Shown here in pieces: positions 1-64,000 of a DNA stretch of 64,000 nt. The DNA lies in NCBI RefSeq assembly GCF_907164845.1, contig NZ_OU015430.1, forward strand, positions 610,001 through 674,000, read 5' to 3'. A model generated the notes under the pieces. That model did no database searches and was not told the origin of the DNA. It worked only from the letters and a program-made list of their open reading frames with translations. The translations under genes and the position numbers were made by a program. Position 1 is the first letter of the stretch; each line of letters opens with the position of its first letter. The DNA comes from Lysobacter luteus. GTDB lineage: Bacteria; Pseudomonadota; Gammaproteobacteria; Xanthomonadales; Xanthomonadaceae.

Positions 1-2055
<2,055 letters not shown>

Positions 2056-2167
2056 TATAACCTCAAGTGGCCTTGGACTCGACGACGCGTCGATGACATT
2101 CCAGACCCAATTTCGCTACGTCCCACCCCATGCGAGTCCGCGCCCCCTGGGCGCGACTCCAACAGCT

Positions 2168-2284
2168 TGCTCAGTGACAATAGCTGTGTGGAACCACCCG
2201 ATCCCATCCCGAACTCGGAAGTGAAACGCACATGCGCCGATGGTAGTGTGGCCTTGCCATGCGAGAGTAGGTCATCGCTGAGCA
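2168..2284 (+). rRNA. rrf: 5S ribosomal RNA
   Basis: The stretch contains the diagnostic 5S core (CCCGAACTCGGAAGTGAAAC near 2208, and GCGCCGATGGTAGTGTGG). The closing helix is visible: TGCTCAG at 2168 pairs with CTGAGCA at 2278-2284. It lies about 110 bases after the 23S gene in the same rrn operon, with no tRNA between them. Confidence 0.97.
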
Positions 2285-2293
2285 TTTACACCG

Positions 2294-2330
2294 AAGGCCG
2301 GCCCCCAAAAGGGACCGGCCTTCTTCTTTT
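2294..2330 (+). terminator. rrn operon terminator
   Basis: AAGGCCGG...CCGGCCTT forms a strong hairpin about ten bases after the 5S gene and is followed by a T-rich tract (TTCTTCTTTT). This is the expected Rho-independent end of the rRNA operon, facing the convergent rpiA gene. Confidence 0.85.
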
Positions 2331-2426
2331 CGAAGTTCGGGACGCTGCGGCATGCGCGCGCGTCAACCCGCGGGTTTGCCAAGTTGTCCAGGCGGCGGAG
2401 GGTTCCCCGCCGCGCAGCCTGCCCGG

Positions 2427-3089
2427 CTACAGGACCTGCGGCGGCTCGCCGCCGACGATGACAACGTCAGCCGGGCGCCGCGCGAAAAGCCCAACACTGA
2501 CCACACCCGGGATCTGGTTGATCGCCTGCTCCAGCGCGAGCGGGTCGGTAATCGCCAGCCCGTGGATGTCGAGGATGACGTTGCCGTTGTCGGTCACCAC
2601 GCCACTGCCATCCTCGTTCTGGCGCCACACCGGCTGTGCCCGCGTCATTGCGAGGATCTCGCGGGCCACCAGGCTGCGGGCCATCGGGATGACCTCCACC
2701 GGCAGCGGGAAGCGCCCGAGCACGTCGACCTGCTTGCTCGGGTCGACAATGCAGACGAAGCGCGAACTTGCCTCGGCGATGATTTTCTCGCGGGTCAGTG
2801 CCGCGCCGCCGCCCTTGATGAGTCGCCTGTGCGGATCGCACTCGTCGGCGCCGTCGACGTACAGCGACAGGGTGCCGGTGTTGTTGAGGTCGAGGACCTC
2901 GATCCCGACTGCACGCAACCGGGCGGTGCTCTGCTCGCTGCTCGATACCGCGCCGCGGATGTGATCGCGCATCTCTCCGAGCGCCTCGATGAAATAGGCG
3001 ACGGTCGAACCGGTACCCACGCCGATGATGCTGTCGTGTTCGACGTACTCGATGGCCTTCAGGGCGGCCTGGCGTTTGGCTTCGGACAT
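2427..3089 (-). CDS. rpiA: Ribose-5-phosphate isomerase A
   Basis: Interconverts ribose 5-phosphate and ribulose 5-phosphate in the non-oxidative pentose phosphate pathway, in the cytoplasm. The 220-residue length is usual for RpiA. Family motifs seen are GVGTGSTV near residue 23, the VDGADE active-site stretch near 78-83 (catalytic Asp/Glu) and [12 protein letters not shown] near 91. The ATG lies six bases after the stop of the EVE-domain gene, so it is probably the last gene of the zapA-side operon. It converges on the rRNA operon. The other pentose-phosphate gene in the window, tkt, is far away. Confidence 0.97.
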
Positions 3090-3095
3090 GGTGGG

Positions 3096-3562
<467 letters not shown>

Positions 3563-3566
<4 letters not shown>

Positions 3567-4162
3567 GATTCGACCTTGCGGAAATCGTGGATGGCGGCCT
3601 CGGTGCAGACGGCATCGAGCGGCACGTCCCAGCCGGCCGGCGCGGGCAGCTCTGCGCGCTGGAGCTCGAACGCGGCGCCCACCAGCCAGGGGGGCGCCGG
3701 GTGCTGGAGGCGTGTTGCAAAGGTGCGGTCGTACCAGCCACCGCCCATCCCCAGGCGATGTCCGTGGGTGTCGAAACCCACCAGCGGCATCACCACCAGT
3801 TGCATCTGCCCGGCATCCAGCAGAGCTCCGCGCTCCAACGCGGGTTCGGGGATGCCGAAACGGTTTGGCACAAGCGCCTCGCCGGGGCGCCACGACGCGA
3901 AGCGCAGACGGTCGTCGGCCAGGACCGGCAGGCAGTAGGTGCACCCCGGAGGCAGGGCGAGTTGCCAGGCATGCAGGGCGATCTCGCCATCCATTGCCCA
4001 GTAGCCGGCGACGTGGCCGGTGACCGGGGCGAAATCCAGATCGAGCAGGTGGCGGGCAAGTCGCTGGGCGGCGTTGATGCGCTCGGCGGCGACAAGTTCG
4101 CGTCGGCGCTGTCGCAATTGCAGACGCAACGGGCGCAGCAGTTCGTCGCGTTCGTCGGGCAT
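3563..4162 (-). CDS. ygfA: 5-formyltetrahydrofolate cyclo-ligase
   Basis: Converts 5-formyl-THF to 5,10-methenyl-THF with ATP, recovering folate one-carbon units. The 199-residue length fits. Family features are the basic N-terminal helix (LRLQLRQRRR), the central GFDTHGHRLGMGGGWYDRTF nucleotide/folate loop (around residues 130-148) and the late P-Hx-like region ending in DAVCTE. The gene directly follows 6S RNA, as ygfA does in Escherichia coli, where the ssrS-ygfA transcript is shared. The next gene overlaps its stop by four bases. Confidence 0.95.
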
Positions 4163-4239
4163 CCAGCGTGATCCGGTCCGGGTCGGGTGACTGGGTCGGC
4201 CGTCGGGCCGGCGGGCGCGTAAGCGCGCTCCACGAAAAA

Positions 4240-4431
4240 GAAAAGTCCTCCGCCGATGGCGATGCGCGCGAAACGACCTTGAACCCGTGGTTCAAGTGGG
4301 AACGCTTGGAGGCCGTCGGGCTTCCCGCTACCAGGGCGGACTTGCACTCCGGGCTTCCGCTGCGCCCCCGCGGTCGCAATTAAGGGACAAGGCGAATGTT
4401 TGCGCGCGCCGTCGTCCACAGCAGAGGACGT
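4240..4431 (-). ncRNA. ssrS: 6S RNA
   Basis: Regulatory RNA that mimics an open promoter and binds sigma-70 RNA polymerase. It lies between zapA and ygfA, the conserved ssrS position. On the minus strand it contains CACTTGAACCACGGGTTCAAGG (about 4272-4293), nearly identical to the Escherichia coli 6S segment CCTTGAACCAAGGGTTCAAGG. The ends can fold into a closing stem: GTCCTC (4424-4429) with GAGGAC (4245-4250), and the GCGCGC runs further in. A T-run follows the 3' end. The length of about 190 matches the family; ends are approximate. Confidence 0.88.
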
Positions 4432-4437
4432 GCGGCG

Positions 4438-4464
4438 ATTATAGCGCGTCGCCAGCGGCGGCAA
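4438..4464 (-). promoter_or_regulatory. Putative promoter of 6S RNA
   Basis: On the minus strand a perfect TATAAT (4438-4443) is preceded 15 bases upstream by TTGCCG (4459-4464). The -10 box ends seven bases before the predicted 5' end of 6S RNA. The -35 match and spacing are only fair. Confidence 0.5.
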
Positions 4465-4514
4465 GACCCGTTCGTCGGGCTCGCAGGGGTGCGATTCAGC
4501 CCGGGCTGGGCCGC

Positions 4515-4817
4515 TCAGCGGGCCGGGTCGTCGAACAGGCCGTCAAGCTTGCGTTGCAGGTCGCCGAGGCTGCGGGCCAGCTCGCGCGTTCGGCCCTCGT
4601 CGTCGTGGCGCATCTGCTGGACCTCATGCGCGAAGTTCAGCGCTGCGAGCACCGCCACCCGGTCGAGTGCCGCCATCCGGTTGTTGCCGCGGATCTCGCG
4701 CATGCGGGTGTCCAGCAGCTTGGCCGCGGCCAGCAGGCTGTCGCGTTCGTCGGGCTCGCAGCCGACGGTGTACTCGCGGTCGAGCAGCCGGATGCTGACC
4801 GGCACGCTGGTGCTCAC
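4515..4817 (-). CDS. zapA: Cell division protein ZapA
   Basis: Small cytosolic FtsZ-ring stabiliser that cross-links FtsZ filaments. The 100-residue protein has the ZapA pattern: an N-terminal beta-rich domain (VPVSIRLLDREYTVGC), DSLLAAAKLLDTRMREIR, and a long C-terminal coiled coil. The start is GTG at 4817, chosen because it overlaps the upstream stop (GTGA). It lies beside 6S RNA and the 5-FTHF cyclo-ligase gene, the same order as in many gammaproteobacteria. Confidence 0.95.
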   Translation of the reverse strand: MSTSVPVSIRLLDREYTVGCEPDERDSLLAAAKLLDTRMREIRGNNRMAALDRVAVLAALNFAHEVQQMRHDDEGRTRELARSLGDLQRKLDGLFDDPAR

Positions 4818-5035
4818 GTGTGCTGCTCCAGCGACTTGAGCCGCGCAATCATTGCTTCAACGCGTGCCCGTGCCTGCTCGTTCTTTGCCAGCAGGGCGGC
4901 ACGTTCGCTGGCGAGTGTCTCCTGCTGCTGCCGCAGGCTGCGATTCTCCTCCTGCAGCCGACGGCTGCGCTCGGCGAGCCCGTCGATGCGGTCGACGAGG
5001 GCCTGCAGCTGGGCGAGCAGTTCGGAGCGGTCCAT
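4814..5035 (-). CDS. ZapB-like coiled-coil protein (TIGR02449 type)
   Basis: A 73-residue protein that is nearly one continuous coiled coil rich in Glu, Gln, Arg and Leu (LLAQLQALVDRIDGLAERSR...). Its size, composition and placement directly upstream of zapA with a four-base overlap match the TIGR02449 family and suggest a ZapB-like partner of ZapA in the division ring. The role is inferred from context; no catalytic motif is present. Confidence 0.8.
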   Translation of the reverse strand: MDRSELLAQLQALVDRIDGLAERSRRLQEENRSLRQQQETLASERAALLAKNEQARARVEAMIARLKSLEQHT

Positions 5036-5086
5036 CCCGGCACGATAGCAGGCGCCGCATGCCGGTCAAGAAGGGGCCGCGTCGGG

Positions 5087-8000
5087 TCAGGCTTCCGGCG
5101 CGGACGCGGGTTCGCGCTGCAACAGGTACTCCAGGCAGCGAGCGGCCGGCAGCGGACGGGCCAGCCAGTAGCCCTGGATCTCGTCGCAGCCATGGCGGCG
5201 CAGGAACGCGACCTGGTCGGCGTCCTCCACCCCCTCGGCGACGACGTTCAACCCCAGCGAGTGCCCCATGGTGATGATGGTGCTGGTGATCGCGGCATCG
5301 TCCGGGTCGTGGCAGAGGTCGTCGACAAACTCCTTGTCGATCTTGAGGGTGTTGATCGGCAGGCGCTTGAGATACGACAGCGACGAGTAACCGGTGCCGA
5401 AATCGTCGATCGCCAGGCGCACGCCGAGGTCGCGCAGCGCCTGCAGCGTTGCCGCGGTCTCGCCGGCATTGGCCATGATCACGGACTCGGTCAGCTCGAG
5501 TTCGAGCCGTTCGGCCGGCACGCCGGTCTCTGCGAGCGCGCGTGCCACGACATCGGGCAGGTTGCCGCGCAGCAGCTGCAGCGCCGACACGTTGACCGAG
5601 ACCGACAGTTCGGTGAGCCCCTCATCGCGCCAACGCCTCAGCGTGGCGCAGGCGTGTCGAAGCGCCCACTCGCCGATCTCGAGGATGAGTCCCGTCTCCT
5701 CGGCGATCGGGATGAACTGCGCCGGGGGGATCGCACCGTGCTCGGCACTGTTCCAGCGCAACAGCGCCTCCACCGCGGTGATGCGATCACGCGCGAACGA
5801 CAGCCGCGGCTGGAACGCGAGCGAAAGCTCGTCGCGGTCCAGAACCTTGCGCAACGCGGAGGAGATCGTCGCGCGCCGGCGCACCTCGATGTCCATGCTG
5901 TCGGCGTAGCGCATGAAGGCGCGCCGACCTATGGCCTTGGCCTGGTACATCGCGGTGTCGGCATGCTTGAGCAGGTCAGCCGGCGTGAGCGCGTGGTCGG
6001 GGAACAGGCTGATGCCGATCGAGGGCGAGATCACCACGTCCTGGCCTTCGCGGACGTCCAGCGGTGCCTGGAAGGCGTCGATCAGTTCGCGGGCCACCTG
6101 CTCGGCCTGGTCGGGGGTCTCGAGGTCCTCGAGCAGCACGGTGAACTCGTCGCCACCCAGGCGCGCGACCGTGTGCCCGGCGCCGACGATCTGCTGCAGG
6201 CGCATCGCCGCCTCGCGCAGGATGCGGTCGCCCGCGGCGTGGCCGAACGAGTCGTTGATGTCCTTGAATCGGTCAAGGTCGAGGAACAGCACCGCGATCA
6301 TCCGCCCGCTCGCGCGTGCCCGCACCATCGCGCGCGACAGCCGCTCACCGAGCAGCGCGCGGTTGGGCAGGTTGGTCAGGGTGTCGTAGTTGGCCAGGTA
6401 ACGCAGCTCCTGTTCGGCGCGCTTCTGGTCGGTGATGTCGCTGAGCACCGCGACGAAGTGGTTGGGCTCGCCATCGGCGTCGGCCACCGAGCTGGCCTGG
6501 AGCCAGCACAGGAACTCGCCGCCATCCTTGCGTTGCTGCCACATCTCGCCGGACCAGCGCCCCTCGCGTTGCAGTTCGTCGCGCATGTGGCGGTAGAAGC
6601 GCGGATCGTGGCGGCTGCTGTCGAGCAGAGCAGTGGACCGGCGCATTACCTCGACATCGCTGTAGCCCGTCATCCGGGTGAAGGCGGGGTTGATCGAAAT
6701 GAACGTGAAGTCCCGATCGAACACGGCCACCGCCTCGGCCATCGAACGCAGCACCTCGCTCGAGATCCGGCGCTCGCGTTCCGCGCTGCGGCTCTCGGTG
6801 ATGTCACGCGCGGTGCCGGCCACCCGCAGGCCACGACCATCGGCATTGCGTTCAACCACGCGGCCGCGCGCACGGACCCACCGCCAGGGCTCGCCCTCGG
6901 CGTCGCGGGTGCGGTGTTCGGAGGTGAACAGCGCGACCTCGCCGCGCAGGTGGCGGAGCATCGCTTCGCGCACCTGCGGGAAGTCGTCTTCGTGGATCGC
7001 CTGGTTGCCGACGACCTGGTTGTGCATGGCCATCTCGGGCCGGTTGCCCGTTGACTCGACCACCCGCATGCGGTGCATCTGGCGACTGTCGAGGTCGTAA
7101 TCCCAGAACTGTTCCCCCGAAGCCCACAGGGCGAGCCGGAGTCGCTCCTCGCGTTCGCGGATCTGCCGGAACCAGCCCTGCTCCAGCCGGCGCCGCCGCT
7201 GCCAGCGCCAACCCAGTGACGCGAGCAGCGACAACAACGCGACCACCGCGGCGGCGACGGCAAGCGGGTGGCGCCACAACGGCGGTGCTACATGCACCGG
7301 CACGCGCAGCTCGTTCTCCCCCCACAGGCCGTCGCGGTCGGTCGCCTGTGCGCGGAAGGTGTAGTTGCCCGGCGGCAGCCGGGTGTAGGTGATGTCGGAC
7401 TGCGTGCCGTTGTCGATCCAGCCCTTGTCGAATCCTTCCATGCGATAGCGATAGCGGGTGTCGGCGGCCGGGGCGAAGTCGAGCGCGCCGATGCGCAGTC
7501 GAAGGATGTCGGCGCCGTCGGGGACGTCGAGCTCCGACGCTTGCCACATGACGGTCTCGTCGTTCGGGGCATCGGCACCGACACGCGCGGCGAGCAATCG
7601 CAACGGTGGCGTGTATCCGCTCGCCTGCATCCTGCGCGGGTCGAAGAGGTTGAGCCCACGCACGCCACCCATCGCGATCCGCCCGTCGTCCAGCACGGCG
7701 ATCGCGCCGCCATTGAACTCCCGGTCCTGCAAGCCGTCGGCCAGGCCATAGGTATGCGCCCGTCCGAGGCCTGCATCCAGCCGGATGATGCCGATGTCGG
7801 TGCCCAGCCACACCCGACGGTCGCGGCCTTCGCCATCGCTGGTGATCGAGTACACCGCCGGCGGCAGGCGCCGGTCGGTGGCTTCGGCCAGCGGCAGCTG
7901 GAAGCCGATCGCGCCCGGAGCCGGCTCCACCGCCTGCGCCAGTCCCGCGTGGGTGCCGACCCACACCGAGCCGTCGGCGTCCAGGTGGAGCGCACGCACC

Positions 8001-9649
8001 ATGTCGCTGGGCAGTGCGCCCGAGCCCCCGGCACCATGCCGGAAGTGCTGCAACCGCCCGCTGGATGGATCCAGTACGTCCAGGCCGCCGCCGGTACCGA
8101 ACCAGATCCGGCCTTTGCGGTCCTGCAGCAGTGCGTGGACGCTGTGGTGGGCGAGCCTGCGCGGGTCGCCCGCACCGTGGCCGTAGTGCACCACCCGCTG
8201 GCGGTCGCGCTGGTAGAGCAGCGCGCCGTTGCCGTAGGTGCCGAGCCAGAGGTTGCCATCGCGGTCCACCAGCACCGCGCGCAGGTTGGCATCGCTGAAC
8301 CTGCCAAGGGCGATGGCCTCGAACGTGCCGGTTGCCGGATCCAGCCGCAGCAGGCCGGAGGTGGTGGCGAGCCACAGGCGTCCGTGGCCGGCATCGGCGA
8401 TGCCCATGATGCGGCGCGCAGTGGCGGTGGGCGGCACCCGCGCGGTCCAGTCCTCGAAGCGCCGCTCGCCCATGTGGTAGCGCAGCAACCGCCCTTCGTC
8501 GGTGCCGATCCACAGGGTGTCGTGCGCGTCCTGGTGGACGGCGCGGACACTGTCGCTGCCGGGTGCCTCGCGGCCACGCGCGGTCTCCATGTCGACCAGG
8601 TAGCTGAAGCGGGCACCGGCGGGGTCGGTGACCGCCACGCCGCGGGACAGCCCGCCGAGCCACAGCATCCCGCCGCGGTCGACCATCAGGCTGCCGACGG
8701 TGTCCTCGGGCAGGCTCGCCGGGACGACCGAGCCGCGGATCCTGCGACTCTCGGCGGTAACGGGGTCGAACCTGACCAGGCCGGCGCCGTAGGTGGACAG
8801 CCACAGGCGGCCGTCGGGCGCCTGCGCAATCGCCCGCACGCGGCCGTCGTCCTCGTGGCCGGAGGCCGGCCGCCAGGCGTTGGCGAGCGTGTCGCCGACC
8901 ACCCGGAACAGACCGTCCTCGCGGCCGACCCACAGGGTGCCGTCGCGGTCCAGCAACAGGCTGCGCGCGGCAAGGGGACCACCGACGCGACGCGCGACAT
9001 GGTCCTTGCCCAGTTTGAACAGGCCGGCCGCGGTCGCGTACCAGAGGCTGCCTGCGTGGTCGGCCAGCAACTGCTGGTAGGGCGCCAGGCGCAGGCGGTC
9101 CGGGGTGAGCGCCAGCACCTGCCGGCGCTCGCCGGTGGCCGGGTCGAAACGCTCCAGGCCGCCGAGCGTGCCGACCCAGACGACGCCGTCGCGCGGGAGT
9201 ACCGCGCTGACCTGGCGCGCCGGCGAGTCGCCGGTGGGCGCGTCGAGCGCGAACCGCTGGATCCGGCCGCTGCCGAGGTCGATCCGCGCCAGGTAGCGCG
9301 AGTACAGCCCGACCCACAGCGCGTTGGCGTCGGGGTCGATGGCCAGCGCGGTGACGAAGCTTTCGGGCAGGCTGGCCGCATCGCCGGGGTCGTGCCGGTA
9401 GGCCACGTAGCGGCTGCCGTCGTAGCGGTGCAATCCACCTTGCGTGCCGACCCAGACGAACCCCTGCGCGTCCTGCACCATCGCGGTGACGGAGTTCTGC
9501 GCCAGCCCCTGCTCGCTGCCGATCGGGGTGAAGTAGTAGTCGCGGGTGGCAGCCTGGGCCGGTGCCAGCGCGGCCACGCCCAGCAGGCAGGCGAGCAGGG
9601 CGATGGCTCGTCGTCGCGTACGCGCGGTGGGCAGGAGCGATGGGAGCAC
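5087..9649 (-). CDS. Periplasmic beta-propeller / PAS / GGDEF / EAL hybrid signalling protein
   Basis: A 1520-residue inner-membrane protein predicted to turn an outside signal into cyclic-di-GMP changes. A basic, hydrophobic leader (ending ALAPAQA near residue 33) is followed by many two-component-regulator propeller repeats with the WVGTxGGL pattern up to about 650. A Y_Y_Y domain (about 700-785) and one transmembrane helix (about 793-815) come next. Inside the cell are two PAS/PAC domains (about 830-1080), GGDEF (intact LGGDEF near 1163) and EAL (EALLRW near 1294, with NVSALQL, ELTES, DDFGTG, LKID and EGVE all present). The frame runs upstream across the UPF0149 gene, so the start was set at GTG 9649, just before the signal peptide. 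Both enzyme motifs look active. Confidence 0.88.
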   Translation of the reverse strand: MLPSLLPTARTRRRAIALLACLLGVAALAPAQAATRDYYFTPIGSEQGLAQNSVTAMVQDAQGFVWVGTQGGLHRYDGSRYVAYRHDPGDAASLPESFVTALAIDPDANALWVGLYSRYLARIDLGSGRIQRFALDAPTGDSPARQVSAVLPRDGVVWVGTLGGLERFDPATGERRQVLALTPDRLRLAPYQQLLADHAGSLWYATAAGLFKLGKDHVARRVGGPLAARSLLLDRDGTLWVGREDGLFRVVGDTLANAWRPASGHEDDGRVRAIAQAPDGRLWLSTYGAGLVRFDPVTAESRRIRGSVVPASLPEDTVGSLMVDRGGMLWLGGLSRGVAVTDPAGARFSYLVDMETARGREAPGSDSVRAVHQDAHDTLWIGTDEGRLLRYHMGERRFEDWTARVPPTATARRIMGIADAGHGRLWLATTSGLLRLDPATGTFEAIALGRFSDANLRAVLVDRDGNLWLGTYGNGALLYQRDRQRVVHYGHGAGDPRRLAHHSVHALLQDRKGRIWFGTGGGLDVLDPSSGRLQHFRHGAGGSGALPSDMVRALHLDADGSVWVGTHAGLAQAVEPAPGAIGFQLPLAEATDRRLPPAVYSITSDGEGRDRRVWLGTDIGIIRLDAGLGRAHTYGLADGLQDREFNGGAIAVLDDGRIAMGGVRGLNLFDPRRMQASGYTPPLRLLAARVGADAPNDETVMWQASELDVPDGADILRLRIGALDFAPAADTRYRYRMEGFDKGWIDNGTQSDITYTRLPPGNYTFRAQATDRDGLWGENELRVPVHVAPPLWRHPLAVAAAVVALLSLLASLGWRWQRRRRLEQGWFRQIREREERLRLALWASGEQFWDYDLDSRQMHRMRVVESTGNRPEMAMHNQVVGNQAIHEDDFPQVREAMLRHLRGEVALFTSEHRTRDAEGEPWRWVRARGRVVERNADGRGLRVAGTARDITESRSAERERRISSEVLRSMAEAVAVFDRDFTFISINPAFTRMTGYSDVEVMRRSTALLDSSRHDPRFYRHMRDELQREGRWSGEMWQQRKDGGEFLCWLQASSVADADGEPNHFVAVLSDITDQKRAEQELRYLANYDTLTNLPNRALLGERLSRAMVRARASGRMIAVLFLDLDRFKDINDSFGHAAGDRILREAAMRLQQIVGAGHTVARLGGDEFTVLLEDLETPDQAEQVARELIDAFQAPLDVREGQDVVISPSIGISLFPDHALTPADLLKHADTAMYQAKAIGRRAFMRYADSMDIEVRRRATISSALRKVLDRDELSLAFQPRLSFARDRITAVEALLRWNSAEHGAIPPAQFIPIAEETGLILEIGEWALRHACATLRRWRDEGLTELSVSVNVSALQLLRGNLPDVVARALAETGVPAERLELELTESVIMANAGETAATLQALRDLGVRLAIDDFGTGYSSLSYLKRLPINTLKIDKEFVDDLCHDPDDAAITSTIITMGHSLGLNVVAEGVEDADQVAFLRRHGCDEIQGYWLARPLPAARCLEYLLQREPASAPEA

Positions 9650-9775
9650 GGCACCGCATCGTTTGGCGAGGCAGCCGGCAGTGTAGGCAGCCGGGTCGGC
9701 TGGCGCCAACCGGCGTGCAGCGGCGTGGACGGTGCCGTTGCTAGACTTGGCCTCCCCGAGTTGCGGTGATTGCCC

Positions 9776-10324
9776 GTGTCGAAAAGTGCCCTGCCGGACC
9801 CGTCCGAGGTCGATGCCGAGATCCGTCGCCTCGCGCTCGCCAGCCCCGCGTCGGAACTCCACGGCGGCCTGTGCGGATGGCTCGCCGGCGGCGGTGCGCC
9901 CGTCCGCGAGTGGCCCGCCCGGGTACTGGTGGACGACACGCTGCCGACCCCGGCCGAGGACAGCCCGCTGGACCGTCTGAGGACGGCGAGTGCGGCCCAG
10001 CTGGAGGACCGCAGCTTCGACTTCGCGCTGTTGCTGCCCGCCGCGGACGCTCCGCTGGTCGAACGCAGCGGCGCCCTGTTCGACTGGTGCCGCGGCTTCC
10101 TCGGTGGTTTCGGCCTGGCGGCCGGCGCGAACCCGAAGCTCTCGGAGGAAAGTTCCGAGGCCCTTGGCGACCTGGCCAAGCTGGCCGGCGCGCAGGCGCA
10201 GGACGACGGCGACGAGGAAGACGAAGCTGCGCTGGCGGAGATCGAGGAGTTCGTCCGCGTCGCCACCCTCCTGTTGCACGGCGACTGCGTGCTCGCCGCC
10301 CGCCATCGCCAAAGCCTCAACTGA
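9776..10324 (+). CDS. ygfB: UPF0149 family protein (YgfB-like)
   Basis: A cytoplasmic protein of about 183 residues. The family signature is ASELHGGLCGWLAGGG near residue 23, with LFDWCRGFLGGFGLA near 104 and an acidic stretch (DDGDEEDEAALAEIEEFVR) towards the C-terminus. YgfB in other gammaproteobacteria is a small regulator encoded next to pepP; here it sits one base upstream of pepP. GTG 9776 was preferred; TTG 9770 would add two residues. Its 5' flank is divergent from the large GGDEF/EAL gene. Confidence 0.88.
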   Translation: MSKSALPDPSEVDAEIRRLALASPASELHGGLCGWLAGGGAPVREWPARVLVDDTLPTPAEDSPLDRLRTASAAQLEDRSFDFALLLPAADAPLVERSGALFDWCRGFLGGFGLAAGANPKLSEESSEALGDLAKLAGAQAQDDGDEEDEAALAEIEEFVRVATLLLHGDCVLAARHRQSLN

Positions 10325-10325
10325 C

Positions 10326-11660
10326 ATGCCCGCTCCCCTGACGATGCCCGCGCGTGCCTACACACGCCGTCGCCGGCAACTGATGCGCATCGCCGGCGAC
10401 GACGCCATCCTGATACTGCCAGCTGCGCCCGAACGGATCCGCAGCCGGGACACCCACTACCCTTATCGGCAGGATTCCGACCTGCTGTACCTGACCGGCT
10501 TCCCGGAGCCGGAGGCGGTGCTGGTGCTGGTCCCCGGCCGCGCGCACGGCGAGACCGTGCTGTTCTGCCGCGAGCGCGATCCCGACCGCGAAGGCTGGGA
10601 CGGGCCGCGTTTCGGGCCCGAAGGGGCGGTCGAGGCGTTCGGCCTGGATGACGCGTACCCGATCAGCGACCTCGACGACATCCTGCCCGGCCTGCTGGAG
10701 GGCCGCTCTCGGGTGTACTACCACTTCGGCCGCGACGCCGAGTTCGACCTCAAGCTGATCGGCTGGGTCAACCGCGTGCGCGCGATGATGAAGATGGGCA
10801 ACAAGCCGCCGCACGAGTTCCTCGAGCTGGGGCACCTGCTGGACGAACTGCGCCTGTTCAAGGACCGCGACGAGCTCCGCTTCATGCAGCGCGCCGCCGA
10901 CATCACCGTCGCCGCCCACCAGGCCGCCATGCGCGCGGTGCGGCCGGGTATCCACGAGTACGAACTGCAGGCCGAGCTGGAACGCGTGTTCCGCGCCAGC
11001 AACGCCGTGCCGGCATACGGCACCATCGTCGGGGCCGGCGGCAACGGGTGCGTACTGCATTACGTGGCCAACGACGGCCCGGTCAAAGACGGCGACCTGG
11101 TGCTGATCGACGCGGGCGCCGAGTACGCCGGCTACGCCGCCGACATCACCCGCACGTTCCCGGCCAACGGGCGCTTCACCAAGGAGCAGCGACTCCTGCA
11201 CGACCTCGTCGGCGACGCCCACGCCGCCGCGATGGCGCAGGCGCGACCGGGCGTTGCGTACGAGGCTGGCCACCTGGCTGCGGTCGAGACCCTGACCGAA
11301 GGCCTGCTGCGGCTTGGCCTGCTCAAGGGCAGGCTGGAGAAGCACCTGTCCGATCGCAGCTACCGGCGCTTCTACCCGCACAAGACCGGCCACTGGATCG
11401 GCATCGACGTACATGACGTCGGCGACTACCGGCTCGACGGCGAGTCGCGCCTGCTCGAGCCGGGCATGGTGTTCACGATCGAGCCGGGGTTGTACATCCG
11501 TCCCGACGACACCTCGGTGGCGGCCAAGTGGCGCGGAATCGGCATCCGCACCGAGGACGACGTGCTGGTCACCCGGGACGGCCACAAGGTGCTGACCGAC
11601 AAGCTGGCCCGCAGCGCGGACGAGATCGAGGCGTTCATGGCCTCCGCGCGCACGCCCTAG
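10326..11660 (+). CDS. pepP: Xaa-Pro aminopeptidase (M24B)
   Basis: Removes an N-terminal residue preceding proline; a cytoplasmic dimetal peptidase. The 444-residue protein has the aminopeptidase P N-domain (YTRRRRQLM..., RQDSDLLYLTGF) and a pita-bread domain. All M24 metal ligands are visible: Asp in LIDAGAEYAGYAADITRTF, His in KTGHWIGIDVHDVGDY, Glu in FTIEPGLY and Glu in GIRTEDDV. The ATG follows the UPF0149 stop by one base, so the two are probably co-transcribed. The ubiH-type genes that often follow pepP are absent. Confidence 0.96.
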   Translation: MPAPLTMPARAYTRRRRQLMRIAGDDAILILPAAPERIRSRDTHYPYRQDSDLLYLTGFPEPEAVLVLVPGRAHGETVLFCRERDPDREGWDGPRFGPEGAVEAFGLDDAYPISDLDDILPGLLEGRSRVYYHFGRDAEFDLKLIGWVNRVRAMMKMGNKPPHEFLELGHLLDELRLFKDRDELRFMQRAADITVAAHQAAMRAVRPGIHEYELQAELERVFRASNAVPAYGTIVGAGGNGCVLHYVANDGPVKDGDLVLIDAGAEYAGYAADITRTFPANGRFTKEQRLLHDLVGDAHAAAMAQARPGVAYEAGHLAAVETLTEGLLRLGLLKGRLEKHLSDRSYRRFYPHKTGHWIGIDVHDVGDYRLDGESRLLEPGMVFTIEPGLYIRPDDTSVAAKWRGIGIRTEDDVLVTRDGHKVLTDKLARSADEIEAFMASARTP

Positions 11661-11681
11661 CGGCGCCCCCCCCGGCAACCG

Positions 11682-11709
11682 GACCGCCCGCGACAGTGCG
11701 CGGGCGGTC
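11682..11709. terminator. Hairpin between convergent pepP and pepQ
   Basis: GACCGCCCGC and GCGGGCGGTC form a ten-base-pair stem around ACAGT, centred between the two convergent stop codons. No long T-run is present, but position and symmetry suit a terminator serving both strands. Confidence 0.6.
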
Positions 11710-11731
11710 GGGGTGTTGCCGGTGCCGGTGC

Positions 11732-13075
11732 TCAGCCCAGCGCGGCGAAGGCTTCCCGGGTCAGGTTGATCGGATCGCCTTCGGTGCACACCACGTCATC
11801 CTCGATGCGGATGCCGCCGTAGGGGCGCAGCGCGTCGACGCGGGCCCAGTCCACCGCACCGGCGTGTTCGCCGTCGCGCAGCTCCTTCAGCAGCAGGTCG
11901 GCGAAGTAGATGCCGGGCTCGATCGTCACCACTGCGCCGGGCTCGAGCACCCGCGTCAGCCGCAGGTAGGGATGGCCTTCCGGCTTGTCGATGGTGCCGC
12001 CGGTGTCGGAGGCCAGGAAGCCCCCGACGTCGTGCACCTGCAGGCCGATATAGTGGCCGATGCCGTGCGGGAAGAACTTCGCGCTGACGCCGGTCTCCAC
12101 CATCGACTCCGGCGACATGTCGACGATGCGGAAGTCGCGCAGGACCGTCGCCATTTCCAGGTGCGCGTCCAGGTGGATCTGCCGGTAGTCGGTGCCGGCG
12201 CGCACCTTGTCGCACAGGCGCTGCTCGGCCGCGTCCACGGCGTCGATCATCGACTGGAACTCGCTGGCCGGGTCGAACGCGTAGCTGCGGGTGATGTCGC
12301 AGGCGTAGCCCAGGTGGCTGGCACCGGCGTCGATCAGGAAGCTGAGGATTTCGTCGGGGGGCAGGCGGTCGCGGTTGGTGTAGTGGAGCACCGCGCCGTG
12401 CTCGTTGAGCGCGACGATGTTGCCGTAGGGCAGGTCGTTGGCGTCCTGGCGGGCTGCCTGGCAGTAGGCCAGGTGGATCCCGAACTCGCTGGCACCGGCA
12501 CGGAACGCACGTTCGGCGGCACGGTGCGCGCGCACACCGTGCGCGGTGGCCTCGCGCATCATCCGGATCTCGTACGGCGTCTTGATCGCGCGGTGGAACT
12601 CCAGGTAGTTGACCACCGCCGCCGGGTTGTTGGGTACGAACGCGCGCCCGGTGCCATCGTCCAGCGCGCTCTGCGGCTCGCCGAGGATCGCGCTGCGCGA
12701 CGGGTCGGCCGGCAGGTGCTCCAGCGCCTCGCCCGGTTCACGGATCACCACCACGTCGAAGTGTTCCACCCAGTAGCCCGACGGCGCCTGCGGCACCACG
12801 TGCCAGTAGTCGAACGGCTGCAGGTACACCAGTTTGGGCTTCTCGCCGGGGGTGTAGACCAGCCAGCTGCCGGGGTTGCTGACAAGCGGCGCCCACGCCT
12901 TGAACTGCGGGTTGACCGCGTACGGATAGTCGCGGTCGTCGAACAGCTGGTAGTGGGTCGATCCGCTCGGCACGACCAGGTGGTCGAAGCCACCGCGTTC
13001 CAGTGCGAGGGCGCTGCGTCGTTGCAGTTCCTCGACATGTTCCGTGTATAACTTCGACATTGCCTGGTGAGTCAT
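11732..13075 (-). CDS. pepQ: Xaa-Pro dipeptidase (M24)
   Basis: Hydrolyses Xaa-Pro dipeptides and completes proline-peptide breakdown begun by PepP. The 447-residue protein shows PepQ features such as the early THYQLFDDRDYPYAVNPQFKAW segment. The M24 metal site is complete: LIDAGASHLGYACDITRSY, GIGHYIGLQVHDVGGF, VVTIEPGIYF and GIRIEDDV. The start at 13075 has an AGAG-type ribosome site; a second ATG at 13060 would shorten it by five residues. It converges on pepP and is divergent from the CHASE gene. Confidence 0.94.
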   Translation of the reverse strand: MTHQAMSKLYTEHVEELQRRSALALERGGFDHLVVPSGSTHYQLFDDRDYPYAVNPQFKAWAPLVSNPGSWLVYTPGEKPKLVYLQPFDYWHVVPQAPSGYWVEHFDVVVIREPGEALEHLPADPSRSAILGEPQSALDDGTGRAFVPNNPAAVVNYLEFHRAIKTPYEIRMMREATAHGVRAHRAAERAFRAGASEFGIHLAYCQAARQDANDLPYGNIVALNEHGAVLHYTNRDRLPPDEILSFLIDAGASHLGYACDITRSYAFDPASEFQSMIDAVDAAEQRLCDKVRAGTDYRQIHLDAHLEMATVLRDFRIVDMSPESMVETGVSAKFFPHGIGHYIGLQVHDVGGFLASDTGGTIDKPEGHPYLRLTRVLEPGAVVTIEPGIYFADLLLKELRDGEHAGAVDWARVDALRPYGGIRIEDDVVCTEGDPINLTREAFAALG

Positions 13076-13134
13076 GGGAGTTCTCTTTGCGGGAGAGCCA
13101 CGATTCTGACCGATTCCCGCCACCCCCGCAGCCC

Positions 13135-15786
13135 ATGTCCGTGGTGGAAGACGTTGCGCCGTTGGGTGTCGCGGCCTGGGTGTGGTCGCTGGTCGCGCTG
13201 TTGCTCGGCGTCTCGATTTCCATCTGGCTGGCGCACGGCCAGCAGCGCCGGATAGCGGCCGACCAGCGCGCCGACCTGGACGTGATGGCCGAGACCGTGA
13301 CCGAGTCGGTCCGCGAGCGCGTGCGCAGCTGCGAACTGCTGGCGCGTTCGGTGCAGTCACTGTTCCTCGCATCGTCGGAGGTCGAACCCGACGAATTCGC
13401 CAACTTGTACGAGAACCTCCGACCCCGCGAACGCTTCGCTGGGCTCGCGGCACTGGCCTACGCGGAGCGCGGTGAAGACGGGCGCTACGTGACCACCCTG
13501 GTCGCGCCGCTCGAGGGCAACGAGGACGTGGTCGGCCTGGATGTGGGCGACCAGCCGGCCAACCTCGCCGCGCTGCTCGCCGCGCGTGACAGCGACCGGC
13601 CGATGCTGTCGGCGCCTTTCCGGCTGGTGCAGCAACAGGCCCTGGACGTTGACGCCGCCGGCGAGCCTGAAGGGATGACGCTGAGGCTGCCGATCTTCCA
13701 TTCCGGGCAACCACCGGCGACGCCGGCCCAGCGGCGTGCACGCGAGCGCGGCTCGCTGGCGATCTCGTTCAATGTCCAGCGCTTGATCGCCGACTCGCTG
13801 CCCGGCGACGTCGCCGGCTCCGCGTTCCACGCCAGCGTCACCGACGTGACCGGGGGGCCGGAACGACTGCTGTTCGATTCCAACCCGAGTCCGCACGCCG
13901 ATGGCGGGACGGCCACCACGCGCATGCTGACGGTTGGCGGCCGAGAGTGGCGAATCCAGGTGCACGCACTTGCCGATTCCACAGCCGTGGCCGACCTGAC
14001 GCAATCGGGGTTGTGGCCGGGCCTGGTGGCCAGCGCGCTGTTCGCCTTGCTGGTGTGGTCGGTACTGACGTCGCGGCGCCGCGCCCTCGAGCTGGGCTGG
14101 CGGATGAGCCGGCGCTACCGCGAGAGCGAGGAGCGGTTCCGCGTGCTCAACGAGCTGTTGCCGGCCCTCGTGCTGCTGGCACGTGCCGGCGACGGACGCA
14201 TCACGTACGCCAACCAGGCGGCGCGCCTGCGGCTGGGCGAGACCGCCGCCGAGCTGGGGTTGTCGTCGATGTTCGACGACCAGCGGCTGGGGATTCGCAC
14301 GCAGGCCGGCGAGCTCGCCAGCGGCAGCGCCTCCGAGGCGGTGCTGACGACCACCAACGGCGACCAATTCTGGGCGAGCGTATCGACCTCCCGCGTCGAC
14401 GTCGGCGGCCAGGACATGCTGCTGATGGTGGCCACCGACATCTCCGAGCAGCGACAGCTGACCGAGATGCTCGGCTACCAGGCCAGTCATGACGCGCTGA
14501 CGGAACTGTACAACCGCCGCGAATTCGAGCGCCGGGTGGAGCGCGTGCTCGACGGCGTGTCTTCGGGAGGCCCGCCGGCGACGCTGCTGTACCTGGACCT
14601 GGACCAGTTCAAGCTGATCAACGACACCTCCGGCCACACCGCCGGCGACCAGTTGCTGATCCAGCTGGCGACGACGATGCGCGAGCAGCTCGGCGACGAG
14701 GGAGTACTGCTTGCCCGGCTCGGGGGCGACGAGTTCGGCGTGCTGGCGCCGGGGACGTACGACCCCGGCCAGGCCCGCGCGCTGGCCGAGCGCCTGCGCG
14801 AACGCATCGACGGCTACGTGTTTGTCTGGGAGCAGCGCAGCTACACCATCAGCGTGAGCATCGGCGGGGTCGTGCTGGACCAACCGGGGCAGACGTTCAA
14901 GGACGTGCTGGCGCAGGCCGACACCGCCTGCTACATGGCCAAGGAGAGCGGTCGCAACCGGGTCCATTTCTATTCGGCCAGTGACGACGAGACCGCGCGC
15001 CGGCATGGCGAGATGGAGTGGGCCAACCGCCTGCGCTGGGCAGCCACCGAGGGCCGGCTGGTGCTGATGTACCAGGAGGTACGGCCGGTCTCCGGCGCAG
15101 GCGAGGGGACCTACATCGAATTGCTGCTGCGCTTCCGCGACCCGCACGGTCGGCTGGTGCTGCCGGGGGCCTTCCTGCCGGCGGCCGAGCGTTACGGCCT
15201 GATGCCGATGATCGACCGCTGGGTGATCGAGACCGCGCTGTCCAACTTCGACCGCCTGCATCCCAGCGGCAACGGACTCAGGCTGGCGACCATCAACCTG
15301 TCAGGCGCGAGCATCGAGGACGAATCCCTCGTCGAACTGATCCTGCAGTTGTTGGATACCCACCGGATAGACCCGCAGAAGGTCTGCTTCGAAATCACCG
15401 AGACGGTCGCCGTGCGCAACCTCTCGCAGGTCGCGCGCTTCCTTGGGCGGCTGCGTGATGCGGGCTGCAAGCTGGCACTGGACGACTTCGGTGCCGGCAT
15501 GTCGTCGTTCGGCTACCTCAAGAACCTGCCGGTGGACATCATCAAGATCGACGGCAGCTTCATCCGCGACCTGCTCACCGACCCCATGAGCTACGCGATC
15601 GTGCGGGCGGTGAACGACATCGGCCACCAGCGCGGGCTGCTGGTGGTCGCCGAATGGGTCGCGAGTGCGGAGGTGCTGGAGGCGCTGGCGGTGATCGGCA
15701 TCGACTATGCACAGGGTTTCGACCTGCATCGGCCCGAACCCATCCTGCTGCACCGGTCGCGCACGCCGGCGCCAGTCGCCCGCTAG
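13135..15786 (+). CDS. CHASE-PAS-GGDEF-EAL sensor protein
   Basis: An 883-residue inner-membrane protein likely to sense a periplasmic ligand and set cyclic-di-GMP. Order: transmembrane helix (about 13-33), CHASE domain (about 65-240), second helix (about 285-303), PAS (about 325-430), GGDEF (intact LGGDEFGVL near 531) and EAL. In the EAL domain the signature reads ELL instead of EAL (near 661). The other catalytic stretches (INLS, FEITET, DDFGAG, IKIDG, AEWV, AQGF) keep their acidic, Lys and Gln residues, though AEGVE has become AEWVA. Start chosen at ATG 13135, in front of the first helix. Its stop codon overlaps the convergent PilZ gene. Confidence 0.9.
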   Translation: MSVVEDVAPLGVAAWVWSLVALLLGVSISIWLAHGQQRRIAADQRADLDVMAETVTESVRERVRSCELLARSVQSLFLASSEVEPDEFANLYENLRPRERFAGLAALAYAERGEDGRYVTTLVAPLEGNEDVVGLDVGDQPANLAALLAARDSDRPMLSAPFRLVQQQALDVDAAGEPEGMTLRLPIFHSGQPPATPAQRRARERGSLAISFNVQRLIADSLPGDVAGSAFHASVTDVTGGPERLLFDSNPSPHADGGTATTRMLTVGGREWRIQVHALADSTAVADLTQSGLWPGLVASALFALLVWSVLTSRRRALELGWRMSRRYRESEERFRVLNELLPALVLLARAGDGRITYANQAARLRLGETAAELGLSSMFDDQRLGIRTQAGELASGSASEAVLTTTNGDQFWASVSTSRVDVGGQDMLLMVATDISEQRQLTEMLGYQASHDALTELYNRREFERRVERVLDGVSSGGPPATLLYLDLDQFKLINDTSGHTAGDQLLIQLATTMREQLGDEGVLLARLGGDEFGVLAPGTYDPGQARALAERLRERIDGYVFVWEQRSYTISVSIGGVVLDQPGQTFKDVLAQADTACYMAKESGRNRVHFYSASDDETARRHGEMEWANRLRWAATEGRLVLMYQEVRPVSGAGEGTYIELLLRFRDPHGRLVLPGAFLPAAERYGLMPMIDRWVIETALSNFDRLHPSGNGLRLATINLSGASIEDESLVELILQLLDTHRIDPQKVCFEITETVAVRNLSQVARFLGRLRDAGCKLALDDFGAGMSSFGYLKNLPVDIIKIDGSFIRDLLTDPMSYAIVRAVNDIGHQRGLLVVAEWVASAEVLEALAVIGIDYAQGFDLHRPEPILLHRSRTPAPVAR

Positions 15787-16130
15787 CCGGCGCGGGCCGC
15801 CAGAGAACGCAGCCAGTCGCGCAACGGCTGAGCGTGCGCATCGATGACCTTGATGAAGCGGAAGCCCATCCAGATCTGTCCGGCCGCGCTGGCCTGGTCC
15901 TGCCACAACAGGTGCGCGCCGACCTCGATGACCGGGTGGCGCTCGTCGCCGATCTCCAGGCGGAACTGGTAGAGCGCGTCGTCGGCCAGCGGCATGGAGG
16001 CGATCAGCAGCATCCCGCTTTCGGAAATGTTGCCAATCCGGCCGACCACGGCGCCTGTCATGGTGTCGATGACGCGCACGGTGTCGGGCACGTCGTGGCG
16101 CGGGGCGCGGCGGTACTCGTCGGCGGTCAT
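15783..16130 (-). CDS. PilZ-domain protein
   Basis: A 115-residue single-domain PilZ protein, a predicted cyclic-di-GMP receptor. Both binding motifs are visible: the arginine cluster YRRAPRH near residue 6 and NISESGM near 33-39 (D/NxSxxG). The start ATG overlaps the stop of the upstream DUF1631 gene (ATGA), so the two are translated from one message. It converges on the CHASE-GGDEF-EAL gene with stop codons overlapping in CTAG. Confidence 0.92.
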   Translation of the reverse strand: MTADEYRRAPRHDVPDTVRVIDTMTGAVVGRIGNISESGMLLIASMPLADDALYQFRLEIGDERHPVIEVGAHLLWQDQASAAGQIWMGFRFIKVIDAHAQPLRDWLRSLAARAG

Positions 16131-18379
16131 CGGACCTCTCCAGTGCCGGTGCGGCCCGGGCCCAGCCCGCGAAGCATCGAAAGCGTGGCCTGCCAGGCGC
16201 GATCCACCAGGCCACCGCGGTCGGCGGTGACCACGTGCGCGGTGCCGGCGGCGAACAGGCGCGCGACCGGGTCGAGGTTCTGCGGCGCGCTGCCGTCCTC
16301 GATCCGCTGGCCACGCTGGTTCACGAACAGTGCGTGGCCGGTGCGTGGGCTGTACCAGGCCAGGCGGCGACGGACGACCTCGCCGCGCTCGTTGACTGGG
16401 AATTCGATCCATGTGCCGAAGGGCAACGTGCACAGGTGGTCGTAGAACTCCTGCTCGCGCGGCGTGCGCGGCAGCGTGGCGGCCTGCGGTTCGGTGGCGT
16501 CGGAGCCAAGCCGCGACCGCGCCTTGAGCTTCATCGCAAGTTCGGTGCGCGAGGCGGCGTCGTCGTCGAGTTCGGGCGCACCGGTCAGGCGCCGCGTGAT
16601 CGCCTGCGCCTCCGCGCCGTGATAGCCCACCAGCGAAAGCGCATGCGACACGCGACCCGTCAGCTCCGGCGTGGCGAGGTCGCCGTGCAGGCTCGCGGCG
16701 ACGATCCGGCTGGTGTCGGCGACGTGCGCGGTCCACTCCGGTGACTCCGCGCCGTGGCGCAGCAGTACCAGCGTCAGCACATCGCCCCAGGCCTGGTCGA
16801 GCAGGTTGCGCAGGAACCGCGGCGCCGGGGAATCACCGACCGCGCGGTCGACAAGGGCCTGGGCCTCCTGCTTGGCCAAGGCGAGCTTCTCGCGTCCGCG
16901 TGCGGCCTCGACATGGCGGCGCTCGCTGATCTCGGCCTTCTGGCTGGTGCGCTTGATTTGTTGTTGCAGCTTCCGGTTGGCGGTGTCGAACACCGCCGCA
17001 TCGCCGTCGTAGTGGCGCACGACGTGGTCGACCGCCTGCTCCATGTGGGTGGTCAGCTGCGGGTCGACCTCGTCGTCGGCCAGCCAGCGCGCACCCGGTT
17101 CGGCAACGGCGTTGAGCAGTTCGCGCGCCGGGTGCCGGGGTTTCAGGAAGAAGTCGTGGTCATGCAGCGCCACCCGCAGCAACGGCACCTGCAGGCGGTC
17201 GACCAGCATCCGGCTCGGGCTGTCGGGGCGCAGCTCGCGGCCGATGCCGCTGTGCAGCAGGCCGACCAGGTCGAAGGTGTCGTTGTCTTCCGGCGACAGC
17301 GCGGCCGGCTGCCCCAGGCGCAGGCGGCTCTGCGCCAGCAGCGCCTGGCGGATCTCGGAGACGCCGTGGGCGGCGGGCGTGGTGGACGAGCGCGCCTGCA
17401 GCGTACCCAGAGCGGCATCGACCTCGCCGGTGTCGAGGGACACGCGCGGCTCGGATGGGAGCGGCTCGCCGGACGATGCCTGCGAGCGGCGCGCGGCCAG
17501 CAACTCGCGCAGCAGCGCGAAGTCGGGACCGGCCTCGGTCTTCGGGCGCTCGCGCATCGGCACGGTCTGGCCCAGCCATCCGGTGAACCCGCCGGTGCGG
17601 GTAGCGGCGTCGGTGTCGCCTGCGGCAGGATCGGCCGACGTGGTTTCTTCGACCCGCCGACGTGGCCGGCGCAACGGCACGAAGGTCAGCCCCGGCAACA
17701 CATTCTCGCGTTCCAGCAGCGCGTTCATCGATTCGACCAGCCCAGCGTAGTCGTCGATGAACTGGCGCTCGAAGATCCGGTACAGCTGGGTGCGCGACTC
17801 CCGCTCCAGGCCCACCGCTTCCGCTGCGTTGGTCAGCAACCCGGCCAGGCGGTGCGGCCCGACCGGGAGCGACCGCGCCGCGAACGCCGGCGCGCCCGCC
17901 AGAACGCCGAAGCGCTGGCCCAGGAGCAGCAAGGGCAACCGTGCACGACCCTCGAGGCGGTCCGCGATGGTGTCGAGGATCGCGTCCTCACCGACCTCGC
18001 TGTGGTCGACCAGCCGCAGGTCCTCCGGACGCGTGGTGGGTACCCCGGGCGACGTATCGGTCGACGGCTGCCGGATGCCGAAGACGGCCTGCTCAAGCCC
18101 CCGCAGATACGTGGGGACGAAGCGTTCGCGCTGGCGTTGCAGCGCACCGAGCATCGCCATGTGACCGGCCTGCAGCGCCGGGTTGCGGGCCATCCGGGCG
18201 TGCTGCTCGAGCTCGATCTCCATCGTCACCAGCATCCTGTCCAGTGCCCGCCGCATCTCGGAAGACACCATGCCCAGCAGTCGCTCCAGCAGCCCGTGGA
18301 CACGTGGCGGCAGGTCGCGCGCGGCCGCCGTGGCGGCGGCGGACGGCGCAACGGGGCTGGATGGATGGCGATTGGGCAT
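16127..18379 (-). CDS. DUF1631 family protein
   Basis: A 750-residue cytoplasmic protein of the DUF1631 family, whose members are sometimes mislabelled thymidine phosphorylase. No enzyme motif was found. The body is helical. The C-terminal part (from about residue 635: GTWIEFPVNERGEVVRRRLAW, then FVNQRGQRIED) resembles the degenerate PilZ-like end reported for such proteins. Coupling to a canonical PilZ gene by a four-base overlap suggests a shared cyclic-di-GMP output. No signal peptide. The function is unknown. Confidence 0.8.
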   Translation of the reverse strand: MPNRHPSSPVAPSAAATAAARDLPPRVHGLLERLLGMVSSEMRRALDRMLVTMEIELEQHARMARNPALQAGHMAMLGALQRQRERFVPTYLRGLEQAVFGIRQPSTDTSPGVPTTRPEDLRLVDHSEVGEDAILDTIADRLEGRARLPLLLLGQRFGVLAGAPAFAARSLPVGPHRLAGLLTNAAEAVGLERESRTQLYRIFERQFIDDYAGLVESMNALLERENVLPGLTFVPLRRPRRRVEETTSADPAAGDTDAATRTGGFTGWLGQTVPMRERPKTEAGPDFALLRELLAARRSQASSGEPLPSEPRVSLDTGEVDAALGTLQARSSTTPAAHGVSEIRQALLAQSRLRLGQPAALSPEDNDTFDLVGLLHSGIGRELRPDSPSRMLVDRLQVPLLRVALHDHDFFLKPRHPARELLNAVAEPGARWLADDEVDPQLTTHMEQAVDHVVRHYDGDAAVFDTANRKLQQQIKRTSQKAEISERRHVEAARGREKLALAKQEAQALVDRAVGDSPAPRFLRNLLDQAWGDVLTLVLLRHGAESPEWTAHVADTSRIVAASLHGDLATPELTGRVSHALSLVGYHGAEAQAITRRLTGAPELDDDAASRTELAMKLKARSRLGSDATEPQAATLPRTPREQEFYDHLCTLPFGTWIEFPVNERGEVVRRRLAWYSPRTGHALFVNQRGQRIEDGSAPQNLDPVARLFAAGTAHVVTADRGGLVDRAWQATLSMLRGLGPGRTGTGEVR

Positions 18380-18487
18380 GCACTCGGGCTCCCCGGCCTA
18401 CTGAACAACGTCAGAGCGTACTCGCGTTTTTGTGAACACGGTCGCGACTCCAGCGGGATATCGGCCGGGCCGGCCGGAACTTGAGCC

Positions 18488-19645
18488 TCACCCTTCGAGG
18501 AACAGCGCCACCACGTCATTGGTAAAGCGGCGGCCCAACTCCGTCAGTCGGACATGCCCGTCCTCGACCTGCAGCCAGCCGCGTCCCGTCGCCTCGGCCA
18601 GGATCGGCTCGATCACCGCGGCCGGCAGCCCGGTGCGTTGCTCGAACAGCCCGAGCGCGAACCCGTCCACCAGCCGCAACGCGTTGAGCATGAACTCGAA
18701 CGGGCGCCGCCCCGGCGCGACAACCTCGTCACCGCCGATCGCGGCCGGCGTGCCGGCATCGGCGAGGTAGCGCGTCGGGTGCTTGTGCTTCCAGCGGCGC
18801 AGGATCGATTCGTCGTGCCCGAGGGTGATCTTTCCGTGCGCACCGGCACCTATCCCGAGATAGTCACCGTAGGTCCAATAGTTGAGGTTGTGCGCGCACT
18901 GGCGACCGGGCCGCGCATAGGCACTGACCTCGTACTGCGCATAACCGGCCCCGGCGAGCATGGCCTGGCAGCGTTCCTGGATGTCCCAGCCGAGGTCCTC
19001 GTCGGGGATGCCGACCGGCGGCCGCGCCGCGAACACGGTGTTGGGCTCCAGCGTGAGCTGGTAATGACTGATGTGCGTCGGCTCCAGCGCAAACGCACGC
19101 TCCAGGTCGTGCATCGCCATCGCCAGGTCCTGGCCGGGCAGGGCGTACATCAGGTCCAGGTTGAAATTGTCGAAACCGGCCTCGCGCGCCAGGGTGACGG
19201 CCGCCTCGGCCTCCCGGCTGTCGTGGATGCGGCCCAGGCGCTGCAGGCAACCGTCGTCGAAGCTCTGGATACCGAAGCTCAACCGGTTGACGCCCGCCGC
19301 GCGGTAACCCTCGAATCGGCCGTGCTCGGCGGTGCCGGGATTGGTCTCCAGCGTGATTTCGCAGCCCGGCGCGAACCGCAGCCGCGCACTGGCGCCCTGC
19401 AGGAACCGGTCGATGAACTCCGGCGGCATCAGGCTCGGTGTGCCGCCGCCAAAGAACACCGTCTGGACGGTCCTGCCCCACACCAGTGGCAGGTCCTGGT
19501 CCAGGTCGGCGAGCAGTGCATCGACGTAGGCCGCGAACGGAAGCTCGCCCCGCCCCTCGTGCGAATTGAAGTCGCAGTAAGGGCATTTGCGTACGCACCA
19601 CGGCACGTGCACGTAGAGGGACAGCGGGGGCGGGGTGAGGCTCAC
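18488..19645 (-). CDS. hemW: Radical SAM protein HemW (heme chaperone)
   Basis: Radical-SAM family protein once called oxygen-independent coproporphyrinogen III oxidase-like; HemW binds and delivers heme. The 385-residue protein has the cluster motif CVRKCPYC near residues 17-24, then FFGGGTPSLM, FGIQSFDDGCLQRLGR and HISHYQLTLEPNT. GTG 19645 was chosen because the domain begins a few residues later; the frame stays open upstream without homology. It follows rdgB in the order rph-rdgB-hemW, common in gammaproteobacteria, but a hairpin element lies in the 178-base gap. Confidence 0.93.
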   Translation of the reverse strand: MSLTPPPLSLYVHVPWCVRKCPYCDFNSHEGRGELPFAAYVDALLADLDQDLPLVWGRTVQTVFFGGGTPSLMPPEFIDRFLQGASARLRFAPGCEITLETNPGTAEHGRFEGYRAAGVNRLSFGIQSFDDGCLQRLGRIHDSREAEAAVTLAREAGFDNFNLDLMYALPGQDLAMAMHDLERAFALEPTHISHYQLTLEPNTVFAARPPVGIPDEDLGWDIQERCQAMLAGAGYAQYEVSAYARPGRQCAHNLNYWTYGDYLGIGAGAHGKITLGHDESILRRWKHKHPTRYLADAGTPAAIGGDEVVAPGRRPFEFMLNALRLVDGFALGLFEQRTGLPAAVIEPILAEATGRGWLQVEDGHVRLTELGRRFTNDVVALFLEG

Positions 19646-19731
19646 CGGCGCATTGTCCCATCCGGACCGCGGTTCTGTACGACCGAAGGCACCAAGTGGC
19701 GCGTCCGCCAAGACCCAAAGCACCCCCTCAA

Positions 19732-19802
19732 AGCGCGTGTCGGGTGAGCCGCACACCAAGCGAGTGTCGGGGAGCGACTGTGCGGCTCACCCGACACGCG
19801 CC
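19732..19802 (+). repeat. 71-nt hairpin element, copy 1
   Basis: Two arms (19732-19754 and 19780-19802) pair over 22 bp, with only the outermost position unmatched, around a 25-nt loop (19755-19779). The loop begins ACCAAGCGAGT and ends TCGGGGAGCGACT with a G between them. The same loop recurs in two elements near 62.4-62.6 kb, where the stems differ. This copy sits between hemW and rdgB, both on the minus strand, just after the rdgB stop. Family and function are not recognised. Confidence 0.9.
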
Positions 19803-19823
19803 CCCGCGTCCCGCGAGCGAGTG

Positions 19824-20429
19824 CTAAATGGCCAACCGCTCCCGCAGAACCGCCAACGCCCGCCCACGATGACTGGCGCGCGCCTTCGCCGCCGGATCGA
19901 GTTCGGCCGCCGTCAGCCCGCTGTCCGGATCCAGGAACACCGGGTCGTAACCGAACCCGCCGTTCCCGCGCGGCGCCGTGAGCACACGCCCATGCCATTC
20001 GCCCTGGGCGATCAGCGGGCGCGGGTCTTCCGGGTGGCGCACCAGCACCAGCGTGCAGTGGAAATGCGCGTCGCGCTGATCGTCGGGCACGTGCGCCAGC
20101 GCCGCCAGCAGCTTGTCGATGTTGCGGCCCGCGTCGCTGGGCTCGCCGGCGTAGCGCGCCGAGTACAGACCGGGCGCACCGCCGAGCGCATCGACGCACA
20201 GTCCCGAATCGTCGGCCAGCGCCGGCAGGCCCGTGATCCGTGCGGCGTGGCGCGCCTTCAACAGCGCGTTCTCCACGAAAGTCAGCCCGGTTTCCGGGAT
20301 ATCGTCGACGCCCAACTCGCCCTGCGCGACGAACGTGAAGCCGGCTTCGCCGAGCAGCCGATCAAACTCCGCGAGCTTGCCCGCATTGCCGCTCGCGACG
20401 ACGATCCGGGTCGCGCCCACTGCGCTCAC
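19824..20429 (-). CDS. rdgB: RdgB/HAM1 family non-canonical purine NTP pyrophosphatase
   Basis: Hydrolyses dITP, ITP and XTP to monophosphates, keeping deaminated purines out of DNA and RNA. The 201-residue protein has the family signatures [13 protein letters not shown] near residue 9, [27 protein letters not shown], the GGFGYDPVF loop and SHRGRAL near the end. GTG 20429 overlaps the stop of rph (GTGA), supporting this start and translational coupling. Confidence 0.96.
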
Positions 20430-21178
20430 CCGGCGAGCGCCTCGCGCTGCAGCTGGACCAGCTGCGCAACGCCGGCTTCGGCGAGTGCGGTCATCGCCGC
20501 GAGCTCCTCGCGCCGGAACGCGTGGCCCTCCGCCGTGCCTTGCAGCTCGATGAAACCGCCGCCGTCGTTCATCACCACGTTCATGTCGGTGTCGCAGTCG
20601 CAGTCCTCGGCATAGTCGAGGTCGAGCACCGGCACGCCACGGTAGATGCCCACCGATACTGCCGCGACCGCGCCGAACACCGGCGAACGCCCGTGCGGGA
20701 CCTTGATCGCGCGCGAGGCGACCAAACCGTTGATCGCATCGACCAGCGCCACGTAGGCGCCCGTGATCGCCGCGGTGCGGGTACCGCCGTCGGCCTGCAG
20801 CACGTCGCAATCGAGCGTGATGGTGCGCTCGCCGAGCAGCTTGCGATCGACGCAGGCGCGCAGCGAACGGCCGATCAGTCGCTGGATCTCCAGCGTGCGG
20901 CCGCCCTGCTTGCCGCGCGCGGCCTCGCGGTCGCTGCGGGTGTGGGTGGCGCGCGGCAACATGCCGTACTCGGCGGTGACCCAGCCTTCGCCCTTGCCGC
21001 GCAGGAACGCGGGCACCCGGTTTTCCACGCTGGCGGTGCAGAGCACCCGGGTCTCGCCGAAACTGACCAGTACCGAGCCTTCGGCGTAGCGGGTAAAGCC
21101 ACGCTCGATGCGCACTTCACGCAACTGGTCGGGCGCGCGGCCGCTGGGGCGCGTGAACGCGATGCTGCCGTCTGTCAT
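20426..21178 (-). CDS. rph: Ribonuclease PH
   Basis: Phosphorolytic 3'-5' exoribonuclease that trims tRNA precursors. The full-length 250-residue protein contains [11 protein letters not shown], the [18 protein letters not shown] stretch, [14 protein letters not shown], and the acidic active-site region [17 protein letters not shown]. First gene of the rph-rdgB-hemW set, divergent from yicC across a 67-base gap. ATG 21178 was chosen to match the family N-terminus. Confidence 0.96.
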
Positions 21179-21245
21179 GGCGCCGATTACCGTCTTGGGG
21201 GCGCGCGAGTTTACCATTCGCTCCTTGTCGGCCTTGGGATTCCAG

Positions 21246-22106
21246 ATGATCCGCAGCATGACCGCCTTCGCCAGCGGCGAGCGCGCGACGCAATGGGGCA
21301 CGCTCGGGTGCGAGCTGCGTTCGGTCAACCATCGCTTCCTCGAGATCGGGGTGCGCCTGCATGACGACCTGCGCGCGCTGGAGCCGGTGCTGCGCGAGCG
21401 TGTCACGGCACGGATCAGCCGCGGCAAGCTCGACCTGACCCTGCGCCTGCGTGCGCCGGAAGGCGAGGGTGGCCTGCACGTCAACCTGGTCCGCCTGCGC
21501 GAGCTCAGTGACCTGGCGATCGACCTGGACCCGCGCTTCCCCGGCCTGCATACCGAGTTCACCCAGCTGCTGCAGTTCCCCGGGGTGCTGCAGGCGCCGT
21601 CGACCGACCCCGACGCGCTCAAGGCCGAGGCGCTCGCGCTGCTGGACGAGGTGCTCGACGAATTCGTTGCCGCACGCGAACGCGAGGGCGCGAAACTGGC
21701 AGCCGCGATCAACGAGCGCGTGGACGGCGTCGCCCGCATCGCCGCCGACGTGCGCGGCCTGATGCCGGCGATCCGCGAAGGCCAGCGCATCAAGCTGCAG
21801 GCCCGCCTGGCCGACCTGGCCCAGCCGGCCGACCCCGGTCGACTCGAGCAGGAGCTGGTGATCTGGCTGCAGAAGCTCGATGTCGACGAGGAGCTCGACC
21901 GGCTCGATTCCCATGTCGCCGAGGCGCGCCGCGTGCTCACGCTGCGCGAGGCCGTCGGCCGCCGGCTCGACTTCCTGCTGCAGGAGTTCAACCGCGAGGC
22001 CAACACCCTCGGCTCGAAGTCGGTGGACGCACGCAGCTCGGGCGCGGCGGTGGAGCTCAAGGTGCTGATCGACCAGGTCCGCGAACAAGTGCAGAACATC
22101 GAATGA
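21246..22106 (+). CDS. yicC: YicC/YloC family endoribonuclease
   Basis: Member of the YicC-like family, recently recognised as endoribonucleases affecting mRNA and sRNA stability. The 286-residue protein starts with the signature [12 protein letters not shown] and contains [12 protein letters not shown] near residue 27 and [13 protein letters not shown] near 253, the two conserved ends of the family. It is followed immediately by gmk, whose first ATG overlaps the yicC stop. It lies opposite rph, a frequent neighbour. Confidence 0.93.
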
Positions 22107-22729
22107 CCATGCGCGGAACGCTGTACATCGTCGCGGCGCCGTCGGGTGCGGGGAAATCGAGCATCGTCAACGCGGTGCTCGCGCGCGATCCCAACATCCG
22201 GCTGTCCATCTCGTTCACCTCGCGCGCGCCGCGCCCGGGCGAGCGGCATGCCGAGCACTACCATTTCGTCGATGCGGCCGAGTTCGAGCGCATGGTCGAG
22301 GCGGGTGACTTCTTCGAGCACGCCCGCGTCCACGGCGACTGGAAGGGCACCGCCCGCCAGTCGGTCGAGCCGCAACTGGCCAGCGGCAAGGACGTGTTGC
22401 TGGAGATCGACTGGCAGGGCGCGCGCCAGGTCCGGGCCAAGGTGCCCGGGGCGGTCAGTGTGTTCATCCTGCCGCCGTCGCGAGACGCGCTGGAACAGCG
22501 CATGCGGGTGCGCGGGCAGGACAGCGAGGAGGTCATCGCGCGGCGGCTGGCCGCCGCGCGCGAGGAGATGTCTCACTATGGCGAGTTCGACTACGTCATC
22601 GTCAACGAGCACTTCGCCACGGCGGTCGACGAGATGTGCGCGATCTTCACCGCCAGCCGGCTCCGCCGCGAGGCCCAGGTGGCCCGCCACGGCAGGCTGA
22701 TCAGCCTGCTGCTGGCCAACGACGCCTGA
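22103..22729 (+). CDS. gmk: Guanylate kinase
   Basis: Phosphorylates GMP to GDP using ATP. The 208-residue protein has the P-loop APSGAGKSS near residue 12, the GMP-binding [11 protein letters not shown] and HYHFVD stretches, and [11 protein letters not shown]. The start ATG at 22103 overlaps the yicC stop; a second ATG at 22109 would remove two residues. A 150-base gap with a likely promoter separates it from rpoZ, so gmk probably ends the yicC transcript or runs on into rpoZ. Confidence 0.97.
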
Positions 22730-22804
22730 AGCGGCATTTGGCAGGAGTGGCGGAAGCGGCACTGCGCGCGGCGCCTGTAAGTCATTGATTGGACAAGTCG
22801 ATGC

Positions 22805-22834
22805 TTGCCTCTGGAGGCGGCGGTCGGCTACACT
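22805..22834 (+). promoter_or_regulatory. Putative rpoZ promoter
   Basis: TTGCCT (22805-22810) and TACACT (22829-22834) are separated by 18 bases and lie about 50 bases before the rpoZ start. The match to sigma-70 consensus is moderate. Confidence 0.42.
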
Positions 22835-22882
22835 CCCGTCCCCTTTGTGTACGCATCGACGGCCCCGGCCGCCAGGAGCCCC

Positions 22883-23182
22883 ATGGCCCGCATCACCGTA
22901 GAAGATTGCCTGGAAGTGGTCGACAACCGCTTCGAACTCGTAATGATGGCCGCCAAGCGCGCCCGCCAGCTGGCCAACGGCGTCGAGCCGCAGCTGGACA
23001 ACAGCGAGTCCAACGACAAGCCGACCGTGCTTGCCCTGCGCGAGATCGCCGCGCGCAAGATCGACACCGATTACGTGGACGCGGTCGAGAAGGCCGAGCG
23101 CGAGCGCAAGGAACGCGAGGCGCTGGAGTGGGCCGCCGCGGAAGTGGTTGCCGACGACGACCTGTCCAAGGGCGACGACTGA
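22883..23182 (+). CDS. rpoZ: RNA polymerase omega subunit
   Basis: Small subunit that helps assemble and stabilise RNA polymerase and contributes to ppGpp binding. The 99-residue protein begins [20 protein letters not shown] and contains [11 protein letters not shown] and [12 protein letters not shown], the omega core, with an acidic tail. CAGGAG lies before the ATG at 22883, which was chosen over an upstream open stretch on this basis. It precedes spoT, the same pairing as in Escherichia coli. Confidence 0.97.
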
Positions 23183-23206
23183 CCCGTCCCCCCACTGACG
23201 TGCCGC

Positions 23207-23238
23207 AGAGCCCCGCCAAGCGCGGGGCTCTTGGTTTC
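23207..23238 (+). terminator. Terminator after rpoZ
   Basis: AGAGCCCCGC and GCGGGGCTCT form a perfect ten-base-pair stem with a CAAGC loop, followed by TTGGTTT. It lies between rpoZ and spoT and may reduce read-through. Confidence 0.72.
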
Positions 23239-23292
23239 CGGACGCCTGCCCGCGCATTGCGCCGCGCCGCGCGGCGCGCGTAGATTGCCAGC

Positions 23293-25476
23293 ATGACCCC
23301 CGCCGAGCCCGCCTGTAGCCGTTTCGATGTACCGGTCGCCGACGACGCGGCCCTGCCCGAGTACGTCCGCGAGTTGGAGCAGGCCGCCGCCTATCTGACC
23401 GAGCCCCAGCGCGCGATGCTGCGCCGGGCCTGGGCGATCGGCGCCGCGGCGCATGCCGGGCAGACCCGCAAGTCCGGCGAGCCCTACATCACCCATCCGG
23501 TCGCGGTCGCCTGCGTGCTGGCCGAGCAGCGCCTGGACGTCGAGACACTGGTCGCGGCGATCCTGCACGACACGATCGAGGACACCCCGCTCACGCGCGA
23601 CTGCATCGCCGCGGAGTTCGGCGACACCGTGGCCGAACTGGTCGACGGGGTCACCAAGCTCGACAAGCTCCACTTTCGCGACCGCCAGGAAGCCGCAGCC
23701 GAGAGCTTCCGCAAGATGCTGCTGGCGATGTCGCGCGACCTGCGCGTCATCCTGATCAAGCTCGCCGACCGCCTGCACAACATGCGTACGCTCGGCGCCA
23801 AGAACGCCGAGTCGCGTGCCCGCATCGCCCGCGAGACCCTGGAGATCTACGCGCCCATCGCCCAGCGCCTGGGCATGAACCTGATCAAGGCCGAGCTGCA
23901 GGACCTGGGCTTCCGCGCGCTGTATCCATGGCGCCACGCCGTACTTGAAAAACGCATCCGCACCCAGCCGGTGGTGCGCCGCGAAGCACTGGTCCAGATC
24001 GAGGCCAACCTTGCCCAGCGGCTGGCCAAGGAGAAGCTGCCGCACCGCCTGATCAGCCGGGTGAAATCGCCGTGGAGCATCTACACCAAGATGCACGCCG
24101 AGCACAAAAGCTTCGCCCAGGTGATGGACGTGTTCGGGTTCCGGGTCGTGCTGCGCAGCGTCGCCGACTGCTACCACGCGCTCGGCGTGGTGCACGCCAC
24201 CTACAAGCCGCTGGACGCGCGCTTCCGCGACTTCATCGCGATCCCGAAGGCGAACGGTTACCAGTCCCTGCACACGGTGCTGTTCGGACCCTACGGCTCG
24301 CCGGTCGAGGTCCAGCTGCGCACCGAGGAGATGGACCTGATTGCCGAGAAGGGCATCGCCGCGCACTGGTCCTACAAGGACGGCACCGAAGGCCCCAACA
24401 GTGCCCAGAGCCGCGCCCACAGCTGGATCAGCGGGCTGGTGGAGACCCAGCACGCGGCGGGCTCCTCGCTGGAGTTCCTCGAGAACGTCAAGGTCGACCT
24501 GTTCCCCGACGAGGTGTACCTGTTCAGCCCGAAGGGCGACATCATGTCGCTGCCGCGCAACGCCAGCGCGCTGGACTTCGCCTACGCCGTACACACCGAT
24601 GTCGGCAACCAGGCGGTTGCCGCCCGCGTGGACGGCAAGCTGGTGCCGCTGCGCACCCGGCTTGCCAACGGCCAGCGGGTCGAGATCATCACCGCGCGCT
24701 CGTCGATGCCCAAGCCGCAATGGCTCGAGTTCGTCGTTTCCGGCAAGGCCCGCACGTCGATCCGCCAGCAGCTCAAGCACATCGAGCACGAAGACGCGGT
24801 GCAGCTTGGCCATCGCATGCTCGACCGCGCGCTCGAAGCGCAGGGCACCTCGCTCGAGCGCGTGCCGGCCGAGCGGGTCGAAAGCTATCTGCACGAGCAC
24901 CGGTATCCGCGGCTGGAAGCGCTGCTGGCCGACATTGCCCTGGGCAACCGCATGCCCAGCCAAGTGGCGATGCTACTTGCGCGCGAGCCCGGCACGCGTG
25001 CCACCCCGGAGCGGTCCGGACCGGTGCCGCTGAGCAAGGACCGGATCCTGATCACCGGGACCGAGCGCGGCGTGATCACGTTCGCCAACTGCTGCCTGCC
25101 GGTGCCTGGCGACGAGATCATGGGCTACCACACCGCGGGCAAGGGGTTGGTGGTGCACCGGCTGGACTGTCCCAACATCACCGACTACCGCAAGTCGCCC
25201 GAACGCTGGGTGGCGGTGGGCTGGGACCGCAAGGTCAGCGGCGACTTCAGCGCCGCCCTGCGGATCGAGGTCGACAACCGGCCAGGCGCGCTGGCCCAGG
25301 TCGCCGCCGCGATCGCCGAGGCGGAATCCAACATCGACCGGGTCGAGTACCTCGAGCGCGACACCCACATCGCGGTACTGCGCTTCTCGATCGAGGTAGG
25401 CGACCGGCGCCACCTGGCCAACGTCATCCGCCGGGTTCGCCGGCTGGGCGTGGTGATGGGCGTCCAGCGCATCTGA
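23293..25476 (+). CDS. spoT: Bifunctional (p)ppGpp synthetase/hydrolase
   Basis: Makes and degrades the stringent-response alarmone (p)ppGpp. The 727-residue protein has the RelA/SpoT order: HD hydrolase domain (HDTIEDT near residue 94, intact), synthetase domain ([15 protein letters not shown] near 316), TGS domain ([15 protein letters not shown] near 407) and a C-terminal ACT domain ([18 protein letters not shown] near 658). Because the hydrolase HD is intact, SpoT rather than RelA is the better call. Position after rpoZ supports this. Confidence 0.95.
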
Positions 25477-25482
25477 CCGTGC

Positions 25483-25503
25483 GGGCGGGCTGCTGGCCCG
25501 CCC
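25483..25503 (+). terminator. GC hairpin between spoT and ridA
   Basis: GGGCGGGC and GCCCGCCC form an eight-base-pair stem with a TGCTG loop a few bases after the spoT stop. There is no T-run, so it is a weak terminator candidate. Confidence 0.35.
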
Positions 25504-25551
25504 CCGGCGGCACTCCTACAATGCGGTTCCACGACGCCGCCAGGAGCCACC

Positions 25552-25965
25552 ATGTCCCGCACCCCGATCCAGACCGACCAGGCCCCCGCGGCGATCGGCC
25601 CGTATTCCCAGGCCGTCCGGATGGGCGACACGGTATTCCTGTCGGGCCAGATCCCGCTGGACCCTGCAACCGGCGAGATCGTCGGTGGCGACATCGAGGC
25701 GCAGGCGCGCCGGGCCTTCGACAACCTCAAGGCGGTGTGCGCGGCGGCCGGTGGCTCACTCGACGACGAGGTGGCGCGGCTCGGCCTTTACCTCACCGAC
25801 CTGGGGGACTTCGCCAAGGTCAATGCGGTGATGGCCGAGTATTTCGACGCCCCGTACCCGGCGCGTTCGACCATCCAGGTCTCGGCGCTTCCGAAGGGGG
25901 CGGCCTTCGAGGTCGACGCGATCCTGGTCCTCGCAAACGCGTCCACCGCACACCGGGCCGGCTAG
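25552..25965 (+). CDS. ridA: RidA family reactive-intermediate deaminase
   Basis: Hydrolyses reactive enamine/imine intermediates such as 2-aminoacrylate, protecting PLP enzymes. The 137-residue protein contains [26 protein letters not shown], and [24 protein letters not shown], where the Arg and Glu of the active site are present. CAGGAG precedes the ATG. TACAAT 30-40 bases upstream may be a -10 box. It lies between spoT and recG. Confidence 0.96.
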
Positions 25966-25972
25966 ACCCGGC

Positions 25973-28126
25973 TTGGCCAGGCGCGCCGCCCGCCCCGCAC
26001 CCGCCCTGGCGGCGGTCGGCGATACCGCGCTGACCGCGCTGGCGGGCTGCGGCCCGAAGGTGGCCGAGAAGCTCGCCGCGCGCGGCCTGGCCTGCCTGCA
26101 GGACTTGTGGCTGCAGTTGCCACGGCAGTACGAAGACCGCACCCGGCTGACCCCGATCCGGGCGCTGCAGCCGGGCGTGGCCGCGCAGGTCGAAGGCAGG
26201 GTCGAAGCGGTCGAACGCGGGTTCCGTTACCGGCCGCTGCTGCGGGTGGCGGTCTGCGACGACTCGCAGGGGACGCTGGTGCTGCGCTTCTTCCATTTCC
26301 GTTCGGCGCAGGTCAACCAGTTCCAGCCGGGCGTCCGGATCCGCTGCTACGGCACGCCGCGGCCCGGCCAGAACGGGCTGGAGATCGTCCACCCCAGCTA
26401 TCGCATTCTCGATGATGCCGAGGGGGACGCGCTCGGCGACCGGCTCGACCCGGTGTACCCGGCCATCGAGGGTATCGGCCCGGCTGCGCTGCGACGGCTG
26501 ATCGGGCTCGCGCTCGACCGCCTTCCCGAGGACGGCACGCTGGAGCTGCTGCCGCCGCACGTGCTCGCCTCCATGCAGTTGCCGCCATTGCGCGAAGCAC
26601 TGCTCACCGTGCACCGCCCGTCGCGCGATGCCGACGTCGCGCAACTGCTCGAGGGGCGCCACCCGGCGCAGCGTCGGCTGGTGCTGGAGGAGCTGCTCGC
26701 GCACCACCTGAGCCTTCGCCGCCAGCGCATCGCCCAGCAGGCGCATGCCGCGCCGGTCCTGCACGACGACACGCTGGCGGCGCGCCTGCGTGCATCGCTG
26801 CCGTTCTCACTGACCGGCGCCCAACAGCGCGTGTTCGGTGAAATCCTGGCAGACCTCGCGCAGCCGTCGCCCATGTTGCGCCTGGTGCAGGGCGACGTCG
26901 GCAGCGGCAAGACCGTGGTGGCCGCGCTGGCAGCGATGCTGGCCGTCGCCCACGGCCGACAGGCCGCGCTGATGGCACCCACCGAACTGCTGGCCGAGCA
27001 GCACCTGGCCAACCTGCGCGGCTGGCTGGAACCGCTCGGCGTGCAGGTCGCCTGGCTTGCCGGCAAGGTGACCGGACGGGCGCGCGCGAAGGTGCTCGAA
27101 GCGGTGGCAAGTGGCCAGGCCCAGGTGGTGCTTGGCACCCATGCGCTGATGCAGGAAGGCGTCGCGTTTCGCGACCTGGCCCTCGCGATCGTCGACGAGC
27201 AGCACCGCTTCGGCGTGCACCAGCGCCTGGCACTGCGCGACAAGGGGGGTGGGGGCGAGATCGGCGCGGGCGCCACCGTGCCGCACCAGCTGGTGATGAC
27301 CGCGACGCCGATTCCGCGGACCTTGGCAATGTCGGCCTACGCCGACCTGGACGTGTCCGCGATCGACGAACTGCCGCCCGGCCGCACGCCGGTCCAAACG
27401 GTGGCGTTGAGCGCCGAGCGACGCCCCGAGCTGGTGGAGCGTATCCGTGCGGCGTGCGCGGAGGGCCGGCAGGCCTACTGGGTCTGCACCCTGATCGACG
27501 ACCCCGAGGAGAACGACCGCCCCGGGGCGACGATGCGGATCGAGGCACAGGCCGCCCAGACCACCTTCGAGACCCTGTCGGCGCAACTGCCGGGGCTTCG
27601 GGTCGGACTGGTCCATGGCCGCATGAAGGCCGCCGAGAAACAGGCGACGATGGCCGCCTTCAAGGCCGGCGCGATCGGCTTGCTGGTCGCTACCACGGTG
27701 ATCGAGGTTGGCGTGGACGTGCCCAACGCCTCGCTCATGATCATCGAGAACGCAGAGCGGCTCGGCCTGGCCCAGTTGCACCAGTTGCGCGGGCGGGTGG
27801 GGCGGGGCAGCGCGGCGTCGAGTTGCGTCCTGCTGTACCGGTCGCCGCTGTCGCAGCTGGCGCGGCAACGGCTCGAGACCATGCGCGAGACCAGCGACGG
27901 CTTCCTGATCGCCGAACGCGATCTCGAACTGCGCGGCCCGGGTGAGCTGCTGGGTACGCGGCAGACCGGCCTGGCCGGCTTCCGCCTGGCCGACCTCGCG
28001 CGCGATGCCGACCTGCTGCCCCAGGTCCATTCCATCGGCGAGCGCCTGCTGGCCGAATCGCCAACGGTGGCCGATGCGATCGTCGCGCGGTGGGTAGGCG
28101 GGGCGGTGCGCTATGCCGGCGCCTGA
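25973..28126 (+). CDS. recG: ATP-dependent DNA helicase RecG
   Basis: Branch-migrating helicase that remodels stalled forks and Holliday junctions. The 717-residue protein has the N-terminal wedge/OB domain (about 1-240), Walker A GDVGSGKTVV near residue 307, DEQHRF (the DExH motif II) near 406, TATPIPRTLAM near 439, and the C-terminal helicase motifs TTVIEVGVDVPNA and HQLRGRVGRG. The start is TTG at 25973, eight bases after the ridA stop; no better start is nearby, so the N-terminus is somewhat uncertain. Confidence 0.96.
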   Translation: MARRAARPAPALAAVGDTALTALAGCGPKVAEKLAARGLACLQDLWLQLPRQYEDRTRLTPIRALQPGVAAQVEGRVEAVERGFRYRPLLRVAVCDDSQGTLVLRFFHFRSAQVNQFQPGVRIRCYGTPRPGQNGLEIVHPSYRILDDAEGDALGDRLDPVYPAIEGIGPAALRRLIGLALDRLPEDGTLELLPPHVLASMQLPPLREALLTVHRPSRDADVAQLLEGRHPAQRRLVLEELLAHHLSLRRQRIAQQAHAAPVLHDDTLAARLRASLPFSLTGAQQRVFGEILADLAQPSPMLRLVQGDVGSGKTVVAALAAMLAVAHGRQAALMAPTELLAEQHLANLRGWLEPLGVQVAWLAGKVTGRARAKVLEAVASGQAQVVLGTHALMQEGVAFRDLALAIVDEQHRFGVHQRLALRDKGGGGEIGAGATVPHQLVMTATPIPRTLAMSAYADLDVSAIDELPPGRTPVQTVALSAERRPELVERIRAACAEGRQAYWVCTLIDDPEENDRPGATMRIEAQAAQTTFETLSAQLPGLRVGLVHGRMKAAEKQATMAAFKAGAIGLLVATTVIEVGVDVPNASLMIIENAERLGLAQLHQLRGRVGRGSAASSCVLLYRSPLSQLARQRLETMRETSDGFLIAERDLELRGPGELLGTRQTGLAGFRLADLARDADLLPQVHSIGERLLAESPTVADAIVARWVGGAVRYAGA

Positions 28127-28159
28127 CGCGCGGGTCGGGGCTGCCGGCATAATCGGGCA

Positions 28160-29113
28160 ATGACCGACACGCCCCCCGACACCGATCGCATTCCGCTGCT
28201 TATCGACACCGACCCCGGCGTCGATGACGCGCTCGCCCTGCTGATGGCCTTCAACGATCCACGCCACGAGGTCGTCGGGCTGACGATCGCGGCCGGCAAT
28301 GTCGGGCTGCCGCATACCGTCGCCAACGCGCTCAAGCTGTGCGAAGTGGCCGGCGTGGACGTGCCGGTGTTTGCCGGATGCGCCACCCCGCTGCTGCACA
28401 TGGCCGAAGATGCCGGCTACGTACATGGCCGCGACGGCTTCGGCGACATCGGTTACACGCCGGCCGCGCGCCAGCCGGAGGGCGAGCACGCCGCGCTTGC
28501 GATCCTGCGACTGTCGCACGAGTTCGCCGGCCGCCTGCTGCTGGTCGCGCTGGGTCCGTTGACCAACCTCGCCCTCGCGCTCCGGCTCGATCCCGGCCTG
28601 CCTTCCCGCGTGGCACGGCTGGTGGTGATGGGCGGCGCGGTGACCGGGCGCGGCAACACCAGCGCCGTCGCCGAGTTCAACATCGGCTTCGACCCGGAAG
28701 CCGCCCACATCGTGTTCGACGCCTTCCCGAAGGTCGACCTGGCCGACTGGGAGGCGGTGATGGAGCACGGGTTCCCACACCGCGATGTCGAGCGCTGGCT
28801 GGCGTGCGGCCATCCCCGGGCGACGTTCTACGAGGAGATCTCGCGCAAGACCCGGCAGTGGGCGGGCGATAGCCGGGGCGATCGCTGGCATTCGGCCGAT
28901 GCGTTGGCGATGGCCTACGCGCTGGAGCCGTCGGCCGCGCTGGAGGTGGTCGAACGGCCCCTGGCGGTGGAGCTGGCCGGCCACCACAGCCGCGGCGCAA
29001 CAGTGGTGGACTGGCAGCGCCGCGGCGGCTCACCCGACAATGCCGCGATCCTGATGCGCTACGACCAGGCCCGGTTCGAGGCCCGCATCGAGGCCGCGCT
29101 GGCGGCGCGTTAG
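28160..29113 (+). CDS. Nucleoside hydrolase (inosine-uridine preferring family)
   Basis: Cleaves the N-glycosidic bond of ribonucleosides for salvage. The 317-residue protein carries the calcium-binding signature DTDPGVDDALALL near residue 16, LVALGPLTNLALAL, MGGAV near 157, and AEFNIGFDPEAA with the later aspartate cluster. Base preference cannot be read from the sequence. It follows recG by 33 bases in the same direction. Confidence 0.93.
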   Translation: MTDTPPDTDRIPLLIDTDPGVDDALALLMAFNDPRHEVVGLTIAAGNVGLPHTVANALKLCEVAGVDVPVFAGCATPLLHMAEDAGYVHGRDGFGDIGYTPAARQPEGEHAALAILRLSHEFAGRLLLVALGPLTNLALALRLDPGLPSRVARLVVMGGAVTGRGNTSAVAEFNIGFDPEAAHIVFDAFPKVDLADWEAVMEHGFPHRDVERWLACGHPRATFYEEISRKTRQWAGDSRGDRWHSADALAMAYALEPSAALEVVERPLAVELAGHHSRGATVVDWQRRGGSPDNAAILMRYDQARFEARIEAALAAR

Positions 29114-29130
29114 TCGTGCGCACAACGGGC

Positions 29131-29160
29131 TTGCGTCGCTCCCGGAACGGCCGCTATACT
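29131..29160 (+). promoter_or_regulatory. Putative rpmE2 promoter
   Basis: TTGCGT (29131-29136) and TATACT (29155-29160) are 18 bases apart and sit about 35 bases before the L31 start. Good sigma-70-type match. No Zur-like dyad was recognised here. Confidence 0.58.
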
Positions 29161-29194
29161 GCCGCGCTTCCCTCCGCATAATTGGTGAGTGCCA

Positions 29195-29437
29195 ATGAAA
29201 GCCGGCATCCATCCTGAATACCGCGAAGTCGTGTTCCAGGACGTGACCAGCGACTTCCAGTTCCTGACCCGCTCGACCCTTGGCAGCAAGGAGTCGGTCA
29301 AGTGGGAGGACGGCAACGAGTACCCGTTGATCAAGGTCGACATCTCGTCGGCGTCGCACCCGTTCTACACGGGCAAGCACAAGATCATGGATACCGGCGG
29401 TCGCGTGGACAAGTTCCGCAAGCGCTACGCCAAGTAA
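29195..29437 (+). CDS. rpmE2: 50S ribosomal protein L31 type B
   Basis: An 80-residue ribosomal protein of the zinc-independent L31 B form. It begins [16 protein letters not shown] and ends with KFRKRYAK. It contains no cysteine at all, whereas type A L31 holds zinc with a Cys motif. ATG 29195 was preferred to the GTG two codons upstream. In many bacteria type B is the zinc-starvation paralogue; no regulatory site for this was seen here. Confidence 0.95.
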
Positions 29438-29458
29438 GCGCAGACGCAAGCTGCATCC

Positions 29459-29491
29459 ACGACGGTCGCCGCGAGGCGGCCGTCGTCGTTT
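29459..29491 (+). terminator. Terminator after rpmE2
   Basis: ACGACGGTCGCC and GGCGGCCGTCGT form a 12-pair stem (one wobble pair) with a GCGAG loop, followed by CGTTT. The rest of the 248-base gap before gltA holds only a GATAAT at 29593-29598 that could be a -10 box; no matching -35 was seen. Confidence 0.65.
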
Positions 29492-29685
29492 CCGCCGCCC
29501 GGCCTTTGCGGGGAGGGCCGTGCCCCGGCCCGGCCTCCGCGGGAACGCTGTGTTGCGTCGTGCACCGGGGACCATGCGGTACGGCACTGTGCGATAATTG
29601 GGAGATCGCGGTGCGGTCCGCGTTCTTGTCCATCCCCCCTCCGTCCCCGACCGGTTCGCGGACGTGCAGACATGAGGAGTGCTTC

Positions 29686-30984
29686 GTGTCCGAAACATCT
29701 TCCAGCGCCCAGGCGACCCTTTCCGTCGGTGACAGCAGCGTCGAGCTGCCGGTCCAGCGTCCCACCATCGGCGCACCGTGCATCGACATCGGCAAGCTGC
29801 CCAAGGCCACCGGCCACTTCACCTACGACCCGGGCTTCACCGCGACGGCGAGCTGCAAGTCGGCAATCACCTACATCGACGGCGACGAGGGCGTGCTGCT
29901 GTACCGCGGCTACCCGATCGAACAGCTCGCCGAGCAGTCGAGCTTCCTCGAGGTGGCCTACCTGCTGATCAACGGCCAGCTGCCGGACCGCAACGAGTTC
30001 GCCTCGTTCGAGCACGAGGTCACGCATCACACGATGATGCACGAGGCCTTCAAGGGCTTCCTCGGCGGCTTCCGCCACGACGCCCACCCGATGGCGATGC
30101 TGGTCGGCATGCTCGGTTCGATGGCGAGCTTCTACCACAACGATCTCGACCTGGACGACCCGGAGCAGCGCCGCCTGGCCGCGATCCGCCTGATCGCCAA
30201 GGTGCCGACGATCGCCGCCGCCTGCTACCGCCACTCGGTCGGCTGGCCGCTGCGCTACCCGCGCAACAACCTCGACTACACCACGCGCTTCCTGCACATG
30301 CTGTACGAAGTGCCGAGCGAGCCGCTGGAGCTGAACCCGGTCGCCGCGAAAGCGATGGACCTGTTGTTCATCCTGCACGCCGACCATGAGCAGAATGCGT
30401 CGACCTCGACTGTGCGCCTGGTCGGCTCCACCGGTGCCAACCCGTACGTCTGCGTCGCCTCCGGCGTCGCGGCGCTCTGGGGACCTGCGCACGGTGGCGC
30501 CAACGAAGCCGTGCTCAAGATGCTCAACGAGATCGGCCGTCCGGAAAACGTGCAGTCGGCGATCGACAAGGCAAAGGACAAGGAGTCCGGCTTCCGCCTG
30601 ATGGGCTTCGGCCACCGCGTCTACAAGAACTACGACCCGCGCGCTGCGCTGGTGCGCAAGATGACCCACGAGGTGCTCGGCCAGCTCGGCGTGAACGATC
30701 CGCTGCTCGACGTGGCGATGAAGCTCGAGGAAGCCGCGCTGAAGGACGACTACTTCGTCCAGCGCAAGCTCTATCCGAACGTCGATTTCTACAGCGGCAT
30801 CATCTACAAGGCGCTCGGCATCCCGGTGGAGATGTTCACCGTGATGTTCGCCATTGCCCGGACCGCGGGCTGGGTCGCGCACTGGCTGGAGCAGCAGGAC
30901 GACCCGGAGAACAAGATCGGCCGTCCGCGGCAGATCTACACCGGCTCGCCCAAGCGCGATTACGTCGGTATCGACGGCCGCTGA
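29686..30984 (+). CDS. gltA: Citrate synthase (type II)
   Basis: Condenses oxaloacetate and acetyl-CoA to citrate, entering the TCA cycle. The 432-residue length and N-terminal extension are those of the hexameric, NADH-sensitive type. Catalytic residues are visible in [10 protein letters not shown] (His) and [13 protein letters not shown] (His), and in NVDFYSGI (Asp). The start is GTG 29686 with GAGGAG ten bases upstream. It stands alone, bounded by terminators. Confidence 0.96.
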
Positions 30985-31009
30985 CCGCACGCGACACCCG
31001 GTACACGGA

Positions 31010-31037
31010 AACGCCCCGCACTGCGGGGCGTTTTTCG
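31010..31037 (+). terminator. gltA terminator
   Basis: ACGCCCCGCA and TGCGGGGCGT form a strong stem with a very short loop (a single C if all pairs form), followed directly by TTTT. Classic Rho-independent terminator 25 bases after the gltA stop. Confidence 0.85.
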
Positions 31038-31055
31038 TTTCGGGCCGTGCGCGCA

Positions 31056-31736
31056 TCAGCCGCCGTAGTCGTCGATCTCCTGCCGCGTCAGCAGCTCGCG
31101 CAGCTGCGTGGCGTTGGCGCGCTGCACCGGGCGCTCGTCGATCGCCGAGAGCGGCGCCTGCCTCAGCAGCAGGCAGGGCAGCACGGTCAGTTCGAACGCA
31201 AGGTCCTCGGCGGTGAACAACCACACCGGAAAGTCGCTGCTGCGCTCCCTGTCCAGCCGCAGGCGCCGCCCGCCGGCTTCGGCCGGGATGCCGCGCTCTT
31301 CGAGGAATCGCGGCACTGCGTCGGGATCGTCGCTGTGGACGAACAGCGTGACCGGGCTGCGCGCGTCGGCGGTGCCCTCCAGCACCGGTCCGACCAGCCG
31401 CGGATCGAACGGATCGAAGAAATCCAGGGCACGCAGCGCGGCTTCGCGCCGCCGGCGCAGCTCATCCTGGTGGTCGGGGCGGAACAGGCGCTGGTACTCG
31501 CGCAGCGCGTCCTCGATCTCACGGTTGCGCGGAAGCGAGGCGTCGTCGGAAATGCCGAGCCGCTGGGCAGCCTTGAGCTTGGCCTGGTGGTAGTCGCGCA
31601 GGCCGCCCTCGGCGATGAGGCGGGCGGCCTCGCCGGCGACCCGCTCACGGCGTTCACGGATGCGTGTCTGGGCATGGCGGGCATGGTGCCCCGCCATTTC
31701 CGCCTTGCCCTGGCTTGCCTGCTTGCGACGGGGCAT
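31056..31736 (-). CDS. Conserved protein of unknown function
   Basis: A 226-residue soluble protein that I cannot assign with confidence. The N-terminal 100 residues are strongly charged and helical, rich in Arg and Lys (RIRERRERVAGEAARL, LREYQRLFRPDHQDELRRRREAAL). The second half is mixed alpha/beta with PVTLFVHSDDPDAVPRFL and FPVWLFTAEDLAFELTVLPCLL. The basic helical half could suggest nucleic acid or ribosome contact, which is only inference. GGAGGT lies five bases before the ATG at 31736, deciding the start. It lies downstream of PBP1A on the same strand and converges on gltA. Confidence 0.72.
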   Translation of the reverse strand: MPRRKQASQGKAEMAGHHARHAQTRIRERRERVAGEAARLIAEGGLRDYHQAKLKAAQRLGISDDASLPRNREIEDALREYQRLFRPDHQDELRRRREAALRALDFFDPFDPRLVGPVLEGTADARSPVTLFVHSDDPDAVPRFLEERGIPAEAGGRRLRLDRERSSDFPVWLFTAEDLAFELTVLPCLLLRQAPLSAIDERPVQRANATQLRELLTRQEIDDYGG

Positions 31737-31798
31737 AGCGACCTCCATCCGGGTGGACAACATCGCGCCGGATGCCCGGCGCGTCCACGCTAGCACGC

Positions 31799-34327
31799 TC
31801 AGAAGATGTCGAACGTCTCCTCGGACTGGCGCGCGTCCGGGCCGTAGCTGTCGTACTCGGCATACGCCTGCATGCGTTCCAGGTCTTCGGTCTTGACCCA
31901 CTCGGTGATGCCACCACCGCTCGCGGGCAGGAGGCTGCCGTTGGCCGCCACGCCGACCTCGACCATGCCGTCCGGCGGCAGGTTCTCGGCAACCGGACGG
32001 TCCTCCAGCGCAACCCGCATGAAGTCGATCCAGACCGGCAGCGCGGCCTTGCCGCCGTACTCGCCGCGACCAAGCGACTCGAAGTTGTCGCGACCGACCC
32101 ACACCGTCGTCACCAGCCCGCCTCCGAGTCCCGAGAACCAGGCATCGCGATGCTCGTTGGTGGAACCGGTCTTGCCGCCCACGTCCTCGCGCCCGAGCAC
32201 CTTGGCGCGGGTGCCGGTACCGCGCTGCACCACGTCACGCAGCATCGATTGGAGCTGGTAGGCAATGCGGCCGTCGATGGCACGCGGCGCGACCTTCATG
32301 TCGGCCGGCGGCTCGACCGGCGCGGCTTTCGCCTGCTGCTCGGCTGCCGCCGGTTCAGCCGGTTCAGCCGGTTCAGCCGGTGCCGCGGCGGGCCCGAGGT
32401 TGAAGCCGCCGACGACCGTGCCGCCATTGGTATTGCCGGCCGCCTGGCGGCGCGCGCCGCCGCCGCCGCAGTACGGGCAGGCCGTGAGCGGGTTCTCCTC
32501 GAAGATCACCGCGCCGTCGCGGTCCTTCACCTGCTTGATCAGCCACGGCGTCACCCGGAAGCCGCCATTGGCGAACGCGGCGTATCCCCGCGCGATCGAC
32601 AACGGGGTGAGCGATGCGGTGCCCAGCGACATCGAGAGGTTCGGCGGCAGCCGGTCCTCCTCGAACCCGAAGTGACTGATGTACTTGCGCGCGTAATCCA
32701 CGCCGATCGCATCCAGCAGGCGCACCGACACCAGGTTGCGGGAGCGCACCAATGCCTCGCGCAGGCGCATCGGTCCGAGGAAGCGGGCGTCGTCGTTCTG
32801 CGGCCGCCAGGTGTTGCCGGCGCGGTCACGGAACACCACCGGCGCATCGAGCACGATCGAGGCCGGGTTGAAGCCGCGCTCGAACGAGGCGGCATACAGG
32901 AATGGCTTGAAGCTGGAGCCGGGCTGCCGGGTCGCCTGGGTGGCGCGGTTGAACTTGCTGCCGGCAAAGCTGAAGCCGCCGGTCAACGCGCGCAGTGCGC
33001 CCGTGTCGGCTTCCATCGACACCAGTGCCGCCTGGGCGCGCGGGAGCTGGGTCAAGGCGTAGCGGGGCGTTCCCTCCTCGGCTGCGGCGCTGCCATCATC
33101 GGCTTCCGCTTCGTCGTCGATGCGGTGCACGCGCACGACGTCGCCGCGCTTGACCAGGCTGGCGGGGTTGCGGCCATTCCAGCCCTGGTCGCGCCCGAGC
33201 GTGAGCACCCGTCCGCTGCGCAGCACGACCGTCGCGGTGCCATCGCCGGTCTCCAGCACCAGCGCCGGCAGCATGTCGGTCTGGGTCGCGATCCCGCGCA
33301 GGTGTGCCTTGGCCGTCTCCGCGTCCTCGCCCTCGGCCAGTTCGAACTGCTGCTCGACGCCGTGCCAGCCGTGGCGGCTGTCGTAGGTCACCAGACCGTC
33401 GCGCACCGCCTGGTTGGCCGCGCGCTGCATCTCGGCGTCGATCGTGGTGACGACGTGGTAACCCTTGGTCATCGCCTCGGCGCCAAAGCGGTCGATCATC
33501 TCCTGGCGGACCATCTCTGCCACGTACGGGGCATAGAGCTGGATCGGTGGCTCGTGGGGTGTCGCGTGCATGGGCGCGCGCTGCGCCGCGGACTTCTCCG
33601 CATCGGTGATGAAGCCCAGCTCCGCCATCCGTTGCAGGATGTAATCGCGCCGGATGCGCGCGCGCTCCGGGTTGCTGACCGGGTTGCCGCTGGAGGGGAA
33701 CTTGGGAATGCCGGCAAGCGAGGCGATCTCATCGAGCGACAGCTCGGCCAGGTCCTTCCCGTAGTAGAACTCGGCGGCGGCAGTGACGCCGTAGGCGCGG
33801 TTGCCGAAGAAGCTGCGGTTGAGGTACAGCTCGAAGATCTGGTCCTTGCTGAGCTCGCGCTCCATCCGCCAGGCCAGCATCATCTCGGCGAACTTGCGGG
33901 TGTAGCTGTACTCGGTGCTCAGGAAGAACTGGCGCGCGACCTGCTGGGTGATGGTCGAGCCGCCGGGCACCCGTTCGTCATCAGTGGTCAGCAGCAACCA
34001 TACCGCCCGGCCGACGCCGACGTAGTCCACGCCGCGGTGCTCGTAGAAGCGGTTGTCCTCGATCGCGATGAAGGCCTGCTTCAGCCGCTCCGGTACCGCC
34101 GCGATCTCCACCGGATAGCGCCGGATCTCCCCGAACACCGCCATCAGGCGACCATCGCTGGCATAGACGTACATCGGCTCCTGCATCTCGACGTCGTGCA
34201 GCGTCTCGACATCGGGCAGTTCCGGGGCGATCAGGTAATAGACTGTGCCGAGCGCGATCACGCATGCGACGGCCAGGCCGGCCGCGGCCAGGAGTGCCCA
34301 GCGCAGCAGGCGACGGAGTAGGGGCAT
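31799..34327 (-). CDS. mrcA: Penicillin-binding protein 1A (bifunctional)
   Basis: Inner-membrane peptidoglycan glycosyltransferase and transpeptidase. The 842-residue protein has an N-terminal transmembrane helix (about 10-32), the glycosyltransferase motifs [12 protein letters not shown] and GGSTITQQ (catalytic Glu in both regions), and the transpeptidase motifs SSFK near 472, SRN and KTG near the C-terminal third. A Cys pair and Gly run (CPYCGGGG) and a proline/alanine linker interrupt the transpeptidase part. ATG 34327 precedes the membrane helix; the frame is open further upstream. It is divergent from pilM, an arrangement common in gammaproteobacteria. Confidence 0.95.
32351..32377. repeat. 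Three 9-bp tandem repeats inside the PBP1A gene
   Basis: CGGTTCAGC is repeated three times in frame and encodes Ala-Glu-Pro repeats of the linker in the PBP1A gene. It is a short coding microsatellite that can vary in copy number without breaking the frame. Confidence 0.85.
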
Positions 34328-34370
34328 CGAGCAGATCCGGATTGCGGGTGAGTGGGGTTGTGGAGTATAG

Positions 34371-35602
<1,232 letters not shown>

Positions 35603-35603
<1 letters not shown>

Positions 35604-36361
35604 TGGCACGGATCAACCTACTTCCGTGGCGTGCCGAGCGCCGCAAGCAGCGGCAGAAGGACGCCATGGTGATGCTGGCGCTCTCGGCGCTGGCGGCCGT
35701 GGTGCTGTCGTTCCTCATCGTCGGCTTCTACAACGGCCAGATCGACGGCCAGAACGAACGCAACAACTTCCTCAAGGCGCGCATTGCCGAGGTCGACACG
35801 CAGATCGCCGAGATCGACAAGCTCGACCAGCAGAAAGCGAAGTTGCTGGCGCGCAAGGAAGTCATCGAAAAGCTGCAGGCCAACCGCTCGCAGATGGTCC
35901 ACCTGTTCGACTCGCTGGTCCGTACCATCCCCGACGGCGTGATGCTGACGTCGATCAAGCAGGACAACGAGATCCTGACCCTCGAGGGCCGCTCGCAGTC
36001 CAACGCCCGCGTCAGTACCTACATGCGCAACCTCGAAGGCTCCGGCTGGATGACCAACCCGGAGCTGGCCATCATCGAGGCCCGCGGCGAGGACAAGGGT
36101 CTGCCGTACGTGTTCAAGCTGCAGGTCAAGCTGGCCAACCCGAACGCGCCTCGTGACGAGGATGGCGATGGCATCCCGGACCCGCTGCCGGTTGACACCG
36201 AGGTCGCGCCGGTCGCGACGGACGTTGAAGCCGCGCCCGCCGCCATGTCGGAGATGCCCGCCGATACCGTGACGGCACCCGCCGCCGAAGGTGCGGAAGG
36301 TGGCGCGGTCGAGGCCGGTGACGCCGCGGAAGTTCCCGCGACCGAGGAGGCCGCGTCGTGA
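35603..36361 (+). CDS. pilN: Type IV pilus assembly protein PilN
   Basis: Bitopic inner-membrane protein of the PilMNOP alignment complex. It opens with MARINLLPWRAERRK, the PilN signature that docks on PilM, followed by one transmembrane helix (about 22-44), a coiled coil and a ferredoxin-like periplasmic domain (DGVMLTSIKQDNEILTLEG). At 252 residues it is longer than many homologues because of an acidic Ala/Pro/Glu-rich tail from about residue 180. The start overlaps the pilM stop by one base; the pilO start overlaps its end. Confidence 0.95.
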
Positions 36362-37017
36362 GCAAGAAGATCAACATCAAAGAGCTGGACTTCAACAACA
36401 TCGGCGGCTGGCCGCAGCAGGCCAAGATCGGCCTGTGCGTGATCATCGGCATCGTGATCGTGGGCCTGGCCTGGTGGGTGTTCGTGCGCGACCAGCGCGA
36501 ACAGCTTGCCGGCCTGGAGCGCACCGAGACCGAGCTGCGCACCGAGTTCGAGACCAAGCAGGGCCGCGCCTCCAACCTCGAGCCGCTGAAGCAGCAGCTC
36601 GCGCAGATGGAGCAGCAGTTGCAGCAGATGCTGCGGCAGCTGCCGAGCAAGACCGAGATGCCCGACCTGATCGTCGACATCTCCCAGACCGCGCTCGCCA
36701 CCGGCATCAGCAACGAGCTGTTCCAGCCCGGTCCGGAGCAGCCCAAGGAGTTCTACGCCGAGAAGCCGATCGCGCTGCGCATGGTGGGCACCTACCACCA
36801 GTTCGGTGGGTTCGTCAGCGGCGTCGCCTCGCTGCCGCGGGTGGTGATCATGACGATGCACGACATCTCGCTGAAGCCGCGTGGCGAAGGCAAGGGCGTC
36901 GGCATCACGGCCAACGCTCCGCTGGAACTTGCGGGCACGGTGAAGACCTACCGCTACCTCGACGAGGAAGAAATCGCCGAGTCGACCGCGGCGCAGACCG
37001 GCAAGGAGGGGACCTGA
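36358..37017 (+). CDS. pilO: Type IV pilus assembly protein PilO
   Basis: Inner-membrane partner of PilN. The 219-residue protein has a cytoplasmic start (KKINIKELDFNNIGGWP), one transmembrane helix (about 23-42), a coiled coil rich in Gln and Glu and the periplasmic PilO domain with ATGISNELFQPG and the FGGFVSGVASLPRVV stretch. GTG start overlapping the pilN stop (GTGA). Confidence 0.95.
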   Translation: MSKKINIKELDFNNIGGWPQQAKIGLCVIIGIVIVGLAWWVFVRDQREQLAGLERTETELRTEFETKQGRASNLEPLKQQLAQMEQQLQQMLRQLPSKTEMPDLIVDISQTALATGISNELFQPGPEQPKEFYAEKPIALRMVGTYHQFGGFVSGVASLPRVVIMTMHDISLKPRGEGKGVGITANAPLELAGTVKTYRYLDEEEIAESTAAQTGKEGT

Positions 37018-37018
37018 G

Positions 37019-37573
37019 ATGCGTGAGCTGACCGTTCGCGGCGGTGCATCGATGCCCCGCCTGATGCTGGCCTCTGCGGTGCTCGTGTTGCTGGCGGGCT
37101 GCTCGCGCGGCGTGACCAGCACCCCGGGCGAGGCGCCCAACCTCGAGAGCTTCGTGGCCGAGGTCAAGGCGCGTCCTGCGCCGCCGCTGGATCCGCTGCC
37201 GGTGATGCAGCAGTTCGAAACATTCGAGTACGCCGCCCAGGGGCTGCGTGACCCGTTCAGCAATGCGTTTACCGACCGCAGCAACGGCAGCGGTCCGCGC
37301 CCGGACTCCGACCGTCGCAAGCAGACGCTCGAGCAGTTCCCGCTGGACAGCCTCGACATGGTCGGTACGCTGGGCCGCGGCAACAGCGTCGTGGCACTGG
37401 TGATGGCGCCCGACAAGGTGACTTACCGCGTGCAGCCTGGCGCGTACATGGGGCAGAGCGACGGTCGCGTGACCGGCGTGTTCGAAGATCGTATCGAGTT
37501 GGTTGAACTGGTTCCGGACGGGGCGGGGGGTTGGCTGGAACGGCCGGCCACCGTCGTGTTGGAAGATCAATAA
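37019..37573 (+). CDS. pilP: Type IV pilus lipoprotein PilP
   Basis: Inner-membrane lipoprotein bridging PilNO and the secretin PilQ. The 184-residue protein has a signal sequence ending in the lipobox LLAGC near residue 31, then the PilP pattern FEYAAQGLRDPFSNAF, LEQFPLDSLDMVGTLGRGN and a beta-rich end. The start at 37019 is one base after the pilO stop; MPRLM eleven codons on is an alternative. Confidence 0.95.
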   Translation: MRELTVRGGASMPRLMLASAVLVLLAGCSRGVTSTPGEAPNLESFVAEVKARPAPPLDPLPVMQQFETFEYAAQGLRDPFSNAFTDRSNGSGPRPDSDRRKQTLEQFPLDSLDMVGTLGRGNSVVALVMAPDKVTYRVQPGAYMGQSDGRVTGVFEDRIELVELVPDGAGGWLERPATVVLEDQ

Positions 37574-37592
37574 GGATTGGGGGATAGCACCG

Positions 37593-39533
37593 ATGACCGT
37601 TTTCAAAGCCACTCGAGCGCTGCCTGCCCGGCGCCCCCTGTCCCGGGCGCTCGCGCGTACCGCCGGTTGCGGCCTGCTGCTTGGGGCGGTAGCTGCCTTC
37701 AGCGGCGTCCAGGCCGCATCGCCGGACGCCGCGGGCGGGACGTTCACGCCGACCTTCATCACGCAGATGGCGCCTGCCACCAGCCCGGACCCGGCCAAGC
37801 AGTTGCCGGGCACCATCTCGGTGTCGGATATCGACTTCAAGCGGGGTGACGGTGGCGCCGGCCGGCTGATCCTGCGCTTCACCGGCGAAGGTGCCGCCCC
37901 GGACCTGCAGACCCAGGGATCGCGCGTCGTCATCGACGTGGCAAACGCCTCGATCCCGGCCTCGCTGCAGAAGCCGATCAACGTGTCCGACTTCGCCACG
38001 CCGGTCGAGCAGATCGACGCGCGCAGCGCCGGTGGTGGCACCACGCTGGTGCTCAACACCGAAGGCGCGTTCGAGTCGATGGCCTACCAGACGGGCAACG
38101 AGTACATCGTCGAAATCGTGCCGCGCGCACCGGCGGCGGTGGCACGGACCGACAACGGCGGCAACGCCGCGATGGGCCAGACCATCTCCACCACGAGCGA
38201 CAGCCGCAGCTACGCGGGCCGTCCGGTCACGTTCAACTTCCAGGACGTGCCGGTGCGCACCGTGCTGCAGCTGATCGCCGAGGAGTCGGGGCTGAACATC
38301 GTCGCCTCCGACACCGTCACCGGCAACGTCACCCTGCGGCTGGTCAACGTGCCCTGGGACCAGGCGCTGGACATCGTCCTGCAGGCCAAGGGCCTGGACA
38401 AGCGACGCAGCGGCAACGTTGTCTGGATCGCGCCGCAGTCGGAGATCGCCCAGTACGAGCAGGACAAGGAAGATGCCCGAATCGCGCTTTCCAACCGCGT
38501 CGAGCTGGTCACCGAGTACATCCAGATCAACTACCACAACGCCGCCCAGATCTATAAGGCGCTGACCGAGGCCAAGGGTGTCGGCGGCTCGGGCGGCGGT
38601 GGCGGCCAGGGCGGTCAGGGCTCCAATGTCGACACCGGCTTCCTTTCGCCGCGTGGCCGCCTGGTGGCCGACGAGCGCACCAACACCCTCATGATCAGCG
38701 ACACGCCCAAGAAGGTCGCCGAGATGAAGGAGCTGATCCGCGTGATCGACCGCCCGGTCGACCAGGTGGTGATCGAGGCGCGCGTGGTCGTGGCGACCGA
38801 GAGCTTCATGCGTGAGCTGGGTGCGCGGTTTGGCCTGACCGGCACCAAGGACAACGTTGCCTTCAGCGGCAACCTGGACGTCAACGACGACAACCTCAAC
38901 AGCACCTCGACGATCACCCGCGGCCTGATGACGGACCTGGCGGTGACCAACCCGGCCGGCGCGGTCGCACTGTCGATCCTCAACGCCGGCTACCTGCTGG
39001 ACGTCGAGTTGTCGGCCATGCAGACGCAGGGCCGGGGCGAGGTGATTTCGAACCCGCGCATCGTGACCAGCAACCAGCGCGAGGCGGTGATCCGCCAGGG
39101 CCAGGAAGTCGGCTACGTGACCATCCAGCCTGCGCAGGCCGGTGGCGTCGCCACTCCGAGCGTGCAGTTCAAGGAAGTGCTGCTGGAGATGCGGGTCACC
39201 CCGACCATCACCAACGACGGCCGCGTGTTCTTGAACCTCAACGTCAAGAAGGACGAGATCGAGGGCTTCGTCGATACCTCCATCGGCGACGTGCCGCAGA
39301 TCAGCACCCGGTCGGTCAACACCGCGGTGCTGGTCGAGGACGGCCAGACCGTGGTGGTCGGTGGCGTCTACGAGTTCCGCGAGCGCGACGACGTCAGCAA
39401 GGTTCCGTTCCTGGGGGACATCCCCTTCCTGGGCAACCTGTTCAAGAAGAAGGGCCGCTCCAAGGAGAAGGCCGAGCTGCTGATCTTCGTGACGCCGAAG
39501 GTGCTCGAGGTCGCGCAGCGCAATCATCGCTGA
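37593..39533 (+). CDS. pilQ: Type IV pilus secretin PilQ
   Basis: Outer-membrane channel for the pilus fibre. The 646-residue protein carries a signal peptide (ending near SGVQAA), AMIN domain (about 60-170) for peptidoglycan binding, the STN-like domain (FQDVPVRTVLQLIAEESGLNI near 213), secretin N domain, a Gly-rich stretch (GGSGGGGGQGGQGS near 330) and a C-terminal secretin domain ending in PFLGDIPFLGNLFKKK. Last gene of pilMNOPQ, closed by a terminator. Confidence 0.96.
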   Translation: MTVFKATRALPARRPLSRALARTAGCGLLLGAVAAFSGVQAASPDAAGGTFTPTFITQMAPATSPDPAKQLPGTISVSDIDFKRGDGGAGRLILRFTGEGAAPDLQTQGSRVVIDVANASIPASLQKPINVSDFATPVEQIDARSAGGGTTLVLNTEGAFESMAYQTGNEYIVEIVPRAPAAVARTDNGGNAAMGQTISTTSDSRSYAGRPVTFNFQDVPVRTVLQLIAEESGLNIVASDTVTGNVTLRLVNVPWDQALDIVLQAKGLDKRRSGNVVWIAPQSEIAQYEQDKEDARIALSNRVELVTEYIQINYHNAAQIYKALTEAKGVGGSGGGGGQGGQGSNVDTGFLSPRGRLVADERTNTLMISDTPKKVAEMKELIRVIDRPVDQVVIEARVVVATESFMRELGARFGLTGTKDNVAFSGNLDVNDDNLNSTSTITRGLMTDLAVTNPAGAVALSILNAGYLLDVELSAMQTQGRGEVISNPRIVTSNQREAVIRQGQEVGYVTIQPAQAGGVATPSVQFKEVLLEMRVTPTITNDGRVFLNLNVKKDEIEGFVDTSIGDVPQISTRSVNTAVLVEDGQTVVVGGVYEFRERDDVSKVPFLGDIPFLGNLFKKKGRSKEKAELLIFVTPKVLEVAQRNHR

Positions 39534-39553
39534 CCGCTGCGGACCGTGATCGG

Positions 39554-39580
39554 AACGGGGCCTTCGGGCCCCGTTTTCGT
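39554..39580 (+). terminator. pilMNOPQ terminator
   Basis: AACGGGGCC and GGCCCCGTT form a perfect nine-pair stem with a TTCG tetraloop, followed by TTCGTT. It closes the pilus operon. Confidence 0.82.
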
Positions 39581-39702
39581 TGTGGGCGCGTTGGCCCCGC
39601 GCACGTGCCGGCCGTCGCGGAAGCTGAATCCCGGTCGCGCCTGACTGAACCCCGGCGGCCGAGTTGGGTCAAACTCGGGCCGTTCCCCACCCGAGGTTAT
39701 CC

Positions 39703-40737
39703 ATGGACGAGATTGCGACGCCGGGTTCGCCGCATGCCGGCGCTGCCGTGCCGGCCGCCGACGACCATGCGCGACTGCACGCCGCGTTCGGTCACCTGCG
39801 TGACGAGCTGGCCGGCGAGATTGTCGGGCAGTCGGCGCTGATCGAGCGATTGCTGATCGCCCTGCTGGCCGACGGCCACCTACTGGTCGAGGGCGCACCG
39901 GGGCTGGCCAAGACCAGCGCGATCCGGGCGCTGGCCGCGCGGCTGGAAGCCGACTTCGCCCGTGTCCAGTTCACCCCCGACCTGCTACCCGCCGACCTCA
40001 CCGGCACCGAGGTCTGGCGCCCGCAGGATGGCCGCTTCGAGTTCCAGCCGGGACCGATCTTCCACCCGATCCTGCTCGCCGACGAGATCAACCGCGCGCC
40101 GGCCAAGGTGCAGTCGGCGCTGCTGGAGGCGATGGGCGAGCGCCAGGTCACCGTCGGTCGCGCGACCTATCCGCTACCGCCGCTTTTCCTGGTGATGGCG
40201 ACACAGAACCCGATCGAGCAGGAGGGCACGTTCCCGCTGCCCGAGGCGCAGCTCGACCGGTTCCTGATGCACGTCCGGATCGGATATCCCGACGCCGGCG
40301 CCGAAACCGAGATCCTCCGCCTGGCCCGCGAGCGTGCACGCGACGCGATGCGCCCGGTGGCCACGCCTACTTTGCGGCTGACTCAGGAGGACGTGTTCGC
40401 TGCCCGCGCGGCGGTGCTGGACCTGCATGTCGCGCCGGCGGTGGAGCGCTACCTGGTGGAGCTGGTGCTGGCCTCCCGCGATGCGGCCCGGTACGACGCG
40501 GCGCTCGCGCCGCGCATCGCGTGGGGAGCAAGCCCGCGCGGGTCGATCGCGCTGGAGCGGTGTGCCCGCGCGCACGCCTGGCTGGCCGGGCGCGACTACG
40601 TGAATCCCGACGACGTCCGGGCGGTTGCACCGGACGTGCTGCGCCACCGCATCCTGCCCAGTTACGAAGCGACAGCCGAAGGTTGGGACGGCGCGCTCCT
40701 GGTGGACGAGCTGCTGGCCCGGGTGCCGCTGCCATGA
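39703..40737 (+). CDS. MoxR family AAA+ ATPase
   Basis: Chaperone-like AAA+ ATPase that usually works with von Willebrand proteins encoded beside it. The 344-residue protein has Walker A GAPGLAKT near residue 67, Walker B ILLADEINRAP near 125, and MATQNPIEQEGTFPLPEAQLDRF (sensor 1 region) typical of MoxR. It is first in a six-gene set (MoxR, DUF58, DUF4381, VWA, VWA-TPR, BatD). A small dyad CCGAGTT...AACTCGG at about 39659-39677 lies upstream; its role is unknown. Confidence 0.93.
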   Translation: MDEIATPGSPHAGAAVPAADDHARLHAAFGHLRDELAGEIVGQSALIERLLIALLADGHLLVEGAPGLAKTSAIRALAARLEADFARVQFTPDLLPADLTGTEVWRPQDGRFEFQPGPIFHPILLADEINRAPAKVQSALLEAMGERQVTVGRATYPLPPLFLVMATQNPIEQEGTFPLPEAQLDRFLMHVRIGYPDAGAETEILRLARERARDAMRPVATPTLRLTQEDVFAARAAVLDLHVAPAVERYLVELVLASRDAARYDAALAPRIAWGASPRGSIALERCARAHAWLAGRDYVNPDDVRAVAPDVLRHRILPSYEATAEGWDGALLVDELLARVPLP

Positions 40738-40768
40738 TGCTTCGTCACCGCCGGGGTGGAGGCGCGGC

Positions 40769-41665
40769 GTGAGCGACGGCATCACCCCGACGCTCGCCGA
40801 ACTGGTCGGCCTGCGCGCGCTGGCTGGCGGACGCCGCCAGGCACGGCTGGGCCGCCACGGCACCGCGGGCCAGGCGCTGTCGCCGCTGCGCGGCCGTGGC
40901 ATGGAGTACGCCGAGTCCCGCGAGTACATCGCCGGCGACGATGCCCGGCACATCGACTGGCGCCTCACCGCCCGCAGCGGCCGGGCCCACACAAAGCTCT
41001 ACCAGGCCGAGCGCGAGCGGCTGACGCTGGTCGTCGCCGACACCGCAGCGTCCCTTTATTTCGGCACGCGCACGCGCTTCAAGTCGGTACAGGCCGCGAG
41101 GGCCGGTGCGATCGCGGCGTGGGCGGCGGCGCGCGACGGTGACCGGATCGCGGCGTTGCGTGGCAGCAGCCGCGAGGCACCGGTGACGCCGGCCGGCGGC
41201 CAGCGCGGCGCCCTGCGGGTGCTCGACGCATTGACCCGCTGGTACACCGCGCCGCCGGCCGATGACGACGGCCTGGGCGTCGCGCTTGACCATGCACGCC
41301 GGCTCCTGCGGCCGGGTTCTCGGCTGGTCGTACTGGCCGAGCCACAAAGCGTGGCCGAGCTCCCCGAACGTGCCTGGCCAGTGCTGGCTCAGCACCATGA
41401 AGTCGTGGTGCTGCTGATGACCGATCCCCTCGAGCTCGCACCGCCGGCGGCGGTGTTGCCGTTCTACAGCGGCGGCAAGCGGGTCGAGGTCGACTTGGAG
41501 CATCAGGGCCAGCGCCAGCGCTGGCATGCCGAGTTCGCCGCTCCGGTGCAGCACCTGCTCGACTCGCTGCCATCGCGTGGAGTCCGCGCGATGGCGCTGT
41601 CGACCGATGCGCCCAGCGAATCATGGTTGCCATTGCTCGGCCGGGCGCGACCGATGGTGGCGTGA
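40769..41665 (+). CDS. DUF58 domain protein
   Basis: A 298-residue cytoplasmic protein of the DUF58 family that accompanies MoxR ATPases. The DUF58 core is seen as GRGMEYAESREYIAGDDARHIDWRLTAR near residue 42, followed by a von Willebrand-like region (LTLVVADTAASLYFG). The start was set at GTG 40769, behind a GGAGG; an upstream ATG at 40736 would add a weak N-terminal tail. The stop and the next start share a base. Confidence 0.88.
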   Translation: MSDGITPTLAELVGLRALAGGRRQARLGRHGTAGQALSPLRGRGMEYAESREYIAGDDARHIDWRLTARSGRAHTKLYQAERERLTLVVADTAASLYFGTRTRFKSVQAARAGAIAAWAAARDGDRIAALRGSSREAPVTPAGGQRGALRVLDALTRWYTAPPADDDGLGVALDHARRLLRPGSRLVVLAEPQSVAELPERAWPVLAQHHEVVVLLMTDPLELAPPAAVLPFYSGGKRVEVDLEHQGQRQRWHAEFAAPVQHLLDSLPSRGVRAMALSTDAPSESWLPLLGRARPMVA

Positions 41666-42129
41666 TGGCGGGCGCGGACCTCGTACTGCGCGATATCCAC
41701 CAGATGCCGGCCCCTTCCTGGTGGCCGCCGGCACCGGGGTGGTGGCTGGTGATCGCGGCGGTCGTCATCGTCGTCGCGAGCTGCATCGCATGGGCACTGC
41801 GCCGTCGCCGTCGCCGGGCCATGATCGCCGAGGTGTTCGACCGGGCGGTGCGTTCAGCCGCGACACCGTCGGCCGAGGTCGCTGCGATGTCCGACCTGTT
41901 GCGGCGCGCGGCTCGTCGCCGTAATCCCGCGGCGGACCGGCTGCAGGGCGACGCGTGGCTTGCGTTCCTTGATGGCGGCTTGCCCCCACGGCCTCCTGGC
42001 ACCTTCAGCAACGGCGCGGGACGACTGCTGCTGGAGGGCGGTTATCAACGCCAGGTGGATGCCGCCGAGGTGGCCGCGCTGCGACCGGTCGCGCGCGCGC
42101 TGTTCCTGCATTGGATGTCGGCCAAATGA
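41665..42129 (+). CDS. DUF4381 domain membrane protein
   Basis: A 154-residue protein with a single transmembrane helix (about 24-45: WWLVIAAVVIVVASCIAWAL) flanked by a run of arginines, and a cytoplasmic helical domain. It matches the DUF4381 proteins found between DUF58 and VWA genes in this operon type. Start at ATG 41665 shares one base with the DUF58 stop. The end overlaps the next gene by four bases. Confidence 0.85.
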   Translation: MAGADLVLRDIHQMPAPSWWPPAPGWWLVIAAVVIVVASCIAWALRRRRRRAMIAEVFDRAVRSAATPSAEVAAMSDLLRRAARRRNPAADRLQGDAWLAFLDGGLPPRPPGTFSNGAGRLLLEGGYQRQVDAAEVAALRPVARALFLHWMSAK

Positions 42130-43172
42130 GCACGAGCGAGTGGCTGCAGCAGTTCGCCGCCGCGCTCCCAGGCGTGGACGGTTTCGATTGGCCGTGGCTG
42201 CTGCTGGCGCTGCCGCTGCCCTGGCTCGCACGGTGGCTGTTGCCTGCGCGACGCAGCACGGCCCCCGCGCTTGAGGTCCCGTTCGGCGACCGGCTGGGGC
42301 GGGTGACGGCAGACGCTTCCGCCCGTGCCACTGGCGGGATGCGGTGGTTGCCCTGGCTCGCCTGGGCGCTGCTGTGCGTGGCTGCGGCCCGCCCGCAGGT
42401 GCTGGGCGAGGCGGTGCAGCCCCCGCAGGCCGGGCGCGAACTGATGCTGGCGCTCGACCTGTCGGGGAGCATGAGTGAACCCGACATGCAGTTGGGTGGC
42501 CGTCCGGTCGACCGGCTCACTGCGGCCAAGGCCGTGCTCGCCGACTTCCTCGATCGCCGCGCCGGCGACCGGGTCGGCCTGCTGGTGTTCGGGCGGCGTG
42601 CCTACGTGCTCACGCCGCTGACCCTGGATCGCGAGACCGTCCGCCAGCAACTGGTCGACAGCGTGGTCGGGCTGGCCGGGCAGGAGACCGCGATTGGTGA
42701 TGCGATCGGCCTTGCAGTGAAGCGCCTGCGGCAGCGCACCGACGTGGCCGCGACCGACGACCAGCCGCGCGTGCTGGTGCTGCTGACCGATGGCGTCAAT
42801 ACGGCCGGGCTGCTTGATCCGTTGAAGGCGGCCGAACTCGCGGCCGACGCGGGTGTGCGCGTCCACACGATCGCGTTCGGCGGCGAGGGATCGATGTCGC
42901 TGTTCGGCTTCCAGCTGCCGATGCCCGGCGCCGGCGACGAGATCGACGAAACGACGTTGCGCCGCATCGCCGAGGCGACCGGCGGACGCTTCTTCCGGGC
43001 ACGAGACACCGCCGAGCTGGCCGGCATCTATGCCGAGATCGACCGGCTCGAGCCGGTCGAGCGTCCTGGCGAGGCGGTCCGGCCCCGGATCGAGCGCTAT
43101 GCGTGGCCACTCGGCGGCGCACTGGCGCTTGCACTGCTGGCTTTCGTAAGGCCCCGATGGAGGCGCGCATGA
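42126..43172 (+). CDS. BatA-like von Willebrand A membrane protein
   Basis: A 348-residue inner-membrane protein with an N-terminal helix pair, a VWA domain whose metal-ion site reads ALDLSGSMSE (perfect DxSxS, near residue 112), TAIGDAIGLAVKRL, and LTDGVNTAG near 217, and a final transmembrane helix near 325-345. It resembles BatA of aerotolerance operons. Its start overlaps the DUF4381 stop (ATGA). Confidence 0.9.
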   Translation: MSTSEWLQQFAAALPGVDGFDWPWLLLALPLPWLARWLLPARRSTAPALEVPFGDRLGRVTADASARATGGMRWLPWLAWALLCVAAARPQVLGEAVQPPQAGRELMLALDLSGSMSEPDMQLGGRPVDRLTAAKAVLADFLDRRAGDRVGLLVFGRRAYVLTPLTLDRETVRQQLVDSVVGLAGQETAIGDAIGLAVKRLRQRTDVAATDDQPRVLVLLTDGVNTAGLLDPLKAAELAADAGVRVHTIAFGGEGSMSLFGFQLPMPGAGDEIDETTLRRIAEATGGRFFRARDTAELAGIYAEIDRLEPVERPGEAVRPRIERYAWPLGGALALALLAFVRPRWRRA

Positions 43173-44932
43173 ACGCCTCCGGGCTCGCTGCGGACCTGGC
43201 GGCGCTTCACTTTCTCCGCCCGGCGTGGCTGTGGGCGTTGCTCGCGCTGCCGCTGCTGGCGATGTGGTGGCGGTCGCGCAGGCGGCGGGCAAGCATCTGG
43301 CGCGAGGCGGTCGACCCGCACCTCCTGCAGGCGCTGCTGGGCAAGACCGGCGGCCGCGCCCAGAGCGCTCCCGCGCTCATCGCCGCACTGGGCTGGACCC
43401 TCGCGGTGGTGGCACTGGCCGGCCCCAGCTGGCGCCAGGTCGAGCAACCGCTGTGGCAGAGCGCCTCGCCGCTGGTGATTGCGCTGGACCTGTCCGGCAC
43501 CGTGATGGCCGCCGACGTGCCTCCCAGCCGGCTCGCCCAGGCGCGCGCCAAGGTGGCGACACTGCTGGCCGAACGCGATGGTGGCCAAGTCGGGCTGGTC
43601 GCGTTTGCCGACGACGCCTTCACCGTCGCGCCGCTTACGCCGGATGCCGCCAACGTCGCGCTGTTCCTCGATGCGCTGCATCCGGGCGTGATGCCGGTGG
43701 ACGGCCAGCGGCTGGATCGTGCGATTGCTTGGTCGACGGGTCTATTGCGCCAGGCCGGCTTCGACAGCGGAGACATCCTGGTGCTGACCGACGACGCAGA
43801 TGCGGCCGCGCGTGACGCGGCGGCCAACGCAGCGGCGCAGGGGTACCGCGTGTCGGCCCTCGGTGTGGGCAGCACCGCCGGTGCCCCCTACCGGCTTGCA
43901 AGCGGTGGGTTTGCCACGGTGCGGCTCGATCCCGGTTCGCTGCGGGAGTTGGCGGCCGCCGGTGGTGGCCGATACGCGACGATCACCAGCGACCGCGGCG
44001 ACCTGGATGCGCTCGGCGTACTCGAACCGCGCTCCGGCGATGGTACCCACCAGCCCGGGGAGCGCGGACGCAGCTGGCAGGACGGCGGGTTCTGGCTGTT
44101 GCCGCCGCTGATGCTGCTGGCGTTGCTCGCGTTCCGCCGCGGCGCGCCGGCGGTGATGCTGGTGCTGGTGCTGTGGTGGCCGGGACGGGTGGCGGCCAGC
44201 GACCTCTGGCAACGGCCCGACCAGCGTGCCTACCAGCAGATGCAGCAAGCCGCCGAGGCGTATCGGAACGGCGACTTCGACGACGCGGCCGAGCGTTACG
44301 CCCAGGTCGAGGGTGCGGACGCGGACTACAACCGTGGCAACGCACTCGCCAAGGCGGGCCATTACCCCCAGGCGATCGAGGCCTACGAGGAGGCGCTTCG
44401 CCAGGATCCCGGCATGGAGGACGCCATCGCCAACAAGCGAGCGGTCGAGGCGGCGATGAACCGGCAACCCCCGCAAGGCCCCCAGTCCGGCCAGCAGGAC
44501 GGGGACGACGACAGCCAGCAACCGGGTGACGGCCAGGGTTCGCCCGGTGCAGGCCAGCCGTCGGGCGCGGGCGGGGACAGCGACGCGGACGACGCGGCGC
44601 CCCCGCCCGAAGGCCGGCCCGACGACGCCGGTGCCGACAAACCGTCCGAACGCGACAGCGACACCCCGCCACCCGACGCCGAAGCCCAGTCGGCGGCCGA
44701 TGCGGCGCAGCGCGAACAGATGCGGAAGGCCCTGCAGGACGCCACGCAGCCATCGGCAGAAGAGGGTGAAACCCCCGCCGAGGCCACCGAGACCCCCGAA
44801 CAACGCGAGCGCCGCCTCGCCAATGAAGCCTGGTTGCGGCGCATTCCCGATGATCCCGGCGGGCTGCTGCGCGAGAAGTTCCGGCTCGAGCACCAGCGCC
44901 GGCAGATGCAACAAGGCTGGGAGCCCCGATGA
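43169..44932 (+). CDS. BatB/BatC-like VWA-TPR protein
   Basis: A 587-residue protein joining what are separate BatB and BatC genes in some bacteria: two N-terminal membrane helices, a VWA domain (ALDLSGTVMAADVPPSR near residue 105; the metal site has T in place of the last Ser), further helices near 305-345, TPR-like repeats (about 350-430: AEAYRNGDFDDAAERYAQVE, GNALAKAGHYPQAIEAYEEAL) and a disordered Gln/Gly/Asp/Pro tail. GGAGG lies before ATG 43169, which overlaps the BatA stop; MEARM at 43157 is an alternative start. Confidence 0.88.
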   Translation: MNASGLAADLAALHFLRPAWLWALLALPLLAMWWRSRRRRASIWREAVDPHLLQALLGKTGGRAQSAPALIAALGWTLAVVALAGPSWRQVEQPLWQSASPLVIALDLSGTVMAADVPPSRLAQARAKVATLLAERDGGQVGLVAFADDAFTVAPLTPDAANVALFLDALHPGVMPVDGQRLDRAIAWSTGLLRQAGFDSGDILVLTDDADAAARDAAANAAAQGYRVSALGVGSTAGAPYRLASGGFATVRLDPGSLRELAAAGGGRYATITSDRGDLDALGVLEPRSGDGTHQPGERGRSWQDGGFWLLPPLMLLALLAFRRGAPAVMLVLVLWWPGRVAASDLWQRPDQRAYQQMQQAAEAYRNGDFDDAAERYAQVEGADADYNRGNALAKAGHYPQAIEAYEEALRQDPGMEDAIANKRAVEAAMNRQPPQGPQSGQQDGDDDSQQPGDGQGSPGAGQPSGAGGDSDADDAAPPPEGRPDDAGADKPSERDSDTPPPDAEAQSAADAAQREQMRKALQDATQPSAEEGETPAEATETPEQRERRLANEAWLRRIPDDPGGLLREKFRLEHQRRQMQQGWEPR

Positions 44933-46626
44933 AGCACGCATCCATTCCTTCGGCACATCGATACCGCGCCTGGTTGCAGGCCCTGTCGTTGCTCCTGCTG
45001 TGCATGGCCGCCAGCAGCGTACTGGCGCAGACCCGCGCATGGCTGGACCGCGACCGCATCGCCCTGGGTGAAACGGTAACCCTCAACATCGAGACCGACG
45101 GTTCGGCCACGCCGGACTACACGCCGCTGCAGTCCGCCTTCCAGATCAGTGGCCGCAGCAGCAGTCGGCAGGTTTCGCTCGGCAGCGGCGGCATGCAGAC
45201 CCGCACCCTGCATGCGGTCGCCCTCAAGCCACGCAGCGACGGCGTCATCACCATCCCGGCGCTCACGGTCGGCACTGCCACCACCCCGCCGCTGTCGCTG
45301 GTGGTCACCCCTTCCAGCGCCGCCGTGCCGGCGCGCGCGGGCGACGACGTGTTCATGGAAAGCGAGGCCGACGACCGCGACCCGTACGTGCAGCAGGCGG
45401 TGGGCTGGGTGGTCAGGTTGTACTCGGCCGTGCCGCTGGTCTCCGGCCAGCTGGACCAGGCGCAGCCGGACGGCGCTTCGCTGCGGCAGGTGGGCGACGA
45501 CGCCCAGTACACCCGCGAGATCGACGGCCGGCGCTACACCGTGATCGAACGCCGCTACCTGTTGATCCCCGAACGCAGTGGGACCCTGCAGATCCCCGGT
45601 GCGGTGTTCGAGGGCCGCGGGACGGTCGGCTTCTTCGATGACTTCCTCGGGCGCAGCGGGGAGCTGAGCGCACGGGCGCAACCGCGGTTCCTGGAAGTGC
45701 GTCCGGTGCCTGACGACGCGGCGCAACCCTGGTTGCCGTTGCACGACCTGCAACTGCGCTACCAGTCCGTGCCACAGGACCTCACCGTGGGCAGCGCGGC
45801 CACGCTCACCATCGAGGCGGTGGCCGACGGCGCCAGCGCCGCGCAGATGCCCGAACTGCAGCTGCCGCCGATCGATGGCGTGCAGGTCTTCGCCGAGCCC
45901 GTCCAGGCCGACGAGCGCTTCGTCGAGGGCCGGCCACGGGTCACCCTGACGCGGCGGTTCTCGCTGGTGCCTACGCGCGGCGGCGCCGTCACGATGGCCG
46001 GGTTCGGCATGGAATGGTGGGACGTCAATGCCGGCAAGGCACGGACCACGCGGCTGCCGGCGCTCGACTGGGAGGTGTCGGGTAGCGCGCCGGCGTCCAC
46101 GATGCCGCCTTCGTCTGCGCCGGTGGCATCGGGCGGAGACCCGGTTGCGGCCACGGGCACGCCGCTTTCGACCGCCCGCGCCAATCTGCGCGAGCACCGC
46201 GCCTGGGTGCTGGCCGCGCTGGTGTTCGCCGCGCTGTGGTTGTTCACCCTGGTCTGGGCCGTGCAGCGGTCGCCGGCAGCACGGTCCACAGCAGCGACGC
46301 CGACACCCGCGCAGCCTCCCACCTCTACACGCCCCGATCTGAAAGCACTGCGCCAGGCACTCGACACGGGTGATTTCGCTGACGTCGCCGATCGGCTGCG
46401 TGGGCTCGCCCGCCCGCCAGCACGCGACGTGGCGCAGGTGCTGGAACGGCTCGCCGACCCCGCCCAACGCGAAGCGGTGGAGGCGATGGAGCGCGCGCGC
46501 TGGGCCGGGGGCGACGGCGTTGCGGCCCGCGCGCAACTGCGCGAGGCGTTCGCCCGGGGACCGCGCTGGCACCAAGCCCCGCCGCGGGAAACCGGTCCGC
46601 TGCCGCCGCTGTACCCACCGGACTGA
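44929..46626 (+). CDS. BatD-like oxygen tolerance protein
   Basis: A 565-residue exported membrane protein. It has a signal peptide ending near ASSVLAQ (about residue 34), a large beta-rich periplasmic region with AWLDRDRIALGETVTLNIE and VLKPRSDG-like segments, and one transmembrane helix (about 424-444) followed by a short cytoplasmic helical end. This is the BatD layout. Its ATG overlaps the stop of the VWA-TPR gene. Last gene of the moxR operon. Confidence 0.88.
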   Translation: MKHASIPSAHRYRAWLQALSLLLLCMAASSVLAQTRAWLDRDRIALGETVTLNIETDGSATPDYTPLQSAFQISGRSSSRQVSLGSGGMQTRTLHAVALKPRSDGVITIPALTVGTATTPPLSLVVTPSSAAVPARAGDDVFMESEADDRDPYVQQAVGWVVRLYSAVPLVSGQLDQAQPDGASLRQVGDDAQYTREIDGRRYTVIERRYLLIPERSGTLQIPGAVFEGRGTVGFFDDFLGRSGELSARAQPRFLEVRPVPDDAAQPWLPLHDLQLRYQSVPQDLTVGSAATLTIEAVADGASAAQMPELQLPPIDGVQVFAEPVQADERFVEGRPRVTLTRRFSLVPTRGGAVTMAGFGMEWWDVNAGKARTTRLPALDWEVSGSAPASTMPPSSAPVASGGDPVAATGTPLSTARANLREHRAWVLAALVFAALWLFTLVWAVQRSPAARSTAATPTPAQPPTSTRPDLKALRQALDTGDFADVADRLRGLARPPARDVAQVLERLADPAQREAVEAMERARWAGGDGVAARAQLREAFARGPRWHQAPPRETGPLPPLYPPD

Positions 46627-46724
46627 GCCGGCGCCTGTTCATCCTGCGGCGGTCGGCCGGAGGGCCCGAACCGTCGATTCGGGTTTGTTAAGCTCGCCCG
46701 ATTGTCGAGGGGAGCAGCAGATCC

Positions 46725-48044
46725 ATGACCGAACCCAACACCGGCGCAACCGCGGCCGAACGCAAGATGCCGCTGCACTGGAAGATGGCGATCGGTTTCG
46801 GCGCCGGCCTGCTGGTCGGGCTCATCGCCCATTACGTGTCCGGCCCCGACGCAACCTGGGTGCAATGGCTGACCAGCTACGTGACCCAGCCGGCCGGCAC
46901 GCTGTTCCTGCGGCTGATCTTCATGCTTGTCATCCCGCTGTTGTTCTCGGCGCTGGTGGTCGGCATCGCCGAGATGGGCGACGTCCGGTCGCTCGGAAGG
47001 GTGGGGTGGCGCACGCTGGCCTACACCGTGATCGTCTCGGGCATCGCGGTGGTGATCGGGCTGCTGCTGGTCAACTGGCTGGAGCCGGGCGTCGGGGTCG
47101 ACCGCGCCGCGGCCGCGCAGATGCTGGCCGAAGGTTCCGACCGCGCCGCCGCGATCGTCGGTTCCAGCGCGAACCAGCCGCAGGGCATCAACATGCTGCT
47201 GTCGATCGTGCCCGACAACGTCGTCGCCGCCGCCGCCGACAACGCGATCCTCGCGGTGATGTTCTTCGCGCTGATGATCGGCATCGGCCTGGTGATGACC
47301 AGCAGTCCGGCGGCCGACACCCTGCAGCGCGGCATCGAGGGCCTGTTTGAGGTCTCGATGACCCTGATCGGGCTGGTCATCCGGCTCGCCCCGTACGCCG
47401 TGTTCTGCTTCATGTTCAACCTGGCCGCGCTGTTTGGCTGGGACCTGCTCGCGCGGCTCGGGGCGTACGTCGGCGTGGTGGTGCTGGCACTGGCCATCCA
47501 CATGTTCGTGGTCTATTCGGCGGCGTTGAAGTTCGCCGGCGGCTACTCGCCGCTGAAGTTCTTCAAGGGCGTGCAGGAAGCCATGGTGATGGCGTTCTCC
47601 ACCGCCTCTTCCAATGCGACCCTGCCAACCGCGCTGCGCGTGGCCGACGAGCAGCTTGGCCTGCCACGCAAGGTCTCGCGGTTCGTGCTGACCGTCGGCG
47701 CCACGGCCAACCAGAACGGCACCGCGCTGTTCGAGGGCGTGACCGTGCTGTTCCTGGCGCAATTCTTCGGGGTCGACCTGAGCCTGGGCCAGCAGGTGAC
47801 CGTGATGTTCGTCTGCATCCTCGGCGGCATCGGCACCGCCGGCGTGCCGGCCGGCTCGCTGCCGGTGGTGGCGCTGATCTGCGGGATGGTCGGGGTGCCG
47901 CCGGAAGGCATCGGCCTGATCCTGGGTGTCGACCGGTTCCTCGACATGTGCCGCACGACGCTCAACGTGACCGGCGACCTGGCCGCCGCGGCGGTGGTGT
48001 CGCGCGGCGAGATCGATCCGCCGGCGGAGCTGCTGGCCGATTGA
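46725..48044 (+). CDS. Dicarboxylate/amino acid:cation symporter (SDF family)
   Basis: Inner-membrane sodium- or proton-coupled transporter for glutamate, aspartate or C4-dicarboxylates. The 439-residue protein has the SDF signatures: the serine-rich hairpin [11 protein letters not shown] near residue 287, [14 protein letters not shown] near 325 (NMDGT-type ion site, here NQNGT), [14 protein letters not shown] hairpin 2 and [16 protein letters not shown] near 404. Substrate cannot be fixed from sequence. The 98-base upstream gap holds no strong terminator. Confidence 0.92.
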
Positions 48045-48193
48045 CGCTGCCGTGGTCCCGATGCCGTGGCCGGTTCGCCCCGCCGGGGGCGGGGCGGCGC
48101 GACACGGCCGGCGGGGGGTGGGACAATAGCGGGCTCCAGGCCGCCGCCGCTCCAGGTGCGCCCGCCGTCCACTACCCCGAGCCCCGACCACCC

Positions 48194-50200
48194 ATGCCGA
48201 CGCCGACCCGCCGCGACCTCGCCAACGCCATCCGCTTCCTCGCCATCGATGCGGTGCAGGCGGCCAACTCCGGCCACCCGGGCATGCCGATGGGCATGGC
48301 CGACATCGCCGAGGTGCTCTGGAACGACTACCTGAGCCACAACCCGGCCAACCCGACCTGGTTCAACCGCGACCGCTTCGTGCTGTCCAACGGCCACGGC
48401 TCGATGCTGCAGTACGCGCTGTTGCACCTGGCCGGCTACGACCTGTCGATCGACGACCTGAAGAACTTCCGCCAGCTGGAGTCGAGGACTCCGGGCCACC
48501 CGGAGAACTTCATGACTCCCGGCGTGGAGACCACCACCGGCCCGCTCGGCCAGGGCTTCGCCAATGCGGTCGGCATGGCGCTTGCCGAAAAGCTGCTGGC
48601 GCAACGCTTCAACCGTCACGAACACGAAGTCGTCGACCACCGCACTTGGGTGTTCATGGGCGACGGCTGCCTGATGGAAGGCATCAGCCACGAAGCCGCC
48701 TCGCTGGCCGGCACCTGGGGGCTGAACAAGCTGGTCGCGTTCTGGGACGACAACCACATCAGCATCGACGGCGACACCGCCGGCTGGTTCACCGACGACA
48801 CCCCCGCGCGCTTCGAGGCCTATGGCTGGAACGTGGTGCGCGGCGTCGATGGCCATGATGCCGATTCGATCAAGGCCGCGATCGAGCAGGCGCTGGCCTG
48901 CACCGACCGGCCGACCCTGGTCTGCTGCCGCACCACCATCGGCTATGGGTCGCCGAACAAGGCCGGCAAGGAATCCAGCCACGGCGCCCCACTGGGCCTG
49001 GAGGAAATCGCCGCCTGCCGCACCGGCCTGTGCTGGGAGCATGAACCGTTCCAGATCCCGCAGGCCATCTACGACGGCTGGCGCGTGGGCGATGTCGGCA
49101 AGGTCCGCGAAGACGAGTGGAACCGCGCGTTCGACAGATACGCCGCCCGTTTCCCGGAGCTGGCGGCCGAACTGACCCGTCGCAGCCACGCCGAACTGCC
49201 GGATGGCTTCGTCGCCGCGGCTGACGCCTACATCGCCAAGCTGCAGGCCGACGGCCCGGTAGTGGCCTCGCGCAAGGCGTCGCAGATGGCGATCGAGGCG
49301 TTCGCGCCGCTGCTGCCCGAGCTGGTGGGCGGCTCGGCCGACCTGGCCCACTCCAACCTGACCCTGTGGAAGGGCAGCAAGTCGGTCAACAGCACCGACC
49401 CGGACGCCAACTACGTCTATTACGGCGTGCGCGAATTCGCGATGACCGCGATCAGCAACGGCCTGAACCTGCATGGCGGGTTCATCCCGTACGACGCGAC
49501 CTTCCTGGTCTTCAGTGATTACGCGCGCAACGCGGTGCGCATGAGCGCGCTGATGGGCGCGCATGCGATCCACGTCTACACCCACGACTCGATCGGCCTC
49601 GGCGAGGACGGCCCGACCCACCAGCCGATCGAGCACCTGGCGAGCCTGCGCTACATCCCGCACAACGACGTCTGGCGCCCGTGCGACGCGGTCGAGTCGG
49701 CGGTGTCGTGGCGTGCCGCGATCCAGCGCAAGGACGGCCCGAGCTGCCTGGTGTTCTCGCGCCAGAACCTGGACCACCAGCCGCGCAGCGAGCAGCAGGT
49801 CGCCGACATCGCGCGCGGTGGTTACGTGTTGAAGGACTCGGCCGGTGCGCCGGAGACCATCCTGATCGCGACCGGCTCGGAAGTCGGCCTGGCGATGCAG
49901 GCCGCCGCGCAACTGGGCGACGGCGTGCGCGTGGTGTCGATGCCATCAACGGACGTGTTCGACCGCCAGGACGCGGCCTACCGCGAGTCGGTGCTGCCTA
50001 GGGCGTGCCGCCGCCGCGTCGCGATCGAGGCTGGCGTGTCCGGCTTCTGGGGCAAGTACGTGGGGCTGGATGGTGCGGTGATCGGGATCGACGGCTTTGG
50101 CGCGAGTGCGCCGGCCAGCCAGCTCTTCCCGCACTTCGGTTTCACCGTCGAGGCGGTGGTCGAGGCGGCGCGCGCACTCGGCCAGGCAAGCGCCGGTTGA
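48194..50200 (+). CDS. tkt: Transketolase
   Basis: Thiamine-diphosphate enzyme moving two-carbon units in the pentose phosphate pathway. The 668-residue protein is full length: [16 protein letters not shown] near residue 16, [12 protein letters not shown] near 115, the ThDP motif [18 protein letters not shown]...[10 protein letters not shown] near 156-190, and [16 protein letters not shown] near 471. The stop abuts the convergent EAL gene. A GC hairpin without T-run (48076-48096) and GACAAT at 48122-48127, a possible -10, lie in the leader. Confidence 0.96.
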
Positions 50201-51442
50201 TCAGGCAACCTGCCGGTCCAGCGTGCTGATGAAGTCGCTGGCCGGCTGCGGCTTCTGGATGAAGTAGCCCTGCGCGCGGTCGCAGCCCATGCGGGTGAGC
50301 AGCTCCAGCGTGGGCTCGTCTTCGACGCCTTCGGCAAGCACGCCCATTCGTAGGTGGTGGCCAAGGTCGATGATCGACTGCACCAGTTGTTGCGAGCGCG
50401 GGTCGCGCTGCAGGTCGGTGACGAATGCCCGGTCGATTTTCAGCTCGGTCGCGGGGAACTGCTTCAGGTACGCCAGCGAGGAATACCCCGAGCCGAAGTC
50501 GTCGATCGAGATGTGGAAGCCTTCCCAGCGGAGCCGTTCCAGCAACCGCAGGCTCAACGCGGGGTCTTCCATGAGCGCGGTTTCGGTGACCTCCAGCGTG
50601 ACCGCCTGTGGCGGGACGCCCCAGATCTCGAGCGACGACATGATCTGCGGGACGATGTCGCGCTGGCCGAACACGCGCGGCGACAGGTTGAGCGACAGGC
50701 CCAGGTCGGGTGCGTGGCGGCGGGCCTGGGCGATGTGGCGCAGGCTCGAGTGCAGGCTCCACCGGGTGAGCTCGGTGATGAGCCCGGTGTCCTCAGCCAG
50801 AGGGATGAACTCGCAGGGCGGTATCGCCCCGCGCTCGGGGTCGTGCCAGCGGGCGAGTGATTCGGCGCCGAACAGCGTGCCGCTGTCCAGTTGAAGGATC
50901 GGTTGGAGGTGGACTTCGAGCCGGTTGCCGGTGATCGCGTCGCGCAGCAGCTCGTACGGGATCAGGGCGGTGTCGGTGCCGTCGGCGTACATCGCGCAGC
51001 GCTCCTGTCCGCGCAGCGCGACACCGTGGGCGATTTCGGCCCGGCGCAGCAAGGTTTCGGCATCGTCGCCATGGTCGGGTGCGACGCTGACGCCGATGGT
51101 CGTCGACGCCGGCATCTCGCGCTGGCCGAGCCGGACCGGCGACTGGAAGATCCGCAGCACCCGGTTGCCGGCAAGCAGCGCGTGGTTGCGATCGCGCAGG
51201 CGCGGCAGCAACACCGCGAACTCGCCGCCGTCGATCTGGTGGAGCTCGTCGCCGGGACGCAGCACCTCGCCGATCAGTTCGCGGACCGCGGCCGCCATGC
51301 GTTCGCTGGCGGCAAACCCGTGGGCAATCCGGAACTCGCGCAGGCGCTGCAGCCGCACCAGCATCACGCCGAGTGGGCCATCGTCCGCGCGGCGCTCCGC
51401 CAACAGTTGACCCAGTCGAGCGAGCAGGTCTTCCCGCGTCAC
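50201..51442 (-). CDS. EAL phosphodiesterase with degenerate GGDEF
   Basis: A 413-residue cytoplasmic protein predicted to degrade cyclic-di-GMP. The N-terminal GGDEF-like domain has DGGEF instead of GGDEF near residue 70, so cyclase activity is unlikely. The EAL domain (about 175-405) keeps the catalytic residues: AESLARW near 195 (EAL-type Glu), LNLSP, LEVTET, DDFGSG, LKIDR, LAEGVE and AQGYF. GTG 51442 overlaps the stop of the HD-GYP gene (GTGA), so the two are coupled. Confidence 0.9.
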   Translation of the reverse strand: MTREDLLARLGQLLAERRADDGPLGVMLVRLQRLREFRIAHGFAASERMAAAVRELIGEVLRPGDELHQIDGGEFAVLLPRLRDRNHALLAGNRVLRIFQSPVRLGQREMPASTTIGVSVAPDHGDDAETLLRRAEIAHGVALRGQERCAMYADGTDTALIPYELLRDAITGNRLEVHLQPILQLDSGTLFGAESLARWHDPERGAIPPCEFIPLAEDTGLITELTRWSLHSSLRHIAQARRHAPDLGLSLNLSPRVFGQRDIVPQIMSSLEIWGVPPQAVTLEVTETALMEDPALSLRLLERLRWEGFHISIDDFGSGYSSLAYLKQFPATELKIDRAFVTDLQRDPRSQQLVQSIIDLGHHLRMGVLAEGVEDEPTLELLTRMGCDRAQGYFIQKPQPASDFISTLDRQVA

Positions 51443-52665
51443 AGGAACAGCTCGGCCGGGTCGAGCCCGTGCGCGCCGACCGGCAGCGGGCGGGTGATGT
51501 TGACCTGCTGGGAGATCGGGATGCCCTCGGTCTGCCGCATCAGGTCCAGTGGGCTGAACTCGTCGCGCAGGCGCTTGTCCGCGTCGGTCAGCAGCATCAC
51601 CCGCGGCCGCAGGCGACGGCTCGGGTTCTGGGTCATCACCACGGCGACCTCGCCGGTGCTGAGTTCCACCAGCGAACCGGTCGGGTAGACGCCGAGGCAG
51701 CCGGTGAACTGTTCGACCAGCTCTCCCTGGTACAGCCGGTCGCGTTCACGGTACAGCTCCTGCAGCGCCTGGTGCCGCGCCAGCGGCGCGGCGTGCGGAC
51801 GCACGCTGGTCATCGCGTCGAAGCTGTCGATGATCGCCGCCATCCGGCCCGACAACGGGATCTGGTGGCCGACCAGCCGCCGCGGGTAGCCCGACCCGTT
51901 CCAGCGCTCATGGTGCGTCCGGATCATTTCCCGGACCTCGGCGGAATGGTCGTCGCCGCTCTCGTCGAGAATCCGGCTGGCGAGCTCGACATGGGTCCGG
52001 ACCTCGCCCATCGCCCGGGCATCCATCGGCCCGTCGTGCGACAGCAGCGCGTCCGGCAGCTTTGCCTTGCCGACGTCGAGCAGCAGTCCGCCACTGGCGA
52101 GATCGACCAGCAGCGACTCGGGCAGGCCGAGGTGGCGACCGAACGCCGCGGCAAGCGCGCAGCAGTTGATCGCATGGCTGTAGGCGTAGCGACTGTGCTG
52201 TTGCAGGGTGTTCACCCAGAACAGGGTGTCAGCATTGCGCAGCACGCTCCGCACGATCGGCTCGGCGGCCGCCCGGACGTCGGCGACGGCCAACTTCTGG
52301 CCGGCTTCCACGTCTTCCAGGATGCGGGCGGCCAGCCGGGTGGCGGTGGCGTGCGCCTCACGCGCACCGGGAAGCTCGGCGTCGAAGTCGACCTGGTCCG
52401 TGTAGCGCTTGCCACCGAGCAGCTCGTCGCCGGCGAGTTTCGGCGGTGGGCGCCGCGAGACCTGCGCATCCGGCGGTGCCAGGCCGCGCTCCACGTCGAT
52501 CCACACCGTGCCGCAGTGCGCGCGCAGCCAGGCGACCTGGTCGTGCGCCTCCACCAGGAACCCCTGTAGCGGAAAGGGCGCCTCCACCCACGGCCGGTCG
52601 AGCCGGCAGACGTACATGCCGGCCTGGACCTGGTCGGGACTGATTTTCAGCTCCTGCAACTTCAT
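51439..52665 (-). CDS. DUF3391 / HD-GYP protein with altered HD motif
   Basis: A 408-residue cytoplasmic protein. The N-terminal DUF3391 (about 1-130: VQAGMYVCRLDRPWVEAPFPLQGF) precedes an HD-GYP domain (about 145-330). HD-GYP proteins hydrolyse cyclic-di-GMP through a metal centre. Here HDxGK is replaced by LDVGK near residue 197, losing the His ligand, while HHERWNGSGYP near 265 and the other histidines remain. Activity is therefore uncertain. ATG 52665 was chosen at the DUF3391 start. The 157-base upstream gap has no clear promoter. Confidence 0.88.
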   Translation of the reverse strand: MKLQELKISPDQVQAGMYVCRLDRPWVEAPFPLQGFLVEAHDQVAWLRAHCGTVWIDVERGLAPPDAQVSRRPPPKLAGDELLGGKRYTDQVDFDAELPGAREAHATATRLAARILEDVEAGQKLAVADVRAAAEPIVRSVLRNADTLFWVNTLQQHSRYAYSHAINCCALAAAFGRHLGLPESLLVDLASGGLLLDVGKAKLPDALLSHDGPMDARAMGEVRTHVELASRILDESGDDHSAEVREMIRTHHERWNGSGYPRRLVGHQIPLSGRMAAIIDSFDAMTSVRPHAAPLARHQALQELYRERDRLYQGELVEQFTGCLGVYPTGSLVELSTGEVAVVMTQNPSRRLRPRVMLLTDADKRLRDEFSPLDLMRQTEGIPISQQVNITRPLPVGAHGLDPAELFL

Positions 52666-52822
52666 GGGCGGATGGGATCTGTAAATGGTCGCGGCATGGC
52701 CGATCGCGGCCTTGCCGGTATGTCGACATTCGATAGCATGTCTACGCGGGCCGGTGCTACGCCCGGACGTTGGCCGACAGCTGATCGCCTTGCGCGGCAT
52801 GGCCGCGTGATGAAGCGCGCCG

Positions 52823-54130
52823 TCATGCCGGCACGTGCGACTGAAGGGCGACGCGGTTGCGCCCGGCGGCCTTGGCCAGGTAAAGCTGGCGGTCGGCCTC
52901 CGACAGCAGCGCGTACAGGTCGCGCCCGGCCCTGTGGCAGATGCCGATGCTGACCGTGAGCGAGAGCACGCGCTGCCGGAACGGGATCTCGAGCGCGGCG
53001 ATGCTTCCGCACAGCGCCTGGAAGTACGCCACCGCTTCCTCTTCGTCCAGCCCACGCGCCAACACGCAGAACTCTTCGCCGCCGAAGCGGGCGACCACGT
53101 CGCCCTCACGCGCGTGCGCGCCGATCAGGTTGGCCACCGCCACCAGCGCGGCGTCACCGGCGTCATGGCCGTGGCTGTCGTTGATGTGCTTGAAGTGGTC
53201 GATATCGATCATCGCCATCGAGACCGGCTCGTCCCGGGAGGACGCCAGGGCGCGGCGACCGGCATCGAAGAAGTGGCGTCGGTTGGCCAGACCGGTGAGG
53301 TAGTCGCGGGTGGCCAGGTCCTGCAGCGTGCCGATCAGCTCGAGGTTGTCGACGTTCTGCGAGATGCGGCACATGAACTCCTCGCGCGAGAAGGGTTTGC
53401 CGATGAAGTCGTTGGCGCCGTGCTTGAGGAAGCGTGCGATGCGCGGCGCCCCGCCGCCGGTGGCCGAGCCGACGATCGACAGGATGTCGCGCGGCCGGTT
53501 CTGCCGGGCACGGCGGGTGAACTCCACCCCGTCCATGTCGGGGAGGTCATGTTCGACCACCACCAGCCGGATCGTTGAATCGGTTGCAAGCGCCTCCAGG
53601 CCGTCGGTGCCGCTTCCCAGTTCGCGCACGCGGAAGCCGTAGAGCGCCAGCAGCGCGCTGGTCTCCGCCCGCGCCGGCCCGGGCGGCTCGACCACCAGCG
53701 CGGTGATCCCGCGGTTGCTGAGCACGCGCCGTACCAGCCACACCAGGTAGTCGATGGTGTCGGGCGCTTCCTTGAGCACGTAATCGATGATCGGCAGCTC
53801 AGCCATCTGCTCCCGGGTCGCTTCGTCGTACACGCCGGTGACCACCACGATCGGCAGTCCGTGTCCCACCAGCAGCCGGGCGATCCGTGACGGGTCCGCG
53901 TCGGGCAGTACCAGCCCGGTCAGCGCCAGGAAAAACGGTGGTCCGGCCTGCAGGGCCTCGCGTGCGGCCGCCAGCGAGGACACCGCCACGACCTCCAGTT
54001 GCAGGCGGTCGCGCAGTTCGGCCGCAAGCATGTTGGCGTAGGCGCGCGAGTTCTCGACCAGCAGCACCCGCGGGCCGGCAGGTTCGCCCGGGTCCTGTAC
54101 CGCGTGTGCTGGGGCGGGGAACGACGTCAT
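52823..54130 (-). CDS. Double-receiver diguanylate cyclase (PleD-like)
   Basis: A 435-residue protein with two receiver-like domains (about 20-140 and 147-260) and a GGDEF domain (about 275-430) carrying the active GGEEF motif near 350. Both receivers look atypical: where a phosphorylated Asp is expected, the first reads LTGLVLP and the second VVVEHDLPDMDG, and the acidic pair at the start of the second is replaced by VVEPPG. The conserved Lys is still present in FIGKPF. First gene of the three-gene minus-strand group with HD-GYP and EAL, though a gap separates it from them. It is divergent from blaI. Confidence 0.88.
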   Translation of the reverse strand: MTSFPAPAHAVQDPGEPAGPRVLLVENSRAYANMLAAELRDRLQLEVVAVSSLAAAREALQAGPPFFLALTGLVLPDADPSRIARLLVGHGLPIVVVTGVYDEATREQMAELPIIDYVLKEAPDTIDYLVWLVRRVLSNRGITALVVEPPGPARAETSALLALYGFRVRELGSGTDGLEALATDSTIRLVVVEHDLPDMDGVEFTRRARQNRPRDILSIVGSATGGGAPRIARFLKHGANDFIGKPFSREEFMCRISQNVDNLELIGTLQDLATRDYLTGLANRRHFFDAGRRALASSRDEPVSMAMIDIDHFKHINDSHGHDAGDAALVAVANLIGAHAREGDVVARFGGEEFCVLARGLDEEEAVAYFQALCGSIAALEIPFRQRVLSLTVSIGICHRAGRDLYALLSEADRQLYLAKAAGRNRVALQSHVPA

Positions 54131-54209
54131 CCGGATGGGTCGCGGGGAGGTGTCCGGTATATCGGCGGCATCCTCCCCACCTTGAGTGCGTCCGGCGTTA
54201 CGGTCGGGG

Positions 54210-54259
54210 TTGACAGCAGGAATTACAGGTGTAATTTCAGCTTACGGTTACAGGTGTAA
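54210..54259 (+). promoter_or_regulatory. blaI promoter with two BlaI-type operators
   Basis: The perfect 12-bp dyad TTACAGGTGTAA occurs twice, at 54223-54234 and 54248-54259. It contains TACA-N2-TGTA, the BlaI/MecI operator pattern. TTGACA (54210-54215) with TAATTT 16 bases later forms the promoter around the first copy; the second copy ends four bases before the blaI ATG and includes an AGGTG that may be the ribosome site. This implies autorepression. Confidence 0.82.
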
Positions 54260-54263
54260 ACGA

Positions 54264-54635
54264 ATGCAGATCAGCGAAGCCGAATCGATCGTCATGGACG
54301 TCCTGTGGTCGCGCCATCCGTTGGCTGCCGACGACGTGGTCGCCGCGCTGGCAGAGGCGCGTGACTGGCAGGAACCGACCATCAAGACCCTGCTCAACCG
54401 GCTGTTGCGCAAGGGCGCGATCGCCGCTGAAAAGGACGGACGCCGCTATCTCTACACGCCGGTGCTGCGGCGCGAAGAGTGGCTGCTGGACGAGAGCGAA
54501 GGCCTGCTGGACCGGTTGTTTGGCGGACGCGTGGCGCCGCTGGTCGCGCATTTCAGCCAGCACCGCAAGCTCAGCCACTCCGATGTCGCCGAGCTGCGGC
54601 GCCTGCTAGAGGAGATCGACGATGGTTCCCGCTGA
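54264..54635 (+). CDS. blaI: BlaI/MecI/CopY family repressor
   Basis: A 123-residue winged-helix repressor. It shows MQISEAESIVMDVLWSRHPL at the start, WQEPTIKTLLNRLLRKGAIAAEKDGR (recognition helix and wing) near residue 38 and a C-terminal dimerisation helix. Two operators precede it. It overlaps the following M56 peptidase gene by 14 bases, the layout of blaI-blaR1 pairs, although no beta-lactamase gene is in the window. Confidence 0.93.
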   Translation: MQISEAESIVMDVLWSRHPLAADDVVAALAEARDWQEPTIKTLLNRLLRKGAIAAEKDGRRYLYTPVLRREEWLLDESEGLLDRLFGGRVAPLVAHFSQHRKLSHSDVAELRRLLEEIDDGSR

Positions 54636-55995
54636 CCTGCTGCAGGTGCTGGTGGAACTGGCGGTGGCCGGCGCGGTCGCCACCGCACTGGTGCTGCTGT
54701 TGCGGACACCGCTACGGCGATCGTTCGGCGCCGGGGTGGGTTATGCGACGTGGGCGCTGGTACCGGTTGCCCTGCTGGCGGTGCTGCTGCCGGCGGCGCC
54801 GGCACCCGCGCCGGTGGTCTCGATGGTGCTGGCGATCGGCAACGCGGTGCCGCAGGCGCTTGCATCCGGTGCCACGCCCCCCGACGGGCACGCGGCGGCC
54901 TGGCTGTTGCTGTGGGGCACTGGCGCAGCGGTTGCCGGCGGCGTGTTCGCCCTGCAGCAGCGCCGCTTCCACCGCGCGATCGGGCAGGTCCGGCCACGTG
55001 CCGACGGGCTGTTGCAGGCCGGGGGCCGGTGCGGCCTGCCGGCGACGGTGGGGCTGCTGCCGCCCCGCGTCGTCGTGCCGGCGGGGTTTGACCACGACTA
55101 CACCGACGAGCAGCGGGTCCTGATGGTGGCGCACGAACGCTGCCACGTCCGCCATGGCGACCCGCTGGCCAATGCCGCCTTCGTCGCGGCGCGCTGCGTG
55201 TTCTGGTTCAACCCGCTGCTTCACCTGGCGGCCGGGCAGTTCCGCCACGACCAGGAACTGGCCTGCGACCAGCGCGTGATCGCGTGCCACCCGCATGCTC
55301 GCCGCGCCTACGGCGAGGCGATGTTCAAGGCGCAGTTGGCAGCCATCCCGCTGCCGCTGGGCTGCCACTGGGGCTACGGCCACCCACTCAAGGAGAGAAT
55401 CGCGATGCTCAGGCAACCTGTTCCCACGTTCACCCGCCGGCTCGCTGGCGCCGCCGCAGTGGTGGCATTGACACTGGTCACCGGTTACAGCGCATGGTCG
55501 GCCCAGCCGGCCAGCCAGCAACCCGTGCTGGTCGTTTCGCCGGACGGGGTGCTGCCGGTGCCCCCGCCCGCCCCGCCGGTTCCGCCTGCGCCCAATGCAC
55601 CGCCAGCACCGCCAGCCCCGGCCGCACCGACGATGGCACTGGCGCCTCCGCCGCCACCAGCGCCTAACGCGGCGCCGCCGCCCCCGCCGCCGCCGATGTC
55701 ACCACTTCCGCCACCGGCCAACCGCATGCCGCCGCCGCGCTATCCCAAGAGCGCGGTCGAGCAGGGCATCGACGGCACCGTGGTGCTGATCGTTTCCATC
55801 GACGAGCGCGGGCAGCCGCTGGATGTCGTGGTCGAGAAGTCCGAGCCGGCTGGCGTGTTCGACCAGGCCGCCATGGACGCCGCGATGCAATGGCGCTTCA
55901 CACCCGAGATGAAGGGCGGCAGGAACGTGCCGGGTCGCGTTCGCGTTCCGATCCGGTTCGAAGCCGACGGGAAGGCGCCGGCGGCACAAGGCTGA
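54622..55995 (+). CDS. M56 (BlaR1-like) metallopeptidase fused to a TonB C-terminal domain
   Basis: A 457-residue inner-membrane protein. The N-terminal part has three helices and the zinc peptidase motif HERCH near residue 171-175, as in BlaR1/MecR1. A fourth helix (about 277-293) leads to a Pro/Ala linker (about 310-372) and a TonB C-terminal domain (YPKSAVEQGIDGTVVLIVSIDERG to the end). The penicillin-binding sensor of BlaR1 is missing. A GGAG site precedes the ATG at 54622. It probably cleaves or inactivates the BlaI repressor; the signal is unknown. Confidence 0.9.
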   Translation: MVPADLLQVLVELAVAGAVATALVLLLRTPLRRSFGAGVGYATWALVPVALLAVLLPAAPAPAPVVSMVLAIGNAVPQALASGATPPDGHAAAWLLLWGTGAAVAGGVFALQQRRFHRAIGQVRPRADGLLQAGGRCGLPATVGLLPPRVVVPAGFDHDYTDEQRVLMVAHERCHVRHGDPLANAAFVAARCVFWFNPLLHLAAGQFRHDQELACDQRVIACHPHARRAYGEAMFKAQLAAIPLPLGCHWGYGHPLKERIAMLRQPVPTFTRRLAGAAAVVALTLVTGYSAWSAQPASQQPVLVVSPDGVLPVPPPAPPVPPAPNAPPAPPAPAAPTMALAPPPPPAPNAAPPPPPPPMSPLPPPANRMPPPRYPKSAVEQGIDGTVVLIVSIDERGQPLDVVVEKSEPAGVFDQAAMDAAMQWRFTPEMKGGRNVPGRVRVPIRFEADGKAPAAQG

Positions 55996-56021
55996 TTCCA
56001 GGCGGCCGGGCCGGCCGGTTA

Positions 56022-56843
56022 TCAGCCGCCGAGCGTGCCGTTCAGCAGCGCCGCGAGGTTGGCTCCACCGCGGCGCAACTGGGCTTCGGCCACCGGGCGC
56101 CAGGCGCTCACGTAGCGATCGTCGATCAGCGCACCGGCCACGGGGTACAGGCCGGGGCGCACCACGATGTCGCACGACGCCTCGGCCCAGGCCGCGGCAT
56201 CGGTGCCGACCGGTACTGCCAGCGGCAACGCGCGCAGCTGCGCCAGGTAAGTGGCATCGTCCAGGCCGGCGGTGTTGAGCAGGCCGCTGTCCCACAAACG
56301 ATGGAGGTTGCTGCCCTTGCCGCCGGGGGTGCCGTCGGGCATGCGGACCTGGAGGTCGTTGCCGCCCTTGTCGTGGCCGTGGCCGGCGTGCATCGGCTGG
56401 TGCACGTCGCCGACGAAGTGCACGACGAACTTGAGCGCCTGCCGACGCGCCTCGAGGGGCTGGTCGCGATCGCCAAGGATCGCCGCCTGCGTGCGGATCG
56501 CCTCCACCACGCAATCGCCACCGGCACATGCGGTAGCGGCATCGTAGGCGCAACCGTCGCCGGCGATGTTGACGTAGTGCCACCGCGCGCTGCGCCGGCC
56601 GAGGTCGGGATCGTTGCCTCGCAGATCATCGGCCCAGTTGGCGATGCCGGGCAGGGTGGGGTCGGTTTCGCCTTCCAGCAGCGCGGTGATCTGCTCGCGC
56701 ACCTGCGGGTCAAGCTCGTCCCACGCCAGCGCGGCCACCAGCCGGTGGCCCTGTGGCCCCCAGGCCGCCGCAAGCGACGGCACCACCAACAGGCCGATCA
56801 GGGAGGCGCGGAAGCGGCGGGCAAAGGAGCGGGTATCAGCCAT
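56022..56843 (-). CDS. S1/P1 nuclease, secreted
   Basis: A 273-residue zinc-dependent single-strand nuclease, predicted to be exported. The signal peptide ends before WGPQGHRLVAAL, so the mature protein starts with the Trp that is a zinc ligand in P1 nuclease. Further ligands are visible in HFVGDVHQPMHAGHGHDKGGND and LHRLWDSGL. The start ATG 56843 gives a plausible signal peptide; an open frame upstream was rejected. It converges on the M56-TonB gene and is divergent from gap. Confidence 0.92.
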   Translation of the reverse strand: MADTRSFARRFRASLIGLLVVPSLAAAWGPQGHRLVAALAWDELDPQVREQITALLEGETDPTLPGIANWADDLRGNDPDLGRRSARWHYVNIAGDGCAYDAATACAGGDCVVEAIRTQAAILGDRDQPLEARRQALKFVVHFVGDVHQPMHAGHGHDKGGNDLQVRMPDGTPGGKGSNLHRLWDSGLLNTAGLDDATYLAQLRALPLAVPVGTDAAAWAEASCDIVVRPGLYPVAGALIDDRYVSAWRPVAEAQLRRGGANLAALLNGTLGG

Positions 56844-56952
56844 CGTGCGGGTCCGGAGCCGTGGGGCGGTTCCGGGAAGGATAGCGATGACCGGAAAGAG
56901 TGGGTGGGTCGCACTCGTTGCCGGCGATTCGCGCAAAAGGTCCGTGCATCGG

Positions 56953-58029
<1,077 letters not shown>

Positions 58030-58054
58030 GTCGCCGCGCCGCGCCCGGAACCGG

Positions 58055-58084
58055 AGGCCCCGCCATGTGCGGGGCCTTTTGTTT
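58055..58084 (+). terminator. gap terminator
   Basis: AGGCCCCGC and GCGGGGCCT form a nine-pair stem with a CATGT loop followed by TTTTGTTT. Typical Rho-independent terminator 25 bases after the gap stop. Confidence 0.85.
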
Positions 58085-58183
58085 CCAGCCGGTGGCCAGG
58101 CCTGTACGGAGGGCGGCGGCGGGTGCAGGTTTCGCGCCGCCGGCACAGGCACCAGCATTCGCGTGGACCTCGCCGCGCGTGGC

Positions 58184-59191
58184 TCAGAAGGCCGCGTCGA
58201 ACTCGACCTCACCCGACACGCCCACCTGGTAGGCCGACACCCGACGCTCGAAGAAGTTGGTCACCTCCTGCACGTCCTGCAGGTCCATGAAGCCGAACGG
58301 GTTGGTCGCGCCGAAATGCCGCGGCAATCCAAGCTGGCCCAGGCGCTGGTCGGCGCAGTACTCCAGGTACTGGCGCATGTCCTTGAGCGACAATCCGGCA
58401 ACGCCCCCGGACAGCACGTCCTCGGCAAAGCGCATTTCGCAGTCGACCGCTTCGCCGAGCATGCGCACGACGTCTTCCTGGAACGTGCTGTCGAACAGGC
58501 CCGGTTCTTCCTTGCGAACGGTGTCGATCACTTCGAACGCAAAGGCCATGTGGCAGCTCTCGTCGCGGAACACCCAGTTGGTGCCCGACGCCAGGCCATG
58601 CAGCAGCCCACGCGAGCGCAGGTAATAGACGTAGGCGAACGCGGCGAAGAAGAACAGCCCTTCGATGCAGCAGGCGAAGCAGACCAGGTTGAGCAGGAAC
58701 TGGCGGCGTGCCTCACGGGTCTCGATGCGCGTGAGGCCCTGGATGGAATCGATCCACCTGAAGCAGAACTCCGCCTTGGCGCGGATGGACGGGATGTTCT
58801 CGACCGCGTCGAAGGCCCTCGCGCGCTCTACTGGATCCGGCAGGTAGGTGTCGAGCAGGGTCAGGTAGAACTGCACGTGCAAGGCTTCCTCGTACAGCTG
58901 ACGCGACAGGTACATGCGCGCCTCGGGAGCGTTGATGTGCTGGTAGAGGTTGAGCACCAGGTTGTTGGCGACGATCGAGTCGCCGGTGGCGAAGAATGCC
59001 ACCAGCCGTTCGACCAGGTGCCGCTCCGCCGGGCCGAGCTTGTCGCGCAGGTCGTTGACGTCGAGCGAGAAGTCGACTTCTTCGACCGTCCACGTGTTGC
59101 GGATCGCGTCGCGGTACATGTCGTAGAAGCGCGGGTAGCGCATGGGCCGCAGGGTGAGGTCGAAGCCGGGGTCGAGCAGGTGGGTGGACAT
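58184..59191 (-). CDS. nrdB: Ribonucleotide reductase class Ia beta subunit
   Basis: Radical-generating subunit of aerobic ribonucleotide reductase. The 335-residue protein keeps all iron ligands: FATGDSIVANN (Asp), EEALH (Glu and His), CCIEGLFFFA (Glu) and RDESCH (Glu and His). The radical tyrosine is present four residues after the histidine (EALHVQFY). AAGGATCC lies before the ATG. It follows nrdA across a 132-base gap that carries a REP-like pair. Confidence 0.95.
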   Translation of the reverse strand: MSTHLLDPGFDLTLRPMRYPRFYDMYRDAIRNTWTVEEVDFSLDVNDLRDKLGPAERHLVERLVAFFATGDSIVANNLVLNLYQHINAPEARMYLSRQLYEEALHVQFYLTLLDTYLPDPVERARAFDAVENIPSIRAKAEFCFRWIDSIQGLTRIETREARRQFLLNLVCFACCIEGLFFFAAFAYVYYLRSRGLLHGLASGTNWVFRDESCHMAFAFEVIDTVRKEEPGLFDSTFQEDVVRMLGEAVDCEMRFAEDVLSGGVAGLSLKDMRQYLEYCADQRLGQLGLPRHFGATNPFGFMDLQDVQEVTNFFERRVSAYQVGVSGEVEFDAAF

Positions 59192-59234
59192 GGTGGATCC
59201 TTGGGATTGGTTGGACGACGCGGGCGTGTGCGGA

Positions 59235-59312
59235 TGTAGGAGCGGCTTCAGCCGCGATCTGGAATGGTTCGCCCCGCGCCGGTTCCCGATCGCGGCCGAA
59301 GCCGCTCCTACA
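59235..59312. repeat. REP-like inverted pair between nrdA and nrdB
   Basis: Two 25-bp units in opposite orientation (59235-59259 and 59288-59312) match at 24 of 25 positions and begin TGTAGGAGCGGCTTC. Each is itself an imperfect palindrome, the form of repetitive extragenic palindromes known from Pseudomonas and xanthomonads. Transcribed within the nrdAB gap, the pair could fold as one large hairpin. Confidence 0.85.
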
Positions 59313-59323
59313 AGAGCGGGGCG

Positions 59324-61810
59324 TTACTGACAGGCTTCGCAGCTCTCCGGGTTCTCCAGTGAGCAGGCAATCGCCTCATCCACCGGCGGAGCACCCACCG
59401 CAGCGGCCCCGACGGTCGCCTTGGCGATCCGCGTCGCCGGGCGCGAACGCAGGTAGTACGTCGTCTTCAGGCCTTTCTTCCACGCGTACATGTACATCGA
59501 CGACAGTTGCCCGATGTTCGGGTTCTCGATGAACAGGTTGAGCGACTGGCTCTGGTCGATAAAGGCGCCACGGTCGGCGGCCATGTCGATCAACGAGCGC
59601 ATGGGCAGTTCCCAGGCGGTGCGGTAGACCTGCCGCAATGATTCGGGGATCGCGTCGATGCCTTGGATCGAGCCGTCCGCGCGCTTGATCGCGTCGCGCA
59701 GCTCAGGCGTCCACAGGCCGAGCGTCTTCAGCTCTTCGACCAGGTAGCGGTTGACCACGATGAAGTCGCCGGACAGCGTCTCGCGCTTGAACAGGTTCGA
59801 CACCTGCGGCTCTATGCACTCGTAGCAACCGGCGATCGAAGCGATCGTCGCGGTCGGCGCGATCGCGACCAGCAGTGAGTTGCGCAGGCCATGCTTGCCG
59901 ATACGCGCACGCAGCTCGGCCCAGCGCCCGGGATCGTCGGGCTGCACATCCCAGGCTTCGAACTGGAGTTCGCCGTTCGCGGCGCGGGTATCGGCGAAGG
60001 CGGGGTGGCCACCGTGCTCGAGCGCCAGCTCGTTGGACGCCGACAGCGCGTGGAAATAGATTTCCTCGGCGATCTTCTTCGACAGTGCCCGCGCGGGTTC
60101 GGAATCGAACGGCAAGCGCAGCTTGAAGAACACGTCCTGCAACCCCATCGCGCCGAGCCCGACCGGCCGCCACTTGAGGTTGGCGCGGCGCGCGGTCTCG
60201 ATCGGGTAGAAATTCAGGTCGATCACGCGATCCAGCTGGCGCACCGCGAGACGAACCGTGTCGGCCAACCGTTCGAAATCGAAGCGACCCGCCTCACCGT
60301 GCAGTGGGCCATCGGCGAACACCTCGACGTGGTGGCCCAGGTTGATCGAACCGAGGTTGCACACCGCGGTTTCGTCCTGCGAGGTGACCTCCAGGATCTC
60401 GGTGCACAGGTTCGACAGGTGCACGACGTTGCCGGCCTTTGCGGTCTGGTTGCAGGCGCGGTTGCACTTGTCCTTGAAGTTCATCCAGCCGTTGCCGGTC
60501 TGCGCCAGCGTGCGGATCATCCGGCCGTACAGCTCGCGCGCCTTGACCTGCTTGTGGGCGAGCCCGGCGGCCTCGGCGGCGGCGTAGGCGCGGTCGAAGG
60601 CGTCACCGAACAGATCGGTCAGCTGCGGTGCCCCGGCTTTCATCAGCGTGGCCGGGTCGAACAACGACCACATCGCGTCTGCCTCGACCCGGCGCATGAA
60701 CTCGTCGGGGATCCAGTTGGCGAGGTTGAGATTATGGGTGCGCCGGGCGTCGTCTCCGGTGTTGTCGCGCAGTTCCAGGAACTCCTCGACATCGGCATGC
60801 CACGGCTCCAGGTACACGCATGCCGCGCCCTTGCGCTTGCCGCCCTGGTTAACCGCCGCAACCGAGGCATCGAGCGTCTTCAGCCACGGCACGATGCCGT
60901 TGCTCAACCCATTGGTCGAACGGATCAGCGAGCCGCGCGAGCGGATGCGGGTGTAGCTCAGGCCGATGCCGCCGCTGAACTTGCTCAGCTTCGCGACATC
61001 CGTGTAGCGCTGGTAGATGCCCTCCAGCGAATCCTCGGGCGAGTCGAGCAGGAAGCACGACGACAACTGCTCATGCGTGGTGCCGGCGTTGAACAGCGTC
61101 GGCGACGACGGGAGGTAGTCCAGCTGCGCCATCCGCCGGTACAGCGCCAACGCCTCCGGCACGTCCTCGCTGAGCGCACAGGCGACACGCAGGAAGAACT
61201 GCTGCGGGGTTTCGATCACCGTGCGCGCTGTCGGGTGGCGCAGCAAGTAGCGGTCGTACAGGGTGCGGATGCCGAAGTAATCGAAGCGATGGTTGAGGCT
61301 GTCGTCGATCGCGTCATTGAGCTTGCGCGCATTGGCCTGGACGAAGCCGACCAGGCGGGCGTTGATCAGCCCGAGCTCGTGCCCGCGCTGGACCGACTGC
61401 GAGAACGCGTTGATGTCGATCGCGGCGACTTCCTTTTCGATCACGCCGGCCAGCAAGCGCGCGGCAAGGCGGCCGTATTCGGGTTCCTCGGCGGTCAGCA
61501 GTGCGGCGGTGCGGATCGACAGTTCGTCGAGCTCCCGGGTCGTGGCCCCGTCATACAGGCCCGAGATGGTGCGTGTGGCGACGCGCATCGGGTCGACGGC
61601 GTGCAGGCCTTCGCAGCAGCGGCCGATCGCACGGACGATCTTGTTGAGGTCGACCGGCTCGTGCGCGCCGTTGCGCTTGGTCACGCCCATCCCGAGCGTG
61701 GCGGCGGGTGGGGTGAGGATGAGGGCGGGAGAGGCGGGCGGGGTGGCGGCTACGCGGACGACGGTATCGGGCACGACGGGTTCGGTCGCGGTGTCGGGGG
61801 CGGTGCTCAT
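59324..61810 (-). CDS. nrdA: Ribonucleotide reductase class Ia alpha subunit
   Basis: Catalytic subunit reducing ribonucleoside diphosphates. The 828-residue protein has an N-terminal Pro/Thr/Ala extension, an ATP-cone (VTKRNGAHEPVDLNKIVRAIGRC near residue 43) for allosteric dATP control, the active-site cysteines in LSSCFLLD and NLCTEILE...VCNLGSINL, and a redox C-terminus SCEAC. Start at ATG 61810 behind a GGAG. A cobalamin riboswitch and NrdR boxes lie upstream. The end of nrdB and the start of nrdA bracket a REP pair. Confidence 0.95.
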   Translation of the reverse strand: MSTAPDTATEPVVPDTVVRVAATPPASPALILTPPAATLGMGVTKRNGAHEPVDLNKIVRAIGRCCEGLHAVDPMRVATRTISGLYDGATTRELDELSIRTAALLTAEEPEYGRLAARLLAGVIEKEVAAIDINAFSQSVQRGHELGLINARLVGFVQANARKLNDAIDDSLNHRFDYFGIRTLYDRYLLRHPTARTVIETPQQFFLRVACALSEDVPEALALYRRMAQLDYLPSSPTLFNAGTTHEQLSSCFLLDSPEDSLEGIYQRYTDVAKLSKFSGGIGLSYTRIRSRGSLIRSTNGLSNGIVPWLKTLDASVAAVNQGGKRKGAACVYLEPWHADVEEFLELRDNTGDDARRTHNLNLANWIPDEFMRRVEADAMWSLFDPATLMKAGAPQLTDLFGDAFDRAYAAAEAAGLAHKQVKARELYGRMIRTLAQTGNGWMNFKDKCNRACNQTAKAGNVVHLSNLCTEILEVTSQDETAVCNLGSINLGHHVEVFADGPLHGEAGRFDFERLADTVRLAVRQLDRVIDLNFYPIETARRANLKWRPVGLGAMGLQDVFFKLRLPFDSEPARALSKKIAEEIYFHALSASNELALEHGGHPAFADTRAANGELQFEAWDVQPDDPGRWAELRARIGKHGLRNSLLVAIAPTATIASIAGCYECIEPQVSNLFKRETLSGDFIVVNRYLVEELKTLGLWTPELRDAIKRADGSIQGIDAIPESLRQVYRTAWELPMRSLIDMAADRGAFIDQSQSLNLFIENPNIGQLSSMYMYAWKKGLKTTYYLRSRPATRIAKATVGAAAVGAPPVDEAIACSLENPESCEACQ

Positions 61811-62055
61811 GGGTGGACTCCGGTGCATGGCGCACGGTTCGCCACCCTTCCCTCGAGGGCGACGCACGGAGGCACGCAGCGCCGGCGCCGGACGGCGCAC
61901 CGGAGCGGCCAAGCCCCCGAGGGCTGGAGTGGTTCGGATCGACGGGGTGTCGTGGCCGGTCCGGACGGGCGGCAGCGGCCCGATGGCCAGCGCACGACAC
62001 CGACCGTCTTCCCCCGAAGACTCCCTGGCCGGTCACCGCGCGGTGTGCTTCGCGC
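61811..62055 (-). other. nrdA leader between riboswitch and start codon
   Basis: About 245 bases of GC-rich untranslated leader. An ATG at 61912 opens a frame continuous with nrdA but shows no homology, so it is not used as the start. GGAG ten bases before ATG 61810 is the probable ribosome site. No clear terminator hairpin was found, so the expression platform of the riboswitch could not be defined. Confidence 0.6.
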
Positions 62056-62246
62056 GGCTGTCGGCAGGTCTTCGGGCTCTGGACGCGGACGGCGGGCCGT
62101 CCTCCTACTGCTCGCCGCTTCCCGGGGCTTGGGCCCCAGTGCAATGGCGAGGTTCGTTTCCACTACCGCTGCGGGGCAGCGCCGGAGTCGACACGGGGTC
62201 TGGACCGGCTTCCCTTTTCAGCCGCCTGCGAGGGCGACACCGACGA
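62056..62246 (-). promoter_or_regulatory. Adenosylcobalamin (B12) riboswitch upstream of nrdA
   Basis: Read on the minus strand the region has the conserved blocks in order: GGTGTCGCC near the 5' end, GGCTGAAAAGGGAA near 62230-62212, CTGCCCCGCAGCGGT near 62180, a CACTGGG-like segment and the B12 box AGCCCGAAGACCTGCC at about 62078-62063. GTCGG at the 5' end can pair with CCGAC after the box to close the structure. A class Ia reductase under such control is typically repressed by B12 where a B12-dependent class II enzyme also exists. Confidence 0.9.
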
Positions 62247-62247
62247 T

Positions 62248-62294
62248 GCACAACATATCGGGTTGCCGTAGCTTGTCAACACTAAATGTTGTGG
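62248..62294 (-). promoter_or_regulatory. nrdA promoter with two NrdR boxes
   Basis: On the minus strand, CCACAACATTTAGTGT (62279-62294) and ACCCGATATGTTGTGC (62248-62263) each match the 16-bp NrdR box (ACACTATATATAGTGT type) at most positions. Their starts are 31 bp apart, the usual three helical turns. TTGACA (62274-62279) and TATGTT (62252-62257) with a 16-base spacer form the promoter; the second box covers the -10. The predicted transcription start coincides with the riboswitch 5' end. A 16-bp spaced pair like this is a strong NrdR arrangement. Confidence 0.85.
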
Positions 62295-62334
62295 TGTTTA
62301 GGCCGGTCAGACATAAGGGCGGATGGATCGGAGG

Positions 62335-62405
62335 GGCGGCTGCCGGGTGGCCTGGACAGTCGCTCCCCGATACTCGCTTGGTGTCCAGGCCACCCGGCAG
62401 CCGCC
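62335..62405 (-). repeat. 71-nt hairpin element, copy 2
   Basis: Arms at 62335-62357 and 62383-62405 are perfect 23-bp complements around a 25-nt loop (62358-62382). Read on the minus strand the loop is the same as in the other copies (ACCAAGCGAGT, A, TCGGGGAGCGACT). It lies in the gap between nrdA and pgk, inverted relative to copy 3. Confidence 0.92.
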
Positions 62406-62412
62406 TGGGAAG

Positions 62413-62480
62413 AACACGGGCGCTTGTGAAAACAAGCGAGGGCAGTGCTTGAGGCTTCGGCACTGCCCCCAACACGGGCG
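62413..62480. repeat. Two small hairpins between 10-bp direct repeats
   Basis: AACACGGGCG occurs at 62413-62422 and again at 62471-62480. Between them lie CGCTTGT-GAAA-ACAAGCG (62421-62438, a seven-pair stem with a GNRA loop) and GGGCAGTGC...GCACTGCCC (62440-62468, nine pairs, 11-nt loop). The first hairpin overlaps the left repeat by two bases. This segment separates hairpin elements 2 and 3. No protein-coding sense was found. Confidence 0.75.
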
Positions 62481-62520
62481 ACGCGTCTGCTCTTGCTCTT
62501 CCGGTCGCGATGAATCCGAA

Positions 62521-62591
62521 GGCGGGGGCGCGGTGTTGTCGCAACCAAGCGAGTATCGGGGAGCGACTTGCGGCAACACCGCGCCCCCGCC
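62521..62591 (+). repeat. 71-nt hairpin element, copy 3
   Basis: Arms at 62521-62543 and 62569-62591 pair over 23 bp (one G-U type mismatch) around the shared 25-nt loop (62544-62568). Loop sequence is identical to copy 2 after reverse complementing. The arms share little with copies 1 and 2 beyond a GGCG start and GGTG at positions 12-15. Confidence 0.92.
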
Positions 62592-62643
62592 CCCGCCCCC
62601 GCGAACACCATCTCGCCACAACACACCACGAGTGCACCCCGGT

Positions 62644-62672
62644 TTGCCCCACCATGCCCCCCCGCCGACAAT
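62644..62672 (+). promoter_or_regulatory. Putative pgk promoter
   Basis: TTGCCC (62644-62649) and GACAAT (62667-62672) with a 17-base spacer lie about 55 bases before the pgk start. Modest consensus match. Confidence 0.38.
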
Positions 62673-62725
62673 AGGCGGCTGACCGCCGTCCATTCCCGAC
62701 GCGCACCCACCTCACGGAAGCGACC

Positions 62726-63901
62726 ATGACCATCCTCCGCATGACCGACCTCGACCTCTCCGGCAAGCGCGTCCTCATCCGCGAGGACCTGAACGTGCCG
62801 ATCGACGCAAACGGCCGGATCACCTCGGAGCAGCGCATCACCGCGGCCCTGCCGACGCTCAAGCTGGCGCTGGAAAAGGGCGCGGCGGTGATGGTGATGT
62901 CGCACCGCGGCCGTCCGACCGAAGGCGAGTGGCGTCCGGAGGACTCGCTGGCGCCGGTGGCGGCGCGGCTGTCCGAGTTGCTCGGCATCGAGGTGCCGCT
63001 GGTGCGCGACTGGGTCGGCGGCGTGCCGGTCGAACCGGGCCAGCTTGTGTTGCTGGAGAACTGCCGGGTCAACGTCGGCGAGAAGAAGGACGATGAGGCG
63101 CTGGCGAAGGCTTACGCCGCACTGTGCGACGTGTTCGTCATGGACGCTTTCGGTACCGCCCACCGCGCGCAGGCGTCCACCCACGGCGTGATCCGCCACG
63201 CGGCCGTTGCCGCCGGCGGGCCGCTGCTGATGGCCGAACTGGATGCGCTGGGCAAGGCGCTCGACGAGCCGGCGCGGCCGCTGCTGGCCATCGTCGCCGG
63301 CTCCAAGGTCAGCACCAAGCTTGAGCTGCTGTCGTCGCTGGTGTCCAAGGTCGACCAGCTGATCGTCGGCGGTGGCATCGCCAACACCTTCATCGCCGCG
63401 CTCGGCCACGGTGTCGGCAAATCGCTGGTGGAGGCCGACCTGGTCGAGACGGCGCGGGAGATCATGGCCAACGCCAAGGCGCGTGGGGCGGAGATCCCGG
63501 TGCCGACCGACGTCGTCGTCGCCCCGGCATTTGCCGCCGATGCGCCGGCAACGGTCAAGCCGGTCGATGCCGTTGGCGCCGACGACATGATCCTCGACAT
63601 CGGCCCCGATACCGCGGCGCGCTACGCCGCGATGATCGCCGAAGCGGGGACCGTCGTCTGGAACGGGCCGGTCGGGGTATTCGAGTTCGATGCGTTCGGC
63701 AAGGGCACCGAGGCACTGGCGCGCGCCATCGCGGCGAGCAATGCCTTCTCGATCGCCGGTGGCGGCGACACCCTGGCGGCCGTCGACAAGTACGGCATCG
63801 AGGATGGCGTGTCCTACATCTCCACCGGGGGCGGCGCGTTCCTGGAGTTCCTCGAGGGCAAGGAGTTGCCGGCCGTCGCCGCACTCGCTGCGCGGGGGTG
63901 A
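62726..63901 (+). CDS. pgk: Phosphoglycerate kinase
   Basis: Glycolytic ATP-forming transfer between 1,3-bisphosphoglycerate and ADP. The 391-residue protein begins [25 protein letters not shown] and holds [37 protein letters not shown] and the C-terminal [14 protein letters not shown] nucleotide loop. GGAAG precedes the ATG. The terminal region abuts a gene on the other strand seven bases downstream. Confidence 0.97.
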
Positions 63902-63908
63902 TCCACTC

Positions 63909-64000
63909 CTAGGTTCCCTGCCGCGCGCGCCAGTCGCCGGCCAGCACTCCGTAGATCGCGCTGTCGGTGACCTCACCGGCAACGCACCAGCGCTCGCGCA
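63909..64000 (-). CDS. C-terminal end of a probable GNAT acetyltransferase (partial)
   Basis: Only the last 29 residues are in the window: a minus-strand frame ending RERWCVAGEVTDSAIYGVLAGDWRA. The pattern D-S-x-x-Y-x-x-L-x-x-x-W is a common end of RimJ/RimL-type N-acetyltransferases. The rest lies beyond the right edge. The assignment rests on a short tail and could be wrong. It converges on pgk. Confidence 0.42.
   Translation of the reverse strand, partial: RERWCVAGEVTDSAIYGVLAGDWRARQGT

Follow-up and report, generated by a model that had tools for sequence, protein, structure and literature searches.

Hairpins at the locus

The window, a stretch of 64,000 nt of the Lysobacter luteus genome, contains three hairpins with arm sequences unrelated to each other and a near-invariant loop. 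The first is flanked by rdgB-like and hemW-like genes, and the other two form a pair (62335–62591) that sits between divergent genes.

19733–19801, plus strand: hairpin copy 1, single; 23-bp perfect stem, 23-nt loop (G variant); model hit 19731–19803, 80.8 bits
62335–62405, minus strand: hairpin copy 2, left member of the divergent pair; 24-bp perfect stem, 23-nt loop; 89.1 bits
62406–62520, no strand: spacer of the pair, 115 nt
62521–62591, plus strand: hairpin copy 3, right member of the divergent pair; 24-bp perfect stem, 23-nt loop; 86.6 bits

The initial annotation had described three copies of exactly the same geometry. All three are present where it placed them, the middle one (62335–62405) on the minus strand, and the near-invariant loop and long paired arms hold, but the loop measures 23 nt rather than 25 and the arms 23, 24 and 24 bp rather than 23 throughout. 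The loop, CC-AAGCGAGT(A/G)TCGGGGAGCGAC, is closed by an A-T pair; its pattern matched three times in the window and never in 100 shuffles, and the DNA folding z-scores of the three copies were −8.3, −7.7 and −6.1. A hairpin scan of the window (arms of at least 15, at most one mismatch, loop of 8–45 nt) returned five hairpins, namely the three family copies, a GTAG REP pair (59235–59312) and one within a called gene (17019–17076).

Stem covariation and the folded strand

That compensating changes in the stem preserve the structure, as the initial annotation suggested, was borne out by a covariation test on 80 non-redundant copies, in which 24 of 25 stem pairs vary on both sides, 95.4% of cells pair, and the covariation score was 1.075 compared with 0.206 for shuffled and at most 0.185 for slid alignments. 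The GGCG start and the GGTG at positions 12–15, formerly thought common to the arms, were reduced to G/C preferences across the 80 copies. Full flanks were available for 144 exact matches to the loop; 135 of them form 14 or more of the 23 stem pairs, eight others carried complementary arms out of register by reading, and one (L191) had none. Stems reach 36 bp outside the window. In three hairpins common to G133 and the window's genome, 8 of 72 pairs changed two-sidedly and 4 one-sidedly.

Template switching between arms (quasi-palindrome correction) is a known process that would pair the stems without selection and yield two-sided changes at fixed sites. However, it predicts equal G-T and A-C leftovers, whereas the observed ratio of G-T to A-C mismatches was 55:10, and it leaves the constancy of the loop unaccounted for; such mutational upkeep is thus extremely improbable. 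Since the mismatches were G-T rather than A-C, the strand carrying the AAGCGA loop is the folded form.

A covarying stem, a conserved loop and G-U-type pairs tolerated on one strand would also be expected of a structured RNA, that is, a transcript hairpin (3′ or 5′ UTR or small RNA) with a conserved loop binding a protein or another RNA. However, G-T accounted for only 55 of 1840 inner pairs, a low share for RNA helices. Furthermore, the upstream gene was co-directional for only 48 of the 88 single copies having a called upstream gene, with no strand preference relative to genes; the opposite strands within pairs would leave one functional hairpin per transcript; and the genes on either side of the window pair are divergent. 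No Rfam family reached its gathering cut-off over the three window copies, and a search of 62300–62640 at E up to 5 gave only sub-cut-off matches, mostly to microRNA families. An RNA is thus unlikely, and the cis-acting form of the structured-RNA option raised in the initial annotation finds no support in gene orientation or Rfam.

Placement, pairing and distribution

Using our own simple gene caller, 199 of 204 copies lay outside called genes, 99 of these intergenic copies being single and 100 paired. Neighbouring copies less than 450 nt apart were in the '-+' arrangement in 65 of 79 cases (median 170 nt). Recurrent neighbours in 47 genome groups were of the housekeeping type (hslV/hslU/xerC, SDR, glyA and ettA), with no mobility-like genes among them by eye. 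Similar hairpin pairs occur at unrelated locations in Luteimonas, where, for four of seven pairs tested, the repeated unit extends about 70 nt past the left hairpin; the hairpins are thus not always the ends of the repeated unit.

Inverted pairs as units, together with a conserved outward CCGGAAA..TGCGA past the stem in Pseudohaliea rubra (Halieaceae), would suit MITE-like ends of an insertion sequence, of the DDE or another type, whose termini are long palindromes. Nevertheless, the arms differ within a pair and only the loops match between partners, single copies make up half of the intergenic ones, target-site duplications were not seen by eye in P. rubra, and no transposase-bearing element was found, making this origin very unlikely. 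The lack of target duplications fits a single-strand mechanism, though it is no proof of one.

The loop search of the window's own and related genomes proposed in the initial annotation gave seven copies at home, six of them in divergent pairs, and dispersed relatives in Lysobacter/Novilysobacter, Luteimonas, Thermomonas, Halieaceae and other MAGs. Counts for 16 genomes ran from 2 to 106 copies and were often low; P. rubra had 75 model hits. Hairpins were recorded in 22 of 198 genomes at the family level, with no or doubtful stems in four of those 22, and, under stricter filters, in 2 of 369 at the class level, the window's own among them. Viral contigs gave no exact match to the loop pattern.

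Outside P. rubra, the base just before the opening G of the stem was A in 101 of 158 copies, compared with 21.5% A further upstream, an excess owed in part to the definition of the stem edge. This A-before-G tag was weak in Thermomonas (7/23) and other Novilysobacter (17/42), and was present in four of the seven copies of the window's genome.

Empty sites and loop constancy

Sister species have empty sites at pgk, where the window's neighbour is kept only in G133, G055, G152 and G169, and at rdgB, where the right side is legible only in G133, G563, G003 and G185 (several loci reversed). In ten orthologous comparisons (five sites; G109, G152 and G169), none of the 23 loop positions changed while at least one aligned flank differed by 7–25%, although part of this constancy follows from the method: the loop served to find the copies, and orthologous sites with more than three loop mismatches would be missed too. 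The ten do not include a misaligned tandem-copy group, the group G185/G169/G152 (loop 0/23) and one further comparison (loop 0) without a well-aligned flank, or two L054 comparisons (loop 1/23) with unaligned flanks.

The unchanged loop at shared sites in these three genomes, as well as the 75 model hits kept in P. rubra, in which no RAYT was found, would agree with a domesticated chromosomal site, spread long ago and kept for the host, at which a nucleoid, topoisomerase or replication protein binds extruded hairpins. However, the patchy presence in both the family and the more strictly filtered class survey and the sister species living without the sites make such a host function rather unlikely.

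Search for a mobility enzyme

The initial annotation had proposed looking for a linked, REP-associated tyrosine transposase; it was sought and not found. The surroundings of 39 Y1 loci, of which 35 came from hairpin genomes and three were clipped by contig ends, contained no hairpin within about 1.5 kb when two AGCGA words plus a stem were required. The PF01797 profile was present in 10 of 18 hairpin genomes, 3 of 8 hairpin-free genomes and 13 of 20 further hairpin genomes. The more sensitive NF047646, applied to the 18 genomes only, picked up diverged RAYT-like genes missed by PF01797 in G152, G169 and G185, so that the absence of RAYT from these three was dropped. Both models were run on 18 hairpin genomes, and nine of these yielded no RAYT (NF047646 at E ≤ 0.1; the same nine without PF01797). 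The putative partner protein is probably not a standard RAYT.

Candidate autonomous elements were also rejected. The '-+' hairpins 2.2 kb apart in G362 span ordinary genes (pyrB/pyrK-like by reading), those 5.4 kb apart in L. concretionis span biosynthetic-looking genes, and those 1.9 kb apart in G576 lie within a UvrA-like frame. Inspection by eye of 129 model hits from three genomes showed no closer gene-sized '-+' unit, and no mobility gene lay between hairpins in the units inspected. A reverse-transcribed element was rejected because PF00078 occurred in only 4 of 16 genomes, one of them free of hairpins and the other three with 48, 38 and 18 model hits, and was missing where the hits numbered 75 and 106.

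Relation to known systems

Integron attC sites are recognised as a folded single strand with largely free stem sequence, a conserved stem base (R′/R″; GTTRRRY / RYYYAAC) and no fixed 23-nt loop. The present family shows the reverse pattern, with a fixed loop and an unconserved stem base, and no R″/R′ consensus was found there in 80 aligned copies.

The family resembles GTAG-tagged REP/BIME/REPIN elements in being mostly intergenic, strand-specific hairpins, in forming inverted dimers of unlike partners and in having genome-specific variants, most clearly in P. rubra, where GTAG or GCAG immediately precedes the stem in 31 of 51 copies. It differs from them in its 23–36 bp stems of free sequence, near-invariant 23-nt loop, often few copies, weak tag in Xanthomonadaceae and absence from the surroundings of the 39 Y1 loci. 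In PMC3733652, tabulated REPs have stems of 5–13 bp and loops of 2–20 nt, outside which the window's 23–24 bp stems and 23-nt loop fall, and a REP insertion inside uvrA is described, comparable with the hairpins in the UvrA-like frame of G576. The same paper describes CGTC REPs and Rickettsia palindromic elements, palindromic repeats that can also lie in genes, as lacking a dedicated transposase; the 8–9 bp stems, 4–5 nt loops and CGTC tag given there are all absent from the present family.

Among the open-licence papers listed by literature searches, titles and abstract openings contained no description of the family; REP papers turned up, and the loop letters were unmatched. The initial annotation knew of no named family with this form, but the form resembles the REP/BIME class.

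Proposed mode of action

Considering these results, we propose that the family probably consists of dispersed, non-autonomous mobile DNA hairpins working like REP/BIME (REPIN) elements. The single-stranded DNA hairpin and the small mobile element, both among the natures offered in the initial annotation, agree with the covariation, G-T bias, empty sites, loop constancy and '-+' pairing. In the following scenario, single-stranded DNA would be the active form: the strand 5′-(A)CC-AAGCGA-RTNWCGKGG-AGCGAC-(T) may fold into the hairpin, and a trans-acting protein may read the loop, perhaps also the A before G at the stem base, and require the stem only as a duplex. The common unit is a pair of oppositely oriented hairpins, usually 110–200 nt apart, and upkeep at old sites may reflect recognition by this protein.

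A dependence on a domesticated Y1 transposase is assumed for REP elements. A family of REP-like hairpins with 75 copies in a genome that yielded no such gene suggests that hairpin repeats can be moved or kept in a second way. Tentatively, the family could even represent a new class of single-stranded DNA hairpin, mobile or maintained, that is read by the loop rather than the stem, with a candidate non-RAYT protein whose specificity would be split into loop classes (AG..G, AA..T and TG..G) and for which an inverted pair would count as a single unit. With its free stem and fixed loop, the family lends itself to direct tests of protein–DNA recognition, for which the loop classes form a natural series of specificities; in P. 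rubra, the loop class was identical within 16 of 17 pairs.

Hairpins in the window and its genome

Three hairpins occur in the window, each with fully complementary arms of 23–24 bp and a 23-nt loop in which one purine is the sole difference, the middle copy lying on the minus strand:

19733–19801, plus strand, single hairpin
62335–62405, minus strand, first hairpin of a divergent pair
62521–62591, plus strand, second hairpin of this pair

The three copies and near-invariant loop described in the initial annotation were thus retained, with the loop shortened from 25 to 23 nt and the arms measured at 23–24 bp. Because the loop pattern matched three times in the window versus never in 100 shuffles, and the folding z-scores were −6.1 to −8.3, a chance origin is excluded. 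The loop search proposed for the genome itself (2.77 Mb, single contig) gave seven copies, six of which form three divergent pairs spaced 135, 189, and 190 nt. Two other elements lie in the window:

59235–59312, ordinary GTAG REP pair (GTAGGAGCGGCTTCAGCCGCGATC and its inverse); this REP recurs elsewhere in the genome, within the spacer of a further hairpin pair (stretch L004)
62045–62259, minus strand, cobalamin riboswitch (Rfam match), flanked by the hairpin pair and by a large gene, also on the minus strand, that inspection alone suggests is probably a ribonucleotide reductase gene

Distribution and loop variants

The loop was found with at most three mismatches in 22 of 198 genomes of the taxonomic family, including six of nine in the window genome's genus, which we take to be Novilysobacter; by reading, four of the 22 (G090, G141, G161, and G170) have the loop match with no stem or a doubtful one. 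The degenerate exact loop pattern occurred in at least 117 stretches and had no match in viral contigs, and among the matches listed were Lysobacter/Novilysobacter, Luteimonas, Thermomonas, Halioglobus, and Pseudohaliea, as well as MAGs labelled Gammaproteobacteria, Burkholderiaceae, and others. With stricter filters, the covariance model recovered two of 369 class genomes, the window genome and G362, which carries a longer-loop variant. Model hits in 16 genomes, picked because copies were already known there, numbered 106 in a Halioglobus MAG, 75 in P. rubra, then 48, 38, 35, 20, 19, and 18, with lower counts in the remaining genomes and a minimum of 2.

The loop contains two AGCGA words, and its variation in 153 copies falls chiefly at positions 7, 9, 10, and 13, of which 7 and 13 vary jointly. 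Long-loop forms occur in G362 and P. rubra. The G362 loop (L216–L233) is 9 nt longer, and several copies have a second, inverted hairpin upstream whose loop likewise contains two GCGAG words. In P. rubra (L330, L323, and L338), the loop is enlarged on its 3′ side by an insert of approximately 15 nt that contains CCCGGCCGGG, and long model hits in genome G571 resemble this form.

Stem covariation

Although the loop pattern imposed no stem requirement, 135 of the 144 exact matches with complete flanks form at least 14 of 23 Watson–Crick pairs, and 123 form at least 18. By reading, eight more have complementary arms out of register, and L191, from a Gottesmanbacteria MAG, is the sole match without complementary arms. 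In 80 copies with arms less than 75% alike, drawn from those with at least 16 Watson–Crick pairs, 95.4% of cells pair, a figure biased upward by this selection. The claim that the stems covary was borne out: both partners vary at 24 of the 25 stem pairs, and the covariation score was 1.075, compared to 0.206 for shuffled and 0.151–0.185 for slid alignments. The 1840 inner cells comprised 1740 Watson–Crick, 55 G-T/T-G, and 10 A-C/C-A combinations (p = 1.2e-8). A G-T combination corresponds to A-C on the complementary strand, from which we infer that the relevant fold is that of the strand carrying AAGCGA.

Genomic arrangement and tags

Gene positions were taken from our own simple gene caller, by which 199 of 204 copies lie outside called genes. 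Among 79 neighbours within 450 nt, 65 were divergent ('-+', median 170 nt), six '+-', four '++', and four '--'. The selected structure previously noted is upheld by covariation, whereas its reading as a structured RNA is weaker, because orientation bias relative to genes is missing (a co-directional upstream gene in 48 of 88 single copies) and pair members lie on opposite strands. Direct arrays of three same-strand hairpins 174–237 nt apart, instead of the usual inverted pairs, were seen in Lysobacter concretionis (L137 and L147). An ettA-like ABC-F gene lies approximately 90–270 nt from hairpins in Luteimonas and Halioglobus alike (L078, L084, L099, and L125).

GTAG or GCAG directly precedes the stem in 31 of the 51 P. 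rubra copies read (of 75). In 17 '-+' pairs of P. rubra, visual inspection shows one TCTC-like and one CCC-like arm, L314 and L327 being intermediate, and the loop class is the same within 16 of the 17. The stem starts at A|G in 144 of 252 copies across all groups, ranging from 7/23 in Thermomonas to 43/49 in P. rubra. In non-P. rubra copies, the base before the first G of the stem is A in 101 of 158, versus 21.5% A further upstream, an excess somewhat inflated by the stem-edge procedure. Tags and loop classes fit recognition in trans by a reader whose specificity takes more than one form within one genome.

Movement and maintenance

Similar hairpin pairs occupy different genomic places in Luteimonas. 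Their common sequence ends at the right hairpin; on the left, it extends approximately 70 nt past the hairpin in four of the seven pairs tested, and the copied unit can therefore exceed the pair. By reading, the pair is absent while the B12-riboswitch-to-pgk region is present in G055, G152, and G169, rdgB and hemW are adjacent without a hairpin in G003 and G185, and G133 has hairpins at both the rdgB and pgk sites. The three hairpins common to the window and G133 show two-sided change at eight of 72 pairs and one-sided change at four. Ten orthologous comparisons (five sites; G109, G152, and G169), which are not mutually independent and would miss sites with the loop diverged by more than three mismatches, gave loop changes at 0 of 23 positions, while at least one flank aligned with 7–25% difference; judged from this contrast, the loop appears to be under constraint even where the element stays in place. 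The ten leave aside a misaligned group of tandem copies, one group (G185/G169/G152) and one single comparison with an unchanged loop but poorly aligned flanks, and two comparisons with L054 in which one of 23 loop positions differed and the flanks failed to align.

Relation to REP elements

RAYTs are the movers of REP elements. Matches to the model PF01797 were present in 10 of one set of 18 hairpin genomes and 13 of a further 20. The model NF047646 matched in nine of 18, among them G152, G169, and G185, whose diverged genes PF01797 had missed. The linked tyrosine transposase suggested earlier was not found: no such hairpin lies within about 1.5 kb of any of the 39 Y1 loci, and nine hairpin genomes, including P. 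rubra (75 hits) and G571 (19), matched neither model, though a draft assembly may miss a gene and absence from one assembly is no proof. A reverse transcriptase was present in three hairpin genomes (48, 38, and 18 hits) and not found in those with 75 and 106 hits. The hairpin family probably works like REP/BIME elements and may represent an extreme branch of that group. It is kept apart from REP membership because its hairpins are larger and lack the linkage to RAYTs, and because the full REP/BIME tag is restricted to Pseudohaliea within the family.

In the terms of PMC3733652, the '-+' pairs correspond to TT dimers, with the tag inside the dimer; HH dimers are described there as commoner than TT in most REP families. 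The same paper describes uvrA genes into which two REPs or dimers of REPs are inserted, which resembles the Burkholderiaceae MAG G576, where two perfect-stem hairpins (26 and 36 bp) lie within a UvrA-like frame (L307, 4006–5907) that stays open through both.
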